Shown in pieces: positions 1 through 64,000 of a stretch of DNA of 64,000 nt. Position 1 is the first letter of the stretch; the number at the start of each line of letters is the position of its first letter. Under the pieces are notes generated by a model, which was not told the origin of the DNA, searched no databases, and saw only the letters and a program-made list of their open reading frames with translations. A program made the position numbers and the translations under genes. Origin of the DNA: Gimesia fumaroli (GTDB taxonomy: Bacteria > Planctomycetota > Planctomycetia > Planctomycetales > Planctomycetaceae); assembly GCF_007754425.1 (NCBI RefSeq), contig NZ_CP037452.1, forward strand, positions 4,811,164 through 4,875,163. The letters are read 5' to 3'.

Positions 1-23
1 GTCGGGAAGAACTGTGGACGTTC

Positions 24-857
24 ATGTCAAATCATATTATGAGTTTACCCGAGTTTCGTCAATTTACTCATAAGTCAGCACTCCAGGATCTTAAGACTCG
101 TTTTACGGATCCTCTGTGTACCCAATTCGACCGTCCTCTGACCGATGAGCAATTCAATAAGTTCAAAGGCATACTGCAGCGAAGCTCTTATAACAGTAAG
201 CATGAAATAATGCTTGTGGTTGCTCATCTGTCTGGGGCAGCTCAGCAGGCATATCGTCCTTATACCAGAGGCATCACTCGCACTCTGCCTTTTGACGATG
301 AAGTCAAAAGTGCCCATACCAGTAATGGATATGTGACTTTGAGGTTCACATCAAACAATAAATTCTGCGGTAGGAAACAAGAGTTAGAAGATTTCAATAA
401 TTCATACACCGTTTTTGATACGGACTCTGACATTCAAGCAAATGCATATCCACTCATCACTGTGCCAGCAGACGCCCGCGAACCGGACAAAATCTCTCAC
501 TGGCTCAATCAAACGGGCAAAGGCGATTTCGGTTATAAAGATGGCGAACTGTTTGCAGTACGTGGAACAAAGCTGGCATTGCTGAATGTAAAAAACTGGC
601 TCGAAGCCGATGCAATCAGCAACGGTGACTTGCTTGCTGAAATAAATCAGCAGGACAAACGTGCCATCAATGTCAAAACCTATATTCAAACCCATCAGGA
701 TCAGTTTCTAGCGCGCCATATCACTGGATACCGTTACATTGAATACATTGGCCCTTACATCGGGGTACTGAACCTGGAAGGCCACCTGTCAGTCGTTCAC
801 GTCAAAAAGGACTCCTTCAAGGACCGTATTTATCTCAATTGTCGCCCGCGTCCGTAA
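24..857 (+). CDS. Hypothetical protein, possibly 5'-truncated by the window edge
   Basis: I do not recognise this 277-aa protein. It has no signal peptide and no membrane segment, so it is probably cytoplasmic. The sequence is rich in polar and aromatic residues and ends in RPRP. The reading frame stays open upstream of the chosen ATG to the first base of the window, so the true start may lie outside; no clear Shine-Dalgarno is visible in the 23 bases before this ATG. It is followed by a convergent Nudix gene. No function can be assigned. Confidence 0.6.
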   Translation: MSNHIMSLPEFRQFTHKSALQDLKTRFTDPLCTQFDRPLTDEQFNKFKGILQRSSYNSKHEIMLVVAHLSGAAQQAYRPYTRGITRTLPFDDEVKSAHTSNGYVTLRFTSNNKFCGRKQELEDFNNSYTVFDTDSDIQANAYPLITVPADAREPDKISHWLNQTGKGDFGYKDGELFAVRGTKLALLNVKNWLEADAISNGDLLAEINQQDKRAINVKTYIQTHQDQFLARHITGYRYIEYIGPYIGVLNLEGHLSVVHVKKDSFKDRIYLNCRPRP

Positions 858-923
858 CAACAGAATTGTTGACAGGACCAGAGAGTCAGAAACGGGTAAG
901 CTTCCCCTACCCATCCCGTGCAG

Positions 924-1415
924 TCAGTCCTGTAAGAAAACCGGCTCGGAAGCATCGATATATGCATGCTCAACTAATTTCGGCAGCGCACCGGGACGTA
1001 GAATTTCAGACGTGTTGTGTATCTCTTCAAGCGACCACCATCGGATCATTTTGAAAATCCGGCGTTCACTGTCCGACATCCCTACCGAATTGATTTGGGG
1101 ATCATCAGAGGCGCGGCACACAAAGTAGGTTTCGTGGCTGAGCACCAAGCCTGCTTCCGGCAGATTCAATGGAACTTTCCTCAGGCCAACCTGCCTGCCG
1201 ATTGCGATATCTGTCAGACCAAGTTCTTCCCGCAACTCACGCCGGAGCGCATCCACTGTTTGCTCCCCCACTTCAATCCCCCCGCCAGGCGTCGCCCAGT
1301 ATCGGAGCACATCAGGCCGCACGGGATTGACTGGCGTCGTATCTTGATGCTGGATCAAAAGCACCTGATCTTGATTGTTCAGAAGAATCGCCCGCGCTGA
1401 TTCACGTTGCTGCAT
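924..1415 (-). CDS. Nudix hydrolase
   Basis: Nudix hydrolases cleave nucleoside diphosphates linked to another moiety in the cytoplasm. The full Nudix box G-x5-E-x7-RELREELGL is present around residues 45-70 and supplies the glutamates that bind magnesium. The N-terminal strand (ARAILLNNQDQVLLIQH) and the WATPGGGIEVGE segment fit the fold, and about 163 residues is normal for a single-domain member. I chose the ATG at 1415; a GTG four codons upstream (1427) is an alternative and neither has a clear ribosome binding site. The substrate cannot be told from sequence. The gene stands alone, convergent with the hypothetical gene before it and divergent from the sigma-factor operon. Confidence 0.88.
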   Translation of the reverse strand: MQQRESARAILLNNQDQVLLIQHQDTTPVNPVRPDVLRYWATPGGGIEVGEQTVDALRRELREELGLTDIAIGRQVGLRKVPLNLPEAGLVLSHETYFVCRASDDPQINSVGMSDSERRIFKMIRWWSLEEIHNTSEILRPGALPKLVEHAYIDASEPVFLQD

Positions 1416-1625
1416 GGGATATTTCACTATCTGACAATAGACAAACCTGAAAAAACGAGACCCTGATTTCCAGTCTAACTAGTGGCATTATAAGCTCTTA
1501 GAAAACTTTGAATCAGTTCACTTTAAAGCTGGATATTAACCAAGTCCCTTGGGTACGATAGATCATATTCAAGCTTATGTCTATTCGATGAGTTAACGAC
1601 ATTTGAGATCAGATGGGCCATCATA

Positions 1626-2228
1626 ATGGAAGAACAGGAATCCTATTCTGTAACCGCCTGGGTAAAAGCGTTACAGGAGGGGGAGGCAGATGCTGCTCAG
1701 AATCTCTGGAAGCGGTATTTTGAAAAACTGGTCACTCAAGCTGAGGCGCGCATTCGAAATTGTCCCCAAGGCACAATTGAAGCGGAAGATATCGCGGTTT
1801 CTGTCTTTGAAAGTCTCTGGCGTGGTGCCAATGAAGGTCGATTTCAAAATCTCAATAATCGAGACGAACTGTGGTGGCTTTTGTTAGCCCTTACCAAACG
1901 CAAAGCTGCCAGTCATATCCGCAAAGAAACCGCCCTCAAGCGGGGTGGGAACAAAACACAAAAATCATTAAACAATGACGAAAACTCTGGTTACACTTTT
2001 CAGGAACTCGTTTCCGATGAGCCGACTCCCGAGTACCTGGCCATGCTTCAGGAAGAATACGAAAACTTATTATCAAATTTACGTGATGATCGACTTCGCG
2101 AAATTGCGGTTCTTAGATTAGAAGGATACACAAGCCAGGAAATAAGCAAACAGTTGGAGATTTCCATTCCGACTGTCACGCGGAAATTGCGGCTGATACG
2201 TGCCGCATGGTCGAAAGAGTTGGCCTAA
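1626..2228 (+). CDS. ECF-type RNA polymerase sigma factor
   Basis: This 200-aa protein has the two-domain layout of ECF sigma factors. Region 2 (about residues 10-90) binds core polymerase and the -10 element; a charged linker follows; region 4 near the C-terminus has a helix-turn-helix (REIAVLRLEGYTSQEISKQL then ISIPTVTRKLRLIRAAW) for the -35 element. Its stop codon overlaps the likely start of the downstream kinase gene (TAATG), so the two are probably translationally coupled. ECF factors next to a Ser/Thr kinase are characteristic of planctomycetes, where the kinase is thought to replace an anti-sigma factor as input. That functional link is inference here. Confidence 0.88.
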   Translation: MEEQESYSVTAWVKALQEGEADAAQNLWKRYFEKLVTQAEARIRNCPQGTIEAEDIAVSVFESLWRGANEGRFQNLNNRDELWWLLLALTKRKAASHIRKETALKRGGNKTQKSLNNDENSGYTFQELVSDEPTPEYLAMLQEEYENLLSNLRDDRLREIAVLRLEGYTSQEISKQLEISIPTVTRKLRLIRAAWSKELA

Positions 2229-4540
2229 TGAATTCTCCCGATTTAGATTGGGTACCAGATGAGGATTCCTTTACGGCAAATCAGATTGATCTGATTTGCG
2301 ACGAGTTTGAGTCTATCTGGAAATCGGAAGATCGTCCTCAAATCTCTGATTATTTATATCGTGTGGAAGAACCGTCCCGATCGGCACTTCTGGTTGAACT
2401 GGTCCGGTTGGATTATGCGTATCGCCTGGAGAAGGGAGAAACCCCCTCTTCGGAAGAATACGTGTCTTTATTTCCTGATTACTCTGATGTGTTATTAACA
2501 CGCGTCAATGAGTTTTCATCTATCGGAAAAGAGGTTTCCGAAGCACCTTCGAAAATTGGCGATATTGAATTACTCGAAATAGCAGGCTTCGGTGCGTTCG
2601 GTACGGTCTGGAAAGCCTGGGACCTGGAATTAAAACGCCAGGTCGCCGTCAAACTTCCTTCCAACAAACTGGATGGGAAACAGCAGGTCGATCTGTTTCT
2701 CCATGAAGCGCAAGCGGCAGCAAAACTGCATCATCCCAACATTGTCCCCGTCTATAGTTCTGGCCAAATTGATGGCCGTGGTTATATTGTCTTCAAATAT
2801 ATCCAAGGAGAAACGCTTCGCGCACTCTTAAATAAACAGGCTCTCGCACACGAGCAGGCAGCTCAAATTTGTCTGGCATTGGCCGCAGGATTGGATCATG
2901 CCCATCAGCAGGGAGTCATTCACCGCGATCTTAAGCCGAGCAATATACTAATCGACGAAACGGGCCAACCACATATTACTGATTTTGGATTAGCAAAGCG
3001 CATTGACGTGACGGCCAGTCTGGCACATTCGGGAACCGTTCTTGGCACAATAGCCTACATGAGTCCCGAACAGGCAAAGGGGCGTTCATCCGAAATCGAA
3101 GCGCATTCTGATATCTACTCGCTGGGCGCGATTCTCTATCGGATGTTGACAAATCAGATTCCCTTCGAGGGAGAGCCACATGAAGTCCTGCAGCGAATTA
3201 TCAATCAGGAACCGGTTGCGCCCCGTAAGATTGAACCATCAATTCCCCGTGACCTGGAAACCATCTGCCTCAAAGCCAGCTCCAAGCAAAAACGAGATCG
3301 CTATCAAACTGCAGGCGAAATGGCCGCAGACTTAAAACGGTTCCTCGACAAAAAACCGATTCAGTCCCGGCGTGTTTCTAAGTTAGGACAACTCTGGAGG
3401 AAAATCAAACAGCGACCTTTAGCCTATAGTCTTTTAGCAAGTGTTTCCTGCCTTTTAATCTTCCTAGGCTCTCAAGTCCTTTTTCCGGCACCTCCTCCCA
3501 GTGACGATCCAATCGTAACCTTAAACACAAAACCGGAAGGCGCTCAGGTCGCGTTTATCCCCCTCAGTAAAAAAAACGGCGAACCGATGCCCGAACAGAT
3601 CATTCATGCTGAAACAACTTCGCCTGTTACGCTTCCACTGGAACCGGGAGATTATTTGGTCGTCGCATATTTTGATGACGAACGGTTTCACGAAGTCTAC
3701 CGGCATGTGCCGGAGAAGCATGAAGGGATACCGGAGGTATTTGCTCATCGGGAATTTCGCAGAGAAAAAAACAATCCCAACCAGATCACGCTTCCCTCAA
3801 TTCGAATTCGGAAAACACAAGGGGTCACAAAGGGTATGGCATACCTTGAGGGAGCAAATCGAGTACTATTTGGAGGAGATGGAAAATACTTTCTGCCGCA
3901 TCATGACCGTAGCATCCCAGGTTTCTGGATGGACACAAGAGAGCTTTCAGTAGAAATCTTCACAAGATTATTTGATATGAAACCAAACCTACAACCTACT
4001 GGTAGAGAAGGTCCTGATTATGCGGTGGTGCTTCAGTATGACATGGCTGTTAGCTTAGCCGAAAAACAAGGGAAGCGTCTCCCTACAGAGTTTGAATGGG
4101 CATATGCGGCAACGCAGTTGGGAACGACACGTTTTTCGTGGGGAAATCAACTAGCGGTGGAAGAATTTGCGAAACAGAACAAGTTCTTACCAGTAGGGTA
4201 CCCCTTATTTGATCAATTCCCAACAACGCCCCCGATTTTTGGCCTCTGTTCTAATGTGGCAGAATGGACTTGTACCCAAGTCTACATTCATCCTGAGGAG
4301 CAATTAAATTTCTCAAATGAAACTCCGACTTCGCTTAAAAACTATCGGGTTATACGAGGAGGCAATGAGTCGGTTATATTTGATGGAAATCCCGTCGTCG
4401 ATAGCAGCAGTCGCGACCCACGAGTCAGGTGCTTTGTGCATCGTGGTGATACTCACCCGGGACTGGGAATGCGGTGTGTGAAAAGTGCCTATCCTCGGCT
4501 GAAGCGAGAGGATTTTGCTTCAAGTCTTTCCCAGAAATAA
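2228..4540 (+). CDS. Membrane Ser/Thr protein kinase with C-terminal FGE/sulfatase-modifying-factor-like domain
   Basis: Numbered from the ATG at 2228 (770 aa): an N-terminal helical region (1-110), then a Hanks-type kinase with glycine loop GFGAFGTV (about 120-127), catalytic lysine K142 (VAVKLP), HRDLKPSN (about 232), DFG (about 252) and SPEQ. A basic stretch and one membrane helix (about 397-418) follow, then a PEGA-like segment (TLNTKPEGAQVAF) and a C-terminal SUMF1/FGE-like domain (TEFEWAYAA, NVAEWT, RVIRGG, GLGMRC), predicted outside the membrane. I prefer 2228 over the in-frame ATG at 2207 because it overlaps the sigma-factor stop by one base. The FGE-like domain lacks the CxxxxC copper/cysteine pair of true formylglycine-generating enzymes, so it is more likely a sensor or binding module. 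The kinase probably phosphorylates the neighbouring ECF factor or its partner (inference). Confidence 0.9.
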   Translation: MNSPDLDWVPDEDSFTANQIDLICDEFESIWKSEDRPQISDYLYRVEEPSRSALLVELVRLDYAYRLEKGETPSSEEYVSLFPDYSDVLLTRVNEFSSIGKEVSEAPSKIGDIELLEIAGFGAFGTVWKAWDLELKRQVAVKLPSNKLDGKQQVDLFLHEAQAAAKLHHPNIVPVYSSGQIDGRGYIVFKYIQGETLRALLNKQALAHEQAAQICLALAAGLDHAHQQGVIHRDLKPSNILIDETGQPHITDFGLAKRIDVTASLAHSGTVLGTIAYMSPEQAKGRSSEIEAHSDIYSLGAILYRMLTNQIPFEGEPHEVLQRIINQEPVAPRKIEPSIPRDLETICLKASSKQKRDRYQTAGEMAADLKRFLDKKPIQSRRVSKLGQLWRKIKQRPLAYSLLASVSCLLIFLGSQVLFPAPPPSDDPIVTLNTKPEGAQVAFIPLSKKNGEPMPEQIIHAETTSPVTLPLEPGDYLVVAYFDDERFHEVYRHVPEKHEGIPEVFAHREFRREKNNPNQITLPSIRIRKTQGVTKGMAYLEGANRVLFGGDGKYFLPHHDRSIPGFWMDTRELSVEIFTRLFDMKPNLQPTGREGPDYAVVLQYDMAVSLAEKQGKRLPTEFEWAYAATQLGTTRFSWGNQLAVEEFAKQNKFLPVGYPLFDQFPTTPPIFGLCSNVAEWTCTQVYIHPEEQLNFSNETPTSLKNYRVIRGGNESVIFDGNPVVDSSSRDPRVRCFVHRGDTHPGLGMRCVKSAYPRLKREDFASSLSQK

Positions 4541-4575
4541 AACGAGCCTCAGTATGACAAAAACTGAGGCTCGTT
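4541..4575. terminator. Perfect 13-bp hairpin between convergent genes
   Basis: The arms AACGAGCCTCAGT (4541-4553) and ACTGAGGCTCGTT (4563-4575) are perfectly complementary around a 9-nt loop. The hairpin begins immediately after the kinase stop codon and faces the 3' end of the minus-strand gene at 4612, so it probably terminates transcription in both directions. No long U-tract follows on the plus strand. Confidence 0.75.
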
Positions 4576-4611
4576 CACTATTAAGATCTGACGAAACATC
4601 AATGGAATCAC

Positions 4612-5376
4612 TCAAGGTGCAAGTAAAATAATTCCAGATTTTACTTTCGTCGGATCTTTGGGATCGATTAACCCCTGCACAATTGCCTCTCGTTTATTAT
4701 TTGGGAATTTCAGTTCAAAAGGATCTGGTTCTACCTGGTCGGGTGGAACTTCTGTTGCTTCAAAACCCACAAAAATAATTCGTGGATCTTCCAGTTTGTA
4801 ATTCCAGACTAACTGATCAACATCCCCATGTGGAAGAGCTCCACTATTGTAGTCTACGAATATTTTATTGAAGTCAATTTCAATGGCAAACAACTTGACG
4901 ATGATCTCCTTTTGTTCTTCTTCCCCTTTCTTGACCATTATCTTAATAAATCTTGGGTCATACTTTTTACATTTTGAATATCTTGAATCAAATATCGGGG
5001 TACACTTATAGTGAATTGGCTCGTTAATGATGGGCTTCGGATCTTCGTTTTTCAATTTAGGTCTGGAGGTATCAATACAATTTCCCCCGGTACAGGTTCC
5101 ATTCTGGCAGATTCCGTAAGAATATCCTGAACCCGTTAAAAGAATTGGTTCCGGTTCCGTACAATCACTGCTCAGATGTTTTTCACCAATCCAAAATGTT
5201 CCAAAATCATGTAACGCACAAGAACAAGGAGTCCCTTTGGGGGCACAGGGAGCTGGCGCATATGTAACACACGGTGGCGCACAATGTCTCGCACGCTTCC
5301 AGTATTTCTTCTTCGCGTCTGCTGTCGAACTTAAAAGCATCAAAGCACACAAACTGAGACAAAAAAAGCGTTTCAT
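4612..5376 (-). CDS. Cys-rich secreted hypothetical protein
   Basis: The 254-aa product begins with a Sec signal peptide (MKRFFCLSLCALMLLSSTADA, cleavage after ADA), so it is exported. The mature N-terminal third is basic and then cysteine-rich, with motifs such as HCAPPC, PCSC, CQNGTCTGGNC, compatible with disulfides or metal binding. The C-terminal half looks like a beta-rich domain (KLFAIEIDFNKIFVDYNSG, PRIIFVGFEATEVPPDQ). A good Shine-Dalgarno (AAAGGAG) precedes the ATG. I do not recognise the family. Base composition is slightly more AT-rich than the flanking enzymes, as in many lineage-specific planctomycete exported proteins. Confidence 0.75.
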   Translation of the reverse strand: MKRFFCLSLCALMLLSSTADAKKKYWKRARHCAPPCVTYAPAPCAPKGTPCSCALHDFGTFWIGEKHLSSDCTEPEPILLTGSGYSYGICQNGTCTGGNCIDTSRPKLKNEDPKPIINEPIHYKCTPIFDSRYSKCKKYDPRFIKIMVKKGEEEQKEIIVKLFAIEIDFNKIFVDYNSGALPHGDVDQLVWNYKLEDPRIIFVGFEATEVPPDQVEPDPFELKFPNNKREAIVQGLIDPKDPTKVKSGIILLAP

Positions 5377-5539
5377 AACTTACTCCTTTAGAAACGACTG
5401 AGAGAAAAAGAGACGAACTGTTTACGTAGACCGTCCCGAAAAGATAGGGAGCCGCGCTCCGCTGTGTTGAGCTGTTTTGTTTTTATTGACTCTGAAAATG
5501 AGCACTTAGGAAGTTGAGATGCAGAGAGTCTGCGCGGTT

Positions 5540-6532
5540 TTAAAACTCTCCGATGGGTTGGCCATCGTCGCGGACAGCGAGTTGCTTCAATGTCGTCAGA
5601 TTGATATTTTCACTGACGAAACGAACAGAACCATCTGCCAACAGAACCATGACTCCCCCTTCATGAGTAGACGCAAGGGGATTATTCGGGCCGTGATTAT
5701 TGTGAACGCCTGGTTGATCATAGCTTGAGTTAGGTGAATAACGAATTGTAGTTATATTATAAGAAGCTGCTGGATAACTTAGATTATTCGGCTCATAATT
5801 GGGAGGAGTTCCCTCTGCAGGAGTGCCCGTAATCCAGCTATAGGGAAATGCGCCTCCAACATTTTGTTTATTTCCATTATCGTCGAGTACAAAGTTGGAC
5901 GCTTCTCCTACTACAATCGTATTGGAAGTTCCATCGCTAATATCACGTTCTCTTACGTTCGAATTAGAGACCAGAATTCCATCTGCTGAAAGAATCCCGT
6001 CAGGAGGGCTGATGGGTGCACAGCAAAAAGAGACTCGTTTGGCTGGGAATCCATCCTCATTGGAAGCACCGGAGATCCCCACATACGACGGCTGCATATG
6101 CATGTTGAACCCCATCGGGTGAGTTTCATTAAGTGGACTCGACGGGCAACGCATTGCCTGAATGATTATCCCATCCAGTAATGGACCGTTTATCGCGCCG
6201 GGAAATATTGGGAATCCGTTATGTGGAGAATTTTGATCAAATTGCTGATAAAGATTCCCTTGATCAAGGGCAGGTAACAAGCCGGGCCAGAATGAAAGTC
6301 CGAATCCATTTTGTGATCGCGCGCCGATCGGAAACGACACATGGGCGTCATGATAGTTGTGAAGCGCAAGACCAATCTGCTTAAGATTATTACGACATTG
6401 AGTCCGTCGGGCCGCTTCGCGTGCCTGCATGATGGCTGGTAAAAGGAGAGCAATCAGCAAGGCAATAATCGAAATTGATACGAGTAATTCAATCAGTGTG
6501 AATGCGCGAGGGGTTCTGTGATCATTCAACAT
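5540..6532 (-). CDS. DUF1559 protein with prepilin-type N-terminal methylation motif
   Basis: A type IV pilin-like leader (RAFTLIELLVSISIIALLIA, about residues 9-28) is followed by the DUF1559 domain. Typical features are the REAARRTQCRNNLKQIGLALHNY helix after the membrane segment, the DGTSNT stretch and the C-terminal LLADGSVRFVSENI block. Length (330 aa) is normal. DUF1559 is hugely expanded in planctomycetes; these proteins are processed like pseudopilins and anchored by the N-terminal helix, but the biological role is not established. The start at 6532 lacks a strong ribosome binding site. The gene is monocistronic with a long AT-rich upstream region. Confidence 0.93.
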   Translation of the reverse strand: MLNDHRTPRAFTLIELLVSISIIALLIALLLPAIMQAREAARRTQCRNNLKQIGLALHNYHDAHVSFPIGARSQNGFGLSFWPGLLPALDQGNLYQQFDQNSPHNGFPIFPGAINGPLLDGIIIQAMRCPSSPLNETHPMGFNMHMQPSYVGISGASNEDGFPAKRVSFCCAPISPPDGILSADGILVSNSNVRERDISDGTSNTIVVGEASNFVLDDNGNKQNVGGAFPYSWITGTPAEGTPPNYEPNNLSYPAASYNITTIRYSPNSSYDQPGVHNNHGPNNPLASTHEGGVMVLLADGSVRFVSENINLTTLKQLAVRDDGQPIGEF

Positions 6533-7203
6533 TTCATGGGCCCTTGGTTGAAAATCAGGTTGTGTTATTTCGTATTGATCACTACTGCTCTATTTACACT
6601 AGAAAGATTTCTTCCGTAATCAATAAGATAATCACAAATGTGACATACATCTGGATATTTAACACTAAATGTACCTTTGTTTCAAACGTGGGAGGTAAAT
6701 CTTTGTGTCTATAAACAAACCGCGATTGAAATTCATTTATGCTCACTGAGGGTCAAAATTCTTGTAGAGATTTAATTTCCGAAATGGACTCTTGTATCGG
6801 AACCCATTGATTTTGCTGTCCCATTCCAGGCATTTGAACCAAAACTATTTCCAAAGCAGAATAGAAAAGCTGCTCCCTGCGAACAGTTCTCGATTCTTTC
6901 TGAACTCATGAAAAGTGGCTTCCGGTATTAAATTATTTTCACTTTCATACTTTGCCCAGAAATACTCATTCCCGCCTCTTACTGTGAATTTTCACTGGAT
7001 ATGAAAAATGAAACTCTTGCAAAGAGTGACTCACTATGGTGCTTTTCCCAAATCGAGACCATCATTATTTCTAACATACAACCTGATCCTTGATCCGTTC
7101 CCACAGAATTCGGGACTGTATTCCGATCAGAAAAATTGCTAAAAACTACGAAACGAATTCAGTTAGATCCACATTGCGTCTAGAAAGCACAGGGAGAAAC
7201 CGA
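6533..7203. other. Gap of about 670 bp, no gene seen
   Basis: This AT-rich stretch separates the divergent DUF1559 gene and the alpha/beta hydrolase. It must contain both promoters, but I see no convincing -35/-10 pair. The frame of the hydrolase stays open upstream to 7090, but that extension has poor coding character and lacks a ribosome binding site. Confidence 0.5.
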
Positions 7204-8067
7204 ATGCGGGCCAAAATAAACGGAGCCAAAATCTATTTCGATGTCGATGGCATGGGTCTGGTTCCCGAAGTGGACCAAATGGTTGAACGGCCCGTTTTGT
7301 TTCTGTTGCACGGCGGGCCGGGGAGCGATCACTCCAGCTTCAAATCGAATTCCGCGCCGCTCCGCGATACCGCGCAACTGGTTTATGTGGATCACCGCGG
7401 ATCGGGTCGCAGTGGCCCCGCTGATCCAGAGACCTACACGCTCGACCAGAACATTGACGATGTTGACGCGTTACGCGAGCACCTCGGGTTGGAACGCATT
7501 TCAGTCCTCGGTTCGTCCTATGGCGGCATGGTGGCCCAGGGTTATGCCATTCGTTATCCCGAGCGCATCGCGAACCTGATTCTCGTTGCAACGACACCCA
7601 GCTACCGTTTTCTGGAAGACGCAAAGCAGATCGTCAAAGAACGTGGCACTCCCGAACAACGACGTGTCTGTCAGTGGCTTTGGAACGGGACTTTTGAGTC
7701 GCAACAGCAGGTTTATGAATATTACAAAGCAATGGGGCCGATGTACTCCACCAGATTCGACCTGGAGAAGCTGGAAAAGAGCTGGCCGCGCGGCATTCGC
7801 AACTTCGAGCAGCTTAATCTCGGATTCAGCAATTTTCTACGCACGTTTGACTTCATCGATCAGCTCCCTACCATCACCTGCCCGACCCTGGTGCTGGGAG
7901 GCGCTCACGACTGGATCTGTCCCCTGCAGCATTCCAAACTGATAGCAGAGAAAATCCCCCGCGCCCACTTGAAGATCTTCGCCAACAGTTCCCTCTCCAT
8001 TGCCGACGATGAACCGGAAGCCTATCTCACCGCTGTCCGGGGTTTTCTGACCTACTGCAATTCATAG
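7204..8067 (+). CDS. Alpha/beta hydrolase (proline iminopeptidase-like) lacking the catalytic histidine
   Basis: The protein (287 aa from 7204) is a compact alpha/beta hydrolase close to proline iminopeptidase/haloperoxidase types. It has the oxyanion-hole motif HGGPGSDHSS, the DHRGSGRSG turn, the nucleophile elbow GSSYGG (Ser105) and the acid loop GGAHDWICP (Asp236). Where relatives carry the catalytic histidine (N-S-G-H-x-x), this protein reads NSSLSIADDEPEAY, with Leu264 in the histidine position. Either catalysis is lost or another base is used. I chose the ATG at 7204 because AGGGAGAAACCG precedes it; the longer frame from 7090 has an unconvincing N-terminus. The gene stands alone. Fold assignment is secure; activity is doubtful. 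Confidence 0.85.
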   Translation: MRAKINGAKIYFDVDGMGLVPEVDQMVERPVLFLLHGGPGSDHSSFKSNSAPLRDTAQLVYVDHRGSGRSGPADPETYTLDQNIDDVDALREHLGLERISVLGSSYGGMVAQGYAIRYPERIANLILVATTPSYRFLEDAKQIVKERGTPEQRRVCQWLWNGTFESQQQVYEYYKAMGPMYSTRFDLEKLEKSWPRGIRNFEQLNLGFSNFLRTFDFIDQLPTITCPTLVLGGAHDWICPLQHSKLIAEKIPRAHLKIFANSSLSIADDEPEAYLTAVRGFLTYCNS

Positions 8068-8217
8068 AAAATCCCCCCTCAACACATTAACAGCCACTTA
8101 TATATTGATCTTTTACCTATCTGTGCTATAAATAATCTTAAGTAATTAGCAGGTCTGGGCCAGTTTCCGTCTCGTTGAGACAGTATTCTTGCCGAACGCA
8201 GATTGTGAGGGGCTGAT

Positions 8218-9675
8218 TTGTTGAAGAAATGCCATCTTTCGCACGCGAGAAACCACAGGAAGACAGACCCCCTCCGCCGCCGACTGCTGCAGTCCGTTTC
8301 GGCAGGCATGATGGGCGTCGGTCTGGCAGAGATGCTGTCTCTGGAAGCGGTCGCCAAGAGCGAATCCATGACACCAGGACAGGCGAAACGGGTACTGGTC
8401 GTCTACGAAGAAGGCGGGATCAGCCAGATGGATACCTGGGACCCCAAACCAGAGGCCCCCTATGATCATCGTACGCCGTTTAAGTCAATCGCCACGAACG
8501 TACCCGGCATCAATTTTTCGTCGCTGATGCCAATGACCGCGCAACAGGCCGATAAGTTATCCGTGATCCGCTCGATGACCTCAGCCCGTGTAGCCGGTCA
8601 CAAAGAAGGTTGTCAGGAGTTTTTCAAAGGCTACCGTTTTGATTCCTCGTTTGACTTTCCCGATATCGGCTCGGTCGTCACCGATCAAATGGGAACAGAC
8701 TGCCGGCAACTGCCGGGTTACATTTTCTGTCCGGGCATCAACATGCCCAATCACGTGACCAGTACCGGTTTCCTGCCTGCCAGCCGGGCACCGTGGAAAC
8801 TGGGAACCAAGAACCTGGGAGAAAATCTGGCCGATCCGACCTGGAAAGTGAAATCATTACAGTTAAACCCGAAATTGAGCACGCAGCGGTTCAACCAACG
8901 GCGTGAACTGCTCTCACAACTGGATCGGTCCGCCGTCGCGAAGACGGAATCTGCCGAGACGCTGCAAGCCTACTATGAGAACGCCGTTGATCTGTTAACC
9001 AGCCCCCGCATACAGGCTTCGCTCAATCTCTCTACTGAAAGCGACAAAACACGAGACCGTTATGGACGCGACCATCGAGGCTGTTGTTATCTCTTAGGAC
9101 GCAAGCTGATTGAAGCGGGCGTGCGGTTTGTGAGTGTGACCGTCGTTCAACCACCGGAGCACGTCAACCGGCCTGGCTACGGTCAACCTAAGGGTGTGTT
9201 CCTGAATTGGGATCACCACGAAGGCATCTATCAGAACGGCCCCTGTGGCGGCCCGCAAGGGAATAGCAACCAGGAACGCTTCGGCTTGCCGCATCCGGTG
9301 ATGATGCCCAGCCTCGACCGCTCCTTCAGCGCGTTGATTGAAGACATGCATGCCCGCGGGTTACTCGAAGACACACTCGTCTGCTTCATCACCGAAATGG
9401 GGCGCACGCCGCGCGTCAATAAATGGGGCGGCCGTGATCACTGGGGACGCGCGATGTCCGTCGCCCTGGCGGGTGCCGGCGTACCGGGCGGTCAACTGAT
9501 CGGCGCAACCAATAAAGAGGGCGGCGATGTGACCGATCGGCTTTACACGCCCTATGATTACGCAGAAACAATCTATCGCAAGCTCGGCATCGATACGGCC
9601 GCACGCATCCGCAGACCGGACGGCCTGCCCATCGAATTCACCGACGGCGGTCACCCCATTGCCGAAGTATTTTGA
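8218..9675 (+). CDS. DUF1501 protein (sulfatase/alkaline-phosphatase-like fold), Tat-exported
   Basis: This 485-aa protein has a twin-arginine-like leader (RRRLLQSVSAGMMGVGLAEM) and the DUF1501 hallmarks: VVYEEGGISQMDTWDPKP near the N-terminus, the LIEDMHARGLLEDTLVCFIT segment, TEMGRTPRVN and GGRDHWGRAMSVALAGAG, and a C-terminal LPIEFTDGGHPI. DUF1501 proteins share the alkaline-phosphatase superfamily fold; their substrate is unknown. The start is a TTG (8218 or the adjacent TTG at 8221) placed after GTGAGGGG; no upstream ATG fits. In planctomycetes these genes usually sit beside DUF1549/DUF1553 genes; here the neighbour is instead the PVC-type cytochrome downstream, 178 bp away on the same strand. 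Confidence 0.9.
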   Translation: MLKKCHLSHARNHRKTDPLRRRLLQSVSAGMMGVGLAEMLSLEAVAKSESMTPGQAKRVLVVYEEGGISQMDTWDPKPEAPYDHRTPFKSIATNVPGINFSSLMPMTAQQADKLSVIRSMTSARVAGHKEGCQEFFKGYRFDSSFDFPDIGSVVTDQMGTDCRQLPGYIFCPGINMPNHVTSTGFLPASRAPWKLGTKNLGENLADPTWKVKSLQLNPKLSTQRFNQRRELLSQLDRSAVAKTESAETLQAYYENAVDLLTSPRIQASLNLSTESDKTRDRYGRDHRGCCYLLGRKLIEAGVRFVSVTVVQPPEHVNRPGYGQPKGVFLNWDHHEGIYQNGPCGGPQGNSNQERFGLPHPVMMPSLDRSFSALIEDMHARGLLEDTLVCFITEMGRTPRVNKWGGRDHWGRAMSVALAGAGVPGGQLIGATNKEGGDVTDRLYTPYDYAETIYRKLGIDTAARIRRPDGLPIEFTDGGHPIAEVF

Positions 9676-9853
9676 TGGGTCACTATTTTGAAACTGAATC
9701 AAAGAAATTACAGACCTGAAAATCATAGATGATCCCCCTACCTCGACTTTCCCCTCCCTCAACCACGCGGTATGATCGAATCAGAGTCCAAGACAGCAAT
9801 CACAAATATTTAACACTGCTCTCAGATCAGACGAACAAATAAGAGAAACACCT

Positions 9854-12466
9854 ATGAATCATTTTACCATCTGCTCTCTGGCCCTCGGCTGGATTTTCGC
9901 CATCAGTTCGCTCCCCGCAGCAGAACGGGAACCGCAGGTCAAAGCATTGCAACCCGGGGTGAAACTGACACTCGTCGCCGAACATCCCGAGCTGGCAACT
10001 CCGACGGGGATCGACGTAGACGAACAAGGCCGCATCTGGGCCATCGCCACGCACACACATTTTCGCCCCGACGATTATGTCGGCCCGGAGCACGATGAAA
10101 TCCTGATCTTTTCCAATCTGAACAAAGAGGGGCGCGCTCAAAAACGACAGGTCTTTTATAATGCCACCGACGCCACGATGGACCTGGAACTGGGGCCGGA
10201 TGGCTGGGTCTATCTGGCCGAACGAGACCGCATTTTGCGCATTAAAGATACCAATGGTGACGGCAAAGCCGATGTCGAAGAAAATATCGCCGTGCTGCAG
10301 AGTGAGGCCGATTACCCGCATAACGGTCTGGAAGGTCTGGCCTGGGACACGAAGGGGGACCTGGTCTTTGCACTCGGCGAGAACTTTGCGAAACCCTGGA
10401 CTCTGACGGGCACCGATGGTGTGACCGTCAAGGGAGCGGGTGAAGGGGGTATCTTCCGTTGCACCGCCGATGGCAAAAAACTGAAACGGATTGCCGAAGG
10501 CTTCTGGAACCCGTTCGGCATTTGTGTTCGTGCAGATGGTGAGATCTTTGCTGCAGAGAACGATCCCGGCGAACGTCCCCCCTGTCGAGTCCTGCATATC
10601 GTGGAGGGTGGTGACTACGGTTATGAGCGCAGCTATGGTTCGGAGGCACATCATCCCTTCGTCGCCTGGAATGGGGAATTACGCGGCACCCTCCCCATGA
10701 TTCATCCGTCCGGAGAAGCCCCTTGTGGAATCCTGCCGCTGGGACGCGGATTGCTCGTCCCTTCGTGGAGCGATCATCGCATTGACTTTTTCCCGCTCAC
10801 TCCCAAGGGAGCCAGCTTTACATCCAAACCCATTACGTTGGTCAAAGGGGGACGCTACTTCCGCCCCAGTTGTATTGCCGAAGATCCGACCACCGAAAAA
10901 CAAAAACGAACCTATTATCTCTGCGACTGGGTCGATGGTCGATATCAGGCACACGGCTATGGACGCGTGTGGAAGCTGGAAATCGACCTGAAAAAAGCAG
11001 ATTGGGTCGGCAAGCTGGATCTGAAACCACCCACAAAACAAGCGCAACTGGCGGCCCACCTGCGTAGCGGCGATACCAAATATCCGCTTCAGGAGTTATT
11101 CGAGTTCACTCAGGATGAAGACCCATTCCTCGCGCAGTCTGCCTTGCAGGCACTGGCACGCGAAGCATCAAACTGGACTCCACAAGAAGTCGCCAGCTGG
11201 TCGACAGCGAATCGGATTCAGGCCGTGATGGCGCTGAAACTTGCGAAGGTGGACCCAGAAAAATGGGTCCCCCAGTTTCTGTCAGACCAAAACCCGGACG
11301 TGCAGTTCGAGACACTCCGCTGGATCTCCGACGATGGTTTGAAAGCATTTCTTCCGGAAGTGGAAGCGAAATTAGCGCAAAGTGATCTCGACTATCGGCG
11401 GTTCGAAGCTGCTATCGCCACCTTGAATACGCTGCAGGGAAAACCCGAAGCAGGCATTCGCAACCCGGAAATGCTGTTAGCCAAAGTTCAGGATGCGCAG
11501 AGTGCCCCCCGCATCCGGGCGTATGCACTCCGACTGCTGCCTACACAATCCCGTTCTGCTCCCAAAGCGGGAGCGCAGCCTGTCAAAAACTTTCCCAAAG
11601 GGCTCACGCTGGAAATGCTCAAACAGCTTCTGGCAGTCAATGATGAAACCCTGTCACTGGAAGTCGTCCGCACGCTATCTGGCAATCCCACCGTTTCTCA
11701 AAAGATCCTGAAGGGGATCGCCGCCGATCCCAAACAAAGTGCGAATCTGCGTGCTGAAGCAGTCGCGGGACTGGCGACATTAGCCGAACAAAATACCGAC
11801 CTCTTATACCAGTTGGCGGGCGACAAAGAACGCGCCATACGCGAAGAAGCCTTACGTTGCCTTCGCCCCATTCAACACACGCTTCAGCAGCTACAAACTC
11901 TGAAAAGCCTGGCCCGTCAGTACCCCGAATCAAATGATCTGTTTGCAGCTGCTATCAATCCGAAAAGGCTCAGCGTCGGTCGCCCTGCTCTGTTCGATAC
12001 CCAAGCCTGGTTACAGGCACTGGAAGCGGTACCGGTTCCAGCAGACCCGGAAAGTGGTCGCCGGATCTTTCATCATAGCCGACTGGCGAACTGTTCTCAC
12101 TGCCATCGGCACGGCGGTCGCGGCAATGTCGTCGGCCCCGACTTAAGCAGCCTGGGCAATAAACAGGACCGCACCTGGCTCTTGAAGTCCATTCTCGAAC
12201 CAAGTCGAGAGATGGCTCCGGAATATCAGCCGCGTACGATCATTCTCAATGATGGTCGCACCTTTACCGGAATTCGGCTGCGATCCTACGTCAAAGAAAC
12301 CATCCGGGATGCCAACGGGCAAAACCGCACATTTGATCGCAGTGACGTGGAAGAGATGATCGAGTCGCCGGTTTCCTTCATGCCCAACGGCTTGGTCCAT
12401 ACATTAACGGACCGTGAGCTAAAAGATTTGATCGCCTTCCTGGAAAGCAAATCGCATCAGAAATGA
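9854..12466 (+). CDS. PVC-type heme-binding protein: beta-propeller dehydrogenase-like domain, HEAT repeats, CxxCH cytochrome
   Basis: The 870-aa exported protein begins with a signal peptide (ending SSLPAAE). Residues about 35-370 form a membrane-bound-dehydrogenase/NHL-like propeller (ATPTGIDVDEQGRIWAIAT, NGLEGLAWDTKGDLVFALGE, WNPFGICVRADGEIFAAEND). Residues about 380-690 are HEAT-like helical repeats. The C-terminus is a PVC-type cytochrome c domain with C747-S-H-C750-H751, then GRGNVVGPDLSSLG and WLLKSILEPSREMAPEY. Such proteins are predicted periplasmic electron-transfer or sugar-oxidising enzymes; the substrate is unknown. It is convergent with an NHL-repeat gene, and the two share a 3' hairpin. 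Assignment to the family is firm; reaction is inference. Confidence 0.93.
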   Translation: MNHFTICSLALGWIFAISSLPAAEREPQVKALQPGVKLTLVAEHPELATPTGIDVDEQGRIWAIATHTHFRPDDYVGPEHDEILIFSNLNKEGRAQKRQVFYNATDATMDLELGPDGWVYLAERDRILRIKDTNGDGKADVEENIAVLQSEADYPHNGLEGLAWDTKGDLVFALGENFAKPWTLTGTDGVTVKGAGEGGIFRCTADGKKLKRIAEGFWNPFGICVRADGEIFAAENDPGERPPCRVLHIVEGGDYGYERSYGSEAHHPFVAWNGELRGTLPMIHPSGEAPCGILPLGRGLLVPSWSDHRIDFFPLTPKGASFTSKPITLVKGGRYFRPSCIAEDPTTEKQKRTYYLCDWVDGRYQAHGYGRVWKLEIDLKKADWVGKLDLKPPTKQAQLAAHLRSGDTKYPLQELFEFTQDEDPFLAQSALQALAREASNWTPQEVASWSTANRIQAVMALKLAKVDPEKWVPQFLSDQNPDVQFETLRWISDDGLKAFLPEVEAKLAQSDLDYRRFEAAIATLNTLQGKPEAGIRNPEMLLAKVQDAQSAPRIRAYALRLLPTQSRSAPKAGAQPVKNFPKGLTLEMLKQLLAVNDETLSLEVVRTLSGNPTVSQKILKGIAADPKQSANLRAEAVAGLATLAEQNTDLLYQLAGDKERAIREEALRCLRPIQHTLQQLQTLKSLARQYPESNDLFAAAINPKRLSVGRPALFDTQAWLQALEAVPVPADPESGRRIFHHSRLANCSHCHRHGGRGNVVGPDLSSLGNKQDRTWLLKSILEPSREMAPEYQPRTIILNDGRTFTGIRLRSYVKETIRDANGQNRTFDRSDVEEMIESPVSFMPNGLVHTLTDRELKDLIAFLESKSHQK

Positions 12467-12500
12467 TGCGGTTGCTGACCGGCGGCGAGCATCATTTTTT
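12461..12500 (+). terminator. Hairpin plus T-tract spanning both convergent stop codons
   Basis: AAATGATGC (12461-12469) pairs with GCATCATTT (12489-12497) and is followed by T residues to 12500. The left arm includes the stop codon of the cytochrome gene and the right arm includes the stop codon of the minus-strand NHL gene, so a compact terminator is embedded in coding ends. Confidence 0.6.
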
Positions 12501-13406
12501 CCGCTGCAACGTTTGCAGCCGACGACCGCCAATTTCAGCAATGTAGAGATTTCCGTCCGCATCGAAGGCCAGCATGTGGGGCAGGTTATATTCCCCCAGG
12601 CCATCGCCTTTCTTGCCCCACGAATGGACAACTTTGCCAGCTGGGTTCACCTGCAAAACCTTGTTTGCTCGACCGTCGGCTACAAACAGATTTCCATTCG
12701 AATCATATTCCATGCCATAGGGTGCAAAGCCAGACCAGACTTCCAGCAGTTTGCCTTCGGTGTCAAATATCTGCACACGGTCATTCTCTCGGTCGCCAAC
12801 CAGCACGCGGCCTTTGCCATCGATAATAATCGAATGCGGCAGATTGAACTGCCCCGGTCCCTTGCCAGGCTCTCCCCACTGACCGAGATACTTTCCGTTC
12901 GCAGCAAACTTCATCACACGGCTGTTGCCGTACCCGTCCGAAACGTAAATCTCGCCTTTGGGTCCAAACGCGACATCGGTCGGCTTGTTGAACTGGTCAA
13001 TCGTATTTCCCGGTTTGCCTGATTTTCCCAGCGCCAGCAGCAGCTTTCCCTGCGGGTCGAACTGGAACACCATATGGTGCCCGATATCGGTGACCCAGAT
13101 CGTGTCATGCTTGTCAACGCGGAGACCGTGTGCCTGACCGATTAAATTATCGCCCCACGAACGAATGAACTTGCCATTACGATCAAAGCAGAGAATCGGC
13201 TGCTTCCCCCGATGAAAGAGATACATCCGACCCCGGCTGTCAAAATCCACGGCCGAACAGGGCCCCAGCGTGAGACCTTCCGGCAGCTGGATCGCACTGG
13301 CAACCGGTTGAAAGTCGACTGTCTCACCCGCAAAAGCGCTCTCTGCGGCAATTATCATCGCTGCGATCATGAAAACGAATACATTAGAGGTGCGAGGCAG
13401 ATTCAT
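12492..13406 (-). CDS. Secreted NHL-repeat beta-propeller protein
   Basis: The 304-aa product begins with a signal peptide (NVFVFMIAAMIIAAESAFAGE). The rest consists of six NHL-type blades, each with a core such as PTDVAFGPKGEIYVSDGYGNSR, PHSIIIDGKGRVLVGDREND and PHMLAFDADGNLYIAEIGGR. NHL propellers bind ligands or proteins, and some are lyases or peptidyl-glycine enzymes; the active residues of those enzymes cannot be identified with confidence here. I placed the start at 13406 because AGGAGA precedes that ATG; an in-frame start at 13454 would add 16 residues with no leader character. It is convergent with the PVC-type cytochrome gene, whose own N-terminal domain is also a propeller. Confidence 0.88.
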   Translation of the reverse strand: MNLPRTSNVFVFMIAAMIIAAESAFAGETVDFQPVASAIQLPEGLTLGPCSAVDFDSRGRMYLFHRGKQPILCFDRNGKFIRSWGDNLIGQAHGLRVDKHDTIWVTDIGHHMVFQFDPQGKLLLALGKSGKPGNTIDQFNKPTDVAFGPKGEIYVSDGYGNSRVMKFAANGKYLGQWGEPGKGPGQFNLPHSIIIDGKGRVLVGDRENDRVQIFDTEGKLLEVWSGFAPYGMEYDSNGNLFVADGRANKVLQVNPAGKVVHSWGKKGDGLGEYNLPHMLAFDADGNLYIAEIGGRRLQTLQRKK

Positions 13407-13706
13407 ACGGGTCTCTCCTGTTCGCCTGGACATCGACCATAAAGTACCGGGCAATAATGCATGCCTGTTTCAATTCATTCAGTTTACTCAGCGAGAATCG
13501 GACTGTCGAGACCGTGGGCAATGAGAAGGATGTTGATTTATTGCAACATTGAATATTCTGTAAAATCAGTTTGTTCGGATAATTCGACCAGGCGTTTCAC
13601 ACCCCACGGTCTGAAAGCTGGCTTCTCGATCATATCTATTGATTGATGTATTACGTTTCATTTGATCATGAAAGAACTTCACGCCCTACCCGATAAGGAA
13701 AACACA
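13407..13706. other. Divergent intergenic region, about 300 bp
   Basis: This region separates the NHL-repeat gene (minus) and the beta-lactamase-fold gene (plus) and must hold both promoters. A frame of about 60 codons (13461-13646) is open, but it has no ribosome binding site and atypical composition, so I do not call it. No hairpin or operator was recognised. Confidence 0.45.
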
Positions 13707-14852
13707 ATGACGATTTTAGTGAATTCCCCACGTGCTGCTGCTTCACTTTACGGGATTCTTCTCTTGAATCTGGTTCTGTTTTTTGCAATCCCGGGAATGG
13801 TCTCAGCCGAATCGACAGACTACCAGGCAAAACTCCCAGAGATTCGTAAACTCGTGAAGGATACGATGGCCCATGAAAAACTACAGGCCGTTCTCCTGGG
13901 CATCACAGTCGAAGGCAAGGAACTGTTAATTCTGGCGGAAGGAGAATCCATGACCGGCGTGCCCGCGACCGCCGACATGCACTTTCGCAACGGTAACATT
14001 GCGGTGGCTTATATGGGAAACCTGTTCTACCAGCTCATCGATGCCGGCATCGTGCGGGCCGACGATCCGGTCGGCAAGTGGTTACCGGAACTGCCTGCAG
14101 CCCAAGCCGTCACGCTCAATATGCTCATTAACGGCACAGCCGGCTACCCGGACTTTATGCCGATGGAAACGTTTCAAAAACGATTCTACGCCAACCCGTT
14201 CTATCAATGGACACCGGATGAATTGATCAAGATCGCTTTCACGGAGAAGCCGCAATTCAAACCGGGCAGCGACTGGAATTACGCGCATACGAACTTTGTA
14301 ATTCTGGGTCTCGCCCTGGAACGCGCCGCAGGAAAACCGTTCGGCGAACTGATGCAGGAACGTGTCCTTACCCCGTTCGGCATGCAGCAGACTGCCGCCC
14401 CGGGCACACCTCTGATCGCTGCCCCCGTCCTGCATTCCTTTACTGATGAGCGGGGACAGTACGAAGACGCCACCTACTGGAATCCCTCTTGGACGCTGGC
14501 CCGTGGTGCCGTCCAGTATACGACAATCCGCGACACCCTCGCCGGCTTCCGCGCCATCGGCCAGGGACAACGCCTTAAACCAGACTCATTCCAAGCCATG
14601 CTGGCACCCCACACAGCCGGTATGAAGATCTGGACCAAAGACCGCTACTACGCGCAAGGCATCGTCGTGAATCAAGGTTGGCTCACCCAGGCCCCCAGCT
14701 TCGCCGGCCTGTATGGCGCCGCCGGCTACCACCCTGTGAAAGACCTCACCGTCACCATCTGGTGCACGAAATCGCTCGAATTCAAATCAGACAACAACCC
14801 GGTATCCCCACTCTTCAAACAGGTGACCACGATCCTCACGCCAGAAAAGTGA
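13707..14852 (+). CDS. Beta-lactamase/DD-peptidase-fold protein with lost catalytic motifs (probable pseudoenzyme)
   Basis: The 381-aa exported protein (signal peptide with hydrophobic core LYGILLLNLVLFFAIPGMVSA) matches the serine beta-lactamase-like/class C family along its length, including the DDPVGKWLPELP segment and the FKPGSDWNYAHTNFVILGLALE region. The catalytic motifs are altered. Where the family has F-R-x-G-S-x-T-K, this protein has FRNGNIAV (Asn97 for Ser, Val100 for Lys). The Y-x-N motif reads YAH (192-194), and no clear HxG motif follows. It is therefore unlikely to hydrolyse beta-lactams or peptides by the usual route and may be a binding protein. The ATG at 13707 follows AAGGAAA; the longer frame from 13662 is less likely. 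Confidence 0.85.
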   Translation: MTILVNSPRAAASLYGILLLNLVLFFAIPGMVSAESTDYQAKLPEIRKLVKDTMAHEKLQAVLLGITVEGKELLILAEGESMTGVPATADMHFRNGNIAVAYMGNLFYQLIDAGIVRADDPVGKWLPELPAAQAVTLNMLINGTAGYPDFMPMETFQKRFYANPFYQWTPDELIKIAFTEKPQFKPGSDWNYAHTNFVILGLALERAAGKPFGELMQERVLTPFGMQQTAAPGTPLIAAPVLHSFTDERGQYEDATYWNPSWTLARGAVQYTTIRDTLAGFRAIGQGQRLKPDSFQAMLAPHTAGMKIWTKDRYYAQGIVVNQGWLTQAPSFAGLYGAAGYHPVKDLTVTIWCTKSLEFKSDNNPVSPLFKQVTTILTPEK

Positions 14853-15143
14853 GTTGGCGCTTCTGCACGAAGCGTCCGTGGAAACATGATGTGTGCCTCA
14901 GCACAAGTGTCGAGTCATTCTGTCGCCGTTCAAGAAAACGTATGTTTGTGAGAAGCTTACTTATAGATCAACATCCGCTGTTAAGTCGACCTTCCCTGAA
15001 TAACCTTAGACGTAAACACCGGCTCACATTATCTCAATTGATCATAGGCAGAACTCCTGATAGATTGAGAGAGAATCATATTCTGTTTATCAATTGTTCT
15101 GCGCCAATGAATTCGACTTCACAACTACGGAGCGAAGGAGCCG

Positions 15144-15557
15144 ATGCCATTTTGGAAACGTAAACCGAAAGAACCCGGACCACCGGCACACGGCCCCGAT
15201 TTCTCCAACATTGATATGCGAGAAAAGACTCTCTCGCTGGTCGAAGAAGGGCAACTCGAAGCGCTGTACTTGATGCCGCCTGAATTCGGTGGCCCTGAAG
15301 ACCCCATAAACATCGTTTACGTTCCAATAGGAATCGCGGACATCAAACGCGGCATCGACCTCAATATTATTGCTCCAATGGTGGAATCCGGCGACATTCA
15401 AAACTATTCAGCCGCGCCTGAATATCGAGGGCGCAGCTTTATACCGATGGCAATTAAGATCGAAGCATCAGACCCAAAACGATTCGAGAGCGAAATCAAT
15501 ATCTGGGGCGAAGCGCTGGACCGCGAAACCGAACTGCAACCTCCAAACAGCGGGTAA
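15144..15557 (+). CDS. Conserved-looking hypothetical protein
   Basis: I do not recognise this 137-aa protein. It starts with a short basic segment (MPFWKRKPKEPG) and is otherwise soluble, with an acidic C-terminal half and no signal peptide. The ATG follows GAAGGAG, a good ribosome binding site. It lies 7 bp upstream of the next small gene, and the two are probably cotranscribed. Confidence 0.65.
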   Translation: MPFWKRKPKEPGPPAHGPDFSNIDMREKTLSLVEEGQLEALYLMPPEFGGPEDPINIVYVPIGIADIKRGIDLNIIAPMVESGDIQNYSAAPEYRGRSFIPMAIKIEASDPKRFESEINIWGEALDRETELQPPNSG

Positions 15558-15564
15558 CAACACA

Positions 15565-15981
15565 ATGCAGCCGGGCAGCGATGTCGAAAGAATCTCACCA
15601 AGAACAAACGCAATCGCAATCATTTCCTTCACATGTATTAGTGTAATTCTTGGCACGTTCGGTGTGATTGATTTTCAAACAACTCATTCAATATCACGCA
15701 TTGAAAATCTCGGCGGAAGCGTAAGATACGATACTGGATGGGGGGCGACCGTCTGCGAATGGGTTTATCTTGACGATACGGATGCAACAGACACCGACCT
15801 GAAATATGTTCGATATCTTTGGCCTCGCATCGGTGTTTCTTTGAGAAATACGGAAGTTACAGATGACGGACTTCCATTGAGCGAAATCGACTTAACTGGA
15901 ACCAAAGTGACTCCCGCGGGGATTAAAGAACTGCGTCAATCACTCCCATACACACATTGTCAAATCAAATATGAACCGTAA
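15565..15981 (+). CDS. Single-pass membrane protein with short leucine-rich-repeat-like segment
   Basis: The 138-aa product has one N-terminal membrane helix (AIAIISFTCISVILGTFGVI, about residues 16-36). A C-terminal stretch resembles planctomycete LRR units (RIGVSLRNTEVTDDGLPL, IDLTGTKVTPAGIKEL). The start at 15565 lies 7 bp after the preceding stop codon, which suggests cotranscription. The same frame is open upstream to 15370, but that part overlaps the preceding gene and is unlikely to be translated. The role is unknown; LRR segments usually mediate binding. Confidence 0.6.
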   Translation: MQPGSDVERISPRTNAIAIISFTCISVILGTFGVIDFQTTHSISRIENLGGSVRYDTGWGATVCEWVYLDDTDATDTDLKYVRYLWPRIGVSLRNTEVTDDGLPLSEIDLTGTKVTPAGIKELRQSLPYTHCQIKYEP

Positions 15982-16226
15982 AATGTCAACATAACAATAT
16001 GTTGAACTCGTAAGGTAAAATAGCTCATCCGATATCAAACTGAATACGCTCCGATTGGCGAACTCGGTATGTGAGCGTGAAAGCGACAGGTATTCGCGGA
16101 TTCATTGTTAACCAAGACACTCTTGACTCGGGCATCTGCTCATCGGACACTATATTAATTGGTTTATACATCCTACCGCTTTCGAGTAGGAGTGGATCAA
16201 ACGAAATTATCAGGATGGTTTTTGAG

Positions 16227-17630
16227 ATGGTTCGCATGTCTGGTTCATGTTGCTTATTCTTTTGTATCTGCTTCATCGCATCAACTACGGATGCTCTTGC
16301 CGATGATGTTAATAAATTGGTAGCGTTACTACAGTCTGATAAACCTGAAGTGAGGTACGATGCAGCATGCTCATTAAAAAAAATCGGTGCGAAAGCAGAG
16401 CCCGCCATCAAACCACTGATCGCTGCACTCAATGATAGCGGTGCACCAACAGAATTCGATATTCAGTATTTTGGGCCTCGCGTTCGGGATGCTGCATCTG
16501 ACGCACTTGTACGGATCGGTCGCGCCGCCGTCCCGGCACTAATTGAAGCATTGAGCCACAAGAATAAATCAACTCGTGAAATGGCCGCGAGAACGCTTGG
16601 TGAACTCGGTCCACTCGCAAAGAATTCTTTTGCTGCACTGACCAGGACACTGGATGATCCTGAACACTGGGTGCAAATGAATGTCGTTCGAGCAATGGTA
16701 AAAGTGGGAGTAGAACCAAAAGTCGTAGTACCTATTCTCGAAAAGAAATTCTATCGCAGTCAGAAAACTGATTTTATTCGTGCTGAGATCCTGGAATCAT
16801 TTTACGCCGCGGATCCTCAAGGAACGCTGGTCATCCCGATCCTTGTGGAAGGATTGAAGGATTCCAACGGCGACGTCATGGCCGCCGCCGCACGGACTTT
16901 GGAAAAATTCGGCCCTAAAGGGCTATTGGCGGTCAACGAATTGACTAAGGCGCTACCTACGACAAAGGTTCGCTGGGACTCTTATGCCGATGTTGGGTTT
17001 ACTGTGCCGGTCCGCATCGATGTCGTTCGCGCACTAGCGGGAATCGGACCAGATGCCGTAGTTGCGGTGCCATCATTAATACGTCTCATGGAAAAGGACA
17101 AAAATGAACGCACGCGGATTTGGTCGTCGGCCGCACTGGTAAGAATCACCCCAGATAAACCTTCTGCTAAGCGAGGATTTACGCTTCTTCTCCAGATTCT
17201 ACAGGGGAAACAAGGTTACCAGGAAGAGGCAGCAGAAGCTCTGGGAACAATCGGTAATGAAGCCGCAATAAAAGCCCTCATTGACGCTTTGCAAGTTCCA
17301 GACGAGTCTGAATTTGGGTCGTTCAGACAGGCGGTTGCAAGTGCGTTGGGTGAGATTGGCCCCCCTGCGAAAGCGGCCGTCCCTGCGTTGCGGGCCGTAT
17401 TATTAGAAAAAAGAGAGTGGCATTTCGGAGTCCGTCGCGAATCAGCAATTGCTCTTGGAAAAATCGGCGCTGCGTCTAAACCGGCAATTCCTGATCTCAT
17501 CAGTCTGAGTAACTCCGACGACGAATATCTACGTGATGTTGCAGCCGAAGCGATCGAAAAGATAAAAAAACAGTCCGATGGAAGTGATGCTTCTGATGGT
17601 GTGGAGAGCAAGCCGTCAAACAAAAAGTAA
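16227..17630 (+). CDS. Exported HEAT-repeat protein
   Basis: The protein has a short signal peptide (CCLFFCICFIASTTDALA), then a solenoid of about nine HEAT/PBS-lyase-type repeats (for example KPEVRYDAACSLKKIGAKAE, STREMAARTLGELGP, RIWSSAALVRITPD). It ends in a polar tail rich in Ser/Asp/Lys. HEAT solenoids are protein-binding scaffolds. No catalytic residues for bilin lyase activity can be inferred. Several in-frame ATGs exist (16071, 16215, 16227, 16236); I prefer 16227 because it leaves a well-formed signal peptide, but the exact start is uncertain. Confidence 0.8.
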   Translation: MVRMSGSCCLFFCICFIASTTDALADDVNKLVALLQSDKPEVRYDAACSLKKIGAKAEPAIKPLIAALNDSGAPTEFDIQYFGPRVRDAASDALVRIGRAAVPALIEALSHKNKSTREMAARTLGELGPLAKNSFAALTRTLDDPEHWVQMNVVRAMVKVGVEPKVVVPILEKKFYRSQKTDFIRAEILESFYAADPQGTLVIPILVEGLKDSNGDVMAAAARTLEKFGPKGLLAVNELTKALPTTKVRWDSYADVGFTVPVRIDVVRALAGIGPDAVVAVPSLIRLMEKDKNERTRIWSSAALVRITPDKPSAKRGFTLLLQILQGKQGYQEEAAEALGTIGNEAAIKALIDALQVPDESEFGSFRQAVASALGEIGPPAKAAVPALRAVLLEKREWHFGVRRESAIALGKIGAASKPAIPDLISLSNSDDEYLRDVAAEAIEKIKKQSDGSDASDGVESKPSNKK

Positions 17631-17797
17631 TTGATCGCATCAGGTGCGTGAAAGCCAGACGTATTCGGTCAGAATATGACTGCATTTCTATCCTTCATTT
17701 TCGTGTCTTTGAGCCTTGATGGTGAAATTACATGTTCTGTATTGTAAAACATGTGTCTTTCTGCCGACAAATCATCAATTGAATCTAAGGAATACCG

Positions 17798-18772
17798 ATG
17801 ACTGCGAAGAGTTTTCAGCCCGTAAAAATAGGTGTCATTGGCCTGGGTCGGTTTGGGCGATTGCATTCATTGACGTTAGCTCGGCTGGCAGAAGCAGAAT
17901 TGGTGGGAGTGGTGGCGCGTCGGCAGGAGAGCCTCGCTGCCATCAGCAAAGAGCTTCCCGATGTGCCGGGCTGGACGAATCTGACTCAGGCGATTGAGGA
18001 ATCGGGTGCAGAGGCGTGGGTTGTCGCCTGTACGACGCATTCACATGTGTCTGTCGCGCGAGAACTGCTCGAACGTGGCAAAGCGGTGCTGTTGGAAAAG
18101 CCGATTGCGGATAGTCTCGAAGAAGCGGAAAGCCTTGCTCCTCTTGTGAAGCCCGATTCCAGCAACCTGATGCTGGGGCACATCCTGCTGTTTAACAGCG
18201 AGTTTCAAGAGTTGCGGGAGGTGGCCCGCGAACGTGGTCCGATTTCTTATATTGATTGCGTACGACATCGACCAGCGAGCATTGTTGAGAACTTTCCGGG
18301 CGAGAACCCGTTACATGCCGCGATGGTACATGACCTGTATTCAACACAGGTGTTACTCGACTGTGCGGAACCGGATCATTTCAGTGCCCAATTTCATCGG
18401 ACTGACACAGGCGACATTGATCTGGCTGTGGCACAACTCCAGTGGAACGGGGGTCCGGTGGCATCGATTGCTGCCTCGTATTTAACTCCCGCAGGTATGC
18501 CGCCGCGCGGGTTTGACAGAACGGAAGTGTTTGGTGTGGGTTGGTCTGCCCGTATTGAACCGAACCCGCGACCGATCTCTGTCTGGGACAACGAAGCCTC
18601 CTGGCCTCTGGCGTTGGAAGTGCGTGCCAACCCACCCAGCGGAATGATGGCTGAAGAGTTGCGTTGCTTCTGTCGAGTTGTACGTCACAGGGAAGCAGTG
18701 CCAACCGGAGCAACCTACTCAGATGCCATGCAGGTACAACGCTGGATGGAAAAGCTGACTGCGTTTGTCTAA
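17798..18772 (+). CDS. Gfo/Idh/MocA-family NAD(P)-dependent oxidoreductase
   Basis: The 324-aa cytoplasmic protein has an N-terminal Rossmann fold (KIGVIGLGRFGRLHSLTLARL) that binds NAD(P), the family EKP motif (LLEKPIADS) carrying the catalytic lysine, and a C-terminal alpha/beta domain containing the substrate pocket (NPLHAAMVHDLYSTQVLLD). These enzymes oxidise or reduce sugars, inositols and related polyols; the substrate is not predictable. It has no signal peptide, unlike many planctomycete homologues. The gene appears monocistronic. Confidence 0.9.
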   Translation: MTAKSFQPVKIGVIGLGRFGRLHSLTLARLAEAELVGVVARRQESLAAISKELPDVPGWTNLTQAIEESGAEAWVVACTTHSHVSVARELLERGKAVLLEKPIADSLEEAESLAPLVKPDSSNLMLGHILLFNSEFQELREVARERGPISYIDCVRHRPASIVENFPGENPLHAAMVHDLYSTQVLLDCAEPDHFSAQFHRTDTGDIDLAVAQLQWNGGPVASIAASYLTPAGMPPRGFDRTEVFGVGWSARIEPNPRPISVWDNEASWPLALEVRANPPSGMMAEELRCFCRVVRHREAVPTGATYSDAMQVQRWMEKLTAFV

Positions 18773-19048
18773 GCAGCAGGATGGCGATTCATCATATTAT
18801 GTCCGCGAAACTCGTCATTTGCCGCACAATATACGAAAACGAATCTGAAAACGACCGTTGCACCTTTCTTGATCACTCATTTCTTTCCGTGGTTCTTTTC
18901 TTAATGGAATGAGCTGCTTCTGGATAATTTTCATTACATTCTGGCAAATCAATGCTAAAATGAACACTTGCTTCAAATGACAAGTCTGGGATGAGGTTGA
19001 GCAAATCCACAAAGTCCATATCCGGAACAACAACCCCCGAGTTAATGA

Positions 19049-19765
19049 ATGCCGCACAAAGCGAACAACAACGTACTCGTAGAACTCACCAGCGTGTCGA
19101 AGTCGTACGGAAATTTACATCCGGCTGTAAACGCGGTCAACGAAGTCTCGTTTATCGTGAGCCGCGGCGAACGGGTGGCTCTGTTGGGTAAATCCGGATC
19201 GGGCAAATCGACGTTGCTGAATATGATTGCCGGGCTGGATCGGCCGACGGTCGGGAAAATTTGCGTAGCGGGACGAATCCTTTCCGAGCTCTCGGCGACT
19301 GCGATTGCCGACTATCGGCGGGAATGTGTGGGGATGATCTTTCAGGCCTACAACCTCATCCCCTGGCGCACGGCTTTGCAGAACGTGGAATTACCGATGG
19401 TCTTCGACCGCAGGGAAAAGGCGGAACGCACGGCAGCGGCTCAGGAGGCATTAGCGGCGGTGGGGTTAACTGAGCGAATGGGACATCGCCCCAGCGAACT
19501 CTCGGGCGGCGAGCAACAGCGGGTTGCCATTGCGCGGGCTTTAATGAACGGTCCGGAGTTGCTGTTAGCCGATGAACCGACGGGTAATCTCGATTCCTCG
19601 ACAGCCGAGGATATTCTTGAGTCACTCAGACGATTCACTGAAAATTCTCAAACGGCGACGATTCTTGTCACGCACGACGAAGAACTGGCTTATCGATTTT
19701 CCACACGTGTGCTGCATATGCTGGATGGCCGGCTGGATCACGATTCGGGAGTGGGCGACGTATGA
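19049..19765 (+). CDS. ABC transporter ATP-binding protein, MacB/LolD type
   Basis: The 238-aa ATPase has Walker A (GKSGSGKST), Q-loop ([11 protein letters not shown]), signature ([15 protein letters not shown]), Walker B with [12 protein letters not shown], and H-loop (VTHDEEL). The NLDSST continuation and length are typical of LolD/MacB-type ATPases, which drive extraction or mechanotransmission rather than channel transport. The stop codon overlaps the start of the permease gene by 4 bases (ATGA), so the two form a translationally coupled exporter. Substrate is unknown. Confidence 0.93.
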
Positions 19766-21333
19766 AATTCCTTGACATCGTCTCGACGGCCCTGCTGGGC
19801 ATTCGTCGGCAAAAAACCCGCACAGCGCTCTCGCTGATTGGAGTGGTGATTGGTTCTCTGATGTTGCTCTTCGCCCTGGCCTCACGCAGCGGCGTTCAGG
19901 AGGCAATCATGCGGGTCTTCAGCATGAACAAGCAATTGCGACAGATTGAGGTCCAGCGGAATTGGGCGTTTGATGAAGATGCGATACCTGAAGAAGAACT
20001 GGAAGTTGATAGCGAATTAGACGAAGCCCTGCGCTGGCGAATTCGTCAAATGCTCATACGCCAATGGCAGAGAGAACATGGCAGCGAAAGCGTCGGACTG
20101 ACGCGCGAGCGGATACAGAAAATTGAAGAACTCAAACATGTGCAAAACATCCACCCTCAAGTAGTAGAAAACGTCAAACTCGTAAGCGGTCAGAACGAAC
20201 TGCAGGGATTTTGTGCAGCGGTCGCAGCCGACAATGAAGTGTTGCGCGAACGCATCCTGGTCGGCAAAACATTTAAGTCGGACAGTGAGAATACCATTCT
20301 GCTGAACGAATTTGTCGCCTGGAGCTGGGGATTTACGTCTCATACTCAGATGCGCGAACTGATCGGCACAAAGGTGACGATGGAATACCGCTATGGTGAG
20401 GAAGGTGTCGCCTATTCACTCTCGCGTCGCAGTGGAGGTGATGTGGAGTTCAGCAAGGAAGAAATCATCGCCTTAAACAGTGCGCTCGATCGCATCCCGA
20501 CCATGATCGACGTTTTAACTTTGCCTGAAGAGGAGCGTGCGGTTTTAAAGAAAGCATTTCCGTCAAGGGCAGCTGACCCAGACCAGGCTTTTGAACCCAT
20601 TGAGCGAGTGATCACTCAGGAGTTTACGGTCGCCGGAATCTATCGCGGCCCCACCGAGACTGAAATGAACGACCATGTTCAACTCGGTCGTACCGATGAA
20701 TTCGCCGAGTTCCTGCTGCCAATCAAAACGGCAACAGAATTTGCGTTGCGTATCCCGTTCGTCGAAAAGTCAGGTTTCTATAGTGCGACGGTGCTGGTTG
20801 ACCATGAGTCACACCTCAAAGATGTGTCAAAACAGATTCGCGAGATGGGCTTCCGCGAATACTCGTTGATCTCGATGGTCGAATTGATCCAGAAACAGGT
20901 TCGTCAGGTCACGCTGATCGTCTCCCTGGTCGCAATTTTCGCGTTAGTCATCTCCGCTGTGGGGATTGCCAACACGATGGTCATGAGCGTCGTCGAACGA
21001 ACGCGGGAAATCGGCATCATGAAGGCACTGGGCGCCCGCGAGGGACAGATTCAAATGCTGTTCCTGATTGAAGGGGCACTGATCGGATTGATCGGCGGAC
21101 TCTGCGCCCTGGCCATTGGTCTGGCCATCAAGATTCCGATCGAATCGATGACTATTTCGATTCTTGAGAGCGAATTGAACAAAACTTTCGGGCAGCAACA
21201 GGTGATCGAGTTCCCGCTCTGGTTGCTGGCGCTGGTGCTGGCCTTCAGCACGGCAGTCACCACCCTGGCAACGATCCTGCCCGCGCGCAGAGCGGCCCGC
21301 ATCGATCCAATAACCGCCTTGCGTCACGACTAA
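19762..21333 (+). CDS. ABC transporter permease, MacB-like (FtsX domain)
   Basis: The 523-aa permease has one N-terminal membrane helix (ALSLIGVVIGSLMLLFALASRSG), a large extracytoplasmic domain (about residues 45-370) and three C-terminal helices of the FtsX/MacB core (VTLIVSLVAIFALVISAVGI, GALIGLIGGLCALAIGLAI, WLLALVLAFSTAVTTLATIL). The conserved MVMSVVERTREIGIMKALGA coupling helix precedes the last two helices. The ectodomain contains an unusually charged helical insertion (about 60-115, EEELEVDSELDEALRWRIRQ). It pairs with the overlapping ATPase. No MacA-type adaptor or outer-membrane partner is encoded nearby. Confidence 0.9.
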   Translation: MKFLDIVSTALLGIRRQKTRTALSLIGVVIGSLMLLFALASRSGVQEAIMRVFSMNKQLRQIEVQRNWAFDEDAIPEEELEVDSELDEALRWRIRQMLIRQWQREHGSESVGLTRERIQKIEELKHVQNIHPQVVENVKLVSGQNELQGFCAAVAADNEVLRERILVGKTFKSDSENTILLNEFVAWSWGFTSHTQMRELIGTKVTMEYRYGEEGVAYSLSRRSGGDVEFSKEEIIALNSALDRIPTMIDVLTLPEEERAVLKKAFPSRAADPDQAFEPIERVITQEFTVAGIYRGPTETEMNDHVQLGRTDEFAEFLLPIKTATEFALRIPFVEKSGFYSATVLVDHESHLKDVSKQIREMGFREYSLISMVELIQKQVRQVTLIVSLVAIFALVISAVGIANTMVMSVVERTREIGIMKALGAREGQIQMLFLIEGALIGLIGGLCALAIGLAIKIPIESMTISILESELNKTFGQQQVIEFPLWLLALVLAFSTAVTTLATILPARRAARIDPITALRHD

Positions 21334-21414
21334 GGGGTGTATAATCTGCTCCCTTTATAATGATCCAGCTTTCATCCGAATCCCCTTGTTCATAGCACCT
21401 CCCTCTGTAACCTC

Positions 21415-21443
21415 TTGACAATTTCCCCCTGGTTAAACAAAGT
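21415..21443 (+). promoter_or_regulatory. Candidate sigma-70-type promoter
   Basis: TTGACA (21415-21420) matches the -35 consensus and is followed after 17 bp by CAAAGT (21438-21443), a weak -10 match. It lies about 80 bp upstream of the hypothetical gene at 21524. The -10 match is poor, so the call is tentative. Confidence 0.3.
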
Positions 21444-21523
21444 CCCACTAATCCTGCCGTTAATGGATTTAACCGAAATCATTCAGATTCATTCGATTTC
21501 GCTGTTCAGAAGAGTATTCCCCC

Positions 21524-21949
21524 ATGTTCGCAGCCAAAGATGTTAGTAGTATCTTCATTACAATGCACGTTGAAGAAGCACAGGTACTCTTCATCCTGCT
21601 TGCCGCCGATGGTGCGGTCAACCGAATGGGAACTGGCGCTGAAGACAATGACGAAAAACAACTTTTCATCGCGCAATCGTCGCCTGACATGTTCGAGGCA
21701 CTGAAATCAAAAATTCAGCCCGAAACCTCACAATGGGAAGGCGGATATGCTGATCCTGAACCGAATGGCAAAACGTGTCAACTCACGGTTGGTTTCATGA
21801 ACAGTGATGGGGAGGAATCCGCCTGCAAATTCCAATACGGTTCTGAATCTCAAGGTCCACCGCCCGATCTCTGCAATCTAGTGATGGCGGCCATAGAAAT
21901 CACAGATCCGTGGTACGAGGAACAAAAACAAATCACATCTAAGGAGTAA
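21524..21949 (+). CDS. Small acidic hypothetical protein
   Basis: I do not recognise this 141-aa soluble acidic protein. It has no signal peptide. The ATG follows GAAGAG. It is 8 bp upstream of the dioxygenase gene, so the two are probably cotranscribed, and a role linked to that enzyme (substrate or accessory) is possible but only inferred. Confidence 0.65.
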   Translation: MFAAKDVSSIFITMHVEEAQVLFILLAADGAVNRMGTGAEDNDEKQLFIAQSSPDMFEALKSKIQPETSQWEGGYADPEPNGKTCQLTVGFMNSDGEESACKFQYGSESQGPPPDLCNLVMAAIEITDPWYEEQKQITSKE

Positions 21950-21957
21950 TCTGCTGC

Positions 21958-22575
21958 ATGCGCGAAGAAATCTGGCTCACTGACTCTGTCTTTACAGTCG
22001 AGAATTTTTTGACACCCCAAGAGTGCGACAAATACATTCGCATCAGCGAGGATTTTGGATACGAAGAGGCGCTGGTCTCCAGCCCGCGCGGTCAGGTCTT
22101 GCGAAAAGATGTCCGCAATAACGAGCGGGTCATGTTTCAAAACGAGGAATTCGCCGAATGGCTGTGGGAACGGGCACGCGACTTTATCCCACAGTCGTAC
22201 GATGACCGTGCTGCAGTTGGAGTCAATGAAATGTTACGTTTCTACCGCTACGATCCCGGTCAGCAATTCAACTGGCACCAAGACTTTCCCTACGAACGTG
22301 ATAATGGCGAACAGAGCTATTTGACATTGATCATCTATCTGAACGATGACTTCAAGGGGGGTGAAACATCGTTCGAAGATTCGTATTCCGAAGAATTGTT
22401 CGATGAATTCAAAGTCGTACCGAAACAGGGAATGGCTTTGTTTTTTGAACATGCCATTCACCATAAAGGCGAGCCCGTAACGCGCGGCCGCAAGTATGTC
22501 TTGCGCACGGACGTGATGTACGCAGCCGAAGATGCCGAGTATGATTACGAAGATGAAAACGAGGACGAATGGTAA
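21958..22575 (+). CDS. 2-oxoglutarate/Fe(II) dioxygenase, prolyl 4-hydroxylase-like
   Basis: The 205-aa enzyme has the jelly-roll P4H motifs. The iron triad is H107-x-D109 (NWHQDFPY) with distal histidine H169 (HAIHHKGEPV). The downstream basic residue for 2-oxoglutarate lies in RGRKYVLRTDVMY. The preceding NEMLRFYRYDPGQQF and YLTLIIYLNDDFKGGETSF strands are typical. It should hydroxylate a protein or small-molecule substrate in the cytoplasm using Fe(II), O2 and 2-oxoglutarate. The C-terminus ends in a very acidic tail (DAEYDYEDENEDEW). Its neighbours are unrecognised small proteins, one of which might be its target. Confidence 0.9.
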   Translation: MREEIWLTDSVFTVENFLTPQECDKYIRISEDFGYEEALVSSPRGQVLRKDVRNNERVMFQNEEFAEWLWERARDFIPQSYDDRAAVGVNEMLRFYRYDPGQQFNWHQDFPYERDNGEQSYLTLIIYLNDDFKGGETSFEDSYSEELFDEFKVVPKQGMALFFEHAIHHKGEPVTRGRKYVLRTDVMYAAEDAEYDYEDENEDEW

Positions 22576-22697
22576 CCCAGGAAGGTAGGATATCAAATCA
22601 ATCTACCCGACCATCTCTTTCTGCGGTTCAACTGAAATTGAACTCGACGTCACAAACGACGATACCGTTTGCTCGAACGTAAGGGCTCCTGCAATAA

Positions 22698-23333
22698 ATG
22701 GACTACGAACGAATCGATCGCGCATTAGGCAGGTTGGGGCAACCACCTCAGCCCCTTGAAACAAAGCTCTCGCTGGTAGAACGTGACGCACTGTTGGAGA
22801 AAGCTTTGTGGTTCCCGGATCGCGATTTACCTACTGGAGAGTTGGCTGAATGGGCCACTGTTCTGATTAAAATCGGAAAGGAGCCAGCGGTCATGGCTGC
22901 CGTGGCTGCGGTTGAGGCTGCCCTGAATGAAACGTCTCCTGAACGTGCGGATGTCGAGTTTGTCGAGCGTGTTCTTGCAGAATTGCACATCTGGCTGAAG
23001 AGTCCAAAAACAATGAAAGACTTGCAGCGTCTCGGCGACCTCTGGTGGAGTTTGACAAGAAACCCACCGCAGACCGCACTTACGTCGCTGGGAGATGCTA
23101 CAGTCATGGCCTGGCTTGTCGCCGGCTATGACCCCGAGGGTTGGGGAGATCCGCCCGAGGATTCTGAACAAGTTCGTGACTGGCTGGAGGAAGCGGCCAA
23201 TAACCTAACGGCTGTCGTGGATGTATTCAGCCTGGTACAACAGGCCGTTGAACCTGAACGACACGAGTTGCTCGTAACGAGTGTTCGTAGCGCAGTGGGA
23301 ACATGGCGAGAGATGGACTCCACTCTGAACTGA
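22698..23333 (+). CDS. Hypothetical helical protein
   Basis: This 211-aa protein is soluble, almost entirely helical by composition, and acidic. It contains WLVAGYDPEGWGDPPEDSEQ near residue 150 and repeated Ala/Glu-rich helices. No signal peptide or known motif is seen. It lies between the dioxygenase and the DUF4303 gene on the same strand with short gaps, but no strong ribosome binding site precedes the ATG. Function is unknown. Confidence 0.65.
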   Translation: MDYERIDRALGRLGQPPQPLETKLSLVERDALLEKALWFPDRDLPTGELAEWATVLIKIGKEPAVMAAVAAVEAALNETSPERADVEFVERVLAELHIWLKSPKTMKDLQRLGDLWWSLTRNPPQTALTSLGDATVMAWLVAGYDPEGWGDPPEDSEQVRDWLEEAANNLTAVVDVFSLVQQAVEPERHELLVTSVRSAVGTWREMDSTLN

Positions 23334-23387
23334 CAATACAATGTACTTAAGCAGCGAAGTCAGGCATTTCAGATCGAGGACGAGAAC

Positions 23388-23936
23388 ATGGCTACCCCCA
23401 CTGAAGAGGAACTCGTCAATGCGATCGCCGACGCTGGAAGACAGGCGATATTACAGCTCTTTCGCGAACACCCCGAAACCTTTTACTACTGTGCCCTGAT
23501 TACCACTGGAGAAGCGCATGCGCCTTTTCTTGCTGCGTGGTCAGTCGAAGCTTTGGAGAGAGCTGCATCAAGTGCCGATGATCCGGAAACAGAACGTAAA
23601 TACTTGAAGTGGTCCTACGCGGATTCCCCTTTCTGCTGTTATGGCGAGGAGTACTTCGATCTAGTCAACGCGCGATTCGCAAAACGTCCTCTGATGAACT
23701 ACCAAATGGAGGAACAGGAATGGGCGGTGGAGTATGAACTTCGCCTTTCTGCCATGGAAAAGGCGGTAGCCCAACTAGACTCAGAGGGACTGTTTGGAAG
23801 GGGCAAAGACCGCGAAGCGATCTACATCAATGTGGAAGTAATGCCGCCGGATTACACCAACACAGAACGTGCCCGCCGTCTCAATCCGCCTCAGGCAATC
23901 GCTGCCTGGCTCGAAGAGGCCGCGGAACCATCGTAG
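23388..23936 (+). CDS. DUF4303 domain protein
   Basis: The 182-aa protein matches the DUF4303 pattern as I remember it: an N-terminal helix (LVNAIADAGRQAILQLFREH), the FYYCALITTGEAHAPFLAAW strand pair, and KWSYADSPFCCYGEEYFD. DUF4303 proteins are small cytoplasmic proteins of unknown function. The ATG follows GAGGACGAGAAC. No toxin gene is adjacent, so I do not infer an immunity role. The family call comes from memory of the motif, not a search. Confidence 0.72.
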   Translation: MATPTEEELVNAIADAGRQAILQLFREHPETFYYCALITTGEAHAPFLAAWSVEALERAASSADDPETERKYLKWSYADSPFCCYGEEYFDLVNARFAKRPLMNYQMEEQEWAVEYELRLSAMEKAVAQLDSEGLFGRGKDREAIYINVEVMPPDYTNTERARRLNPPQAIAAWLEEAAEPS

Positions 23937-23990
23937 CTGCGGAACCGACAAGCTCGTCCCCTGTCGCGCCTGACATGGTGAAGCTGACAA

Positions 23991-24923
23991 CTAATCGAAG
24001 GCAACCGGTGTCACCATAAACAGCGTTACCGTCTTTTTCTCAGGCGGGCTTTCAGATTTCGCGTTCACCGCCTGACTTTGTCTTCCCTGACTCGAAACCG
24101 TCCTGACCACAAGTGTTTCCCCGAGGTTCATTTCGGCCTGTGTGTTGACGCGACGCACCGTTAAACCGGGGACCAAAAGGTCATTCACTTTGACCGCGTT
24201 CGTGAAGTCCTGGTGCGAGATTTCAGGAGAAAACAGGAGCTGGATTTTTCCCGTGTCGAGCAAATGTGGTTCGACCTTGCAAACAACGCCGAACGGCTTC
24301 CATTCGACGGAGGTTTGATTATCTCCCGCAGGGATCAAGATCGGGAATTCGCCGCCAGTCTTAAATGTCGCTGGTTGGCCGGGAGCCGTGACGATGTGCG
24401 GACTGGCATGCACCATTGTCACCCTACCCGATTTTTTCAGTTGCTGGATGGCTGCCTCTGCCTTCTTATAAACCGAAACAGTGGGATCGGGATCACTCTG
24501 CGGGCCGCTTGTAGAACTCACCGGTTCCGCTGCCGCTGCAAATTCTGCAGCCGCTTCGCTTGATAGTTCAAGAATGCAACAACGGCAGAGGATTTTGTCT
24601 GGCGTTCCCATCAGCCGTCGTAGTTGTTCCGATTGTTTCTGAAGCTCTGTCATCTGTCGTGATAACTCGGTTCGCTCTCGGCGGATGCGTTGGTTAAGCA
24701 GGTCTGACAGTTCTTGCAGCTTCACCGCTTGTTCAGCCAGCCCCGCTGCTTCCAGTTGCTCCCTCGCTATGCGGAGATGATCCAGGGCCGATAGATGGCG
24801 GCTCTTTTCATGGGTCGATGGAAGAAGTTTCTGCGGCGGACGGCACTCTTCAGGATCAGCACCGAGACTTACCGTCGCCAGAGATAGCGACAATGCGAAA
24901 AAACTGGTATAGCGTGCAAACAT
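23991..24923 (-). CDS. Stand-alone secretin (type II/III secretion) C-terminal-like domain behind a coiled coil
   Basis: The 310-aa exported protein starts with a signal peptide (FFALSLSLATVSLGA). A helical coiled-coil region (about 45-112, rich in Leu/Glu/Gln/Arg) and a linker follow. The C-terminal part resembles the core of secretins: ASPHIVTAPGQPATFKTGGE, then EWKPFGVVCKVEPHLLDTGK, FSPEIS, and TVRRVNTQAEMNLGETLVVR. It lacks the N0-N3 domains and is too short for a canonical PilQ/GspD pore. No other secretion or pilus genes are adjacent. It may form a small outer-membrane or periplasmic assembly, or be an adapted scaffold. Family-level similarity is fairly clear; pore formation is unproven. 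Confidence 0.78.
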   Translation of the reverse strand: MFARYTSFFALSLSLATVSLGADPEECRPPQKLLPSTHEKSRHLSALDHLRIAREQLEAAGLAEQAVKLQELSDLLNQRIRRERTELSRQMTELQKQSEQLRRLMGTPDKILCRCCILELSSEAAAEFAAAAEPVSSTSGPQSDPDPTVSVYKKAEAAIQQLKKSGRVTMVHASPHIVTAPGQPATFKTGGEFPILIPAGDNQTSVEWKPFGVVCKVEPHLLDTGKIQLLFSPEISHQDFTNAVKVNDLLVPGLTVRRVNTQAEMNLGETLVVRTVSSQGRQSQAVNAKSESPPEKKTVTLFMVTPVAFD

Positions 24924-25460
24924 CTTTGAGGCTCCTTATGACACGGGCATCCTAGAAAAATCAGCCTAATAGTGTCAACATGAGTTAAAATCTAGCCACG
25001 CGATGAACGCGTCTTTGGTAACAGTCAGCAGCTCGAATCTCGTCTGCTGCCACATAAAGTACAGGCAAAGTATCGCGGAAATATATCATCGACTCATAAG
25101 AATCTTCCCCGATTTGATACCCCTTTGATCAACTCATCGTTGGACCGACATCTGAAATAACGTCAGATTGAGAACCCATTTCAGATCATAGAACACCCCA
25201 ATCTGCATATTTTCTGCTTTTCTATTTTTTATTTCTAATTCTGTGATCTGACGGATACCCTATTTTCGGTTTCCTAATAGACACCTCTTTCATTTTGTTG
25301 TGTTTCCGTTTTTTTAGATTTACTTATCACAGATAGTCAGGGGGCAGGAATTTCCATATCGAACCCTACCCCCTTAGACATTCAGTTGTAAAAATGCCGT
25401 TTCGGATCGGCACACTGAAGTAATAGGCATAACGAACTTTTATCTAAAAGGGGAAGAGGA
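24924..25460. other. Divergent intergenic region of 537 bp with a hairpin
   Basis: No gene is seen. The region is AT-rich and separates the secretin-like gene (minus) from a secreted orphan (plus). At 25339-25374 AGGGGGCAGG and CCTACCCCCT can pair with one mismatch around a 16-nt loop. This lies about 90 bp upstream of the plus-strand start, so it could be an upstream terminator or a leader structure. Confidence 0.4.
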
Positions 25461-26300
25461 ATGTATGAAATAAAGACATTAACTTCATCTGCAATAGTTA
25501 CGATGTTTAGTGGGCTGATCTTATTAACGGGATCAAACTCTCCTGCGAAGGGAGGCGAATGTGATCAGCATGGTCTTGCGGCGTATGCAGCAATTCAGGA
25601 TGGAGATTCGGTAACTGTTTTCGCCAACGGCGTACATCGAACGAGTGGTTTTAAGAATTGCCTGGAGCTTGGTCCCGAAGACGTTTTCCCCCCAATTTTT
25701 GATTTCAAAATCAAGCGTCCTACCGGGGATGTTATTCAGTTGATCACTCTATTTACAGTGCATGCCAATTTTACAGCGGATCAAGCTGTAAAGAAAGTGA
25801 CGGTTCGTGATGCCAATGGAATACACAGAGTCGAAGTAGTTCAAATTTTGCAAGAGAAACAATCTCCTGGCGACTCTAATAAAACAGGAAAAAGAAAACG
25901 GCTAGACTCCACGTACCAGACCGTCCCGTTAGATTTCGGTACAGAAGTAGGGAACGGATTTAGGTTCATCAGTCTTATCGGCACACTTGCAGACGAGAAA
26001 ATGATTGATTTGTCGCTCGATCCGAATACTTGCTCGCTGAACAAATTTGGTGATCGGACAGGATGCACCGAAATCGCAAATACACACCTTAAGGTAAAGT
26101 TGCAGCGATTACGGCTGGCCGATCCTCTCAAGTTGGGAAGAGAAATCTACCGCATACAATCAAAAGAATTTCCGAAAAGCCTTATCGTATACTTAATTGT
26201 ACCGAAGTCTGATTCGGGATACCGAATTATTTTGCAGAAACCGGATTCAACAGTAGTCGTGGCGCTTGAGGAAAGCAGTACCGTCAACAAGGGTAAGTAA
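25461..26300 (+). CDS. Secreted hypothetical protein
   Basis: The 279-aa product has an N-terminal hydrophobic segment (AIVTMFSGLILLTGSNSPAKG) that looks like a signal peptide; mature residues begin near GGECDQ. The remainder is beta-rich, with four cysteines in the mature part (GECDQ, FKNCLEL, PNTCSLN, RTGCTE) that could form disulfides. A strong ribosome binding site (GGGGAAGAGGA) precedes the ATG. The composition is more AT-rich than that of lepA, 140 bp downstream. The family is not recognised. Confidence 0.65.
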   Translation: MYEIKTLTSSAIVTMFSGLILLTGSNSPAKGGECDQHGLAAYAAIQDGDSVTVFANGVHRTSGFKNCLELGPEDVFPPIFDFKIKRPTGDVIQLITLFTVHANFTADQAVKKVTVRDANGIHRVEVVQILQEKQSPGDSNKTGKRKRLDSTYQTVPLDFGTEVGNGFRFISLIGTLADEKMIDLSLDPNTCSLNKFGDRTGCTEIANTHLKVKLQRLRLADPLKLGREIYRIQSKEFPKSLIVYLIVPKSDSGYRIILQKPDSTVVVALEESSTVNKGK

Positions 26301-26439
26301 AACTAGCAAGAAGCAGTATGTATCAGTGAGGAAAATAAAAAAGCCCACCGGTTTGTAAAATGATGAGTTGCTCCACCGCAATTCTCACCGACTGCCGTAT
26401 CGGTTGTATTTTTCTGCTGCTTTCTGTTAGAACTACGCG

Positions 26440-28236
26440 ATGAAACATATACGAAACTTCTGCATCATCGCTCATATTGACCATGGCAAGTCCACGCTCG
26501 CCGACCGGCTCATTCAAACCTGTGGAGGCGTGACCCAACGTGAACTCCATGAACAAATGCTCGACTCGATGGATATTGAGCGCGAACGGGGCATCACCAT
26601 CAAGAGTAATTCGATTACCCTTGATTACCGGACACCGGATGGTGAAGACTATTTATTGAACCTGATCGATACGCCGGGCCATGTCGATTTCTCGCATGAA
26701 GTCCGGCGGTCGTTGATGGCCTGTGAAGGCGCCTTGATTGTGGTCGATGCGTCACAAGGCGTCGAAGCCCAGACGGTAGCGAACCTCTATCTGGCGTTAG
26801 AGCATGATCTGACTCTGCTGCCTGTGATTAACAAGATCGATCTTCCGGCCGCGGATATCGAACGGGCACAAGAGGCCATTGATGAAGAATTGGGGCTCGA
26901 TCCGTTCGAAGCGATCCCGATCTCTGCCAAAAATGGCATCGGCATTGAGGACGTACTACAGGGCATCGTCGAGAAGTTGCCTGAGCCAAAGGGCGATCCG
27001 GACGCGCCGCTGAAGGCACTCGTGTTTGACGCAAACTTTGATAAGTTTCGCGGCGTAATCCTGCAGTGTCGTATCATGGAAGGCACGCTCAAGCCGCGCG
27101 ATACGATCCACTTCATGCACGCCGGTCGCGACTTCACTGTCGATGAAGTGGGCTTTAACCAGATGAAACTCAATCCCAAACCACAGCTCAGCGCCGGTGA
27201 GGTGGGTTATATTGTTGCTGGTGTCAAAAGTGTGCAGGACATTGAGATCGGCGATACGATTACTCTGCTGAATCGACAAGCCGCAGAGCCCATTCCCGGC
27301 TACCAGCCAGCCCGACAGGTCGTCTTTTCTTCCATCTATCCCATGGACACGGGCGATTACGTGGAACTCACAAAGGCCTTGGAAAAGCTCGCGATCAACG
27401 ACGCGGCACTTACATTTGATAAAGACAGTTCCGCGGCACTGGGCTTCGGCTTTCGATGCGGTTTTCTCGGACTGCTGCACCTGGATGTGATTCAAGAGCG
27501 TATCCAGCGCGAGTTTGACATTGGCCTGGTGATCTCCGCCCCCTCGGTAAAATACAATATAACGTTGAGAGACGGTTCCACGCTCGAAGTTGACAACCCC
27601 TCTTACTGGCCCGATCCCACGTCAATCGAGTCGGTCAGCGAGCCCTATATCAAAGCTTCGATTCTGACCCCAGAGACCTACGTCGGTCCGGTTATGGAAC
27701 TCTGCAGAGAACATCGTTCAGAAAGCCAGACGATGAACTATCTGTCTGCCAATCGGATCGAAGTCACCAGTGTCATGCCGCTCGGCGAAGTCCTGTTCGA
27801 CTTCTATGGCAAGCTGAAGATGATTACGCGCGGCTACGGGTCGTTCGACTATGAGCCGATTGAATATCGCACCACCGACATCGTGAAGGTCGATATTCTC
27901 GTCAACAAAGAACCGGTCGACACGCTGTCTTACCTCGTGCATCGAGAAAAAGCGCGAACGCGGGCACTGCATTACTGCGAACAACTGGCCAAAGAAATTC
28001 CTCGGCATCAATTCAAGATACCGGTTCAGGGCGCCATTGGAGGCGAAGTCATTGCCCGAACCACGATCGCACCGTTCCGCAAAGACGTCACCGAGAAGCT
28101 GTACGGCGGCGATGTAACGCGCAAGAAAAAGCTGCTCGAAAAGCAGAAAAAGGGCAAGGCAAAAATGAAGCAGTTCGGCAGCGTTAACATCCCCCAGAAA
28201 GCGTTTATCTCCGTGCTTCGCACCGACAAGGATTAA
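26440..28236 (+). CDS. lepA: Translation elongation factor 4 (LepA)
   Basis: The 598-aa GTPase carries G1 (AHIDHGKST), the switch region (ERERGITIKSNS), G3 (DTPGHVDF), G4 (NKIDLP) and the later domains of EF4, including the C-terminal domain that has no EF-G counterpart (SVNIPQKAFISVLRTDKD). LepA acts on the ribosome, influencing back-translocation or initiation, and is near-universal in bacteria. Length is exactly family-typical. The N-terminus MKHIRNFCIIAHIDHGKS fixes the start at 26440. The gene is convergent with the M56 gene, with only 22 bp between the stop codons. Confidence 0.98.
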   Translation: MKHIRNFCIIAHIDHGKSTLADRLIQTCGGVTQRELHEQMLDSMDIERERGITIKSNSITLDYRTPDGEDYLLNLIDTPGHVDFSHEVRRSLMACEGALIVVDASQGVEAQTVANLYLALEHDLTLLPVINKIDLPAADIERAQEAIDEELGLDPFEAIPISAKNGIGIEDVLQGIVEKLPEPKGDPDAPLKALVFDANFDKFRGVILQCRIMEGTLKPRDTIHFMHAGRDFTVDEVGFNQMKLNPKPQLSAGEVGYIVAGVKSVQDIEIGDTITLLNRQAAEPIPGYQPARQVVFSSIYPMDTGDYVELTKALEKLAINDAALTFDKDSSAALGFGFRCGFLGLLHLDVIQERIQREFDIGLVISAPSVKYNITLRDGSTLEVDNPSYWPDPTSIESVSEPYIKASILTPETYVGPVMELCREHRSESQTMNYLSANRIEVTSVMPLGEVLFDFYGKLKMITRGYGSFDYEPIEYRTTDIVKVDILVNKEPVDTLSYLVHREKARTRALHYCEQLAKEIPRHQFKIPVQGAIGGEVIARTTIAPFRKDVTEKLYGGDVTRKKKLLEKQKKGKAKMKQFGSVNIPQKAFISVLRTDKD

Positions 28237-28258
28237 GGCTGCTTCCTTTTTGCATCAT

Positions 28259-31200
28259 TCAAGGCATGATCAGGTCTCCGAGATCCACCGTCTCACCCGG
28301 CTGTGGAATTACTGGAGCGAACGCGGTGCCGATTGTAGGTCGCGTAGCATGCTGGTTAGTCATCCTGACGAACTCGCCGCGTACTTCGACATCTGGTAGA
28401 ACCACTAGTGAAAATTCTCCCTTTCGTTTCCCCGGTTCATCCGTTGTCATATTCATTCGCCCTGCAACAAAGGTGTCTGGCGGCAGCCCCTGACCAGACA
28501 TGCGAATGCCGAAATCAAAGTCAGGTTGGCCTGTCTCGTCTGTGATTCGTCCGATCAACGTTGCCGCCGGTTGCATGACTACACGCAAAGGGCCGCTGGT
28601 CCATCTCGTGGAAAGCGTCCCGATCAGACCTCGTTCCGGGAGAGTGAAAACAAGAAATTCAGCGCGGTCTGGATGCAGACCATACACAGAAAACGTTGCT
28701 GGCAGATCTTGACCGTTGTACTGTTTGAGTTGCCTCTTTACCTGGGCTCCCTTGACCCGATTACCGGTAGTATCGACGAGTGTCACTTCCACTGGTGGGT
28801 CGGAATAGACGGTCGCAGTCAGCTCTAGCACGCCATCATTCTCCCGTGCGTTCGTAAATTCGACGGCTGCCAACTCGAGCTGGTCGATTGGCCGATTTTT
28901 CCAGACACCGAGTCGTTCCGTTGTGACAATCGCAGGCTGCGCAATCCGCCAGTCGTCTCCATAGGCATAACGTTCCTCTTCCAGCGTCCAATCCCTGCGT
29001 CCTGGTGCAAAGAACGCTTTGGGGTTTACCGCAGCCGGTCGGTCGGTCTTCTCACCGCGCTTGACGAGCACAGACGCGGGTCCCGTCGGCACAATTCCTT
29101 CATAGATACCGGGCGCCACACGTTTGGCATCATTGAACCGTTCCTTGATTCCAGTGTGACTAACACCGGGAATTGGTTGAACTTCAATGGAGTAAACGTC
29201 CCGGTCCACCGGATTGCCTTTCGGATCCACCAGCTTCAGCCGATACGGCACCGCCGGCGCCAGATTCACTCGGGCATCCCCACCCGGCGCAACCCGTTGG
29301 CGAAAATCAGCGTAGGGCGCTGCGAAAGATCCTGTAAACGCCAATTCGTAGCCCTGGGGATCGTTCGGCAAACCTGTCACTTCGAACCGACCATCAACGT
29401 CTGTCAGAAACCGCTGTCCTGACAGCCCACTCCTGGCATTGTGATTTGCCAGCGCGACGATCACGCCCGCCGCCGCTTTTTGATTTGCCCCCCACCCGGA
29501 GGTAACTTGTCCTCGCAGCACGGCTCCTCGAGGTAATTCTGCTGTGAACCCCGATCCATACAGTGTCAGCGTCGGCTTGCCCTTTTCTAAAAATGGCTTG
29601 CGGTAGACCGGCTTCATCGACCGCACAGCGACGCGCAGACTCGTGGTCACCGCCTGCGGATGCGTGACTTCAATTTGCGCGATGAAGCCCTTCGGTAGTC
29701 CCGGCAGTTTGAAACGACCGTCTTCGTCTGTCGTCGCTTCCGTCTTCAGCCCCGGAAGCACTGCGGGACGAGAAAGCGCCTCGGCGTAATTGACACCCTG
29801 AAACAGCGCCAGCTCATCTTCCTCTTTGGGAATATGCACGTCGAGGTCATACTCAAGGGGCGCCATCAAGCCTGTAAGTCGAACGAGGGCACCAGCCAGA
29901 GGCGTCCCTCCCTCTAGAAGAAACTGCCCCGTCAGCGTTTCCGGCGGTCGTGTCCGCAAAACCACTTCGCGATTTGGATGTGGGTACCAGTGCGATCGTA
30001 CGCTACGGTCTTCTCCCCACGTCTTGAGCCACCCTGGTGTAACGCCCATTTTTGTCGCCACCAGCAGAGTTTCCCACCGCTTTCGGTCTCCGCCTGATGT
30101 GACCCAAGTCAGGTCGTCCGCATGAAATTCGAATCGCCCTTGTGTATCCGTCATCGCTCGCACGGGACCAAGTTCTGCAGCACTTGCTTTCGCAGCATTG
30201 GCCAGTTCCAGTAATTCAATCGTACTCGCGGCGTAGATCGCTGCGCCCACCAGAGGTTTTCCATCCGGCCCCAGTACAACACCGCGGTGCAATGTTGGGT
30301 TCTCAGAATCGACCAGCGGTCTGCCAGTCCAGCTTATGTTCGCATTTGGCAACAAACTCTCGACCACCTTTGGTTCAGCGACTTTCAATTTGGTGACAGT
30401 CTGATTTGTGACGGCGACCACTCGAGTCGTTCCTGCTAGAATTGCAAGCCCCAAGAAACTCGTCGCAACCGTCCAGCGCACCGACTGCCCCATTCGTGTT
30501 CTTCGATCACGTCGAACGTCCAGCACTCCCATTACGCGGTGTTCCAGTTCACCGCGCCGGATGATCGAAGGGGCAAGCTGAACCGCATTGGTTCGCCGGC
30601 TTCTCACCTGCTCCGCCACTGCCAGTAATGTCAATCCATATGCAGCAGGATCCCGCCTCGCCAGCACCGCGTTGTCACACAGTTCCTCACGTGCACGATA
30701 TAGTTCCCGGTTAAGTAAATGCACCGTGATGATCGGCCAATAGGCGGCCGCAGTAATGCCTTGCAACAATAAAATCCAGTGGTCACCTCGCAGGAGGTGC
30801 TCTGCTTCGTGGTCCAGCACATCCTGCAGTTCGTCCGGCTGAACTTCTTCGCGAAATCCGAGAGGCAAAACAATCGCCGGTCTTCCGAATCCAATCGCCA
30901 GCGGCACCGCCACATCAGCGACCAGTATGCGAATGCCATTGTGTGCCACGCCAATTTCGATACCCCGCCGTCTGACTCGCTGAATCCCGATCAGACTGGT
31001 GATTATTCGAAACAACATGGCGCAGGTAACAAAAGCATAGACCACTATTGCACAAGACCTTGCCCAAACCCACATGGTTGTTGCAGCAGATTCATTAAGT
31101 GTCGACTGACTCAATCCGTTCGACTGGGTAGACGACACCGCTTCACGGTCAACGGTTGTCAGTTGACTGTGATAATACTCCGATTCTTCCTGTTTCTTGA

Positions 31201-31534
31201 TCGTTTTAACGTTCTCTTGAGCTACAACCACCTTAGACAAACGCGCATCGCCATCTTCGGTTTGATTGCGCAGTGGCACACTCTCTTCAATTGGCTGATG
31301 CCTTAATGGAGGAAGGGTTTCTTCTGAATCCATTGAGCTCGAATTGCTCGAACTCGGTATTTCCAGTAACGTCCAGTCCGATTCTGATCGGATTTTCAAT
31401 ACCATTGGCAGAAGCAGGCATGTCACAAGAGCGGTTGTTAAAATGAGATGCCGCCGTGCCGCTGAGTTCGAAAATGCCAGGCTAAACAGCCAACCAGCGG
31501 TCGATACTAGCGCCACCCCGATCAAAACCACCAT
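28259..31534 (-). CDS. M56 (BlaR1-type) membrane peptidase with long carboxypeptidase-regulatory-like ectodomain
   Basis: The 1091-aa protein begins with BlaR1/MecR1-type topology: helices near residues 4-20, 30-47 and 157-183, a gluzincin zinc motif HEAEH (242-246) with a downstream REELCD glutamate (about 283), and a fourth helix at 354-375. In place of a penicillin-binding sensor, residues about 415-1091 contain several carboxypeptidase-regulatory/CnaB-like beta-sandwich repeats (GVVLGPDGKPLVGAAIYAAS, GRFKLPGLPKGFIAQIEV, GRFEVTGLPNDPQGYELAF). It should be a membrane sensor-protease that cleaves its BlaI partner, encoded 83 bp upstream. A GGGGAG site precedes the ATG. The ligand is unknown, and no beta-lactamase lies beside it. 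Confidence 0.9.
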   Translation of the reverse strand: MVVLIGVALVSTAGWLFSLAFSNSAARRHLILTTALVTCLLLPMVLKIRSESDWTLLEIPSSSNSSSMDSEETLPPLRHQPIEESVPLRNQTEDGDARLSKVVVAQENVKTIKKQEESEYYHSQLTTVDREAVSSTQSNGLSQSTLNESAATTMWVWARSCAIVVYAFVTCAMLFRIITSLIGIQRVRRRGIEIGVAHNGIRILVADVAVPLAIGFGRPAIVLPLGFREEVQPDELQDVLDHEAEHLLRGDHWILLLQGITAAAYWPIITVHLLNRELYRAREELCDNAVLARRDPAAYGLTLLAVAEQVRSRRTNAVQLAPSIIRRGELEHRVMGVLDVRRDRRTRMGQSVRWTVATSFLGLAILAGTTRVVAVTNQTVTKLKVAEPKVVESLLPNANISWTGRPLVDSENPTLHRGVVLGPDGKPLVGAAIYAASTIELLELANAAKASAAELGPVRAMTDTQGRFEFHADDLTWVTSGGDRKRWETLLVATKMGVTPGWLKTWGEDRSVRSHWYPHPNREVVLRTRPPETLTGQFLLEGGTPLAGALVRLTGLMAPLEYDLDVHIPKEEDELALFQGVNYAEALSRPAVLPGLKTEATTDEDGRFKLPGLPKGFIAQIEVTHPQAVTTSLRVAVRSMKPVYRKPFLEKGKPTLTLYGSGFTAELPRGAVLRGQVTSGWGANQKAAAGVIVALANHNARSGLSGQRFLTDVDGRFEVTGLPNDPQGYELAFTGSFAAPYADFRQRVAPGGDARVNLAPAVPYRLKLVDPKGNPVDRDVYSIEVQPIPGVSHTGIKERFNDAKRVAPGIYEGIVPTGPASVLVKRGEKTDRPAAVNPKAFFAPGRRDWTLEEERYAYGDDWRIAQPAIVTTERLGVWKNRPIDQLELAAVEFTNARENDGVLELTATVYSDPPVEVTLVDTTGNRVKGAQVKRQLKQYNGQDLPATFSVYGLHPDRAEFLVFTLPERGLIGTLSTRWTSGPLRVVMQPAATLIGRITDETGQPDFDFGIRMSGQGLPPDTFVAGRMNMTTDEPGKRKGEFSLVVLPDVEVRGEFVRMTNQHATRPTIGTAFAPVIPQPGETVDLGDLIMP

Positions 31535-31617
31535 GGATTATCTCCCCTTCACGTGATAACTGAAACATCTCATCAGGAAGCCCATCTGTCCTTATAGTGT
31601 GATCCAACAGAACACGA

Positions 31618-32001
31618 TCAGCCGTTTTTCAAACGACCACCTTTCGCCTCTTTCAACATCTTGCGAATCCGTTCTAATTCCCCCGGACGCAGCCCACGGT
31701 AATCTAATAGTGCGGCGACTAACGTTTCCGTCGACCCGCCACAGAAGGAATCGACCAGCTCTTGTACCTTACGACCAATCGTCTCCTCTCTTGGGTGCGC
31801 GGCACGGTACACAAACGTACGTCCAACCTCACGGTGCGTCACCCAGCCTTTCTCTTCCATTCGCTCTAACAATGTGCGGACAGTATTGCGGGCCACGTCA
31901 CGTGATAACGCGTCGCGCGCTTCCCTTGCGGTCACCTCGCCGCGATCCCAGACAATTTCCATCACCTCGCGCTCCGCCGCGGATAACTCCGTGATTTTCA
32001 T
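31618..32001 (-). CDS. BlaI/MecI-family transcriptional repressor
   Basis: The 127-aa repressor has the BlaI winged helix (SAAEREVMEIVWDRGEVTAREA, NTVRTLLERMEEKGWVTHRE, GRTFVYRAAHPREE) and the C-terminal dimerisation helices (VQELVDSFCGGSTETLVAALL). BlaI dimers bind palindromic operators and are released by cleavage by the partner M56 protease. The expected cleavage zone between the wing and the dimerisation domain is present. It precedes the M56 gene in the same orientation. Two matching operators overlap its own promoter, indicating autorepression. AAAGGAACTGAG precedes the ATG. Confidence 0.95.
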   Translation of the reverse strand: MKITELSAAEREVMEIVWDRGEVTAREARDALSRDVARNTVRTLLERMEEKGWVTHREVGRTFVYRAAHPREETIGRKVQELVDSFCGGSTETLVAALLDYRGLRPGELERIRKMLKEAKGGRLKNG

Positions 32002-32023
32002 CTCAGTTCCTTTCCCTTAACAG

Positions 32024-32036
32024 CTACGCTATGTAG
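32024..32036 (-). promoter_or_regulatory. BlaI-type operator, downstream copy
   Basis: The sequence CTACGCTATGTAG is a CTAC-N5-GTAG palindrome lying just downstream of the predicted -10 element, over the likely transcription start of the blaI-M56 operon. It is 22 bp centre to centre from the second copy, and both are followed by the same CCAT. The motif resembles known BlaI/MecI boxes (TACA/TGTA halves). Confidence 0.75.
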
Positions 32037-32038
32037 CC

Positions 32039-32067
32039 ATCATGACTACACTTCGTAGCCATGTCAA
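32039..32067 (-). promoter_or_regulatory. Promoter of the first blaI-M56 operon
   Basis: On the minus strand a perfect -35 box TTGACA (32062-32067) is followed by a 17-bp spacer and a -10-like CATGAT (32039-32044), 38 bp upstream of the blaI start codon. The position relative to the two operators fits a negatively autoregulated promoter. Confidence 0.7.
32046..32058 (-). promoter_or_regulatory. BlaI-type operator, upstream copy in the promoter spacer
   Basis: The sequence CTACACTTCGTAG (CTAC-N5-GTAG) lies entirely within the 17-bp spacer between the -35 and -10 elements. Repressor bound here would exclude RNA polymerase. Confidence 0.78.
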
Positions 32068-32313
32068 TCTCACAATATCAGTTAAGTCTCAAATCGGTCA
32101 CCGACTGCCTGCGCTATTTCGCAGATCATGTTTCCTTTGCGTCATTTAAACCATTTTTGTGGTCACGGAATATTACTCCTGCAGCAGGAGTTTTTCTGGA
32201 ATCTCAAAATACAGTCGTTTAAAATATGATGTTCCCTGTGCGGGATATTGATCCTCCGCATCGAATTATAATTTATAATCTGTCACATCCATTTCACTCA
32301 GTGAGGGCTCCAC

Positions 32314-33747
32314 ATGGGTTTATGGGATTTATTAACCAAACCGATCAAACTCACCTCTGCCCTCTTCTACTGGCATGAACCGATGCTGTACCGCTTAAAA
32401 TTGCGGGGAGACCTGCTGGTTCGCTGTGTTTTTGCCCTGTCCGTCTGGGCGGCAGCCAGCGGCATCTTTTGCCTGCTGTTCGCCTTTAATGGCAATCCGC
32501 CCGGAATCGAGCTCTCCTTTCTTATGGGCGCCATCCTCGGTTTAGGTCCCGCCTTCCTGGCGATGTTTTTTCGCCGTGATCATGTCTCCGGTACTCTCTG
32601 GGTTTACGATGATCATATTCTCCGCCAGCGGTCGTATGTCTCGCTCGGTTTTTTCCGCTCCTGGTCCGAAATGCAAGAATGGCCCAACGAATGTATCTCG
32701 CGCTGTTTGATCATTCCCGACCGGGCGCTAGGACGATCGTTTTCTGTCATGCTGCTAAGCGTGGACTCTCGTGCTGAGATCGTTGGCATTCCGAGTAAGA
32801 TCAAGCTCAAGGAACTGGCCCGCCACTTCACTGAATCTGGCATTCCCGTGGAAAAACGGGATTCCCTGCCTGACCGCTACTCCCAGGGATTCGATCTCAA
32901 AGCGACCGCCGCGATGGCCCTGATCGGCGTTCTCCTGCTATCGGTTGGATTGGGATTTCACTTCGAACGTGTTCCACAGCCCGGAAATCAAATCGCCGTC
33001 CGAGAGAAGGCTCCCGACCTGCAGCCCGATTTTCCTCAGCCGCAAATCCCTGTAAATCCAGTTCCAAACCCGATCGCGCCGAATCCCATTGCGCCAGACA
33101 ATGAACCGACTGAAAAAAACAAAACGCCTCCCTCCACCCCTGGAAAACCGAATACCGGTCTGCCCAACATCATGCCAAATCGCGCCGGAGTGCCTCCCAA
33201 CGGATTTCCAAATCGATTTCCCAACAGACCGGGAGGTCCACCTTCACAACCGGATATCCCCACCGCAAAACCAAACCCGAATACAACGACAAACGAAAAC
33301 GCTGCCAGTAAGCGCAACGATTCAAAACTCATCGGTAATCCAGAGGGAGGTTTCCCGTTCCGCATGGTCAACGGTGAGGAAAAAACACTGCTCGGTTTCC
33401 AATATGCGATAGGCAGCTGGGCCGGCGAACCAGCGATTCGAACTTTGAATCCGCTTTACGATCAAGCCGCTGCCCCACGTCCCGGCACAACTATCATCGC
33501 GAAGGAAGGCTACGCCGTCGGTGGCTTGAAGATCGACGCCCCCAAGTACGTCAGCGCCGTTCAAATCATCTTCCAGCGCATCAAACCCGACGGCCAGCTC
33601 GACCCGGCAGACACTTACACCAGCGAATGGATCGGCCAGCCTTCCCAAAAAGAAGTGCCGACCATAGAAGGAAAAGGAGAAAAAGCCACCGGCATCCACG
33701 GCCGCCGCGGCGCTATTATCGATGCGCTGGGGCTGGTGTTTGAGTGA
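32314..33747 (+). CDS. Membrane protein with Pro/Asn-rich linker and C-terminal beta domain
   Basis: The 477-aa protein has two N-terminal membrane helices (LVRCVFALSVWAAASGIFCLLFAF and SFLMGAILGLGPAFLAMFF), a small cytoplasmic domain (about 90-185) and a third helix (TAAMALIGVLLLSVGLGFHF). A low-complexity extracytoplasmic linker (about 230-335) follows, with repeated N-P units such as NPIAPNPIAP and PNRFPNRP. The C-terminal 130 residues form a beta-rich domain ending in GIHGRRGAIIDALGLVFE, reminiscent of jacalin-like or similar planctomycete modules. No catalytic motif is evident. It is divergent from the BlaI operon. A binding or sensing role is plausible but unproven. Confidence 0.72.
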   Translation: MGLWDLLTKPIKLTSALFYWHEPMLYRLKLRGDLLVRCVFALSVWAAASGIFCLLFAFNGNPPGIELSFLMGAILGLGPAFLAMFFRRDHVSGTLWVYDDHILRQRSYVSLGFFRSWSEMQEWPNECISRCLIIPDRALGRSFSVMLLSVDSRAEIVGIPSKIKLKELARHFTESGIPVEKRDSLPDRYSQGFDLKATAAMALIGVLLLSVGLGFHFERVPQPGNQIAVREKAPDLQPDFPQPQIPVNPVPNPIAPNPIAPDNEPTEKNKTPPSTPGKPNTGLPNIMPNRAGVPPNGFPNRFPNRPGGPPSQPDIPTAKPNPNTTTNENAASKRNDSKLIGNPEGGFPFRMVNGEEKTLLGFQYAIGSWAGEPAIRTLNPLYDQAAAPRPGTTIIAKEGYAVGGLKIDAPKYVSAVQIIFQRIKPDGQLDPADTYTSEWIGQPSQKEVPTIEGKGEKATGIHGRRGAIIDALGLVFE

Positions 33748-33897
33748 GAGACCAGATAGCCCCAGCCCTAATCGATGCCGTTAATGTCTAGCCCAATCGG
33801 TTCTAATCGATCGGATCATCGTTCAGAGTTCCGCTTTTCCCGATTCGAATTACGTAACCAATACGTCTTCTTTTATCGCTCCTCCCGCAATCTATTC

Positions 33898-33926
33898 TTG
33901 ACAAAAGCTCTAAAACTAACCATAAA
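33898..33926 (+). promoter_or_regulatory. Candidate sigma-70-type promoter
   Basis: A perfect -35 TTGACA (33898-33903) and a CATAAA -10 (33921-33926) are separated by 17 bp. They lie about 75 bp upstream of the start codon at 34002. Confidence 0.55.
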
Positions 33927-34001
33927 TTCACTAGCGCAACCATGACTGAGTAACACCAAGCTCATGCACTCCGATATGGGCCGGTATGTGGGGAGACTAA
34001 T

Positions 34002-34586
34002 ATGAATGCGATGTTGTTACCTCTACTCTTGTTCTGCGACGTCGGCACTGATATACCTGAGATCGTGTTTGACAACCGCCCCGAGAGCGGCGTACCACGT
34101 GAAGCCCGGGATCAAGATCGGACGGGCTCACTGACTCGCGAAGAGTTGAAAGCACTCTATGCCACCTTGACCGCTCAGGAAACAATTGATCGATGGCCAA
34201 TTAAGTTTCACAACGCTATGAGTACGATCAAGAGGGTTCGAATCCGCTATTTCAACAAAGAGACGTGGAAGACTGAAAAACAGGCCCGCGAGTACGTTCG
34301 CGGCTTTCTTGCCAACAAGTCATCAGAAGTTTACAGTTTTCAGATTTGGTCGCAAGGAGTCGGTATACCAGAGATCGATTGTCTGGTTGATTTTACCGAC
34401 GAATACCGGAAGGAACTTATCGACAAACGAAAGCCGATTAGCACAGGTCGGCTGCTCATCTGGAATGGTGAAGCATGCTTTCGCGATGCCACCAGTAGAT
34501 GGTGGTTTGTGACGATCTACAATCACTATCACAGGGCACATCCCAAGGGAGATCGCACGCTCGCAAAGCCAAAGAAACCCAAGTGA
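34002..34586 (+). CDS. Hypothetical protein
   Basis: I do not recognise this 194-aa protein. The first 12 residues (MNAMLLPLLLFC) are hydrophobic and could be a short or degenerate export signal. The remainder is soluble and basic, ending in KPKKPK. Aromatic-rich strands (RRVRIRYFNKETWK-like, RLLIWNGEACFRDATSRWW) recall outer-membrane lipoprotein-carrier-like beta sheets used by planctomycete secreted proteins, but the similarity is only impressionistic. GGGGAG precedes the ATG, and a good promoter lies upstream. Confidence 0.65.
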   Translation: MNAMLLPLLLFCDVGTDIPEIVFDNRPESGVPREARDQDRTGSLTREELKALYATLTAQETIDRWPIKFHNAMSTIKRVRIRYFNKETWKTEKQAREYVRGFLANKSSEVYSFQIWSQGVGIPEIDCLVDFTDEYRKELIDKRKPISTGRLLIWNGEACFRDATSRWWFVTIYNHYHRAHPKGDRTLAKPKKPK

Positions 34587-34684
34587 AAGGTCATACAAAA
34601 AGAGCCTTTGTCACGATATCCATCTTAACTTTCTAAGTTTTGAAAACTGATTCAACGGACAATCTTATAATCAAGGATGTCGCA

Positions 34685-35881
34685 ATGAAATTAATCATAG
34701 CCTGCTGCGTTTTCTTCGCTCTGACCCCGGCAGCACATGCGACGGATCGCTACTACTTCGACATTCACGTCCGTTCTCAATCGGGCCAATATCAAGTGAA
34801 CGCGACTTCTCCTGACAAGGAAGCTTTCCAGGCTAATTTCACCTACAAATGTGTCGACACTAAAAGCGGTAAGACGATCTGGACTCGCAAACAGCCAATG
34901 CAGAAGCCGCAATTGTTCAAATTCCCTAATGGTTCGTTCGAATATGCGATCCCGAAAGAAGGGTCTCCCGTGATGATCTTCGTCTCTGATCACGGAACGG
35001 CAGTGATCCTCACTTCGAGAGATCATCTGATCGTTGTTTCCTCAAAGGGTCAAAAGGTGGGTGAGTCTGATTTCTTAAAAGATGCATTGACAGAAGACGA
35101 GATTGACCAGTTTGTACACCGCTGGCTGCTAGGACAAAGCTGGTCCCGCTTTAATGCCTGGTATTTCCTCGATCTTCCTGGACGCAAACTATTTGTGATC
35201 CGTTCCGGATGGGGACGTCGTATTTTTGTGAATGCCCTCAAAGGAAAACTCGTCCAAAGCAGTCAGGCCTTGGAGGCAGATGCCGAGGAAAGGGAGAAGA
35301 AACTGGTAATGGCAACGTTAAGCTTAAAAGAAGAGCCAGACAACCACGAATTATCGAAGTTGGCAGCAGCCTATTTAGCAGGCATCTTGAAACTGCCAGA
35401 AGCCATACCTTTTTTGAGGACTCTTGAAGAATCCAGGTATAGCAGTAGCTGTACCTGCGGAGGCAATTATGATGACGAAGACTTCAATAATGAAATTGAC
35501 CCACGCCGTTATTGCACGTATGACCTTCGCCAGGTAACACAACTCTCCCTCAGGAGACTGGGAGTCACCCCCAAACATCTGCCATGCCATTCATTTAAAT
35601 TGGAAAAAGATGGCATCGCAATACCCTTTAAATCTACCGTACAAGAACGGCCTCGTCACGAAGCAGTAGAACTGGTGGAAGTGGGCATGTCAGCCAGAGA
35701 AGTGCTCAACACAATCGGAGCTCCAGATTACATTGACCACGATACCTGGAGCTACGACATTGATGCCTCCCCACCATTCAGTCTTAACTTGACGTTCAAT
35801 GCGCGCAACGTAACAGCAACGAAGAAAGAAGCCCCGCTTTGGAAATCCGGATTGGCTCGGGACGAGGCCCTGGCATTTTAA
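34685..35881 (+). CDS. Exported hypothetical protein
   Basis: The 398-aa product has a clear signal peptide (LIIACCVFFALTPAAHA). The N-terminal domain (about 20-200) is beta-rich with WxRKQP and HLIVVSSKGQK segments. A helical part (200-260, LVMATLSLKEEPDNHELSKL) follows, and the C-terminus contains a SmpA/BamE-like turn (VEVGMSAREVLNTIGAPDYI, WSYD). A small CSCTCGG cysteine patch lies near residue 265. The family is not recognised. I chose the ATG at 34685 over one 15 codons upstream because it begins the signal peptide and follows AAGGATG. Confidence 0.65.
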   Translation: MKLIIACCVFFALTPAAHATDRYYFDIHVRSQSGQYQVNATSPDKEAFQANFTYKCVDTKSGKTIWTRKQPMQKPQLFKFPNGSFEYAIPKEGSPVMIFVSDHGTAVILTSRDHLIVVSSKGQKVGESDFLKDALTEDEIDQFVHRWLLGQSWSRFNAWYFLDLPGRKLFVIRSGWGRRIFVNALKGKLVQSSQALEADAEEREKKLVMATLSLKEEPDNHELSKLAAAYLAGILKLPEAIPFLRTLEESRYSSSCTCGGNYDDEDFNNEIDPRRYCTYDLRQVTQLSLRRLGVTPKHLPCHSFKLEKDGIAIPFKSTVQERPRHEAVELVEVGMSAREVLNTIGAPDYIDHDTWSYDIDASPPFSLNLTFNARNVTATKKEAPLWKSGLARDEALAF

Positions 35882-35961
35882 CGGACCAGGCAACTATGGA
35901 TAGATCAGAATTGATGAAGCACAATTAAAATTAATAACGCAACTCACTTAGGCCCACTCTT

Positions 35962-36639
35962 ATGATTCACTCTATAATTAACTGCATAATTACAACAATA
36001 GCTATCGCAATGTCTCCCATGGTGTTGCAAGCAGAAGCGCCCAAAGACGGAAACTTTATTTCTGCTGGTGTGCTCGCTTATTCAACAGATCCAGCAACAA
36101 ATGAAACGGTTTTATTGCTCGGCCGAGAATTTCGAGGGGAGAACGAGTTGAAATACTGCCCTGGAGAAAAGTGGAAAAGCATTGGAGGTACTCGCGATAA
36201 TGACGAAACCACAATCCAGACAGCATCACGTGAATTTGACGAAGAGACCGGCGTGGATAAGGAAACTGGAAAAGGTGGATATGGCAAGAATTATATCTTA
36301 AACCGGATCAATCCCAAACTTAGAATCAAACACCCTCGCCATGCGAGTTATATATATCTAGTAGAAGTCGATTACAAAAAAATTAGTGACTTTCCAACTC
36401 AAAGGTCAGAACTCAAGCAATTAGCATGGGTACCGGCAGCAGTATTGTACAACGCAATAGATTCCGCAAAGAAGAAACATCCCGGCCGCTTCTCTGATAA
36501 CATGACAAAAGCACGTTGCTATGCGGAACTACCTGAACAATACACGGGAGAACATCGAATGTTGTACCCACCACTGGTCGATGACTTGGAAAACGACACG
36601 CTGTTCCGCAACGCATTGAAAGTAGCTCTCGCTAAATAA
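35962..36639 (+). CDS. Nudix-domain protein with N-terminal signal peptide
   Basis: A hydrophobic leader (INCIITTIAIAMSPMVLQAEA) precedes a Nudix fold. The Nudix box is intact (G-x5-E-x7-REFDEETGV, around residues 75-97), and the SAGVLAYS and GGTRDNDETT elements fit. Most Nudix hydrolases are cytoplasmic, so an exported form is unusual. Length is 225 aa. No neighbour suggests the substrate. A downstream hairpin (36733-36776) probably terminates the transcript. Confidence 0.8.
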   Translation: MIHSIINCIITTIAIAMSPMVLQAEAPKDGNFISAGVLAYSTDPATNETVLLLGREFRGENELKYCPGEKWKSIGGTRDNDETTIQTASREFDEETGVDKETGKGGYGKNYILNRINPKLRIKHPRHASYIYLVEVDYKKISDFPTQRSELKQLAWVPAAVLYNAIDSAKKKHPGRFSDNMTKARCYAELPEQYTGEHRMLYPPLVDDLENDTLFRNALKVALAK

Positions 36640-36732
36640 TTTTCAAGGGAAACGTCCTACTCGAAGGCTTGTCAGACTGCGCCCGAGAACAAAAGACTTG
36701 CTGCAGCATTCTTAAACTTCTTAAGCAAAATC

Positions 36733-36776
36733 GAGACATACTGCGGCACGAGTTGTCCTGTACCGCAGTGTGTCTC
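36733..36776. terminator. 14-bp hairpin between convergent genes
   Basis: GAGACATACTGCGG (36733-36746) pairs with CCGCAGTGTGTCTC (36763-36776) with a single non-Watson-Crick position around a 16-nt loop. It sits between the exported Nudix gene and the minus-strand isomerase-like gene and probably serves both. Confidence 0.65.
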
Positions 36777-36787
36777 TAACATCTGGC

Positions 36788-37708
36788 TTAAGCCTGGCTC
36801 GTCAAACCAAACACACGATCCATATTCGCCGAGACTTCTTTCAGGCGGGTTAGATCGCCGCCGGCGACTTCGGCTGCGGCCCAGCCGGCGTATTGGATTT
36901 CGGCCAGTGCCTTGCGGACGTCGGCCCAGTCCAGGTCGCCTTCACCGATCTTGGTGAACTTGCCCATCTCACGCGAGAAGCCTTTCAGATCCAGCTTGAC
37001 GACTCGTTTATTGAGCTGGCGAATCCAATCGCCCATGCTGCCGTACTTCCAGTGATTGCCGATATCGAACTGCATGCCGACCCAGGGAGAATCGAATTCG
37101 TCGATGTACTTCACAAACTTGTCTGCGGTCTGAGTGTGGTCGCCTTCATGATCGTAGCAGAACTGGTTCCAGACATTTTCGACCAGAATATGAATGCCAA
37201 GCTCTGCCGCCACGGGAATCGCCTGGGAAATATTCTCGACCGATCGTTTCCAGATTTCTTCTTCAGGGCCATCCACTCCCTTGCCAACAACCAGCAGAAC
37301 CGAGTTGCCGCCGACGGCATGCGTCTGACGCAACGCTTCCTTGAGACTCTCCAGCGCCTTCTTCCGCACTGCGGGATCAGGATCGGTATGGCGAACGTTC
37401 CAGTGCCCGGCGTTAACCGATCCGTCTACGGGAAGCCCTGTGGCTTTGATGGCGGCACGGACTTCTTTGACATCAATTCCCGGAGTATTCAATTCGATCC
37501 CGTCAAAGCCAGCTTCCTTCGCTGTCGCAAATTTTTCTTCGAGTGTCTTGCCGGTGCGAACCATGCCAATCTTAAGCGTCTTATACAAGCGTCCCTTCAG
37601 ATAGCCATCTTGACTCTCTGCCCCTCGAGTCAGTAAAGGACTGGAAGCTGCAGCGGCTGCCGCGAACAATACAAACTGGCGACGAGAAAGTAAATTTGAT
37701 TCAATCAT
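36788..37708 (-). CDS. Tat-exported sugar phosphate isomerase/epimerase-like TIM-barrel protein
   Basis: The 306-aa protein has a twin-arginine leader (SRRQFVLFAAAAAASSPLL) followed by an AP-endonuclease-2/xylose-isomerase-like TIM barrel (AGFDGIELNTPGIDVKEVRA, HILVENVWNQFCYDH, GMQFDIGNHWKYG, EIQYAGWAAAEVAGGD). The Glu/Asp/His residues in these strands are consistent with a divalent metal site. Family members act on sugars or polyols such as 3-keto sugars or inosose. Export by Tat suggests periplasmic action on an unknown substrate, common in planctomycetes. It is monocistronic. Confidence 0.9.
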   Translation of the reverse strand: MIESNLLSRRQFVLFAAAAAASSPLLTRGAESQDGYLKGRLYKTLKIGMVRTGKTLEEKFATAKEAGFDGIELNTPGIDVKEVRAAIKATGLPVDGSVNAGHWNVRHTDPDPAVRKKALESLKEALRQTHAVGGNSVLLVVGKGVDGPEEEIWKRSVENISQAIPVAAELGIHILVENVWNQFCYDHEGDHTQTADKFVKYIDEFDSPWVGMQFDIGNHWKYGSMGDWIRQLNKRVVKLDLKGFSREMGKFTKIGEGDLDWADVRKALAEIQYAGWAAAEVAGGDLTRLKEVSANMDRVFGLTSQA

Positions 37709-38044
37709 GATGTACTCCTTGATGAGAGGGGGTATTTTATTTGTCTTCAGTTAGATAGTTAAGTTTAATAAGCAGTCAGCACCCGTTTATGATTGCATGG
37801 TCACAAGCGGAACGCAAGCATGATAGTCAGAATCACTGTTGCTTTCTGACTGTTGTTTCGAATGGGATTGATGTGGCTCAAGACAATGATGTAGGCACGC
37901 ATGCTTCCGGCCCTCAAGACATTACTACCATAAAATCGATATTTAAATAGACAAATCGTCCCCAAAACCAGGTCGGCTATAATACGTCCCAAAGGAAACA
38001 GGTCGAGACAATATTTCAATAATCTCAAACTCAGGGAGTCGGTC
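37709..38044. other. Divergent intergenic region of 336 bp
   Basis: No gene is supported. A minus-strand frame that crosses into the thioredoxin gene is open here but has no ribosome binding site and looks like chance. The region should contain promoters for the isomerase-like gene (minus) and the thioredoxin-like gene (plus); I recognise no consensus pair. Confidence 0.45.
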
Positions 38045-39316
38045 ATGGGGAGATGTTTTGTGCTCGTTACGGTTTGCGCGGTTTCCAGTGCAACGTCCCT
38101 GGTACCAGCTGATGACGCAAAGCCCCGCCCGCTTTCGAAATCGGAAGCAGAGATTATTTCCCTCAACGAAGAACTTTACGCGGCTTATGATAAACTCCAC
38201 ATGCGTGCGGAAAAGATCACAGACGTGGCCGAACAAGAAAAGTTCTATGCTGAGAATGATCCCTCTGCGAATTTTGTAGATCGCTTGATCGAATTCGAAC
38301 GCACGCATCACGGCACGCACGCTGGTTTGATGGCAGCACGTCGACTGGTTTTACTGGGCGCGGGAGGTGGTGATCCTGATAACCCGCGCGATGTCGGCCG
38401 TCGCCACGCTTTAAAAGCACTCAGAGACTATGCCAACGCCGCCGAGTTGCCGGAAATCATTCGCTATTTAGCTTTTGGAAATGTTGAACCGGAATCAGAA
38501 CCACTTTTGAGGTATCTGATGAATGATCCCGAAGTCAGTGATGAGAACCGCCTGTTTGCGAAATACATGTTCGCACGATGGGCCTTGACGGTCCGAGATA
38601 TCCATGAAAACTGGGAGCGTTGGTCCCAGGAACTGACAGCGGGACGGGAACCTCGGTTTTTCAAGGAAAAAGAAAATCTTATAAAAAAGCAAGCCAAGGC
38701 ACTGCCAGCCGAAAAGCTAACAGAACTCGAGCAAGAGGCATTGGAAATCCTCCTGTCTTTTAAAACTTCCAACTCAGACTTACGGCAGCCGGGCATCAAA
38801 GGTATCGACGAGCACTGGCATATGATTCACTTTGATCCCGATAAAACAAAGACGATGCCATTAGTAAAAGAACTGGCAGCCGGACTACTTTTTAAAGAGC
38901 AGCACTTACGGGAAGGCAAACCGGCGCCCGACCTGAAACTTCAACTTGTGACAGGTGAAGACTGGTCGCTTGCAGACCAGCGAGGGAAGACGGTGATCAT
39001 TCAGTTTTCATTCAAAGGCTGCGGCCCCTGCGAAGCGATGTATCCGGATCTCCGTGAGCTGGCGGAGGAATACAACGGGAAGCTGGTCATTCTCAGCATT
39101 ATGGCTGACGAAAAACGAGCAGACACCACAGACGCCGTAAAATCAGGTAAGCTGACGTGGAATGTGCATTGGGATGGTGACAAAGGCCCCGTCGCCACCC
39201 AATGGGCCGTGCCCAGTTTTCCGACGGTTTACGTAATCGGGCCAGACGGCCGCATTGTGGCCAATGGTCTCCGTGGCAATCAATTAAAAGCAAAAATTGC
39301 CGAATTGACGCGGTAA
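38045..39316 (+). CDS. Exported TlpA-like thioredoxin-fold protein
   Basis: The 423-aa protein has a signal peptide (CFVLVTVCAVSSATSLVPA), a long helical N-terminal region (about 25-290) and a C-terminal TlpA/ResA-like thioredoxin domain. The active site is C326-GP-C329 (KGCGPCEAMYPDL), with the cis-proline loop VPSFPTVYVIGPDG. It should reduce or exchange disulfides in the periplasm or on the cell surface. The helical N-terminal part is typical of planctomycete redoxins and may bind partners. AGGGAG precedes the ATG. Confidence 0.88.
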   Translation: MGRCFVLVTVCAVSSATSLVPADDAKPRPLSKSEAEIISLNEELYAAYDKLHMRAEKITDVAEQEKFYAENDPSANFVDRLIEFERTHHGTHAGLMAARRLVLLGAGGGDPDNPRDVGRRHALKALRDYANAAELPEIIRYLAFGNVEPESEPLLRYLMNDPEVSDENRLFAKYMFARWALTVRDIHENWERWSQELTAGREPRFFKEKENLIKKQAKALPAEKLTELEQEALEILLSFKTSNSDLRQPGIKGIDEHWHMIHFDPDKTKTMPLVKELAAGLLFKEQHLREGKPAPDLKLQLVTGEDWSLADQRGKTVIIQFSFKGCGPCEAMYPDLRELAEEYNGKLVILSIMADEKRADTTDAVKSGKLTWNVHWDGDKGPVATQWAVPSFPTVYVIGPDGRIVANGLRGNQLKAKIAELTR

Positions 39317-39534
39317 AAGAACGGGCTATGCTCGCGCTGACTGGTCCATGAATAGCGGTAATGTGGTCCATGCCATGATCGACTGGTTACCCCAAGCATG
39401 AAAAGCCGATAATTCGCACTCACCAACTCCAGAAGCCACTCGGAACTGAAACCTTCTCTGCTCAAGAAGTTGCAATGCCGTCTCTTTTGTGACATATTCA
39501 GCGCAGGGATACTTTCTGATCCGATTTTTCTTGC

Positions 39535-40527
39535 ATGGGAAATGAGTTTATGTTTTGGCTGCTTGGTTCCATCATCGTATTTGTCGCTTTATCCGGGCTG
39601 ATGGCTGCGGTCGACGCAGCAGTCCTCAGCGTTTCTCATCCAGAGATCGATGAACTAATTCAACGGGGCAAATCGGGCGCGGGACAACTGCGGGAAGTGA
39701 AACAGAAACTGACGCATTCACTGGCGGTGATTGTGATTCTCACCAACCTGATCAATGTACTCGGACCAATTCTCGTTAGCCAGCAGGCATTCGATCTTTA
39801 CGGCCCAGGTGCATTAGCCCCCATCACGATTGTACTCATGCTCGGCACGATTGTTTTCTCAGAGGTAATTCCCAAGGCACTGGGATCGCATTACGCGCCG
39901 CAACTGGCCCGCTGGTCGGCCCCGGTGATTCGCGCCCTGGGGATTGCCATCTATCCACTCAGCGCGGCGCTCGCCTGGCTTTCCAACACATTGAAACGGG
40001 GACAAAGAAGCATCGGAACGGAAACACAAATTCGCGCGCTGGTCAAACTGGGTCGAAAGGGGGGTCACATTGAACCAAATGAAAGTCACATGATCTTCCG
40101 CACGTTTCGCCTCAACGATCGAATGGTTCAAGACATTATGACGCCACTGGAAAAGGTGATCTCGATTCCAGCATCGGCGACAGTCAGCGACGCAGCAGCC
40201 ATTATTCGCACGAACGATTTTTCTCGCTACCCCTTGTTCGGAAATTCCCCCGACGACATTCAGGGCACGCTGATTGCCCGCGATGCATTCAAGATGCTGG
40301 CAGAGGGTGAGGATGATTCCCCGATTACCGCGATCATGCACACACCTTTTGTCATTTCCCCTGAGATGCGCGCAGACGAACTGTTGCTGGCATTCCGCAC
40401 ACGTCACCAGCACCTGGCGATCGTGCATCAGGCAAACCACACCATCGGCATTGTAACACTGGAGGATGTACTGGAAGAAATCGTCGGCGAAATTGAGGAC
40501 GAGAAGGATATTCAATCTCGACCGTGA
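39535..40527 (+). CDS. CNNM/CorC-type transporter-associated protein (DUF21 + tandem CBS)
   Basis: The 330-aa protein has a DUF21/CNNM membrane domain with three to four helices (FWLLGSIIVFVALSGLMAAVDAA, LAVIVILTNLINVLGPILVS, LAPITIVLMLGTIVFSEVIP). The family motif SEVIPKALG is present. A tandem CBS pair follows (VQDIMTPLEKVISIPASATV; ITAIMHTPFVISPEMRADEL, then IVTLEDVLEEIVGEIED). Relatives are implicated in Mg2+ or other cation efflux. The C-terminal transporter-associated CorC_HlyC domain is missing, so this is a short form. The start is either the ATG at 39535 or at 39550. Confidence 0.9.
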   Translation: MGNEFMFWLLGSIIVFVALSGLMAAVDAAVLSVSHPEIDELIQRGKSGAGQLREVKQKLTHSLAVIVILTNLINVLGPILVSQQAFDLYGPGALAPITIVLMLGTIVFSEVIPKALGSHYAPQLARWSAPVIRALGIAIYPLSAALAWLSNTLKRGQRSIGTETQIRALVKLGRKGGHIEPNESHMIFRTFRLNDRMVQDIMTPLEKVISIPASATVSDAAAIIRTNDFSRYPLFGNSPDDIQGTLIARDAFKMLAEGEDDSPITAIMHTPFVISPEMRADELLLAFRTRHQHLAIVHQANHTIGIVTLEDVLEEIVGEIEDEKDIQSRP

Positions 40528-40568
40528 TGCGGCAAGTATTCTCAAATCAACCTTGCCGGTGTGACTGT

Positions 40569-41066
40569 TTACAAATCCTGCTCGCCATCTTCCTCACTCA
40601 CCGGGGGATCCATGCGCGGGTCGAGAGGCCCGCCGTGCCAGATGTTGACACCTGCAACCCCCAGCGCCGTCACAGCAAGGAAGAAATAGCCCAGATAGTG
40701 TGCCGGTAATAATTTGATTTTAACCCCGCGATGGCCCGCATACACAAACGCGACGGCCAGTCCAAAGAAAAAGACCAGCGAACTGCGGCGCCACAAACGA
40801 CGTTTACGGCGCAGACGTTCTGGCTCAGTGAACGATTCTATCAGATGCTCTATCGCCTCCTGTTCTTCGAGACGATCATTCCACCACAACAGGCCAAGCA
40901 GAACAGGATAAATCACAATCGTAAATAAGAGCCCCCACTTGTAGTCTGGTTGTGCGTCACCCGTCCAGATGCTGATCGATAACAAAACGATTAACCCGAT
41001 ACACAATAGATGCGCCTGGATCGCGTTGGCAGAGAGTAGATAACGTTTCAAAGGGCGTCGCGACAT
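40569..41066 (-). CDS. Four-helix membrane protein of unknown function
   Basis: The 165-aa protein has four predicted membrane helices (AHLLCIGLIVLLSISIW; WGLLFTIVIYPVLLGLLWW; SLVFFFGLAVAFVYAG; YLGYFFLAVTALGVAGVNIW). The loop between helices 2 and 3 is charged. The C-terminus is acidic. It is convergent with the CNNM-like gene, with about 40 bp between the stop codons. No family is recognised. Confidence 0.65.
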   Translation of the reverse strand: MSRRPLKRYLLSANAIQAHLLCIGLIVLLSISIWTGDAQPDYKWGLLFTIVIYPVLLGLLWWNDRLEEQEAIEHLIESFTEPERLRRKRRLWRRSSLVFFFGLAVAFVYAGHRGVKIKLLPAHYLGYFFLAVTALGVAGVNIWHGGPLDPRMDPPVSEEDGEQDL

Positions 41067-41270
41067 TTTTGATCACTTCCCATGCTGCTGAGTCTGACGT
41101 CCACGGTTATTTTCACAGACTCAAAAGGCCTGATCCATTCCCAAATTGAATGGCTTCCCCTATTCTGTCAGGTATTGACAGGAAACACAATTCGCCTACT
41201 GTTGATTCAGACGACGTTTCCGTCTCACATAGTAAAGACTCAACACCACTTTTCGTGACAAGTTTTGACG

Positions 41271-41876
41271 ATGGATTCAAGCATCAAGTTCGTTTTCAGC
41301 ATCGTGGCGATCCTGCTCACGTTTGCTGCATTCTTTCCGTATATCCGATCGATTTTAAGAGGAACGACCAAGCCACATTTATTTTCCTGGGTCATTTGGG
41401 GGACGACAACTCTGATTGTGTTTTTTGCGCAGCTCAAAGCAAAGGGAGGCATGGGTGCCTGGCCGATCGGTATTTCCGGGACCATTACGACTTACATCGC
41501 ACTGCTCGCTTTTCTGAAGTCTTCCCAGATTTCGATCACGCGAACCGACTGGCTGTTTTTCATTGCCGCTTTATCTTCGTTGCCATTCTGGTATTTTACT
41601 TCCAACCCGTTTTGGGCCGTACTGCTGCTGACCTTAGTTGATCTGCTGGGATTCGGCCCTACGATCAGAAAAGCGTACGCATGTCCCCATGAAGAAAACA
41701 TACCGTTTTTTTTCCTGTTCCTGGGGAGGAATCTATTCGCACTGCTGGCGCTGGAACAGTATTCACTGACCACAGTTTTATTTCCGCTCTCAGTGAGCGG
41801 AGCCTGCTTTTTTTTACTGGTCCTGGTGTACTACCGACGGAAGGTTATCGCAGTCGAGGTCATTAAAAACCCCTAG
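41271..41876 (+). CDS. SemiSWEET/PQ-loop-like integral membrane protein
   Basis: The 201-aa protein has about six to seven hydrophobic helices and a PQ-loop-like opening (FAAFFPYIRSILRGTTKPHLFSW, then WVIWGTTTLIVFF). A second related repeat lies near the middle (LVDLLGFGPTIRKAYACPHEE). This resembles bacterial PQ-loop or SWEET-type proteins that move sugars or other small solutes, but the substrate is unknown. A TTG two codons upstream (41265) is an alternative start; I prefer the ATG at 41271. Confidence 0.7.
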   Translation: MDSSIKFVFSIVAILLTFAAFFPYIRSILRGTTKPHLFSWVIWGTTTLIVFFAQLKAKGGMGAWPIGISGTITTYIALLAFLKSSQISITRTDWLFFIAALSSLPFWYFTSNPFWAVLLLTLVDLLGFGPTIRKAYACPHEENIPFFFLFLGRNLFALLALEQYSLTTVLFPLSVSGACFFLLVLVYYRRKVIAVEVIKNP

Positions 41877-41937
41877 TGGATCATCGAACGGAAGCATGTG
41901 AAAAAGCAGACTCCCTCCAAGGCGATTGAATATACTT

Positions 41938-42714
41938 TTATTCTTCCAGCAGTTTAACTTCACCGGTCTGCATATTGTAAATGCCGCCGACGATTTTGAT
42001 CTCGCCTTGATCTTCCATCTCTTTCAAGATCGGACTGTTGATTCTGATGCGATCGATGGTCCCCAGAACATTCTGCGCCGTGACCATCTTGACGAACTCG
42101 GGATTCTGGCTCGTTCTGTCCCCTTTGTACTCTTTAAAGTGATCGACGGCTGGTTGGATATTGGCCAGCATGGCGGTGATGTTGCCTAGTTCAACGCCGT
42201 CAATCGCCCCATTCACAGCGCCACAGCTCTCGTGGCCCAGCACAAAGACCAGCTTGGAACCGGCGACTTTACAGGCAAATTCCATACTGCCCAGGATGTC
42301 GGTGTTTTCAAAGTTACCGGCCACGCGGGCGACGAAAATATCGCCAATGCCGCGATCGAAAACATCTTCCACGGGAACCCGCGAATCGAGACAGGACAGA
42401 ATGACCGCTTTGGGATACTGCCCGAGCGCCGCTTCACGCACCTGTTTGGAATGATCGCGGGCCGTCAGTGTTCCCTCAACGAAACGTTGATTCCCTTCTT
42501 TGAGCAGCGTCAGCACCTGGTCTGGTGTGAGCGCGTTCTGCTCCTCTTGTGTTAAAACGCGATTGACCAGGGGTTTGACATCCACTTCGATTTCCCCATC
42601 AGTCTTATTGGAAGTCTTGGTGGCAGAGGGCTGTTTATTATTTTGCGTACAACCCGTCAGGATTAAAAAGCCAAGGCAACAGGCCAGCATCGGGTTCAGA
42701 ATCATTCTGGTCAT
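41938..42714 (-). CDS. Beta-class carbonic anhydrase, predicted lipoprotein
   Basis: The 258-aa protein has a lipoprotein signal (LACCLGFLILTGC, lipid-modified cysteine about residue 22) followed by a beta-carbonic anhydrase. Zinc ligands and partners are C108-x-D110-x-R112 (SCLDSRVP) and H161-x-x-C164 (GHESCGAV). The substrate-gating RVAGNFENTDILGSMEFA segment is present. It should interconvert CO2 and bicarbonate outside the cytoplasmic membrane. The start at 42714 is chosen because the preceding frame (to 42765) does not improve the signal peptide and AAAAGG lies upstream. Monocistronic. Confidence 0.92.
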   Translation of the reverse strand: MTRMILNPMLACCLGFLILTGCTQNNKQPSATKTSNKTDGEIEVDVKPLVNRVLTQEEQNALTPDQVLTLLKEGNQRFVEGTLTARDHSKQVREAALGQYPKAVILSCLDSRVPVEDVFDRGIGDIFVARVAGNFENTDILGSMEFACKVAGSKLVFVLGHESCGAVNGAIDGVELGNITAMLANIQPAVDHFKEYKGDRTSQNPEFVKMVTAQNVLGTIDRIRINSPILKEMEDQGEIKIVGGIYNMQTGEVKLLEE

Positions 42715-42916
42715 TTTCGTTTTACCTTTTATTATATTGGCCGATTGTGAATATGGTGTTCGCATGATGTAACCGTTTTGAACCCTAGCACACGGCGATA
42801 AGATGAAAAGCAGAGTTCCATGGAATATCAGAAAAATACGGATTCAAATCCAGAACGAAAAGCACAGACACTACAGACGGACCTGCTCTTCTGGATTCAT
42901 TTCTCTTTTTCCTGGC

Positions 42917-42946
42917 TTGACAAATTTAGCTCCTTATCACCACTAT
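42917..42946 (+). promoter_or_regulatory. Candidate promoter of the UPF0261/TIM-barrel/EthD operon
   Basis: TTGACA (42917-42922) is followed after 18 bp by CACTAT (42941-42946), a fair -10 match. It lies about 60 bp upstream of the first gene's start at 43007. Confidence 0.4.
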
Positions 42947-43006
42947 GAACAATCAGTTGAGCGAAAATCCGATTGAGAGAGTGAAATGCCTCAGGGAGGA
43001 AACCGC

Positions 43007-44227
43007 ATGCGAAAAGCCATCTATGCGCTCGGCACAATGGATACCAAAGCAGATGAACTCTGCTTTGTGGCCGACTGTATTCGCCAAACGGGGCTGGACG
43101 TCGTGCTGATCGATTTGAGTACGCGTGGCAGTTCGGACCGCGCCGATATTGCTGCAAACACCATTGCCCAGTCACATCCTCAAGGATCAGAGAGCGTACA
43201 GGAACAAACCGACCGGGGTCAGGCAGTGACTGCGATGTCCGAAGCATTGCGAGAATGGTTGCCCTCTGAAGTCAGCTCGAAAAACGTGGCCGGTGTAATC
43301 GCGATTGGCGGCAGCGGCGGAACTGCGATCGTGGCGCCCGCGTTTCAGGCACTTCCAATCGGCCTTCCGAAACTCATTGTATCGACCGTCGCCAGTGGCA
43401 ACACACAACCTTATGTCGGATCGAGCGACATTACCATGATGTATTCGGTCGTTGATGTCGCAGGACTCAATTCCGTCTCGCGGCGAGTGTTGAGCAATGC
43501 TGCGCATGCGATTGCCGGGATGGTCGCGAACGCACGCGACTTCCCCGAAGACCGCCCCGCCCTGGGCATGACGATGTTCGGTGTGACGACGCCTTGTGTC
43601 GATATGGTGCGCGAAGCGCTGGAAGCAAAGGGCTTTGATCCCCTGGTCTTTCACGCGACCGGCACCGGAGGTCAGGCGATGGAAAAACTGGTTGCTGATG
43701 GCCTGATTTGTGGCGTGCTCGATATCACGACGACGGAAGTCGCCGACGAAGTCGTCGGAGGTATTATGCCCGGAGGGCCGCGTCGGTTCGACGTCATCCT
43801 CGAGCGGGGCATTCCCTATGTGATGAGTCTGGGTGCCCTCGACATGGTCAACTTCGGTGCGCGTGAGACGATTCCCAATAAATTCGTTGACCGCAAGTTT
43901 CTGATTCACAATCCACAAGTGACACTGATGCGAACCACGGTCGACGAAAACCGGCAGATGGCACAATGGATCGCCTCGAAAATCAACCGCTCAACAGCTC
44001 CCGTGGAAATCCTGATTCCGGAACGAGGCGTCTCAATGCTCGACGCCGAGGGCGAAGCCTTCTATGATCCCACAGCAGACCAGTGTCTGTTCGACACATT
44101 AGAGCAGGAAGTCCAGCAGTCCGACGAACGTCGCATCTCCCGTTATCCCTGCCACATTAACGATGCCGTGTTCGCCGCAGCGCTCGTTGAAGCTTTCGAA
44201 CGAGTATGCGGCGACCGATTCCAATAA
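43007..44227 (+). CDS. UPF0261 (Tm-1-like N-terminal domain) protein
   Basis: The 406-aa protein is a full-length UPF0261/Tm-1-like ATP-binding protein: [20 protein letters not shown] at the N-terminus, the glycine-rich [38 protein letters not shown], and [14 protein letters not shown] with [12 protein letters not shown]. In plants the same domain is the N-terminal half of the tomato Tm-1 resistance protein; the bacterial role is not established. The ATG at 43007 follows GGGAGGAAACC. It is the first gene of a three-gene operon; the intergenic distance to the next gene is 26 bp. Confidence 0.92.
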
Positions 44228-44253
44228 AGAGACACAACACAAGGAGCCCACAC

Positions 44254-45090
44254 ATGTCTGAATCGAGAGCAGCGATCCTGAAGCGGCTGCGTGAGAAAGT
44301 CGCTGACGGTAAACCGATCATTGGCGGCGGAGCCGGTACGGGATTGAGTGCGAAATGCGAAGAAGCCGGTGGCATCGATCTGATTGTGATCTACAATTCG
44401 GGCCGCTACCGCATGGCGGGCCGCGGTTCACTTTCGGGACTGATGCCTTACGGCAATGCGAATGAGATTGTCAAAGACCTGGGACGTGAGGTGATTCCCG
44501 TCGTTGAAAAAACGCCTGTCTTAGCAGGCGTCTGCGGCACCGATCCGTTTCTGATTCGGAATCTGTTCCTCAAAGAACTGCAGGCAATGGGTTTTGCCGG
44601 CATCCAGAATTTTCCGACCGTCGGATTGATTGATGGTCAGTTCCGCGCCAACCTGGAAGAGACCGGCATGGGCTTCGACCTGGAGATCGATTGTATCCGA
44701 GCCGCTCATGATCTGGATCTGCTCACAACCCCTTACGCGTTTGACGCCGATCAGGCACAGAAACTGACGGCTGCCGGTGCAGATATTGTTGTCGCTCACA
44801 TGGGACTGACCACCGGCGGTACCATCGGCGCTGCAACCGGCAAAACGCTCGACGATTCGGTCGCAGCAATCCGCACGATGGTCGACGCCGCCAAGAGCGA
44901 ACGGGGTGATGTGTTGCTGCTCTGTCACGGCGGCCCGATCGCCATGCCCGAAGATGCACAATATATCTTTGATCGCGTCGCAGGCATCGACGGGTTCTAT
45001 GGTGCCAGTTCCATGGAACGCCTGCCGACAGAAGTTGCGATGACCGCACAGGTCCGCCTGTTCGGCGATCTGAGTTTACTCAAAAAATAA
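44254..45090 (+). CDS. TIM-barrel protein of the phosphoenolpyruvate hydrolase-like/Tm-1 C-terminal family
   Basis: The 278-aa protein matches the TIM-barrel family annotated as PEP hydrolase-like (PF09370): [78 protein letters not shown] and the C-terminal [14 protein letters not shown]. In plant Tm-1 this domain is fused behind UPF0261; here it is a separate gene directly downstream. I chose the ATG at 44254 because CAAGGAGCCC precedes it; an upstream in-frame ATG at 44206 overlaps the previous gene. The enzymatic activity is unknown. Confidence 0.9.
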
Positions 45091-45133
45091 ACCCAGCCGC
45101 TTTTTTCTCAACGACTTAACACAGGAATTCAAT

Positions 45134-45466
45134 ATGTATCGCTTAACTGTAATGTACGGACACCCTGAAGACCCTGCCGAATTTGACCGCTATTACAACG
45201 AGGTGCATATTCCGTTGGCAAAGAAAATGAAAGGACTCACCGGCTGGACGATTGGCAAATGCATCTCCGCAGAAGCGGGCAATCCCGCGCCCTATTATCT
45301 GATCGTCAGCCTCTATGCTGAATCTGCAACAGCGATGCAGGCAATTCTGGAAAGCCCCGAAGGTCAGGAAACAATCGCAGATGTTCCGAATTTCGCTACC
45401 GGAGGGGTGATGTTCATGTATGATGAGGAAGAGGTTTTGATCCCGCTGAACCTGGAGTCCCCCTGA
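45134..45466 (+). CDS. EthD-family small protein
   Basis: The 110-aa protein has the EthD/dimeric alpha-beta-barrel pattern: MYRLTVMYGHPEDPAEFDRYYNEVHIPLAKKMKGL, with the HIPLA motif, and a second strand-helix unit (YLIVSLYAESATAMQAIL). EthD-like proteins are ferredoxin-fold dimers associated with oxidative catabolism of ethers and other compounds. It follows the TIM-barrel gene by 43 bp on the same strand, after CACAGGAATT, so it is probably part of the same transcript. A joint small-molecule catabolic role is plausible. Confidence 0.85.
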   Translation: MYRLTVMYGHPEDPAEFDRYYNEVHIPLAKKMKGLTGWTIGKCISAEAGNPAPYYLIVSLYAESATAMQAILESPEGQETIADVPNFATGGVMFMYDEEEVLIPLNLESP

Positions 45467-45555
45467 GTCGACGCACCTCGGTTGCGTTTCCCTTGATTCC
45501 CCGCTTATAGCGAAAAGAACGTTCATTGATTCACTCCCTGGAAGGTCATTAAAAC

Positions 45556-47124
45556 ATGAGTTCTGCTCTTACGTCTCTCCGCTTGGAAATCAGCTTACCG
45601 CTACTGCTCCTGACCCTATTTCTGCAAACGACAACAAATGCAGCCCAGAAGCCGAATATCGTTTATATACTTGCTGACGATCTCGGCTATGGAGATGTGA
45701 GTTGCTATAACGCCGAATCAAAAATTAAAACGCCTCATATTGATCGGCTGGCAGCGGAGGGGATGAAATTCACCGACGCGCACACGCCATCCGCCGTCTG
45801 CACGCCCACCCGTTACGGCATTCTCACGGGAAGGTATTGCTGGCGGACGCGGTTGAAATACCGTGTACTGGACGGTTTTGATCCGCCACTGATTGAACAG
45901 GACCAGACAACCGTTCCCTCACTGCTCAAACAAGCTGGCTACGATACTGCTTGCATCGGCAAATGGCACTTGGGTATGCAGTGGACCGACAAAAATGGAC
46001 AGCCTGTGCCCGCGGTTCCCATCGATCGGCGTCAACGTCCTCGTATCGGCGATGACGTCGATTACACGAAACCGATCACTGGCGGCCCGCTGGCGAACGG
46101 CTTTGACTATTACTTCGGCATCTCGGCTTCGCTGAATATGTCCCCTTTCTGTTTTATCAAAAACGATCGGCCCGTGATCCTCCCCACAATTCCATCGGAA
46201 CGGATTTCGACCGAATTTCTCTCGGTCGACCAAGGCATGCGTTCACCCGATTTTACAATCCGCAGTGTGATGCCGACGCTGACCGGAGAGGCGGTGCAAT
46301 TTATAGAACGGTATTCGCAAGCATCGCCCGAGCGGCCCTTCTTTCTCTACTTTCCGCTCACCGCGCCGCATCTGCCGCTGGTGCCCAACGACGAATTCCG
46401 CGGCAAAAGCGCCGCCGGCGAATACGGCGATTTTGTACTCGAAGTCGATGCGACCGTCGGAGCGATCATGGAAGCACTAAAGCGTACTGGCGTGGCGGAG
46501 AACACACTGTTTATCTTCACGTCTGATAACGGCGGCCTGTATCACTGGTGGATTCCCAAAGAAACAGATGACCTGAAATATTACAAGCCGAACCACCGGG
46601 GGCAATACGTCAAAGACCGCGGCCATCAGGGCAATGCGCATCTCCGCGGAACCAAAGCCGACATCTGGGAAGGCGGCCACCGGGTCCCCTTCATCGTCCG
46701 CTGGCCCGGCAAAACACCGGCTGACTCGAGCAATGACGAACTGGTCGAACTGACAGACCTGCTGGCAACCTGTGCCGCGATCACAGATCAGAAGTTACCC
46801 GCCGGCGCGGGCGAAGACAGCGTCAATATTCTCCCGGCTCTATTGGGTAAGAAAAACGAGAAACCACTACGCGACTACGCCATCCATCATTCGCTCTGGG
46901 GACACTTTGCGGTCCGCCAAGGCCCCTGGAAAATGGCTCTCAAACGAGGTTCCGGCGGCTTCACCCGCGCCCGCGAAGTCAATCCCGCACCAGGCGAACC
47001 AACGGGCCAGCTTTACAACCTCAGAAACGATCCCTCAGAAACGAAAAACGTCTGGAACGAACACCCCGAAGTCGTCGAACGCCTGTCGTTGATCCTGAAG
47101 AACGTTCAGGGCGAGGATAAATAA
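45556..47124 (+). CDS. Exported arylsulfatase-type sulfatase
   Basis: The 522-aa enzyme has a signal peptide (LPLLLLTLFLQTTTNAA) and all type I sulfatase elements: metal aspartates D41/D42 (ILADDLGYGD), C82-T-P-T-R for formylglycine conversion, GKWHLG, and the SDNGG motif. The FGly motif implies activation by an FGE. It should hydrolyse sulfate esters of extracellular polysaccharides, as is typical for marine planctomycetes. GAAGGT precedes the ATG. It is convergent with the giant M56 gene, with 26 bp between the stop codons. Confidence 0.95.
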   Translation: MSSALTSLRLEISLPLLLLTLFLQTTTNAAQKPNIVYILADDLGYGDVSCYNAESKIKTPHIDRLAAEGMKFTDAHTPSAVCTPTRYGILTGRYCWRTRLKYRVLDGFDPPLIEQDQTTVPSLLKQAGYDTACIGKWHLGMQWTDKNGQPVPAVPIDRRQRPRIGDDVDYTKPITGGPLANGFDYYFGISASLNMSPFCFIKNDRPVILPTIPSERISTEFLSVDQGMRSPDFTIRSVMPTLTGEAVQFIERYSQASPERPFFLYFPLTAPHLPLVPNDEFRGKSAAGEYGDFVLEVDATVGAIMEALKRTGVAENTLFIFTSDNGGLYHWWIPKETDDLKYYKPNHRGQYVKDRGHQGNAHLRGTKADIWEGGHRVPFIVRWPGKTPADSSNDELVELTDLLATCAAITDQKLPAGAGEDSVNILPALLGKKNEKPLRDYAIHHSLWGHFAVRQGPWKMALKRGSGGFTRAREVNPAPGEPTGQLYNLRNDPSETKNVWNEHPEVVERLSLILKNVQGEDK

Positions 47125-47150
47125 ACGGGTCTTCTGTTTTCCATGATTCA

Positions 47151-50100
47151 CTAATCAACTGGTTTGAGCAGGACATTCAGTGTTACGTCTTTGGTGTAGC
47201 TCCCGTCCGCGCCCGATGTAATCAGTTTAACTTTCTGATGTCGCGTTTCAAATCCCGGATAAGTGGCAGTCATTTCGTATGTTCCCGGTGTTCCGACGAA
47301 ATGCTGCCTTTCATTCTGCTGGCTATGTCGTGAGATTGTGCCAGTCGCACTTTCCAGTTGAATTTCACATCCCGGTAAGGGAACACCATTTTCGGTGAAG
47401 ACCTTAATCACTCGAAAACCAGGTTTGGGAGAGGGTTTCTTGATCAGTTCAGGCGTCAGATTTAACGTTTTTTCTTCATTCTTTTTCAGAGAGAACTGAA
47501 GTAACTTTTTTGAATCGCGAACGTCCTGCTCTGTCAGAAAATAGTCCCCTGCGGGAAGATGATCGACTGTAAATTTTCCCTGCTCGTCCGGCAAGACCCG
47601 ACTCATCAGCCGTTTATCCTCACTCCATAATTTGAGCCAGATGACTTTCGCCGGTCCAGACAGTTCTTTATCGAGGCTGCCGCGCAGAGTTGCCGTCCCC
47701 TCTGGCAACGCTAACGTTATACTGGCATTCTGATTTTTCGGTGTGATCTTAATTTTCTGAAAGACAGTCGGATAACCGGGCCGCGAAGCAACAAGTTCAT
47801 ATTCCCCCAATGGAACCTGAGTATAAACAAAGGGAGCGCTGTTATTACTCCGCGGCTTCAGGATTCCCGTGTACAAGCCAAACGTCCAGACGGGGTTATA
47901 AGTCTGAAGTTTCAATCGCATGTTTTCGGTAGCCGCAGGTGTGCATTTTACAGTAAGTTGACCAATCTTCTGATCTATGGTGCCGAGATCTTGATCTTCC
48001 GCGAGCAACTGGAATGAATTGACTCGTACCCAATCATTGGGTCGCTTGGGAACAGCATAGTACAAGGTACGTTCAGCAGGACCAGCGCCATAGAAGGTAA
48101 AACCGCCATCGCTGCCGGTGACTGTATAAGCACGAAAGATGCCAGAATTCGGACTCTCGCCGGCCAACAGCAGTCGCGTATTCGCCAGTGGCTCGCCATT
48201 AACTTTCAACAGACCTGATACTTTGGGGCGACCGCCTAAATTGAGAGTGCTGGTCTGACCATTCTGAGGCAGAATGGTCTGCCGAACAACGCCATTAGAA
48301 GTCCATTCCTCGGCGCTAATCACATAACACATCACTTCGGGCAGATGAGAGACCGTATACTCACCTCTTTCATCCGTAACCACGGTCGCAAAAAGTCCGG
48401 CCTGACTGGCTGTATCACCATTATAAGTATTCTGATCCCGGAAAAATAACGTCACATTCGGTTCCGGCTGGCCTGCTGCATTCGTAACGAGCCCTTTAAC
48501 AGTGCCGCCACGTTTGAGAGTAATCTTGACGTCAGATACCGGACTGGCTCTGAGATCAATCTCTTCGACAATTGCAAAAGCATAGTCCGGGTGAGTGACT
48601 TTCAAGGACTCTTTTTCGAAACCAAGGTGCTTGAGCGTAAATTTCCCATCAACGGTTTTTGTAGCCCCGTCCTCTGTTGTAAACGCTCCTGATGTCCTTT
48701 GAGAAACACCTCTGGCCTTAGAGAGTGGAATTACCGTCGCACCATCGACCGGCTGTCCCTTCTCATCAATTACCGTTCCGGAAAGCGTTACCCCCTCTGT
48801 CAGTTTAATCTGAATCGGTTTCCCTTGGTTTGTGTCGGTATTGATCGGTTCGCTGAGAGCTGCCGCAAAACCAGATGCGGCAACCTGGACCACATAGATC
48901 CCTGGTCCACTGACTTCGAGTTCGAATTTCCCGTTCTCGTTATCGACATCCAACCAGCGGGAACTCTGCACGAAATTAGGACCGCGTAAAGTGCGGGACT
49001 TGATCGCGCGAACCTGGTACTTTTTGACTGGCTGAGAAGAATCGCCGCGTACGACCGTGCCCAGTAACTTCGGTTTCCCCTTTATCACCACATCCAGCTT
49101 GATCTCTTTCGCGGGAGCGAACACTGTGTAGCTGCCACCTTTCAATTCAAGTCCGGGAGATGCTATCCTGAGCTTATATTTACCACGTTGAATCGGATCC
49201 AAACGGAATTCTGTCTTACCCGGTTGAATATATGCACTGCCATGACGCTGTGGGTCATCAGAATTCGCGTAAAGCCAGAATCCACGCTGCGGCTGCCCAT
49301 TACCTGAATAATGAATCTGACCGGATATTGAGACCAGGGATGCCGGGGAAGGATAATTCAGTTTCAGTGAGAGTGGCTGTTTCTGCTGCAAAAGGTCCGT
49401 GGAACTGAGTACCGATTTAAAGGAAAAGAGCCGGTCACCCGATGGGACGGAAACCGAAACGTTGTATTTCTCTGCAACAATATGCGAAAGTGTAAATGAT
49501 CCATCTTTGCTAATTTCATAACCAGACGGATAACTACCAAATTTCCACCAGTCGGGGAGTGCGTTAATTTTCCAACCGGCAGGAGGTTTTCCATCCGAAC
49601 AGAGGACCTTACCCGTCACGCTGATCCCCTTCTGAAGCACGAATAGTGGCGATGTAATTTTATTTGGATCATCCAGCTTAATCATAACTTTTTCAAAACC
49701 ATAATCGGGAGACGAGGTAGCGATTATGTATTTGAATTTTGAAGGCTTCAAACCAAGCGTCGCTTGACCGTATCGATCGGTGCTGACGGTTTCAGGACTG
49801 AAACCACTTGTGTCTGTCACTAATTTGGCATAAACACGCGCTCCGGCGACAGGTTTACCTTCCTCATTTAAGACATCAATACGTACCTGGCAGGCTCGTT
49901 CGAGTGTGATATCCTGTATCGTCTTCGAATCGTCTGTGAGTGTCACTAGAGGACAATCAGAACTGCGTTCGATCCCCACCCAACGCTTTGACTTGATCAT
50001 GATTCGATGCTGACCTGGCTTATTAATCATTGAGAACTGATAGCGTCCTTCCTGATCCGTTTTTTCACGAATCAATCGCCCGCCATTACGATGGAGAAGT

Positions 50101-51500
50101 GTCACCTCAGCATCGGTCACAGGCGAGCCGGTATCGTCAACAATGCGTCCACTGAGAATGCCTTGCGGGGCAGAAGGTTCTTTCTGCGTTTTGTTCTGTT
50201 CCGTCCGAACAATCTCTTTCGGAGGCGGCACCGTCTCTTTTGTATTTTTCGTATTCTTAACCGCGGGTGATTTTTTCTTTTGTACCACAGGCTCATCAGC
50301 GGCGTGAGAACGATCCAATCTGGACATCGGCAGAAGCAAGACGCCGGTGAGCATGACCATAGCCAAACCGACAAACCCCAGCCTGGCAGACCGGGGAATC
50401 GGTCGCGAGATAATTCGTCGAATCCGCTGCGCCAGTGGTTTACGAGGTTCAAGAATGCCAATCAATTGTAAGCTGACCTTGCCTGGAAGCGAGGTCAGCG
50501 CCGCAATATCCAATAAGGTTGATGAGTACTGCTCGGACTTCACATTCAAGGTCACCAGCACGGTTTCATCAACGGCCTGCTCTCGTAATCGCCTGAGAAT
50601 CACATGCGCAACCCAGACCATCGGATTATAAAAATAAAGAATTAACAGCAGGGTCTGGAAACAGTTTATTTGTAAATCGTAGCGTTTCCAGTGCGCCAGT
50701 TCATGAACGAAAACCTGGCGCAACTGTTCCTGGTTCAATTGATCCAGCAGTTGTCTGGGAAGCACAATCGTTGGTTTCCACAGTCCGCATATGGCCGGAC
50801 TGCCTGCACCGTCAAATATTTTCAATTGCACAACCCCCTGCTTTACTCCAATCAGGCGACAACAGTCATTCAGCAATGACAATGCCTCGACGGATGCCGA
50901 CTCTGCCTGTTGTGTGAGTTGCCGGACCCGTCGTGTACGCAGGGCAACGAAGACACACAGGACCGCCACACCGGACAACCAGAATAGCAAAAGTATTGCC
51001 GCTGGTTCAGGAGAAACCAGTGGAACGGACATTGCGTTCTCAGGTTCGCCACTGGGGAGTGAGGAAACAGGTGAGATACCAGTTTCTGCTGCGGGCTGCA
51101 GCACTGGTTCGGGGAGTAATCGATTGACCGGTTCAACAGCAAACGGTCGGTCTGTTATGAAAGATTTTTCTGGTGAGATCTCTGGTTGGATAGTTTCCGT
51201 CCCACTCAGTACAACTTCGGTAGAAATTTCAGCGCTGGTCGCAGCAGGTAGATAGTCTGCCAACCAGTAGGCAGCACTCGCAGGCGAGGATAGTGTAACC
51301 GGTAGAACGAGCTTGAGCAGTACCAATGACCAGAGCCAATACCGGGTCACGGCGCGAATTTTGTTGCGTAAAACTAAATCGGCCAGCAGGAGAATGATTA
51401 CCAGTACACAGACCTGTGCGAACATCACCGTGCTGAAGTTCCAGAAACTCCCGCCATACTCATTGAGCAAAGTCGTCATTTCATTCCATGCTTCAGTCAT
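47151..51500 (-). CDS. Giant M56 (BlaR1-type) peptidase with serial carboxypeptidase-regulatory/Ig-like repeats
   Basis: The 1449-aa protein has the BlaR1-type membrane protease part: helices near residues 27-44, 54-70 and 168-187, a zinc motif HELAH (266-270) with a downstream REQAVDE glutamate, and a fourth helix near 381-399. The remaining 1000 residues form a serial array of at least eight carboxypeptidase-regulatory/CnaB-like beta domains (GRIVDDTGSPVTDAEVTLLH, SGTVIDEKGQPVDGATVI, KGLVTNAAGQPEPNVTLFF, SGLLKVNGEPLANTRLLLA). These presumably lie outside the membrane. The BlaI partner lies 30 bp upstream. I chose the ATG at 51500 over the TTG at 51521. No penicillin-binding sensor is present. 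It is convergent with the sulfatase gene. Confidence 0.9.
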   Translation of the reverse strand: MTEAWNEMTTLLNEYGGSFWNFSTVMFAQVCVLVIILLLADLVLRNKIRAVTRYWLWSLVLLKLVLPVTLSSPASAAYWLADYLPAATSAEISTEVVLSGTETIQPEISPEKSFITDRPFAVEPVNRLLPEPVLQPAAETGISPVSSLPSGEPENAMSVPLVSPEPAAILLLFWLSGVAVLCVFVALRTRRVRQLTQQAESASVEALSLLNDCCRLIGVKQGVVQLKIFDGAGSPAICGLWKPTIVLPRQLLDQLNQEQLRQVFVHELAHWKRYDLQINCFQTLLLILYFYNPMVWVAHVILRRLREQAVDETVLVTLNVKSEQYSSTLLDIAALTSLPGKVSLQLIGILEPRKPLAQRIRRIISRPIPRSARLGFVGLAMVMLTGVLLLPMSRLDRSHAADEPVVQKKKSPAVKNTKNTKETVPPPKEIVRTEQNKTQKEPSAPQGILSGRIVDDTGSPVTDAEVTLLHRNGGRLIREKTDQEGRYQFSMINKPGQHRIMIKSKRWVGIERSSDCPLVTLTDDSKTIQDITLERACQVRIDVLNEEGKPVAGARVYAKLVTDTSGFSPETVSTDRYGQATLGLKPSKFKYIIATSSPDYGFEKVMIKLDDPNKITSPLFVLQKGISVTGKVLCSDGKPPAGWKINALPDWWKFGSYPSGYEISKDGSFTLSHIVAEKYNVSVSVPSGDRLFSFKSVLSSTDLLQQKQPLSLKLNYPSPASLVSISGQIHYSGNGQPQRGFWLYANSDDPQRHGSAYIQPGKTEFRLDPIQRGKYKLRIASPGLELKGGSYTVFAPAKEIKLDVVIKGKPKLLGTVVRGDSSQPVKKYQVRAIKSRTLRGPNFVQSSRWLDVDNENGKFELEVSGPGIYVVQVAASGFAAALSEPINTDTNQGKPIQIKLTEGVTLSGTVIDEKGQPVDGATVIPLSKARGVSQRTSGAFTTEDGATKTVDGKFTLKHLGFEKESLKVTHPDYAFAIVEEIDLRASPVSDVKITLKRGGTVKGLVTNAAGQPEPNVTLFFRDQNTYNGDTASQAGLFATVVTDERGEYTVSHLPEVMCYVISAEEWTSNGVVRQTILPQNGQTSTLNLGGRPKVSGLLKVNGEPLANTRLLLAGESPNSGIFRAYTVTGSDGGFTFYGAGPAERTLYYAVPKRPNDWVRVNSFQLLAEDQDLGTIDQKIGQLTVKCTPAATENMRLKLQTYNPVWTFGLYTGILKPRSNNSAPFVYTQVPLGEYELVASRPGYPTVFQKIKITPKNQNASITLALPEGTATLRGSLDKELSGPAKVIWLKLWSEDKRLMSRVLPDEQGKFTVDHLPAGDYFLTEQDVRDSKKLLQFSLKKNEEKTLNLTPELIKKPSPKPGFRVIKVFTENGVPLPGCEIQLESATGTISRHSQQNERQHFVGTPGTYEMTATYPGFETRHQKVKLITSGADGSYTKDVTLNVLLKPVD

Positions 51501-51530
51501 ATCCCTGATTCCCAATGTCAAACGTTTTGC

Positions 51531-51935
51531 TTACTCAGACTTCCGGTCGGCGCGGCTGATTAATTTGCGAAGCTGTTGAATCTCTTCAGCCGAGAGTTCT
51601 TCTTCATCAACGATGAATTGCAGCATGGGAGTGAGAGCGCCATCAAACGCACGTTTCAACAAACGCTTCAACTCACCTCGTTTCGCATTCGCAGGGCTCA
51701 CTGCCGCACTGAACAGATTCAGGTTGCGGATCGACTCTCTTGTTAACAGCCCCTTTGTCACCATGCGGTCCATCGTGGTTTTGACAGTGCTGTAAGCCCA
51801 GGCGTGTGTGTCTGCTAATTGTTCCTGAACCGTTCCCGCTGCACACGGCTCGTGTTCCCAGACGACGTTCATGATGACCCATTCCACATCGGTCATCGCT
51901 GTCGTTGATTTTTCAGCTTTCTTTTTTTTGCCCAT
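51531..51935 (-). CDS. BlaI/MecI-family transcriptional repressor (second copy)
   Basis: The 134-aa repressor has the BlaI fold: TDVEWVIMNVVWEHEPCAAG, the recognition segment AYSTVKTTMDRMVTKGLLTRE, and C-terminal helices KRLLKRAFDGALTPMLQFIVDEEELSAEE. It begins with a lysine-rich tail (MGKKKKAEKS). I chose the ATG at 51935 because a perfect AAGGAGG lies 6 nt upstream; an alternative ATG at 51965 lies inside the operator region. It precedes the giant M56 gene, and its own promoter carries two palindromes, so autorepression and release by M56 cleavage are expected. Confidence 0.95.
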   Translation of the reverse strand: MGKKKKAEKSTTAMTDVEWVIMNVVWEHEPCAAGTVQEQLADTHAWAYSTVKTTMDRMVTKGLLTRESIRNLNLFSAAVSPANAKRGELKRLLKRAFDGALTPMLQFIVDEEELSAEEIQQLRKLISRADRKSE

Positions 51936-51948
51936 CAGGACCTCCTTT

Positions 51949-51962
51949 TCGACATTTGCCGA
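51949..51962 (-). promoter_or_regulatory. BlaI-type operator, downstream copy (second system)
   Basis: TCGACATTTGCCGA is an imperfect palindrome (TCG-N-CA ... TG-N-CGA) lying just downstream of the predicted -10. Its centre is 20 bp from that of the upstream copy, which shares the ACATTTG core. It overlaps the ATG at 51965, which argues against that start. Confidence 0.65.
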
Positions 51963-51990
51963 CATTACACTACATTTGTCGTACTGTCAA
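51962..51990 (-). promoter_or_regulatory. Promoter of the second blaI-M56 operon
   Basis: On the minus strand TTGACA (51985-51990), a 17-bp spacer and TAATGT (51962-51967) form a promoter 27 bp upstream of the chosen blaI start. The -10 is weaker than consensus but keeps the key T, A and final T. Confidence 0.62.
51969..51982 (-). promoter_or_regulatory. BlaI-type operator, upstream copy in the promoter spacer (second system)
   Basis: ACTACATTTGTCGT is a near-palindrome (AC-N-ACA ... TGT-N-GT) located entirely in the spacer between the -35 and -10 elements, as in the first system. Confidence 0.7.
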
Positions 51991-52232
51991 GAATTGATTT
52001 CAATTTTCGACCGCAAGGAGTATCACTCCGCGTGAAAGTTGCGCTGCCCGCTATGGTAAAACAGCTCTCACATCAGCAATCCGTGCTGGACTTGATTGTC
52101 GCATCATGTTAGCATTCGTTTATATGTTTATGATGGGTCCCTGCGATCCGCTCTAACTGAAAGCGGCTCACCTTTTACTGCGGAGAACCGGCGCCTGCTC
52201 AATTGCGCTGGAGGATAACGGGAGTACGGGTT

Positions 52233-53630
52233 ATGCAACGGCGGCAATTTCTGGTGGCTTCGGGTCTTGGCTTTGCCGGAATGCGATTTGGAACTCCCAC
52301 AACTGCGGCTCCCCAGACGACGGCTCCCCCTGCGAAGAAGTCGGCGAAATCGACCATCCTGTTCTTTCTGTGTGGCGGTGCGTCGCATCTTGATATGTGG
52401 GATCTGAAGCCGAATGCCCCCTCGGATTATCGGGGTCCGTTTCAGCCGATTCAAACGTCGGCTCCGGGAGTCCGGCTCTCCGAACATCTGCCGATGCTGG
52501 CGAAACAAGCCCATCATCTGGCCTTGGTGAATTCGGTCGGGGCAACGGTGAATACGAACGACCATCACGCCGGCTACTATCACAATCTGACCGGGCATAT
52601 TCCGGATCAGTCTTTTGTCACCAAAGGAAACAATCGCACGCCACAACCGGATGACTGGCCCTTTATGGGTTCAGTGGTCGCGGAACGTCGTCCCGCGCAT
52701 AAGAGTCTGCCCAATGCGATCACCCTGCCGCACATGCCCAGCCGGGCACCGTATACTCGACCGGGACAGTTTGCTGCGAAGCTCGGCGTCGAACACGATC
52801 CGATGTATATTCAAGGTACCCGGGAAGAGCCGCTCAAGCTCCGCGGGCCGGCACTTTCGCTGCAAGGAAACATTTCTCCCGATCGACTGACTGAGCGACG
52901 GTCCCTGTTGAATCAACTCGATTCCGCGAGACGCGACTTCGATGATTTCGCTGAGATCGCCACGATGAACAAGCAGCAGGAGCGGGCGTTCTCACTATTG
53001 CTGTCGTCAGAGTCGACATCCGCCTTCGATCTGCATGAAGAGTCGCCAGCAACGATCGAACGCTACGGAAAAACAATCAACGGCATGAGCCTGCTTGCCG
53101 CCCGTCGACTGGTCGAAGCCGGCGTTCCCTTCGTAACAGTCTTCTGGAAAGGGGATCTCAATCGCCTGGGTAAAAAGTGCAAGAGTGCAGGAAGCTGGGA
53201 CACGCACGGCAGCAATTTCGAATGCCTGAAAGAAGACTTGCTGCCCGAATTCGACCGCGCTTATTCTGCCTTAATTGAGGATCTGGCCACTCGTGGCATG
53301 CTGGATGAAACTCTGGTGATGGTCACCAGTGAAATGGGCCGCAAACCGAAGATCGGCGATCCGCGTTCCGGCGGCAAGACCGGCGCGGGCCGCGATCACT
53401 GGACGCACTGTTTGACCGACGTTTTGGCCGGCGGCGGAATCAAGGGGGGCCAGACCTACGGCGCCAGCGACCGCTACGGCGAATATCCGCTCAAAAGCCC
53501 GGTCACCCCCGCGGATATCACGCACACCGTCTACCACGCCATGGGCATCCACGACCTGATCGCCTACGACAAACTGGACCGGCCCTATTTTCTGCTCGAA
53601 GATTCCCAACCGCTGACGGCGCTGTTTTGA
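52233..53630 (+). CDS. DUF1501 protein, Tat-exported
   Basis: The 465-aa protein starts with a twin-arginine leader (MQRRQFLVASGLGFAGMRFG) and has the DUF1501 pattern: ILFFLCGGASHLDMWDLKPN, PMLAKQAHHLALVNSVGATV, NDHHAGYYHNLTG, TSEMGRKPKIGD, GRDHWTHCLTDVLAGGGI and a final FLLEDSQPLTALF. It shares the alkaline-phosphatase-like fold. The ATG at 52233 begins the Tat motif; an upstream ATG at 52203 would place ten extra residues before it. It is divergent from the second BlaI operon. No DUF1549/DUF1553 partner is adjacent. Substrate unknown. Confidence 0.92.
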   Translation: MQRRQFLVASGLGFAGMRFGTPTTAAPQTTAPPAKKSAKSTILFFLCGGASHLDMWDLKPNAPSDYRGPFQPIQTSAPGVRLSEHLPMLAKQAHHLALVNSVGATVNTNDHHAGYYHNLTGHIPDQSFVTKGNNRTPQPDDWPFMGSVVAERRPAHKSLPNAITLPHMPSRAPYTRPGQFAAKLGVEHDPMYIQGTREEPLKLRGPALSLQGNISPDRLTERRSLLNQLDSARRDFDDFAEIATMNKQQERAFSLLLSSESTSAFDLHEESPATIERYGKTINGMSLLAARRLVEAGVPFVTVFWKGDLNRLGKKCKSAGSWDTHGSNFECLKEDLLPEFDRAYSALIEDLATRGMLDETLVMVTSEMGRKPKIGDPRSGGKTGAGRDHWTHCLTDVLAGGGIKGGQTYGASDRYGEYPLKSPVTPADITHTVYHAMGIHDLIAYDKLDRPYFLLEDSQPLTALF

Positions 53631-53913
53631 TTTCCGAGATAGGTTCTCTCCTTCAAACATTTTGATTTTTCACTCTGACTGTGTACGTCAGCTACTATAG
53701 ATAATTTCTAAAACCATCTACTGTAATTAGACTTACGACAAAGAGCATGTCGGACTCATGAATCCGCTTCGACGGTTTGTGGTTGACCTGTTAGATCACA
53801 ATCGATAAAAAGCAGCCCGCAAATTTAATCCAGCTTCTTACTATCTGGATATTGAAGATCCCCCAATAAATGAACCAAGGGATACCCATCAGCAGGACGT
53901 CACGGAGTCAAGG

Positions 53914-54150
53914 ATGAGCGTTAATTCAAACTTCCGGATTGAGAACGAAGCAGCAAAAGCTCTGATAGAGTGGAAAGCCCAGTTTGCCGAAGAAGTGTAC
54001 AAACGGGCAAGGGAACTTGCAATCAAATCTGAGAAACCACATACTGCAACCTTGTCACACTATCGTCAAGCAGCCGAATTAGCACTTCAGTCTCTCTCGA
54101 ATACTATTCGAAATGGAGATCCGTCCGATGTCGAGCGAAATGCCGCCTGA
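53914..54150 (+). CDS. Small helical hypothetical protein, first gene of the HNH cluster
   Basis: The 78-aa protein is a single long helical stretch (ENEAAKALIEWKAQFAEEVY to HYRQAAELALQSLSNTIRNG). GGAGTCAAGG precedes the ATG. Its 3' end overlaps the start of the next gene by 23 bp, so the two are translationally linked. Family unknown. Confidence 0.65.
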   Translation: MSVNSNFRIENEAAKALIEWKAQFAEEVYKRARELAIKSEKPHTATLSHYRQAAELALQSLSNTIRNGDPSDVERNAA

Positions 54151-54610
54151 ATCTGAATCGACAGAAAACTCGATTCCAGGTGGGGTCCACGAATGGATTC
54201 GCATTTTTATTAAGAATCTTGAGCTTAATTTCTCAGACGCATACCGCGGGTTACCTGAAGCCCCCAGTCAGTCCGATCTCGAAGAACCAGCAATTCGGAC
54301 GATCATTCTCACCCTCTTAGAATCCGACTCCAGAATCAACATGGAATCTATTCTTGAAATAATGGGACAAATCTGGGCCGAGCATAATACTCAGTCAACT
54401 GAATGGAATGCTAAGCTAAATCAGCGGCGCTTCGAACTGATCGACAAAGAGATTCAGGAAAAGATCTCCACCGCTGAAAGCATCGAATTAGCAGGTTTAA
54501 CAAATCTCATGCGAAAGCATGTTGATTCTGAAGAAAACCTGCCCATGAAAGGTGCGAAAGAGTTACATCGAAAGCTGCTGGAATTGAACTACAAGGATAA
54601 ACATCATTGA
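54128..54610 (+). CDS. Hypothetical helical protein, second gene of the HNH cluster
   Basis: The 160-aa protein is soluble, acidic and helical, with no recognised motif. I chose the ATG at 54128 because GGAG precedes it; ATGs at 54113 and 54140 are alternatives. It overlaps the preceding gene and ends within the TTGA that starts the HNH gene, so it is cotranslated with both. It could be a regulator, antidote or structural partner of the nuclease, but this is inference. Confidence 0.68.
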   Translation: MSSEMPPESESTENSIPGGVHEWIRIFIKNLELNFSDAYRGLPEAPSQSDLEEPAIRTIILTLLESDSRINMESILEIMGQIWAEHNTQSTEWNAKLNQRRFELIDKEIQEKISTAESIELAGLTNLMRKHVDSEENLPMKGAKELHRKLLELNYKDKHH

Positions 54611-55200
54611 TTTTCGACTATCCAGTTGAGCGGCAAACCCGAAGGCATGGTCCTGCCGGTTATACAAGCTATGGACAGTTTCGCGCGTGGCTCCGCGATG
54701 AATTTACATTTCGCTGCATCTATTGCCTGAAGCGTGAAACCTGGGGACAGGTGACCGGGGATTATGAACTGGATCATTTTGAACCGCAATCGTCGAATCC
54801 TGAGTTGCGTTTAGATTATGAAAATCTGGTTTATGCATGTCGTCGCTGTAACCTGACGAAATCAGCACAGAAGATTGAAAATCCTCTCACGTTACTCTGT
54901 TCAGAAAGAGTCTCCACATTAGAGGACGGAACCCTGGAAACACCGGATATTGAAACAAAACGCTTAATCTTGCAGTTGGACCTGAATTCTTCAAATCTGA
55001 AAAATTGGAGAATTCTGTGGATGCGCATTGTTGAGCTTGCAGAAAGAAATAATCCAGAGTTGTATGATCAAATTGCTGGGTTTCCAGATCTGCTCCCCGA
55101 CTTAAGTACGCTGAGACCACCAGTTAATCATCGTATTGAAGGAATTAATGAATCCTGGTTTGCCAGACGGGAACGCGACGAATTACCCCGTACTTACTGA
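54607..55200 (+). CDS. HNH endonuclease-like protein
   Basis: The 197-aa protein has an HNH (beta-beta-alpha-metal) nuclease motif. C37/C40 and C78/C81 form a zinc ribbon, YELDHFEP (D56, H57) supplies the first catalytic histidine, and DYENLVYACRRCN (N73, N82) completes the fold. The N-terminal PVERQTRRHGPAG and the C-terminal region are unrecognised. The start is a TTG whose last bases overlap the previous stop (TTGA), a strong sign of coupling. It should cut DNA or nicked DNA. The partner genes do not match known toxin-antitoxin or restriction systems that I recognise. Confidence 0.82.
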   Translation: MIFDYPVERQTRRHGPAGYTSYGQFRAWLRDEFTFRCIYCLKRETWGQVTGDYELDHFEPQSSNPELRLDYENLVYACRRCNLTKSAQKIENPLTLLCSERVSTLEDGTLETPDIETKRLILQLDLNSSNLKNWRILWMRIVELAERNNPELYDQIAGFPDLLPDLSTLRPPVNHRIEGINESWFARRERDELPRTY

Positions 55201-55279
55201 CTTCTATCGCGAATAGTTACTTAGTCTATTATTTATCTGAATTCAATGACATTTAAAGTTTCTGAGGAGATTATTCCAA

Positions 55280-55705
55280 ATGAAAATCGAAGTAAAATGT
55301 CAGTGTGGTCGTCCTTTTTCAACAAATGAAAAAAACGCCGGAAAGAAGACTAAGTGTCCAGAGTGCGGTAGTCCCTTAACTATCCCCTATTTACCCGAAA
55401 TTGAATTACATGAAGTGGAAAGTGCCAATTTGGAAGATATGTCTTTAGAAGTAAATATAGGCAGTGTCCAGAGTAACTTTGGCAAGCTCTCTTTTGAATT
55501 GACAGTACACAGTTCGGGTGATGCTCACGTCAGAGTCTACGCATTCGATCCATCTGACATGAGAAAATCAGGAGTTATGCTTTTTCTTGATGAAGCTGGT
55601 TACTCTGACCTGAAGAATCTTTTTACTAAACTCGAAAACACAATTCTGAAATTACGAAATTCGAATCGTATGAACAATCGAATGATCGTTCGTTTCGATG
55701 ATTGA
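55280..55705 (+). CDS. Zinc-ribbon protein of unknown function
   Basis: The 141-aa protein begins with a zinc ribbon (C8-x-C10 and C27-x2-C30, reading KCQCGRPFS and KCPECGSPLT) common at the N-terminus of planctomycete proteins. The remainder is a beta-rich domain with acidic loops, ending in MIVRFDD. No catalytic motif is visible. GAGGAG precedes the ATG. It is separate from the HNH cluster, with an 80-bp gap. Confidence 0.7.
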   Translation: MKIEVKCQCGRPFSTNEKNAGKKTKCPECGSPLTIPYLPEIELHEVESANLEDMSLEVNIGSVQSNFGKLSFELTVHSSGDAHVRVYAFDPSDMRKSGVMLFLDEAGYSDLKNLFTKLENTILKLRNSNRMNNRMIVRFDD

Positions 55706-55888
55706 CGAATGAAATAAAATTGGGTTTTCCATTCAGTTGAGTCAAAATAAAAACATCCTACATTCCCTTTTTGGACTTTCAGAAGAAGAATTGGACTTAA
55801 TTTGAATATCTATTGGAGTTCTGAAATAGGGTTCAACATAAAAAATAGTCTATTCTCTAGGGTAAGAGGATCCTTTATTCCCTCCCCC

Positions 55889-56164
55889 ATGTGGATTTTC
55901 AACAACAATGCTCTGTTCTGTGGTTTTGCCGGGTTTGCGGGATTTTTCATTGCCGTCAAATTCAGTGACAGCCGGGGACTGGCGATGCTGGTCGCCATTC
56001 TTTGTGCGATGCTGTTTGACGTTTTTTTACGCTTCACCAACGACGAAACAGAGACTCCAAGCATCAATCCTGAAGCGGGCGGCCATATCTGGTTTGCCCC
56101 GATCTGGGTCGTCGGAATCATTTTGCTGATCCTGCTGGGACTATCGCACTATCGCGTAATTTGA
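55889..56164 (+). CDS. Small membrane protein
   Basis: The product (91 aa from the ATG at 55889) has two clear helical hydrophobic stretches (LFCGFAGFAGFFIAVKF with AMLVAILCAMLFDVFL, and FAPIWVVGIILLILLGL). An alternative TTG start at 55802 would add 29 residues. Neither has an obvious ribosome binding site. Function unknown. Confidence 0.5.
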   Translation: MWIFNNNALFCGFAGFAGFFIAVKFSDSRGLAMLVAILCAMLFDVFLRFTNDETETPSINPEAGGHIWFAPIWVVGIILLILLGLSHYRVI

Positions 56165-56206
56165 TGGATCAAGCTGCAAATCCTCACAGAAACCGCATTC
56201 ATACTC

Positions 56207-57274
56207 CTACTTCCCTACATGCTGCGTTAAAAATGCTTTGACTTTCTTCCGTGCGAGTTTTGATTCCGGGAGATCGTAGTTGAAGACCTGGAAAATGTGC
56301 CACATGCCTTCGTAGAGGTCGAGCTTCACGGGAATGCCGGCGGTATCGAGGGCCTGATACTGGCGGATGGCGTTACTCAGGAAGATTTCTTTGCTGCCTG
56401 CCTGGATCAAGGTCGGTGGAAATCCTTTCGAGTAGTCACCGTAGACGGGCGAGACGTAGGGGTGCTTCTGATCCCGGGGAGCGGCGTAGGCATCGGCACA
56501 GTGCTTGAGATTGTGAGGGTAATACAATAGCGGATCGGCCTGTTGGAGAGTGGCATAAGTGTCTCCGGTTTCTGTGATGTCAGCCCAGGGGGACCAGAGT
56601 ACCACTGCCGCGGGCATACCCAGTCCATTGTCGCGCATCTTGAGCACGATCCCCGCCACGAGTCCGCCCCCTGCCGACTCGCCTTAGACTGCGATCTCGT
56701 TCAGAGAATGCCGTTCTTGAATCAATGTCTGAATCACGGTCACCACCTGATCGGTGACTTGCTGCCATTTTCCGACAGGTGCCAGCGTGTAATCGATCGA
56801 GATCACGCGGAAGCCAGTATCGTTGGCCATCGGAACCGCACTCATTAACCGCGAACGTGCGATGTACATCGTGTAAGCACCGCCGTGCGTATAGACCAGA
56901 ACCTGATTACTTTCTTTCCAGCCTTTGGGTTTGATATCGAGGACTGGTACTCCCCCCAGTTTGCGTTCTGTGATCTGCGGTTGATAGGTTTTGACGACTT
57001 CCGCGTTCGCGACGGCCCGTTTCTGTTCAATCTTGGCCTGCATCGCCTTCCAGCCAGCCAGATCATCGGCAGCAGGCAGCGGAGCGGTTGCCGCAGCCCG
57101 GCTAAACTTCGAAAGCGCATTCCGGGCTTCAGGTGAGATGGTGGAGGGAGCGTCATAATCCTGACTAAATACCGGAGTCTGATTGAAGGATGTCCCACAC
57201 CAGAAGAGAAGTAGGATTATCATACGTGAGGCTGAAGGTGGGGGGAACATGTTGTGCGGTTGTGGCATCGTCAT
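56207..57274 (-). pseudogene. Alpha/beta hydrolase (HSL-type esterase) interrupted by a nonsense codon
   Basis: The reading frame encodes an exported HSL/acetyl-hydrolase-like protein: the oxyanion-hole motif HGGAY, then IDYTLAP, then IQERHSLNEIAV. An in-frame TAA (plus-strand positions 56684-56686) follows directly, before GESAGGGLVAG, which is the nucleophile elbow. Downstream, the same frame continues with the rest of the domain, including EGMWHIFQVF with the catalytic histidine. A Tyr codon (TAC) normally precedes GESAGG, so a single TAC-to-TAA change explains the stop. The remainder of the domain shows no frameshift, so the lesion is recent, or it is a sequencing error. A start near 57274 follows ACAGGAG. 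Confidence 0.85.
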
Positions 57275-57514
57275 CGCTCCTGTCGAGTTGATTATGACCT
57301 TCAGGGAATCGTCTCGACAGTCCCCTGATAATTGAGCGCTCAATATAATATTTTAAGTCTATCAGAGACGTCGTTTACAGCAACCGTATGCCCTAAGTCC
57401 AGAACCATCGGTACCATCTTTTTCGCTGATATTTGGAAAATAGAACATTTTATTCAATAATTTGTGTGAATTCATTCGGGTCCGGACACTACCCTGTTAG
57501 CGAAAGGATCAAAA

Positions 57515-58051
57515 ATGAACCTGACACAATTGATTGAACTCTATCGAGGGCCGCTTGTAGGCCTGATTGCTTCCTGGGGGGCTCCCTGGGGTGACGCGAA
57601 GGAAATTGCGCAGGATAGCTTCGCGGAAGCGTATCTGAAGCGTGAATCCTGTCGTGGTGACTGGGAGCAGCCTGAAGTCTTTGGCGTGTGGCTGCGTGGT
57701 GTCGCCCGCAATCGGCATCGCAACTGGGCGCGCAGTCGCAAACGACGGCGAAATCATATTACGTCGGTCGAACCCACCGTTCTGGAATCGGTTGCGGCTC
57801 CCCCCGAAACTAAGCCCTCACCGGAACTGGAACAACTACGCGCCGCGATTGAGCAACTCCCCACCAGACAACGCCAGGTGATTTTGATGCACTATCTGGA
57901 AGAGACCAGCGTCAAGGAGGTCGCGATATTGCTGGAGATCAGCGCCAAGACCGTGGAAGGGCGTCTCTATCAGGCACGTCGGGCGTTACGACGGATGCTC
58001 GATGGAAAAGTTTCTTCGACTCAAATAGGAAGGATGTTGCTATGTCTGTAG
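57515..58051 (+). CDS. ECF-type RNA polymerase sigma factor (second)
   Basis: The 178-aa factor has region 2 (DAKEIAQDSFAEAYLKRESC), a charged linker (ARSRKRRRNHIT) and region 4 (IEQLPTRQRQVILMHYLEETSVKEVAILLEISAKTVEGRLYQARRALRRML, ending in an R-rich recognition helix). AAAGGA precedes the ATG. Its 3' end overlaps the downstream membrane-protein gene by 10 bp, so the two are probably coexpressed and the partner may control it. Confidence 0.93.
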   Translation: MNLTQLIELYRGPLVGLIASWGAPWGDAKEIAQDSFAEAYLKRESCRGDWEQPEVFGVWLRGVARNRHRNWARSRKRRRNHITSVEPTVLESVAAPPETKPSPELEQLRAAIEQLPTRQRQVILMHYLEETSVKEVAILLEISAKTVEGRLYQARRALRRMLDGKVSSTQIGRMLLCL

Positions 58052-60042
58052 AACTTGTCTCCGAATCCGACTTGAGAGCGGCACTGCGTCCCCATCGAGT
58101 TAACGCAAACGAATTTGAAACAGGAATCCAAGCCCGAATTGAAGCGGGTGTGGTACCACTCCAGAACAAATCGCTGGAAGTGGATGACCCGCTGCTGACG
58201 GTCGCCGCCACATTCATTCCCTGCCCTCTGATCACGGGCGGCAAGATTGTCGGCGGAGGGACTAAGCTCTCTTCTCTGACGCTGGCGCAAAAGCTGCTGG
58301 GTTATGCGGCGTTACCGGCGATCAGCTTATTTCTGTTAGTCGGCGCGACTTTTTTCAGTGCCCGGAAAATTCACAAAGTACAGAAAGAGAATCAATCCGA
58401 CATCAGCGACGTAATGGAAATGCAGGCAGCCGCTCGGCAATGGTGGAGATCCCACCGATGGGGCGCGTTCACGGTTTTTGCAGCCGTTCTCATTCTGCCA
58501 ATGATCGGAGCGACTTGGCTGCTTTTTCTGCTCCTGCTGGCTTCCTTCGGTTTATTACTGTATTTCCTCTCCAGCTTTGCCCGACACGGGATCGGTAATC
58601 GCCTGCTGATCGCACAGTCCTGTCTGTCAGGCTTACTCTTGCTTAGTATGGCAATGCAGAATACTTATGGAGGCCTCAGCGAAATTCATTTCGTCGATCA
58701 AAAACTGATTGCCGCCGTACTTCTTGCAGGTACATTAATTCTACTACCGATTGTGATCACCAGCATGGCACGCCTGGGAGGGAGAGAGGTATTCGAGTCG
58801 AAACAGAAATCTCCTCATTGGCTCGTTATACTCTGTTCGTTTATTATCCCTAATGTCCTCTTCCTGATTGTTCTTTCGCCGCTTCGCAAGCCGGTTCTGA
58901 ACCAGCCCGCGTTTTTCGGCAGTTACGGCTGGTGGTTTTTTGCGATCATGCTTGTCGTTCAAGCTTCTGCTGTGATCTGGGCGATTGTTCGACGATCCAG
59001 AAAAGCACCTGTTGCACAATACCTGGCACGTCCTGAATGGATACCGGGAGTCCTCTATGTCTGCATCACGTGTCCGTTGCTGATGTCGCTCACAAATACG
59101 ATCTGGTGGCCCGCCACTCCAGCACGAATTCTGCACTATGTGGAAGCATTCGAGCAAGGGCCTTACCCCTCGATCACCTTTCGGAACTGGGAGATCCCGG
59201 CGAGTTGGACGATCGAACAAGGGCTTCATCCAGATTTGTCCCGCGCCCGCAAAGTATTAGACAACGAAATCGCCCAGGATCAATCTCAACTAAGCTTCAC
59301 TCTGGGCAGTGCCTTCCGGGTAGGACTCGTGCGACCCGATCAAATAAAAACACTTCCCGATCTTGAACAAAAACGGCGATCGCTGCTGCCTGAAACCAGC
59401 TCTCGGAAACCACGGCGTATTACCAGTCTGAATCAGTACGCCTGGGTTTTCTATGCCCTGGCTGAAAGCGATCAACTGTCATCTAAGGATCAGGACTTCC
59501 TGGAACAACGGCTGTTGGCCACGCTTGATGCAACCGTCGGCGAGACCGCCGATGTACTGCAAATGGCCCTCCGCGTGACACAATTACTAGAGGTCATTGA
59601 TCGCCCCATCGACCGCGACCGATACCGCGAGCAGGTCCATGGATGGCTGCGCGCATTTCACAGTACTCAAACTCACTCATTCCAGATCGCCGGAGGCTTC
59701 GAACAATATCAAGGCGTGTCGGCATCGATGCTGGCAACCTCAAACGCGGTCGAGCTGATGCAGATCTATGGTATTCCCGAAGGGCTAGATCTAAACTGGG
59801 TCCGATCGTATCTGCGTCCGTTGTATTATCGACCTTCCAGCGACAAATGGATCGCCGCTGTCACCCTTGATCGGCTCAACAGTTTGCACGGCGTGACCCA
59901 ACCGACTTTATTCGAGTGGCTGTATTACGAACGCAGCCTGGTCGCGGCGATGCTGCTGGTTGTGCTGTGTCTTTATGCCACGCTCTCTTCGCCTCTGCCT
60001 GAGATTGAAACTAGGGAATTTGAGGTTCCCAAAACGGAGTAA
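58042..60042 (+). CDS. Polytopic membrane protein overlapping the ECF sigma gene
   Basis: The 666-aa protein has a soluble N-terminal segment (about 1-85), eight to nine membrane helices (for example ALPAISLFLLVGATFFSA, FTVFAAVLILPMIGATWLLF, LIAAVLLAGTLILLPIVITS, WWFFAIMLVVQASAVIWAIV, VLYVCITCPLLMSLTNTIWW), then a soluble region (about 385-630) and a final helix (LVAAMLLVVLCLYATL). Its start overlaps the sigma gene by 10 bp. The coupled arrangement suggests it controls the sigma factor, as an unusual membrane anti-sigma or sensor, but it has no zinc-finger (ZAS) motif. Function therefore remains inferred. Confidence 0.72.
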   Translation: MSVELVSESDLRAALRPHRVNANEFETGIQARIEAGVVPLQNKSLEVDDPLLTVAATFIPCPLITGGKIVGGGTKLSSLTLAQKLLGYAALPAISLFLLVGATFFSARKIHKVQKENQSDISDVMEMQAAARQWWRSHRWGAFTVFAAVLILPMIGATWLLFLLLLASFGLLLYFLSSFARHGIGNRLLIAQSCLSGLLLLSMAMQNTYGGLSEIHFVDQKLIAAVLLAGTLILLPIVITSMARLGGREVFESKQKSPHWLVILCSFIIPNVLFLIVLSPLRKPVLNQPAFFGSYGWWFFAIMLVVQASAVIWAIVRRSRKAPVAQYLARPEWIPGVLYVCITCPLLMSLTNTIWWPATPARILHYVEAFEQGPYPSITFRNWEIPASWTIEQGLHPDLSRARKVLDNEIAQDQSQLSFTLGSAFRVGLVRPDQIKTLPDLEQKRRSLLPETSSRKPRRITSLNQYAWVFYALAESDQLSSKDQDFLEQRLLATLDATVGETADVLQMALRVTQLLEVIDRPIDRDRYREQVHGWLRAFHSTQTHSFQIAGGFEQYQGVSASMLATSNAVELMQIYGIPEGLDLNWVRSYLRPLYYRPSSDKWIAAVTLDRLNSLHGVTQPTLFEWLYYERSLVAAMLLVVLCLYATLSSPLPEIETREFEVPKTE

Positions 60043-60126
60043 AGAAGTCCATTTCAATCAAAAAACAGATTTGTTATCGTGAGTAACCAGTCAACTCACT
60101 TGATTGCTCACCTTGAGGAAATCACG

Positions 60127-60834
60127 ATGTCACTCAGAATGAATCTGTATGGCTGCGACTTGCAGTCTGTTACCGCTTCCTTTGGTAGCCAGGACGAAGG
60201 CCTCTTGAAGCGGGCTATCGATAATCTTGCTCAGATCCTTCAACCAGGTGACGATTTAAACAAAGCCATTTGCTGGTTACAAACTATCATTAAAACCAAT
60301 GTGCCTCTGCGGGTAAATCGGCCTGCTCCCTTTGTATCTGAGGATGGTGGATTATTGGTCTGCCAATTAGAGGCTGAAATACATGTCCTTGCATTACACT
60401 GTCTGGTAACCGCAGTAAGACGCGAGGAGCATCTAAATCTGACAGAAGAATCGTCGTTCTGGAATCATGGCGCGGTAACCGAATTGCAGATGGAACTCAG
60501 TAGTTGCAGGTTCGAACCATCCGATGTCCCTCTTTCTCAGTTATTAAATTATTTTGCGATATTAATCAAAGGCACTCCTTTCTTCGGTGACGATTTTCGG
60601 TCCAGCTGGTCAATCTACTCATTCTTGCCTCACTCTGAATTATCTCATCTGACCACAGCATTGCAGGATGCTCTGACTTACGAAAGAATGCTACCGGAAA
60701 AGATGCCGGAAGAAATTCGTCAACAATATACAACCAAATTGTCTGACGGAATGAACACGTTTGTCAGTGAGTTTATTGGCTGGCTGAAACAGCTTGATCG
60801 GTCGGGTCAAGACATGTATCTGATATGGAGTTAG
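60127..60834 (+). CDS. Hypothetical cytoplasmic protein
   Basis: I do not recognise this 235-aa soluble protein. It is mixed alpha/beta, with helical stretches near DEGLLKRAIDNLAQILQ and SQLLNYFAILIKG, and no signal peptide. The ATG at 60127 follows GAGGAAATCAC; a GTG at 60079 is an alternative. Orientation is the same as the upstream membrane protein, but the 84-bp gap gives no clear coupling. Function unknown. Confidence 0.65.
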   Translation: MSLRMNLYGCDLQSVTASFGSQDEGLLKRAIDNLAQILQPGDDLNKAICWLQTIIKTNVPLRVNRPAPFVSEDGGLLVCQLEAEIHVLALHCLVTAVRREEHLNLTEESSFWNHGAVTELQMELSSCRFEPSDVPLSQLLNYFAILIKGTPFFGDDFRSSWSIYSFLPHSELSHLTTALQDALTYERMLPEKMPEEIRQQYTTKLSDGMNTFVSEFIGWLKQLDRSGQDMYLIWS

Positions 60835-61261
60835 CTGGGACTCAAACAAGGCTACTTTGAAGCGTCACTTTCCTGCCTGTCAGCTCATCCGTTTTTTCAA
60901 AGAGCGCTGAAGACCAGAAAACGTTCTCGGCTGCCCTGGTCTATCCCATTGGTCCCGAAGACAGCACCCAACAGGACAATATGCTGAAAATCTCTGATTA
61001 CCACATTGGGAACAAACAAAGCAGAATTCATGATTTCATAGGTGGAGGTAAAATAATTCTACATCACGGACCAAATCTTGCGTATAATAGATGACAGGCT
61101 GCTAATCTTATAACTGAAGAAAGATGCATCCCGTTCTCAACAGTCAGTTCTGAAGAATCCTCTGGGTAGAAGAGCAGGCTTACAACACAGAATATGTAAC
61201 GACGCGGTTTCTGAGTAACACTGTCTCTCGACCCGGAATAAACGAAAGGTGGGTGACAGAA
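60835..61261. other. Gap of about 430 bp with a possible coding remnant
   Basis: No complete gene is supported. A 77-codon stretch (60861-61094) in the plus direction is open and reads like protein (for example DQKTFSAALVYPIGPEDSTQ), but it lacks an upstream start codon and ribosome binding site. It could be the 3' remnant of a deleted gene. The rest is AT-rich and probably contains the promoter for the SnoaL-like gene. Confidence 0.35.
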
Positions 61262-61699
61262 ATGCAAAATGACGAACAGGAAATTCGCGAATTAGTCAGT
61301 ACGTGGCTGGTAGCAACCAAAGCGGGTGACACGGAAACCGTTCTTGACCTGATGGCAGATGACGTCGTGTTCCTGGTACCGGGCGAACCGCCGATGGTAG
61401 GAAAAACGCCTTATATCGAGGCCGCTCAGCCCTACCCGGACCAGTTGGTTCCGGATATCGATGGCACCAGTGAAATCCAGGAAATCAAGATTCTGGGCGA
61501 CTGGGCTTTCATGTGGTCTGAGATGGTCGTGACCATCACACCTACGGCTGGTGCACCGGTAAAGCGAATGGGGCATACACTATCCATCCTGCACAAAGAA
61601 GATGGCAAATGGCGCATCGCCCGCGAAGCCAACATGCTGGTACCAGTGACGGTAGAAGAGACAGAATCGTACTCCTTAGGACCTGCAGCGCTGAGTTAA
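61262..61699 (+). CDS. SnoaL-like/SgcJ-family protein (NTF2 fold)
   Basis: The 145-aa protein fits the SgcJ/EcaC-like SnoaL family: EIRELVSTWLVATKAGDTETVLDLMADDVVFLVPG, GKTPYIEAA, and the C-terminal HTLSILHKEDGKWRIAREANM. These are NTF2-like dimers, some of which are enzymes and some binding proteins. No activity can be assigned. I chose the ATG at 61262; a GTG three codons upstream is possible. Confidence 0.83.
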   Translation: MQNDEQEIRELVSTWLVATKAGDTETVLDLMADDVVFLVPGEPPMVGKTPYIEAAQPYPDQLVPDIDGTSEIQEIKILGDWAFMWSEMVVTITPTAGAPVKRMGHTLSILHKEDGKWRIAREANMLVPVTVEETESYSLGPAALS

Positions 61700-61820
61700 C
61701 CCCCTGGCTTTCCTGATATGACCGGTTGATCTTCGAGCGCAGGCGTTTTATAACTAATATCAAGCTATAAGATTAAGCGCCTCATTGGATGAGTACCACT
61801 CTCATGAAGGCAGACTCAGG

Positions 61821-62534
61821 ATGGCGGAAAAATATTTTGTAGAATGTGACTGTGGCAAACGGGTTCGGGTGGCGCTGCACGAAGCAGGAACAGATAAAGC
61901 CTGTCACTCGTGTGACCGCCGGGTCAGAGTACCAGACTCGATCACGCTGCAGGAATCTTCGGGAGATCCCTATCCACTATTGCGGCCCCTCGAAAAAATC
62001 AGCCGCACTGTGCAGAACCAGGAACCGCCGTTTGACGGTCTCTGCCATCATTGTGAAGAAGTGAACGCGGTTTATGAGACACCAGTCCAATTCAACGTTC
62101 TGGTCAAACGGGAGATGGACCATGATGGTGGGATTCGCCCGACGATCACCGGAGGCATCAAACTTGAAATGGCGGCCGCAACGGAATTCTGGGAAGAGCA
62201 CTCATTCTCTCTGTTATTATGCACAGACTGTTATCATGCATTTGAATCGGATCGCAGTCAGTCGCGTTTCAAAAAAATGATTGGAAAACTCAGTGTCGCC
62301 ATACTTCTTATGGCGCTGCTGATTTTCGTCTTGTTAAAAGACCCTCTTTTCGCTGCAGTATTAACGTTCTGCTCTCTGATTGGTTTATTCATCAGTGCGA
62401 TTTTTATTGTATCTAATCAGAAAGTGGAGCCATATGTGATAAAATGGCTGAGCGAAATTCGATGGTTCTCGGATGCATTCACCATGGAAGATGAATACAC
62501 ACTGACAATGGGCGAAACTCATAAAATCAAGTGA
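61821..62534 (+). CDS. Zinc-ribbon membrane protein
   Basis: The 237-aa protein begins with a zinc ribbon (C9-x-C11 and C27-x2-C30, reading VECDCGKRV and KACHSCDRR) like that of the protein at 55280. A second putative metal site follows (GLCHHCEEVN, LLCTDCYHAFES). Two adjacent membrane helices lie near residues 160-200 (LSVAILLMALLIFVLL and AAVLTFCSLIGLFISAIFIV), and the C-terminal 35 residues are soluble. No enzyme motif is visible. A TTG start at 61785 is an alternative to the ATG at 61821. Confidence 0.68.
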   Translation: MAEKYFVECDCGKRVRVALHEAGTDKACHSCDRRVRVPDSITLQESSGDPYPLLRPLEKISRTVQNQEPPFDGLCHHCEEVNAVYETPVQFNVLVKREMDHDGGIRPTITGGIKLEMAAATEFWEEHSFSLLLCTDCYHAFESDRSQSRFKKMIGKLSVAILLMALLIFVLLKDPLFAAVLTFCSLIGLFISAIFIVSNQKVEPYVIKWLSEIRWFSDAFTMEDEYTLTMGETHKIK

Positions 62535-62601
62535 TGCATATTGTTCTCACCAATGAAAACGAATTCAACGACGAATATCCTGCACAAAGCGAGGGAGCGG
62601 G

Positions 62602-62883
62602 TTAGGGCTCAGTATCTACTGTCTTGAGTTCGAATTCAAAGCCGCCAAGCACGCTGGCCAATAGATTGTAAATCCAGGCGAAGAAGGCAAAGAACAGAAA
62701 TCCGAAAAGGCCCATAAACACCGGACCAAACAGATAGAAGATCCCCACGATTTCCATCGCCCCTTCGCCAAACAAAATCATGGGGATTCCGATCAGTGTG
62801 TAAATGAACCCGAACAGAACATAAATCGCTACCAGAATTTTGCTGGATTGAAGAATGGAAATACGGACGATTTGCTGTCTCAT
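62602..62883 (-). CDS. Small membrane protein
   Basis: The 93-aa protein has two or three hydrophobic helices (ILVAIYVLFGFIYTLIGIPMIL; EIVGIFYLFGPVFMGLFGFLFFAFFAWIYNLLASVLGG) and an acidic C-terminus. The ATG at 62883 follows a strong GGAGGAAG; an ATG 13 codons upstream is unlikely. A candidate promoter (TTGACA, 16 bp, TATGTG; plus-strand 62911-62938) lies upstream. Family unknown. Confidence 0.7.
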   Translation of the reverse strand: MRQQIVRISILQSSKILVAIYVLFGFIYTLIGIPMILFGEGAMEIVGIFYLFGPVFMGLFGFLFFAFFAWIYNLLASVLGGFEFELKTVDTEP

Positions 62884-63040
62884 AACACTTCCTCCAGAGA
62901 GATGTGAAAACACATAATTCACACTAGTGCTTTGTCAAGCTAGAAATTGAGGGTGGGGAGTGCTGTTTACGTGCTCCGTTGTCGCACCCTCGTGATATCC
63001 ATTAACCCAAATTTAAAAATGATACTCCACTCATCAGAAA

Positions 63041-64000
63041 TCAGGGCACTTTCGGCAGCATCGGTTTATTCGTTCCTTTTTCGACCGGGTATTGCGCATC
63101 ATGCTGCTTCATGCTTTTGACGAGTGCCTTCATCATACGTTTGAGCCGCTTCGGTTCTGATTCTGCCAGGTTATGCTGCTCAAAGGGATCTTCCGCCAGA
63201 TTGTAAAGTTGATAATGGGAGCCTTCCGATTCTTTGGAAGGAACATAGTGATAAATCACTTTCCAGTCCCCGATGCGAAGCGTGGTGAAGTAACTACTAC
63301 GGTGCGGCGAATGTGGATAATGCATCAGGAAGACTTCCTGTCGCGATTTGTCCCGATCGCCGAGCAACAGTTTGTTGAGCCGTTTTCCGTCCACTGTGTA
63401 TTTCTCAGGAGCTTTAACGTCGGTAATTTCCAAAATGGTTGGGAACAGATCCTGAACCGCAGCAACCTGAGGCTGAATCACATCTGCGGGAATCGGCAAC
63501 TGTTTCTGAAATGGGTTATTGGGATTTGGTTTCGCCCAGGCCGCGATGAACGGCACACGCATGCCCCCTTCATAGTGGGCGCCTTTCTTACCTCGCAGCG
63601 GCGCAGCACAAGCAACGGCATGCTGATGCCCCAGTGGTGCATCGGAGCCGTTGTCTCCCAGGAAGAAGATCAGCGTATTTTCGGCAACGCCCAGTGCATC
63701 GAGTTGTTTCATGATATCGCCCAGCGATTTGTCCATACCCTCAATCAACGTGGCAAATGCCTGCGCATTTTTCGGTTTTCCCGAATCCTGATAATGGTCG
63801 GCAAATCGGGGATCGGAATCAAAGGGCGCATGCACCGCGTATTGCGCCATATAAAGGTAAAACGGTTGGTCGGCTTTGACGGCAGACGCGAGAGCGGCAT
63901 TGGCTTCAATCGTGATTGCTTCCGTCAGAAAGATATCGGTGCCATGATATTTCCCCAGGTGTGGTACAGCGTGATGTGCGCGTCGTGTGCCGAGTCCGAA
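63041..64000 (-). CDS. Sulfatase, N-terminal part cut by the window end
   Basis: The frame is open from the window end, at least 50 codons upstream of the internal methionine at 63850, to the stop at 63041. The visible part has the sulfatase elements FYLYMAQYAVHAPF, IFFLGDNGSDAPLG and RVPFIAAWAKPNPN, then the C-terminal SDVKAPEKYTVDGKRL-like domain. The FGly motif and metal aspartates lie outside the window. It is an exported-type sulfatase by similarity to the gene at 45556. The two sulfatases are not adjacent and differ in sequence. Confidence 0.92.
   Translation of the reverse strand, partial: FGLGTRRAHHAVPHLGKYHGTDIFLTEAITIEANAALASAVKADQPFYLYMAQYAVHAPFDSDPRFADHYQDSGKPKNAQAFATLIEGMDKSLGDIMKQLDALGVAENTLIFFLGDNGSDAPLGHQHAVACAAPLRGKKGAHYEGGMRVPFIAAWAKPNPNNPFQKQLPIPADVIQPQVAAVQDLFPTILEITDVKAPEKYTVDGKRLNKLLLGDRDKSRQEVFLMHYPHSPHRSSYFTTLRIGDWKVIYHYVPSKESEGSHYQLYNLAEDPFEQHNLAESEPKRLKRMMKALVKSMKQHDAQYPVEKGTNKPMLPKVP

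Follow-up and report, generated by a model that had tools for sequence, protein, structure and literature searches.

BlaI-paired M56 protease receptors with beta-repeat ectodomains in Gimesia fumaroli as a predicted non-beta-lactam variant of the BlaR1-BlaI circuit

BlaR1-BlaI is known chiefly as an antibiotic-resistance switch. In a 64,000-nucleotide stretch of the Gimesia fumaroli genome, referred to here as the window, two genes encode M56 proteases with long arrays of beta-repeats, raising the question of whether this kind of switch can serve an input other than a beta-lactam and, if so, what it would control. The shorter protein, M10 (1091 aa; 28259..31534, minus strand), matches Peptidase_M56 (PF05569) with E=4.4e-19 and 69 bits against a cut-off of 31, and CarboxypepD_reg (PF13620) with E=4.9e-13 in two significant stretches. 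Its residues 1-374 (30413..31534, minus strand) are predicted to form four transmembrane (TM) helices and a cytoplasmic gluzincin domain with HEAEH at 242 and the full catalytic set, and the 717 residues after TM4 (375-1091; 28262..30412, minus strand) form an ectodomain in which about six repeat starts can be picked out by eye, two of them significant in Pfam. The longer protein, M11 (1449 aa from the ATG at 51500; 47151..51500, minus strand), matches the same two families with E=2e-40 (139 bits, cut-off 31) and E=2e-58 (six significant stretches). Its predicted TM and gluzincin region (residues 1-392; 50325..51500, minus strand) carries H266, E267, H270, E307, D311, Y325 and R359, and is followed by 1057 residues after TM4, comprising a linker of about 50 residues that is rich in Lys, Pro and Gln, differs in length between proteins and shows low identity (393-446; 50163..50324, minus strand), and 11 tandem transthyretin/CnaB-like repeats of 86-97 aa each by manual division (447-1449; 47154..50162, minus strand). 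A scan of the window with default scoring detected no tandem DNA repeats, and no tRNAs were found in it.

Each protease gene lies next to a repressor gene. Upstream of M10 is blaI10 (127 aa; 31618..32001, minus strand), whose product matches Penicillinase_R (PF03965) with E=1.5e-32 and 112.7 bits against a cut-off of 22.6, and upstream of M11 is blaI11 (134 aa; 51531..51935, minus strand; E=2e-30, 105.9 bits, same cut-off). Although the blaI11 open reading frame reaches 51965, its ATG at 51935 is preceded by AAAAGGAGG, and a 134-aa frame with the same start is present in five of eight Gimesia orthologs and in G036, a relative from another genus. Genome-wide, there are 21 blaI and 21 M56 genes, all paired one to one, the M10 and M11 pairs included, on the same strand with blaI first and a gap of -14 to +83 nt. 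Distances among the BlaI proteins correlate with those among the M56 proteins (Mantel r=0.69, 0/5000 permutations).

A core profile of 21 rows, made from 20 of the genome's modules and G036, aligns to residues 4-323 of Staphylococcus aureus BlaR1 (8exp) with E=1.5e-24. Among the residues named as important in an excerpt of PMC9834060, the equivalents of H201, E202, H205, D246 and R294 are kept in 21/21 rows, those of E242 and Y261 in 20/21 and that of D210 in 18/21; all eight, including the HExxH...E...D zinc site and the Arg294 equivalent, are present in M10 and M11, and BlaR1 Arg293 is not kept. Likewise, a 22-row BlaI profile (the 21 own proteins and G036) matches MecI (1okr, E=8e-31) and BlaI (1sd4, E=8e-30). 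These results bear out the earlier note in calling both proteins BlaR1-type M56 proteases with a gluzincin HExxH. Its claim that long carboxypeptidase-regulatory/CnaB-like repeats take the place of the penicillin sensor also holds: the Pfam hits of M10 and M11 include no C-terminal penicillin-binding domain and show beta-repeats instead.

Operator-like dyads precede both repressor genes. The staphylococcal bla operator consists of tandem dyads at the promoter, and the layout at blaI10 and blaI11 is alike. At blaI10, putative operator dyad 1 (CTACGAAGTGTAG, 32046..32058) lies within the promoter spacer and has a related dyad at the G014 ortholog, and dyad 2 (CTACATAGCGTAG, 32024..32036) is placed 22 nt from it; the candidate -35 box of the operon (TTGACA, 32062..32067, minus strand) stands 17 nt from CATGAT, a consensus match only (1 found against 1.0 expected in shuffles). 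The M11 operator footprint is visible in 10/10 loci: dyad 1 (CGACAAATGTAG, 51970..51981) shows CKACANNTGTAG in all ten, and dyad 2 (TCGGCAAATGTCGA, 51949..51962), 20 nt away, is recognisable in all ten and less strict. The putative -35 box of the blaI11-M11 operon (TTGACA, 51985..51990, minus strand) retains TTGAC in 10/10 loci and its -10 is probably TGTAAT (15-nt spacer) or TAATGT (17-nt spacer); this promoter was absent from the promoter-scan output. The earlier note had proposed a complete circuit with one cognate BlaI and operators, and complete receptor-repressor-operator units are indeed apparent, with two blaI genes instead of one.

The observed homology, active-site residues, pairing, operator-like dyads and conservation lead us to infer a circuit, from topology and DNA binding to cleavage, direction of regulation, activation and ligand. 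BlaI, by binding the pair of tandem dyads that cover its own promoter, would repress the two-gene blaI-M56 operon, leaving a basal amount of membrane-embedded M56 protein whose zinc-protease domain would face the cytoplasm and whose beta-repeat arm would project outwards. A change at the arm, be it through a ligand, through a partner or because the arm is lost or shed, would relieve auto-inhibition of the protease, which would then cut BlaI near the Phe102 equivalent, predicted to be between Ala and Leu in BlaI10 and between Phe and Ile in BlaI11, and so derepress the operon. Because the main derepressed product would be a receptor with a large outer arm, such a circuit would mainly set the amount of that protein; the predicted output is thus chiefly the receptor operon itself, with unlinked or degenerate targets possible. 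We consider it likely that each pair is a BlaR1-type protease-receptor circuit with a non-beta-lactam input and, judged by sequence, the M10 and M11 units are a real variant of this kind.

Modelled from a single-repeat alignment, one M11 repeat gave a beta-sandwich with pLDDT 82.8 and PDB matches to the SusC NTE (9hfj) and carboxypeptidase D (5aq0) at TMq 0.66-0.68; an AlphaFold model of the whole M11 ectodomain from two sequences had a mean pLDDT of 37.5 and was set aside, and a PDB search with the G036 ectodomain returned no match. The BlaR1 alignment and the charge pattern predict that the M10 and M11 repeats lie outside the cytoplasm. Between M11 and its G014 ortholog, dN/dS is 0.10 and 0.12 for the protease parts and 0.17 for the ectodomain, so that arm and protease show roughly equal conservation in this protein. 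Conservation of M10 is poorly sampled because it was found in only 1/58 other genomes searched (E<=1e-40). G036 keeps BlaI11 (75%), the M56 core (55%) and the operator, and has a different ectodomain. The earlier suggestion that the repeats sense surface polymers or mechanical state found no backing: no evidence of ligand binding emerged, and what connects the repeats to TM4 is the variable, low-identity linker.

The idea that these are conventional receptors for beta-lactams or peptidoglycan, with a sensor that merely went unrecognised, draws on BlaR1 being the closest solved homologue and on the title of PMC3305447, by which a peptidoglycan fragment triggers beta-lactam resistance in Bacillus licheniformis. 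We regard it as highly improbable, given that the 17 modules scanned over their full length gave no Pfam hit to a transpeptidase or class-D domain, that M10 and M11 score only 34.2 and 116.6 bits with the BlaR1 equivalog NF000326 (cut-off 400) and that the modelled M11 repeat is a beta-sandwich. Equally improbable is the reading that the system responds to sulfated polysaccharides and has the adjacent sulfatase as its output. The sulfatase (45556..47124, plus strand) is convergent with M11 as the earlier note stated, ending 26 nt from its end, and is not downstream of it; a convergent copy of at least 89% identity lies within about 2.1 kb at 7/9 M11 loci, and neither G008 nor G015 has one in its 18-kb locus. 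Sulfatase-fold genes occur within 2 kb of 6/21 modules (1.6 on average under rotation, with six reached in 0.8% of 4000 rotations), yet four distances were tried, giving 0.5-4.6% and a modest enrichment, sulfatase genes number about 88 genome-wide, and two modules, M03 and M04, are paralogues. The link to the sulfatase and the case for co-regulation are both weak.

Two further readings concern the output and are unlikely to differing degrees. The less probable, that the BlaI proteins govern a larger unlinked regulon with the receptor operon as one target among others, has a precedent in S. aureus BlaI, which controls blaZ and mecA (PMC9834060, in excerpt), and one candidate trans target, a multihaem cytochrome-like open reading frame at C1:2177142 with a CTACAATGCGTAG dyad 16 nt ahead of it. 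However, the paired M11 dyads occur once in the genome, at their own promoter, with up to 3 mismatches allowed, five of seven M10-type sites fall in the blaI01, blaI10 and blaI16 promoters, and the mapped regulon of Clostridium thermocellum BlaI_1845 is its own operon. The M11 dyad alone has 10 distinct genomic places, its own included; of the other nine, eight lie inside open reading frames of at least 120 aa and one is intergenic. Single dyads are not enriched overall, because reversed-pattern controls gave more matches than the patterns (25 against 16 for M11, 20 against 7 for M10); it is the location of the M10 sites, not their number, that counts. With strict patterns, which would miss degenerate sites, the genome-wide search found no convincing trans target. 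Unlikely, though to a lesser degree, is that the arm is the effector, as adhesin, scaffold or shed periplasmic protein, with protease and BlaI controlling its copy number instead of sensing an outside signal. The next gene is convergent in 14/21 modules (by simple ORF selection), the M11 arm is long and conserved, and an Ala-Ala near the start of its otherwise low-identity linker, possibly a signal-peptidase site, is kept in 9/9 Gimesia M11 proteins; signal peptidase cuts BlaR1 itself in this linker (PMC9834060, in excerpt). A small-x-Ala motif is present at 19/21 TM4 exits against 9/21 TM2 exits, but composition-matched shuffles already yield 16.0/21, so that it is not clearly above chance, and M10 and M14 lack it; moreover, the ectodomain replacement seen in G036, where the core is retained, fits a sensor equally well.

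The genome's 21 repressor-protease pairs look more like a general signalling platform than antibiotic resistance, and their outer regions range from none through beta-repeats, a propeller and secretin-like to thioredoxin domains. Tentatively, and at just under an even chance, M56-BlaI pairs in Planctomycetes may form a modular transmembrane signalling platform with a role comparable to two-component systems, in which one conserved protease-repressor-operator core acquired many outer domains by domain replacement, each operator serves a single pair or a small clade of pairs and controls how much receptor is made, and coupling is unlike that of BlaR1, with no EL1 latch. Such diversity, together with a natural sensor swap, suggests that the resistance circuit is one instance of a broader scheme of protease receptors. 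With their compact operators, natural chimaeras and predicted sites of BlaI cleavage, these systems offer testable objects for how a domain outside the cytoplasm can control a protease within it. A literature search of limited coverage found no description of M56 proteins with such ectodomains.

CarboxypepD_reg-type domains are single accessory domains in the SusC NTE and carboxypeptidase D; the M11 repeat shares their fold, whereas M11 bears up to 11 tandem copies on a protease receptor. In C. thermocellum, the mapped BlaI_1845 regulon is confined to its own blaI-blaR1 operon, an output similar to that predicted here, but that operon holds two further genes and is read as beta-lactam responsive, unlike the M10 and M11 units (PMC8457756, in excerpt). 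With S. aureus BlaR1-BlaI (8exp; PMC9834060), M10 and M11 share the aligned TM helices and cytoplasmic gluzincin protease, the equivalent of Arg294, which makes a swapped-dimer contact, and a paired BlaI/MecI-family repressor. They differ in the beta-repeat arm found where BlaR1 has its penicillin sensor, and in the predicted cut site: P1' Phe is almost invariant in classic BlaI according to the same excerpt, whereas it is Phe in 3/21 and Leu in 14/21 here, BlaI10 having Leu and BlaI11 having Ile, and the S1' residue is Leu, not Ile. No beta-lactamase was seen on reading the neighbouring open reading frames by eye. Finally, in BlaR1 the EL1 loop is displaced from the sensor and relays the signal, while the equivalent loop of M11 is weakly constrained (dN/dS 0.56-0.84 in six ortholog pairs); although dN/dS does not itself measure coupling, this argues against relay through EL1 and for a signal coupling that may differ from that of BlaR1.

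Both BlaR1-type M56 receptor-protease genes of the window lie on the minus strand, at 28259-31534 (M10, 1091 aa) and 47151-51500 (M11, 1449 aa), with the lengths that the earlier note had described. The cognate BlaI repressor that it claimed is also present, as two genes rather than one, since M10 and M11 are each preceded on the same strand by their own blaI (blaI10 and blaI11), at gaps of 83 nt and 30 nt, respectively. In the 7.70-Mb single-contig genome, of which the window covers 4.81-4.88 Mb, there are 21 M56 and 21 blaI genes, every one paired (modules M01-M21), and seven pairs fall inside 130 kb around the window, a clustering reached by 1 of 20000 random placements for a width picked after the positions were seen. 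A third pair, M09, reaches into the window on the plus strand (M56 of 793 aa, from genome position 4809639, C-terminal end at window 24-857), its blaI preceded by TTCGCT-type dyads recognized by eye, and M12 and M13 follow straight after the window (L053:1075-11578, genome 4876-4887 kb). Across the phylum, M56 proteins were detected in 37 of 98 sampled genomes (E<=1e-10), with our genome at the top (21, followed by 15, 13, 12 and 11), and 63 of the 128 M56 frames found elsewhere (129 rows less one duplicate) are open for at least 800 aa, as stop-to-stop lengths. Among the papers listed, from a literature to which most subscription journals do not belong, we found none on this M56 architecture.

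Our profile of the M56 core was built from 20 of the 21 modules, omitting M09, whose gene crosses the window start, together with G036, a relative from another genus (n=21), and it matched residues 4-323 of S. aureus BlaR1 (8exp) with E=1.5e-24. Among the catalytic and coupling residues of BlaR1 named in PMC9834060, the equivalents of H201, E202, H205, D246 and R294 are found in 21/21 rows of the core alignment, those of E242 and Y261 in 20/21 and that of D210 in 18/21, and all of these are present in M10 and M11; R293 is not conserved (Arg in 6/21 rows). Hydropathy and BlaR1 alignment place the transmembrane helices at residues 25-43, 59-77, 169-187 and 374-392 of M11 and 1-19, 30-48, 161-179 and 356-374 of M10. 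Additional hydrophobic segments, some equally strong, lie near the zinc motif (M11 284-302 and 332-350; M10 203-221 and 253-271), where BlaR1 has re-entrant helices (PMC9834060). The stretch before TM4 is basic (K/R vs D/E of 7 vs 0 in M11 and 6 vs 2 in M10) and the TM2-TM3 loop is acidic (3 vs 13 and 9 vs 12), and the stretch after TM4 also carries some basic residues (5 vs 3 and 3 vs 2). Homology to BlaR1 together with this charge pattern predicts that the repeats of M10 and M11 lie outside the cytoplasm, a cytoplasmic position being the outcome that the earlier note had named as counting against its reading.

The outer region after TM4, hereafter the arm, contains Pfam stretches of the expected carboxypeptidase-regulatory-like beta repeats in both proteins. 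Cutting residues 447-1449 of M11 by hand gave 11 repeats, each 86-97 aa long, and most of them share the alignment pattern G-x-V...G-x-P...TD-x-x-G-x-F...PG-x-Y. A single M11 repeat, modeled from 24 rows (13 from the window and 11 from the stretch L083), is predicted to be a beta-sandwich (pLDDT 82.8, pTM 0.74) and matches nine solved structures at E<=0.001, led by a SusC N-terminal extension (9hfj, E=6e-5), a cohesin-dockerin chain (2b59, E=5e-4) and the transthyretin-like domain of carboxypeptidase D (5aq0, E=6e-4). Divergence is greater in the arm of M10, where two Pfam stretches are significant and around six repeat starts can be recognized by eye.

M11 occurs at full length in eight other Gimesia genomes and its core in one genome of another genus, making 10 of 59 genomes searched including our own (E<=1e-60), and M10 occurs only in our genome and in G014, another Gimesia (2/59, E<=1e-40). 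On average, the eight orthologs share 61% identity with M11 in residues 1-395, 63% in residues 440-1449, 26% in the TM2-TM3 loop and 23% in the linker (residues 393-440). Across six ortholog pairs, dN/dS is 0.13-0.29 in the arm and 0.10-0.15 in the main protease part (residues 166-395), and thus the M11 arm is under strong constraint; values are 0.56-0.84 in the loop, 0.10-0.37 in the linker, a tighter constraint than its low identity would imply, and 0.05 to 0.44 over the few sites of residues 1-80. Between our genome and G014, dN/dS is 0.10 and 0.12 in the two parts of the core, 0.17 in the arm, 0.56 in the loop and 0.30 in the linker.

Distances among BlaI proteins and among M56 cores correlate (Mantel r=0.69, 0/5000 permutations). 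Judged by sequence, arms do not always follow these relationships: M02 and M18 are 52% identical in the core and 70% in BlaI, yet their best local arm match spans 116 aa, and M01, whose core is nearest M16 (50%), has an arm that matches M20 better (142 vs 85 bits, best segment only). CarboxypepD_reg was detected at E<=0.001 in 12 of the 17 M56 proteins scanned whole (11 above cut-off); the scan left out the armless M03-M05 and took in the last 277 aa of M09, a tail without a Pfam match. M06 (L049:7206-10274) joins CarboxypepD_reg to a C-terminal AhpC/TSA thioredoxin-fold domain with CSGC, and a redox input is possible. M08 has WD40-like and HEAT repeats, M14 a weak TPR match, M15 no domain match in the whole-protein scan, and M19 and M21 (L059:1901-4177 and L060:8980-12381) secretin-like C-terminal regions below the Pfam cut-off. 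The armless M03, M04 and M05 (L046:8004-9137, L047:7886-9040 and L048:7303-8370; 355-384 aa) share a WSPWP tail after TM4; M03 and M04 are flanked on one side by a pilin-like gene and on the other by a large gene that matches the sulfatase fold. The best single evidence that the arm may be a replaceable module is G036, one locus at a contig end, where BlaI11 is 75% and the M56 core 55% identical and the operator matches, and where the arm is a different one; the M56 is truncated to 785 aa by the contig end, and this fragment does not match CarboxypepD_reg.

The operators assumed in the earlier note have counterparts at both circuits, as tandem candidate dyads 5' of blaI10 and blaI11. Upstream of blaI11, TTGACA...CGACAAATGTAGTGTAATGTCGGCAAATGTCG carries a pair of dyads spaced by 20 nt; TTGAC and CKACANNTGTAG, the first of the two, are conserved at 10/10 loci including G036, the second is more loosely conserved over these loci, and the pair occurs once in the genome at <=3 mismatches. 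The blaI10 upstream region has two CTAC-N5-GTAG dyads at a spacing of 22 nt, of which the first falls between TTGACA and CATGAT, and related dyads are found at the G014 ortholog of blaI10-M10. By eye, different candidate dyads precede other modules (for example TTACANNTGTAA at M19 and M21, TCTAATTAATTAGA at M13 and M18, GTGTTATT..AATAACAC at M20), with no clear dyad 5' of M03, M04, M05, M08 or M17. The M10 pattern CTACRNNGYGTAG has 7 genome sites (one at blaI01, two each at blaI10 and blaI16, one inside the M03 gene and one at a cytochrome-like ORF) and its reversed control has 20, so only placement supports the sites. Given the mutual identity of BlaI01, BlaI10 and BlaI16 (51-68%), cross-talk among the three is possible. 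A lone CTACAATGCGTAG dyad lies at G000:C1:2177142-2177154 (L086), 16 nt 5' of an ORF with several CxxCH motifs; BlaI10, BlaI01 or BlaI16 may act in trans on this multihaem cytochrome-like ORF.

With simple ORF selection, 14 of the 21 modules are followed by a convergent gene; two of these neighbors, with ORF lengths of 94 and 106 aa, are perhaps not genes. A same-strand gene lies <100 nt downstream at M12 only (overlap ~1 nt). The sulfatase gene noted earlier is indeed convergent with M11, 26 nt away, but we do not judge it part of the M11 system. In 7/9 loci, M11 has a convergent sulfatase, at least 89% identical, no more than about 2.1 kb away (2062 nt, with an intervening ORF, in G010); the 18-kb loci of G008 and G015 lack it. 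The genome holds about 88 sulfatase genes (91 rows, in which three genes appear twice), and their enrichment near modules is modest: 4/21 at 1.5 kb, 6/21 at 2 kb, 6/21 at 3 kb and 9/21 at 5 kb, counts reached by 4.6%, 0.8%, 1.8% and 0.5% of rotations, respectively. The cluster at window 41938-47124 (two genes, a third gene and the sulfatase, with another gene beside) is kept in 7/9 Gimesia M11 loci; we take these to be two Tm-1-like genes and one EthD-like gene, then the sulfatase, with a carbonic-anhydrase-like gene adjoining.

A non-beta-lactam role of the planctomycete modules would be in line with a survey of class-D (OXA) domains that reports a single planctomycete sequence (PMC9045261). 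In S. aureus BlaR1, Ile265 lies at S1', and the P1' Phe of classic BlaI (Phe102 in S. aureus) is almost invariant (PMC9834060), whereas our modules mostly have Leu at both positions: Leu replaces Ile265 in 20/21 core rows, and P1' is Leu in 14/21 BlaI proteins, Phe in 3/21, and Ile, Met, Ala and Gln in one each, with predicted cuts between A and L in BlaI10 and between F and I in BlaI11. These changes on the enzyme and substrate sides suggest a pair specificity shifted relative to classic BlaR1-BlaI. As for output, the mapped regulon of a C. thermocellum BlaI is its own operon alone (PMC8457756), and the predicted transcription units of M10 and M11 are blaI-M56 alone. Finally, the BlaR1 loop EL1, which relays the sensor signal, docks into the sensor (PMC9834060), whereas the equivalent loop is the least constrained part of M11 by dN/dS, from which we infer that signal coupling in M11 probably differs from that of BlaR1.
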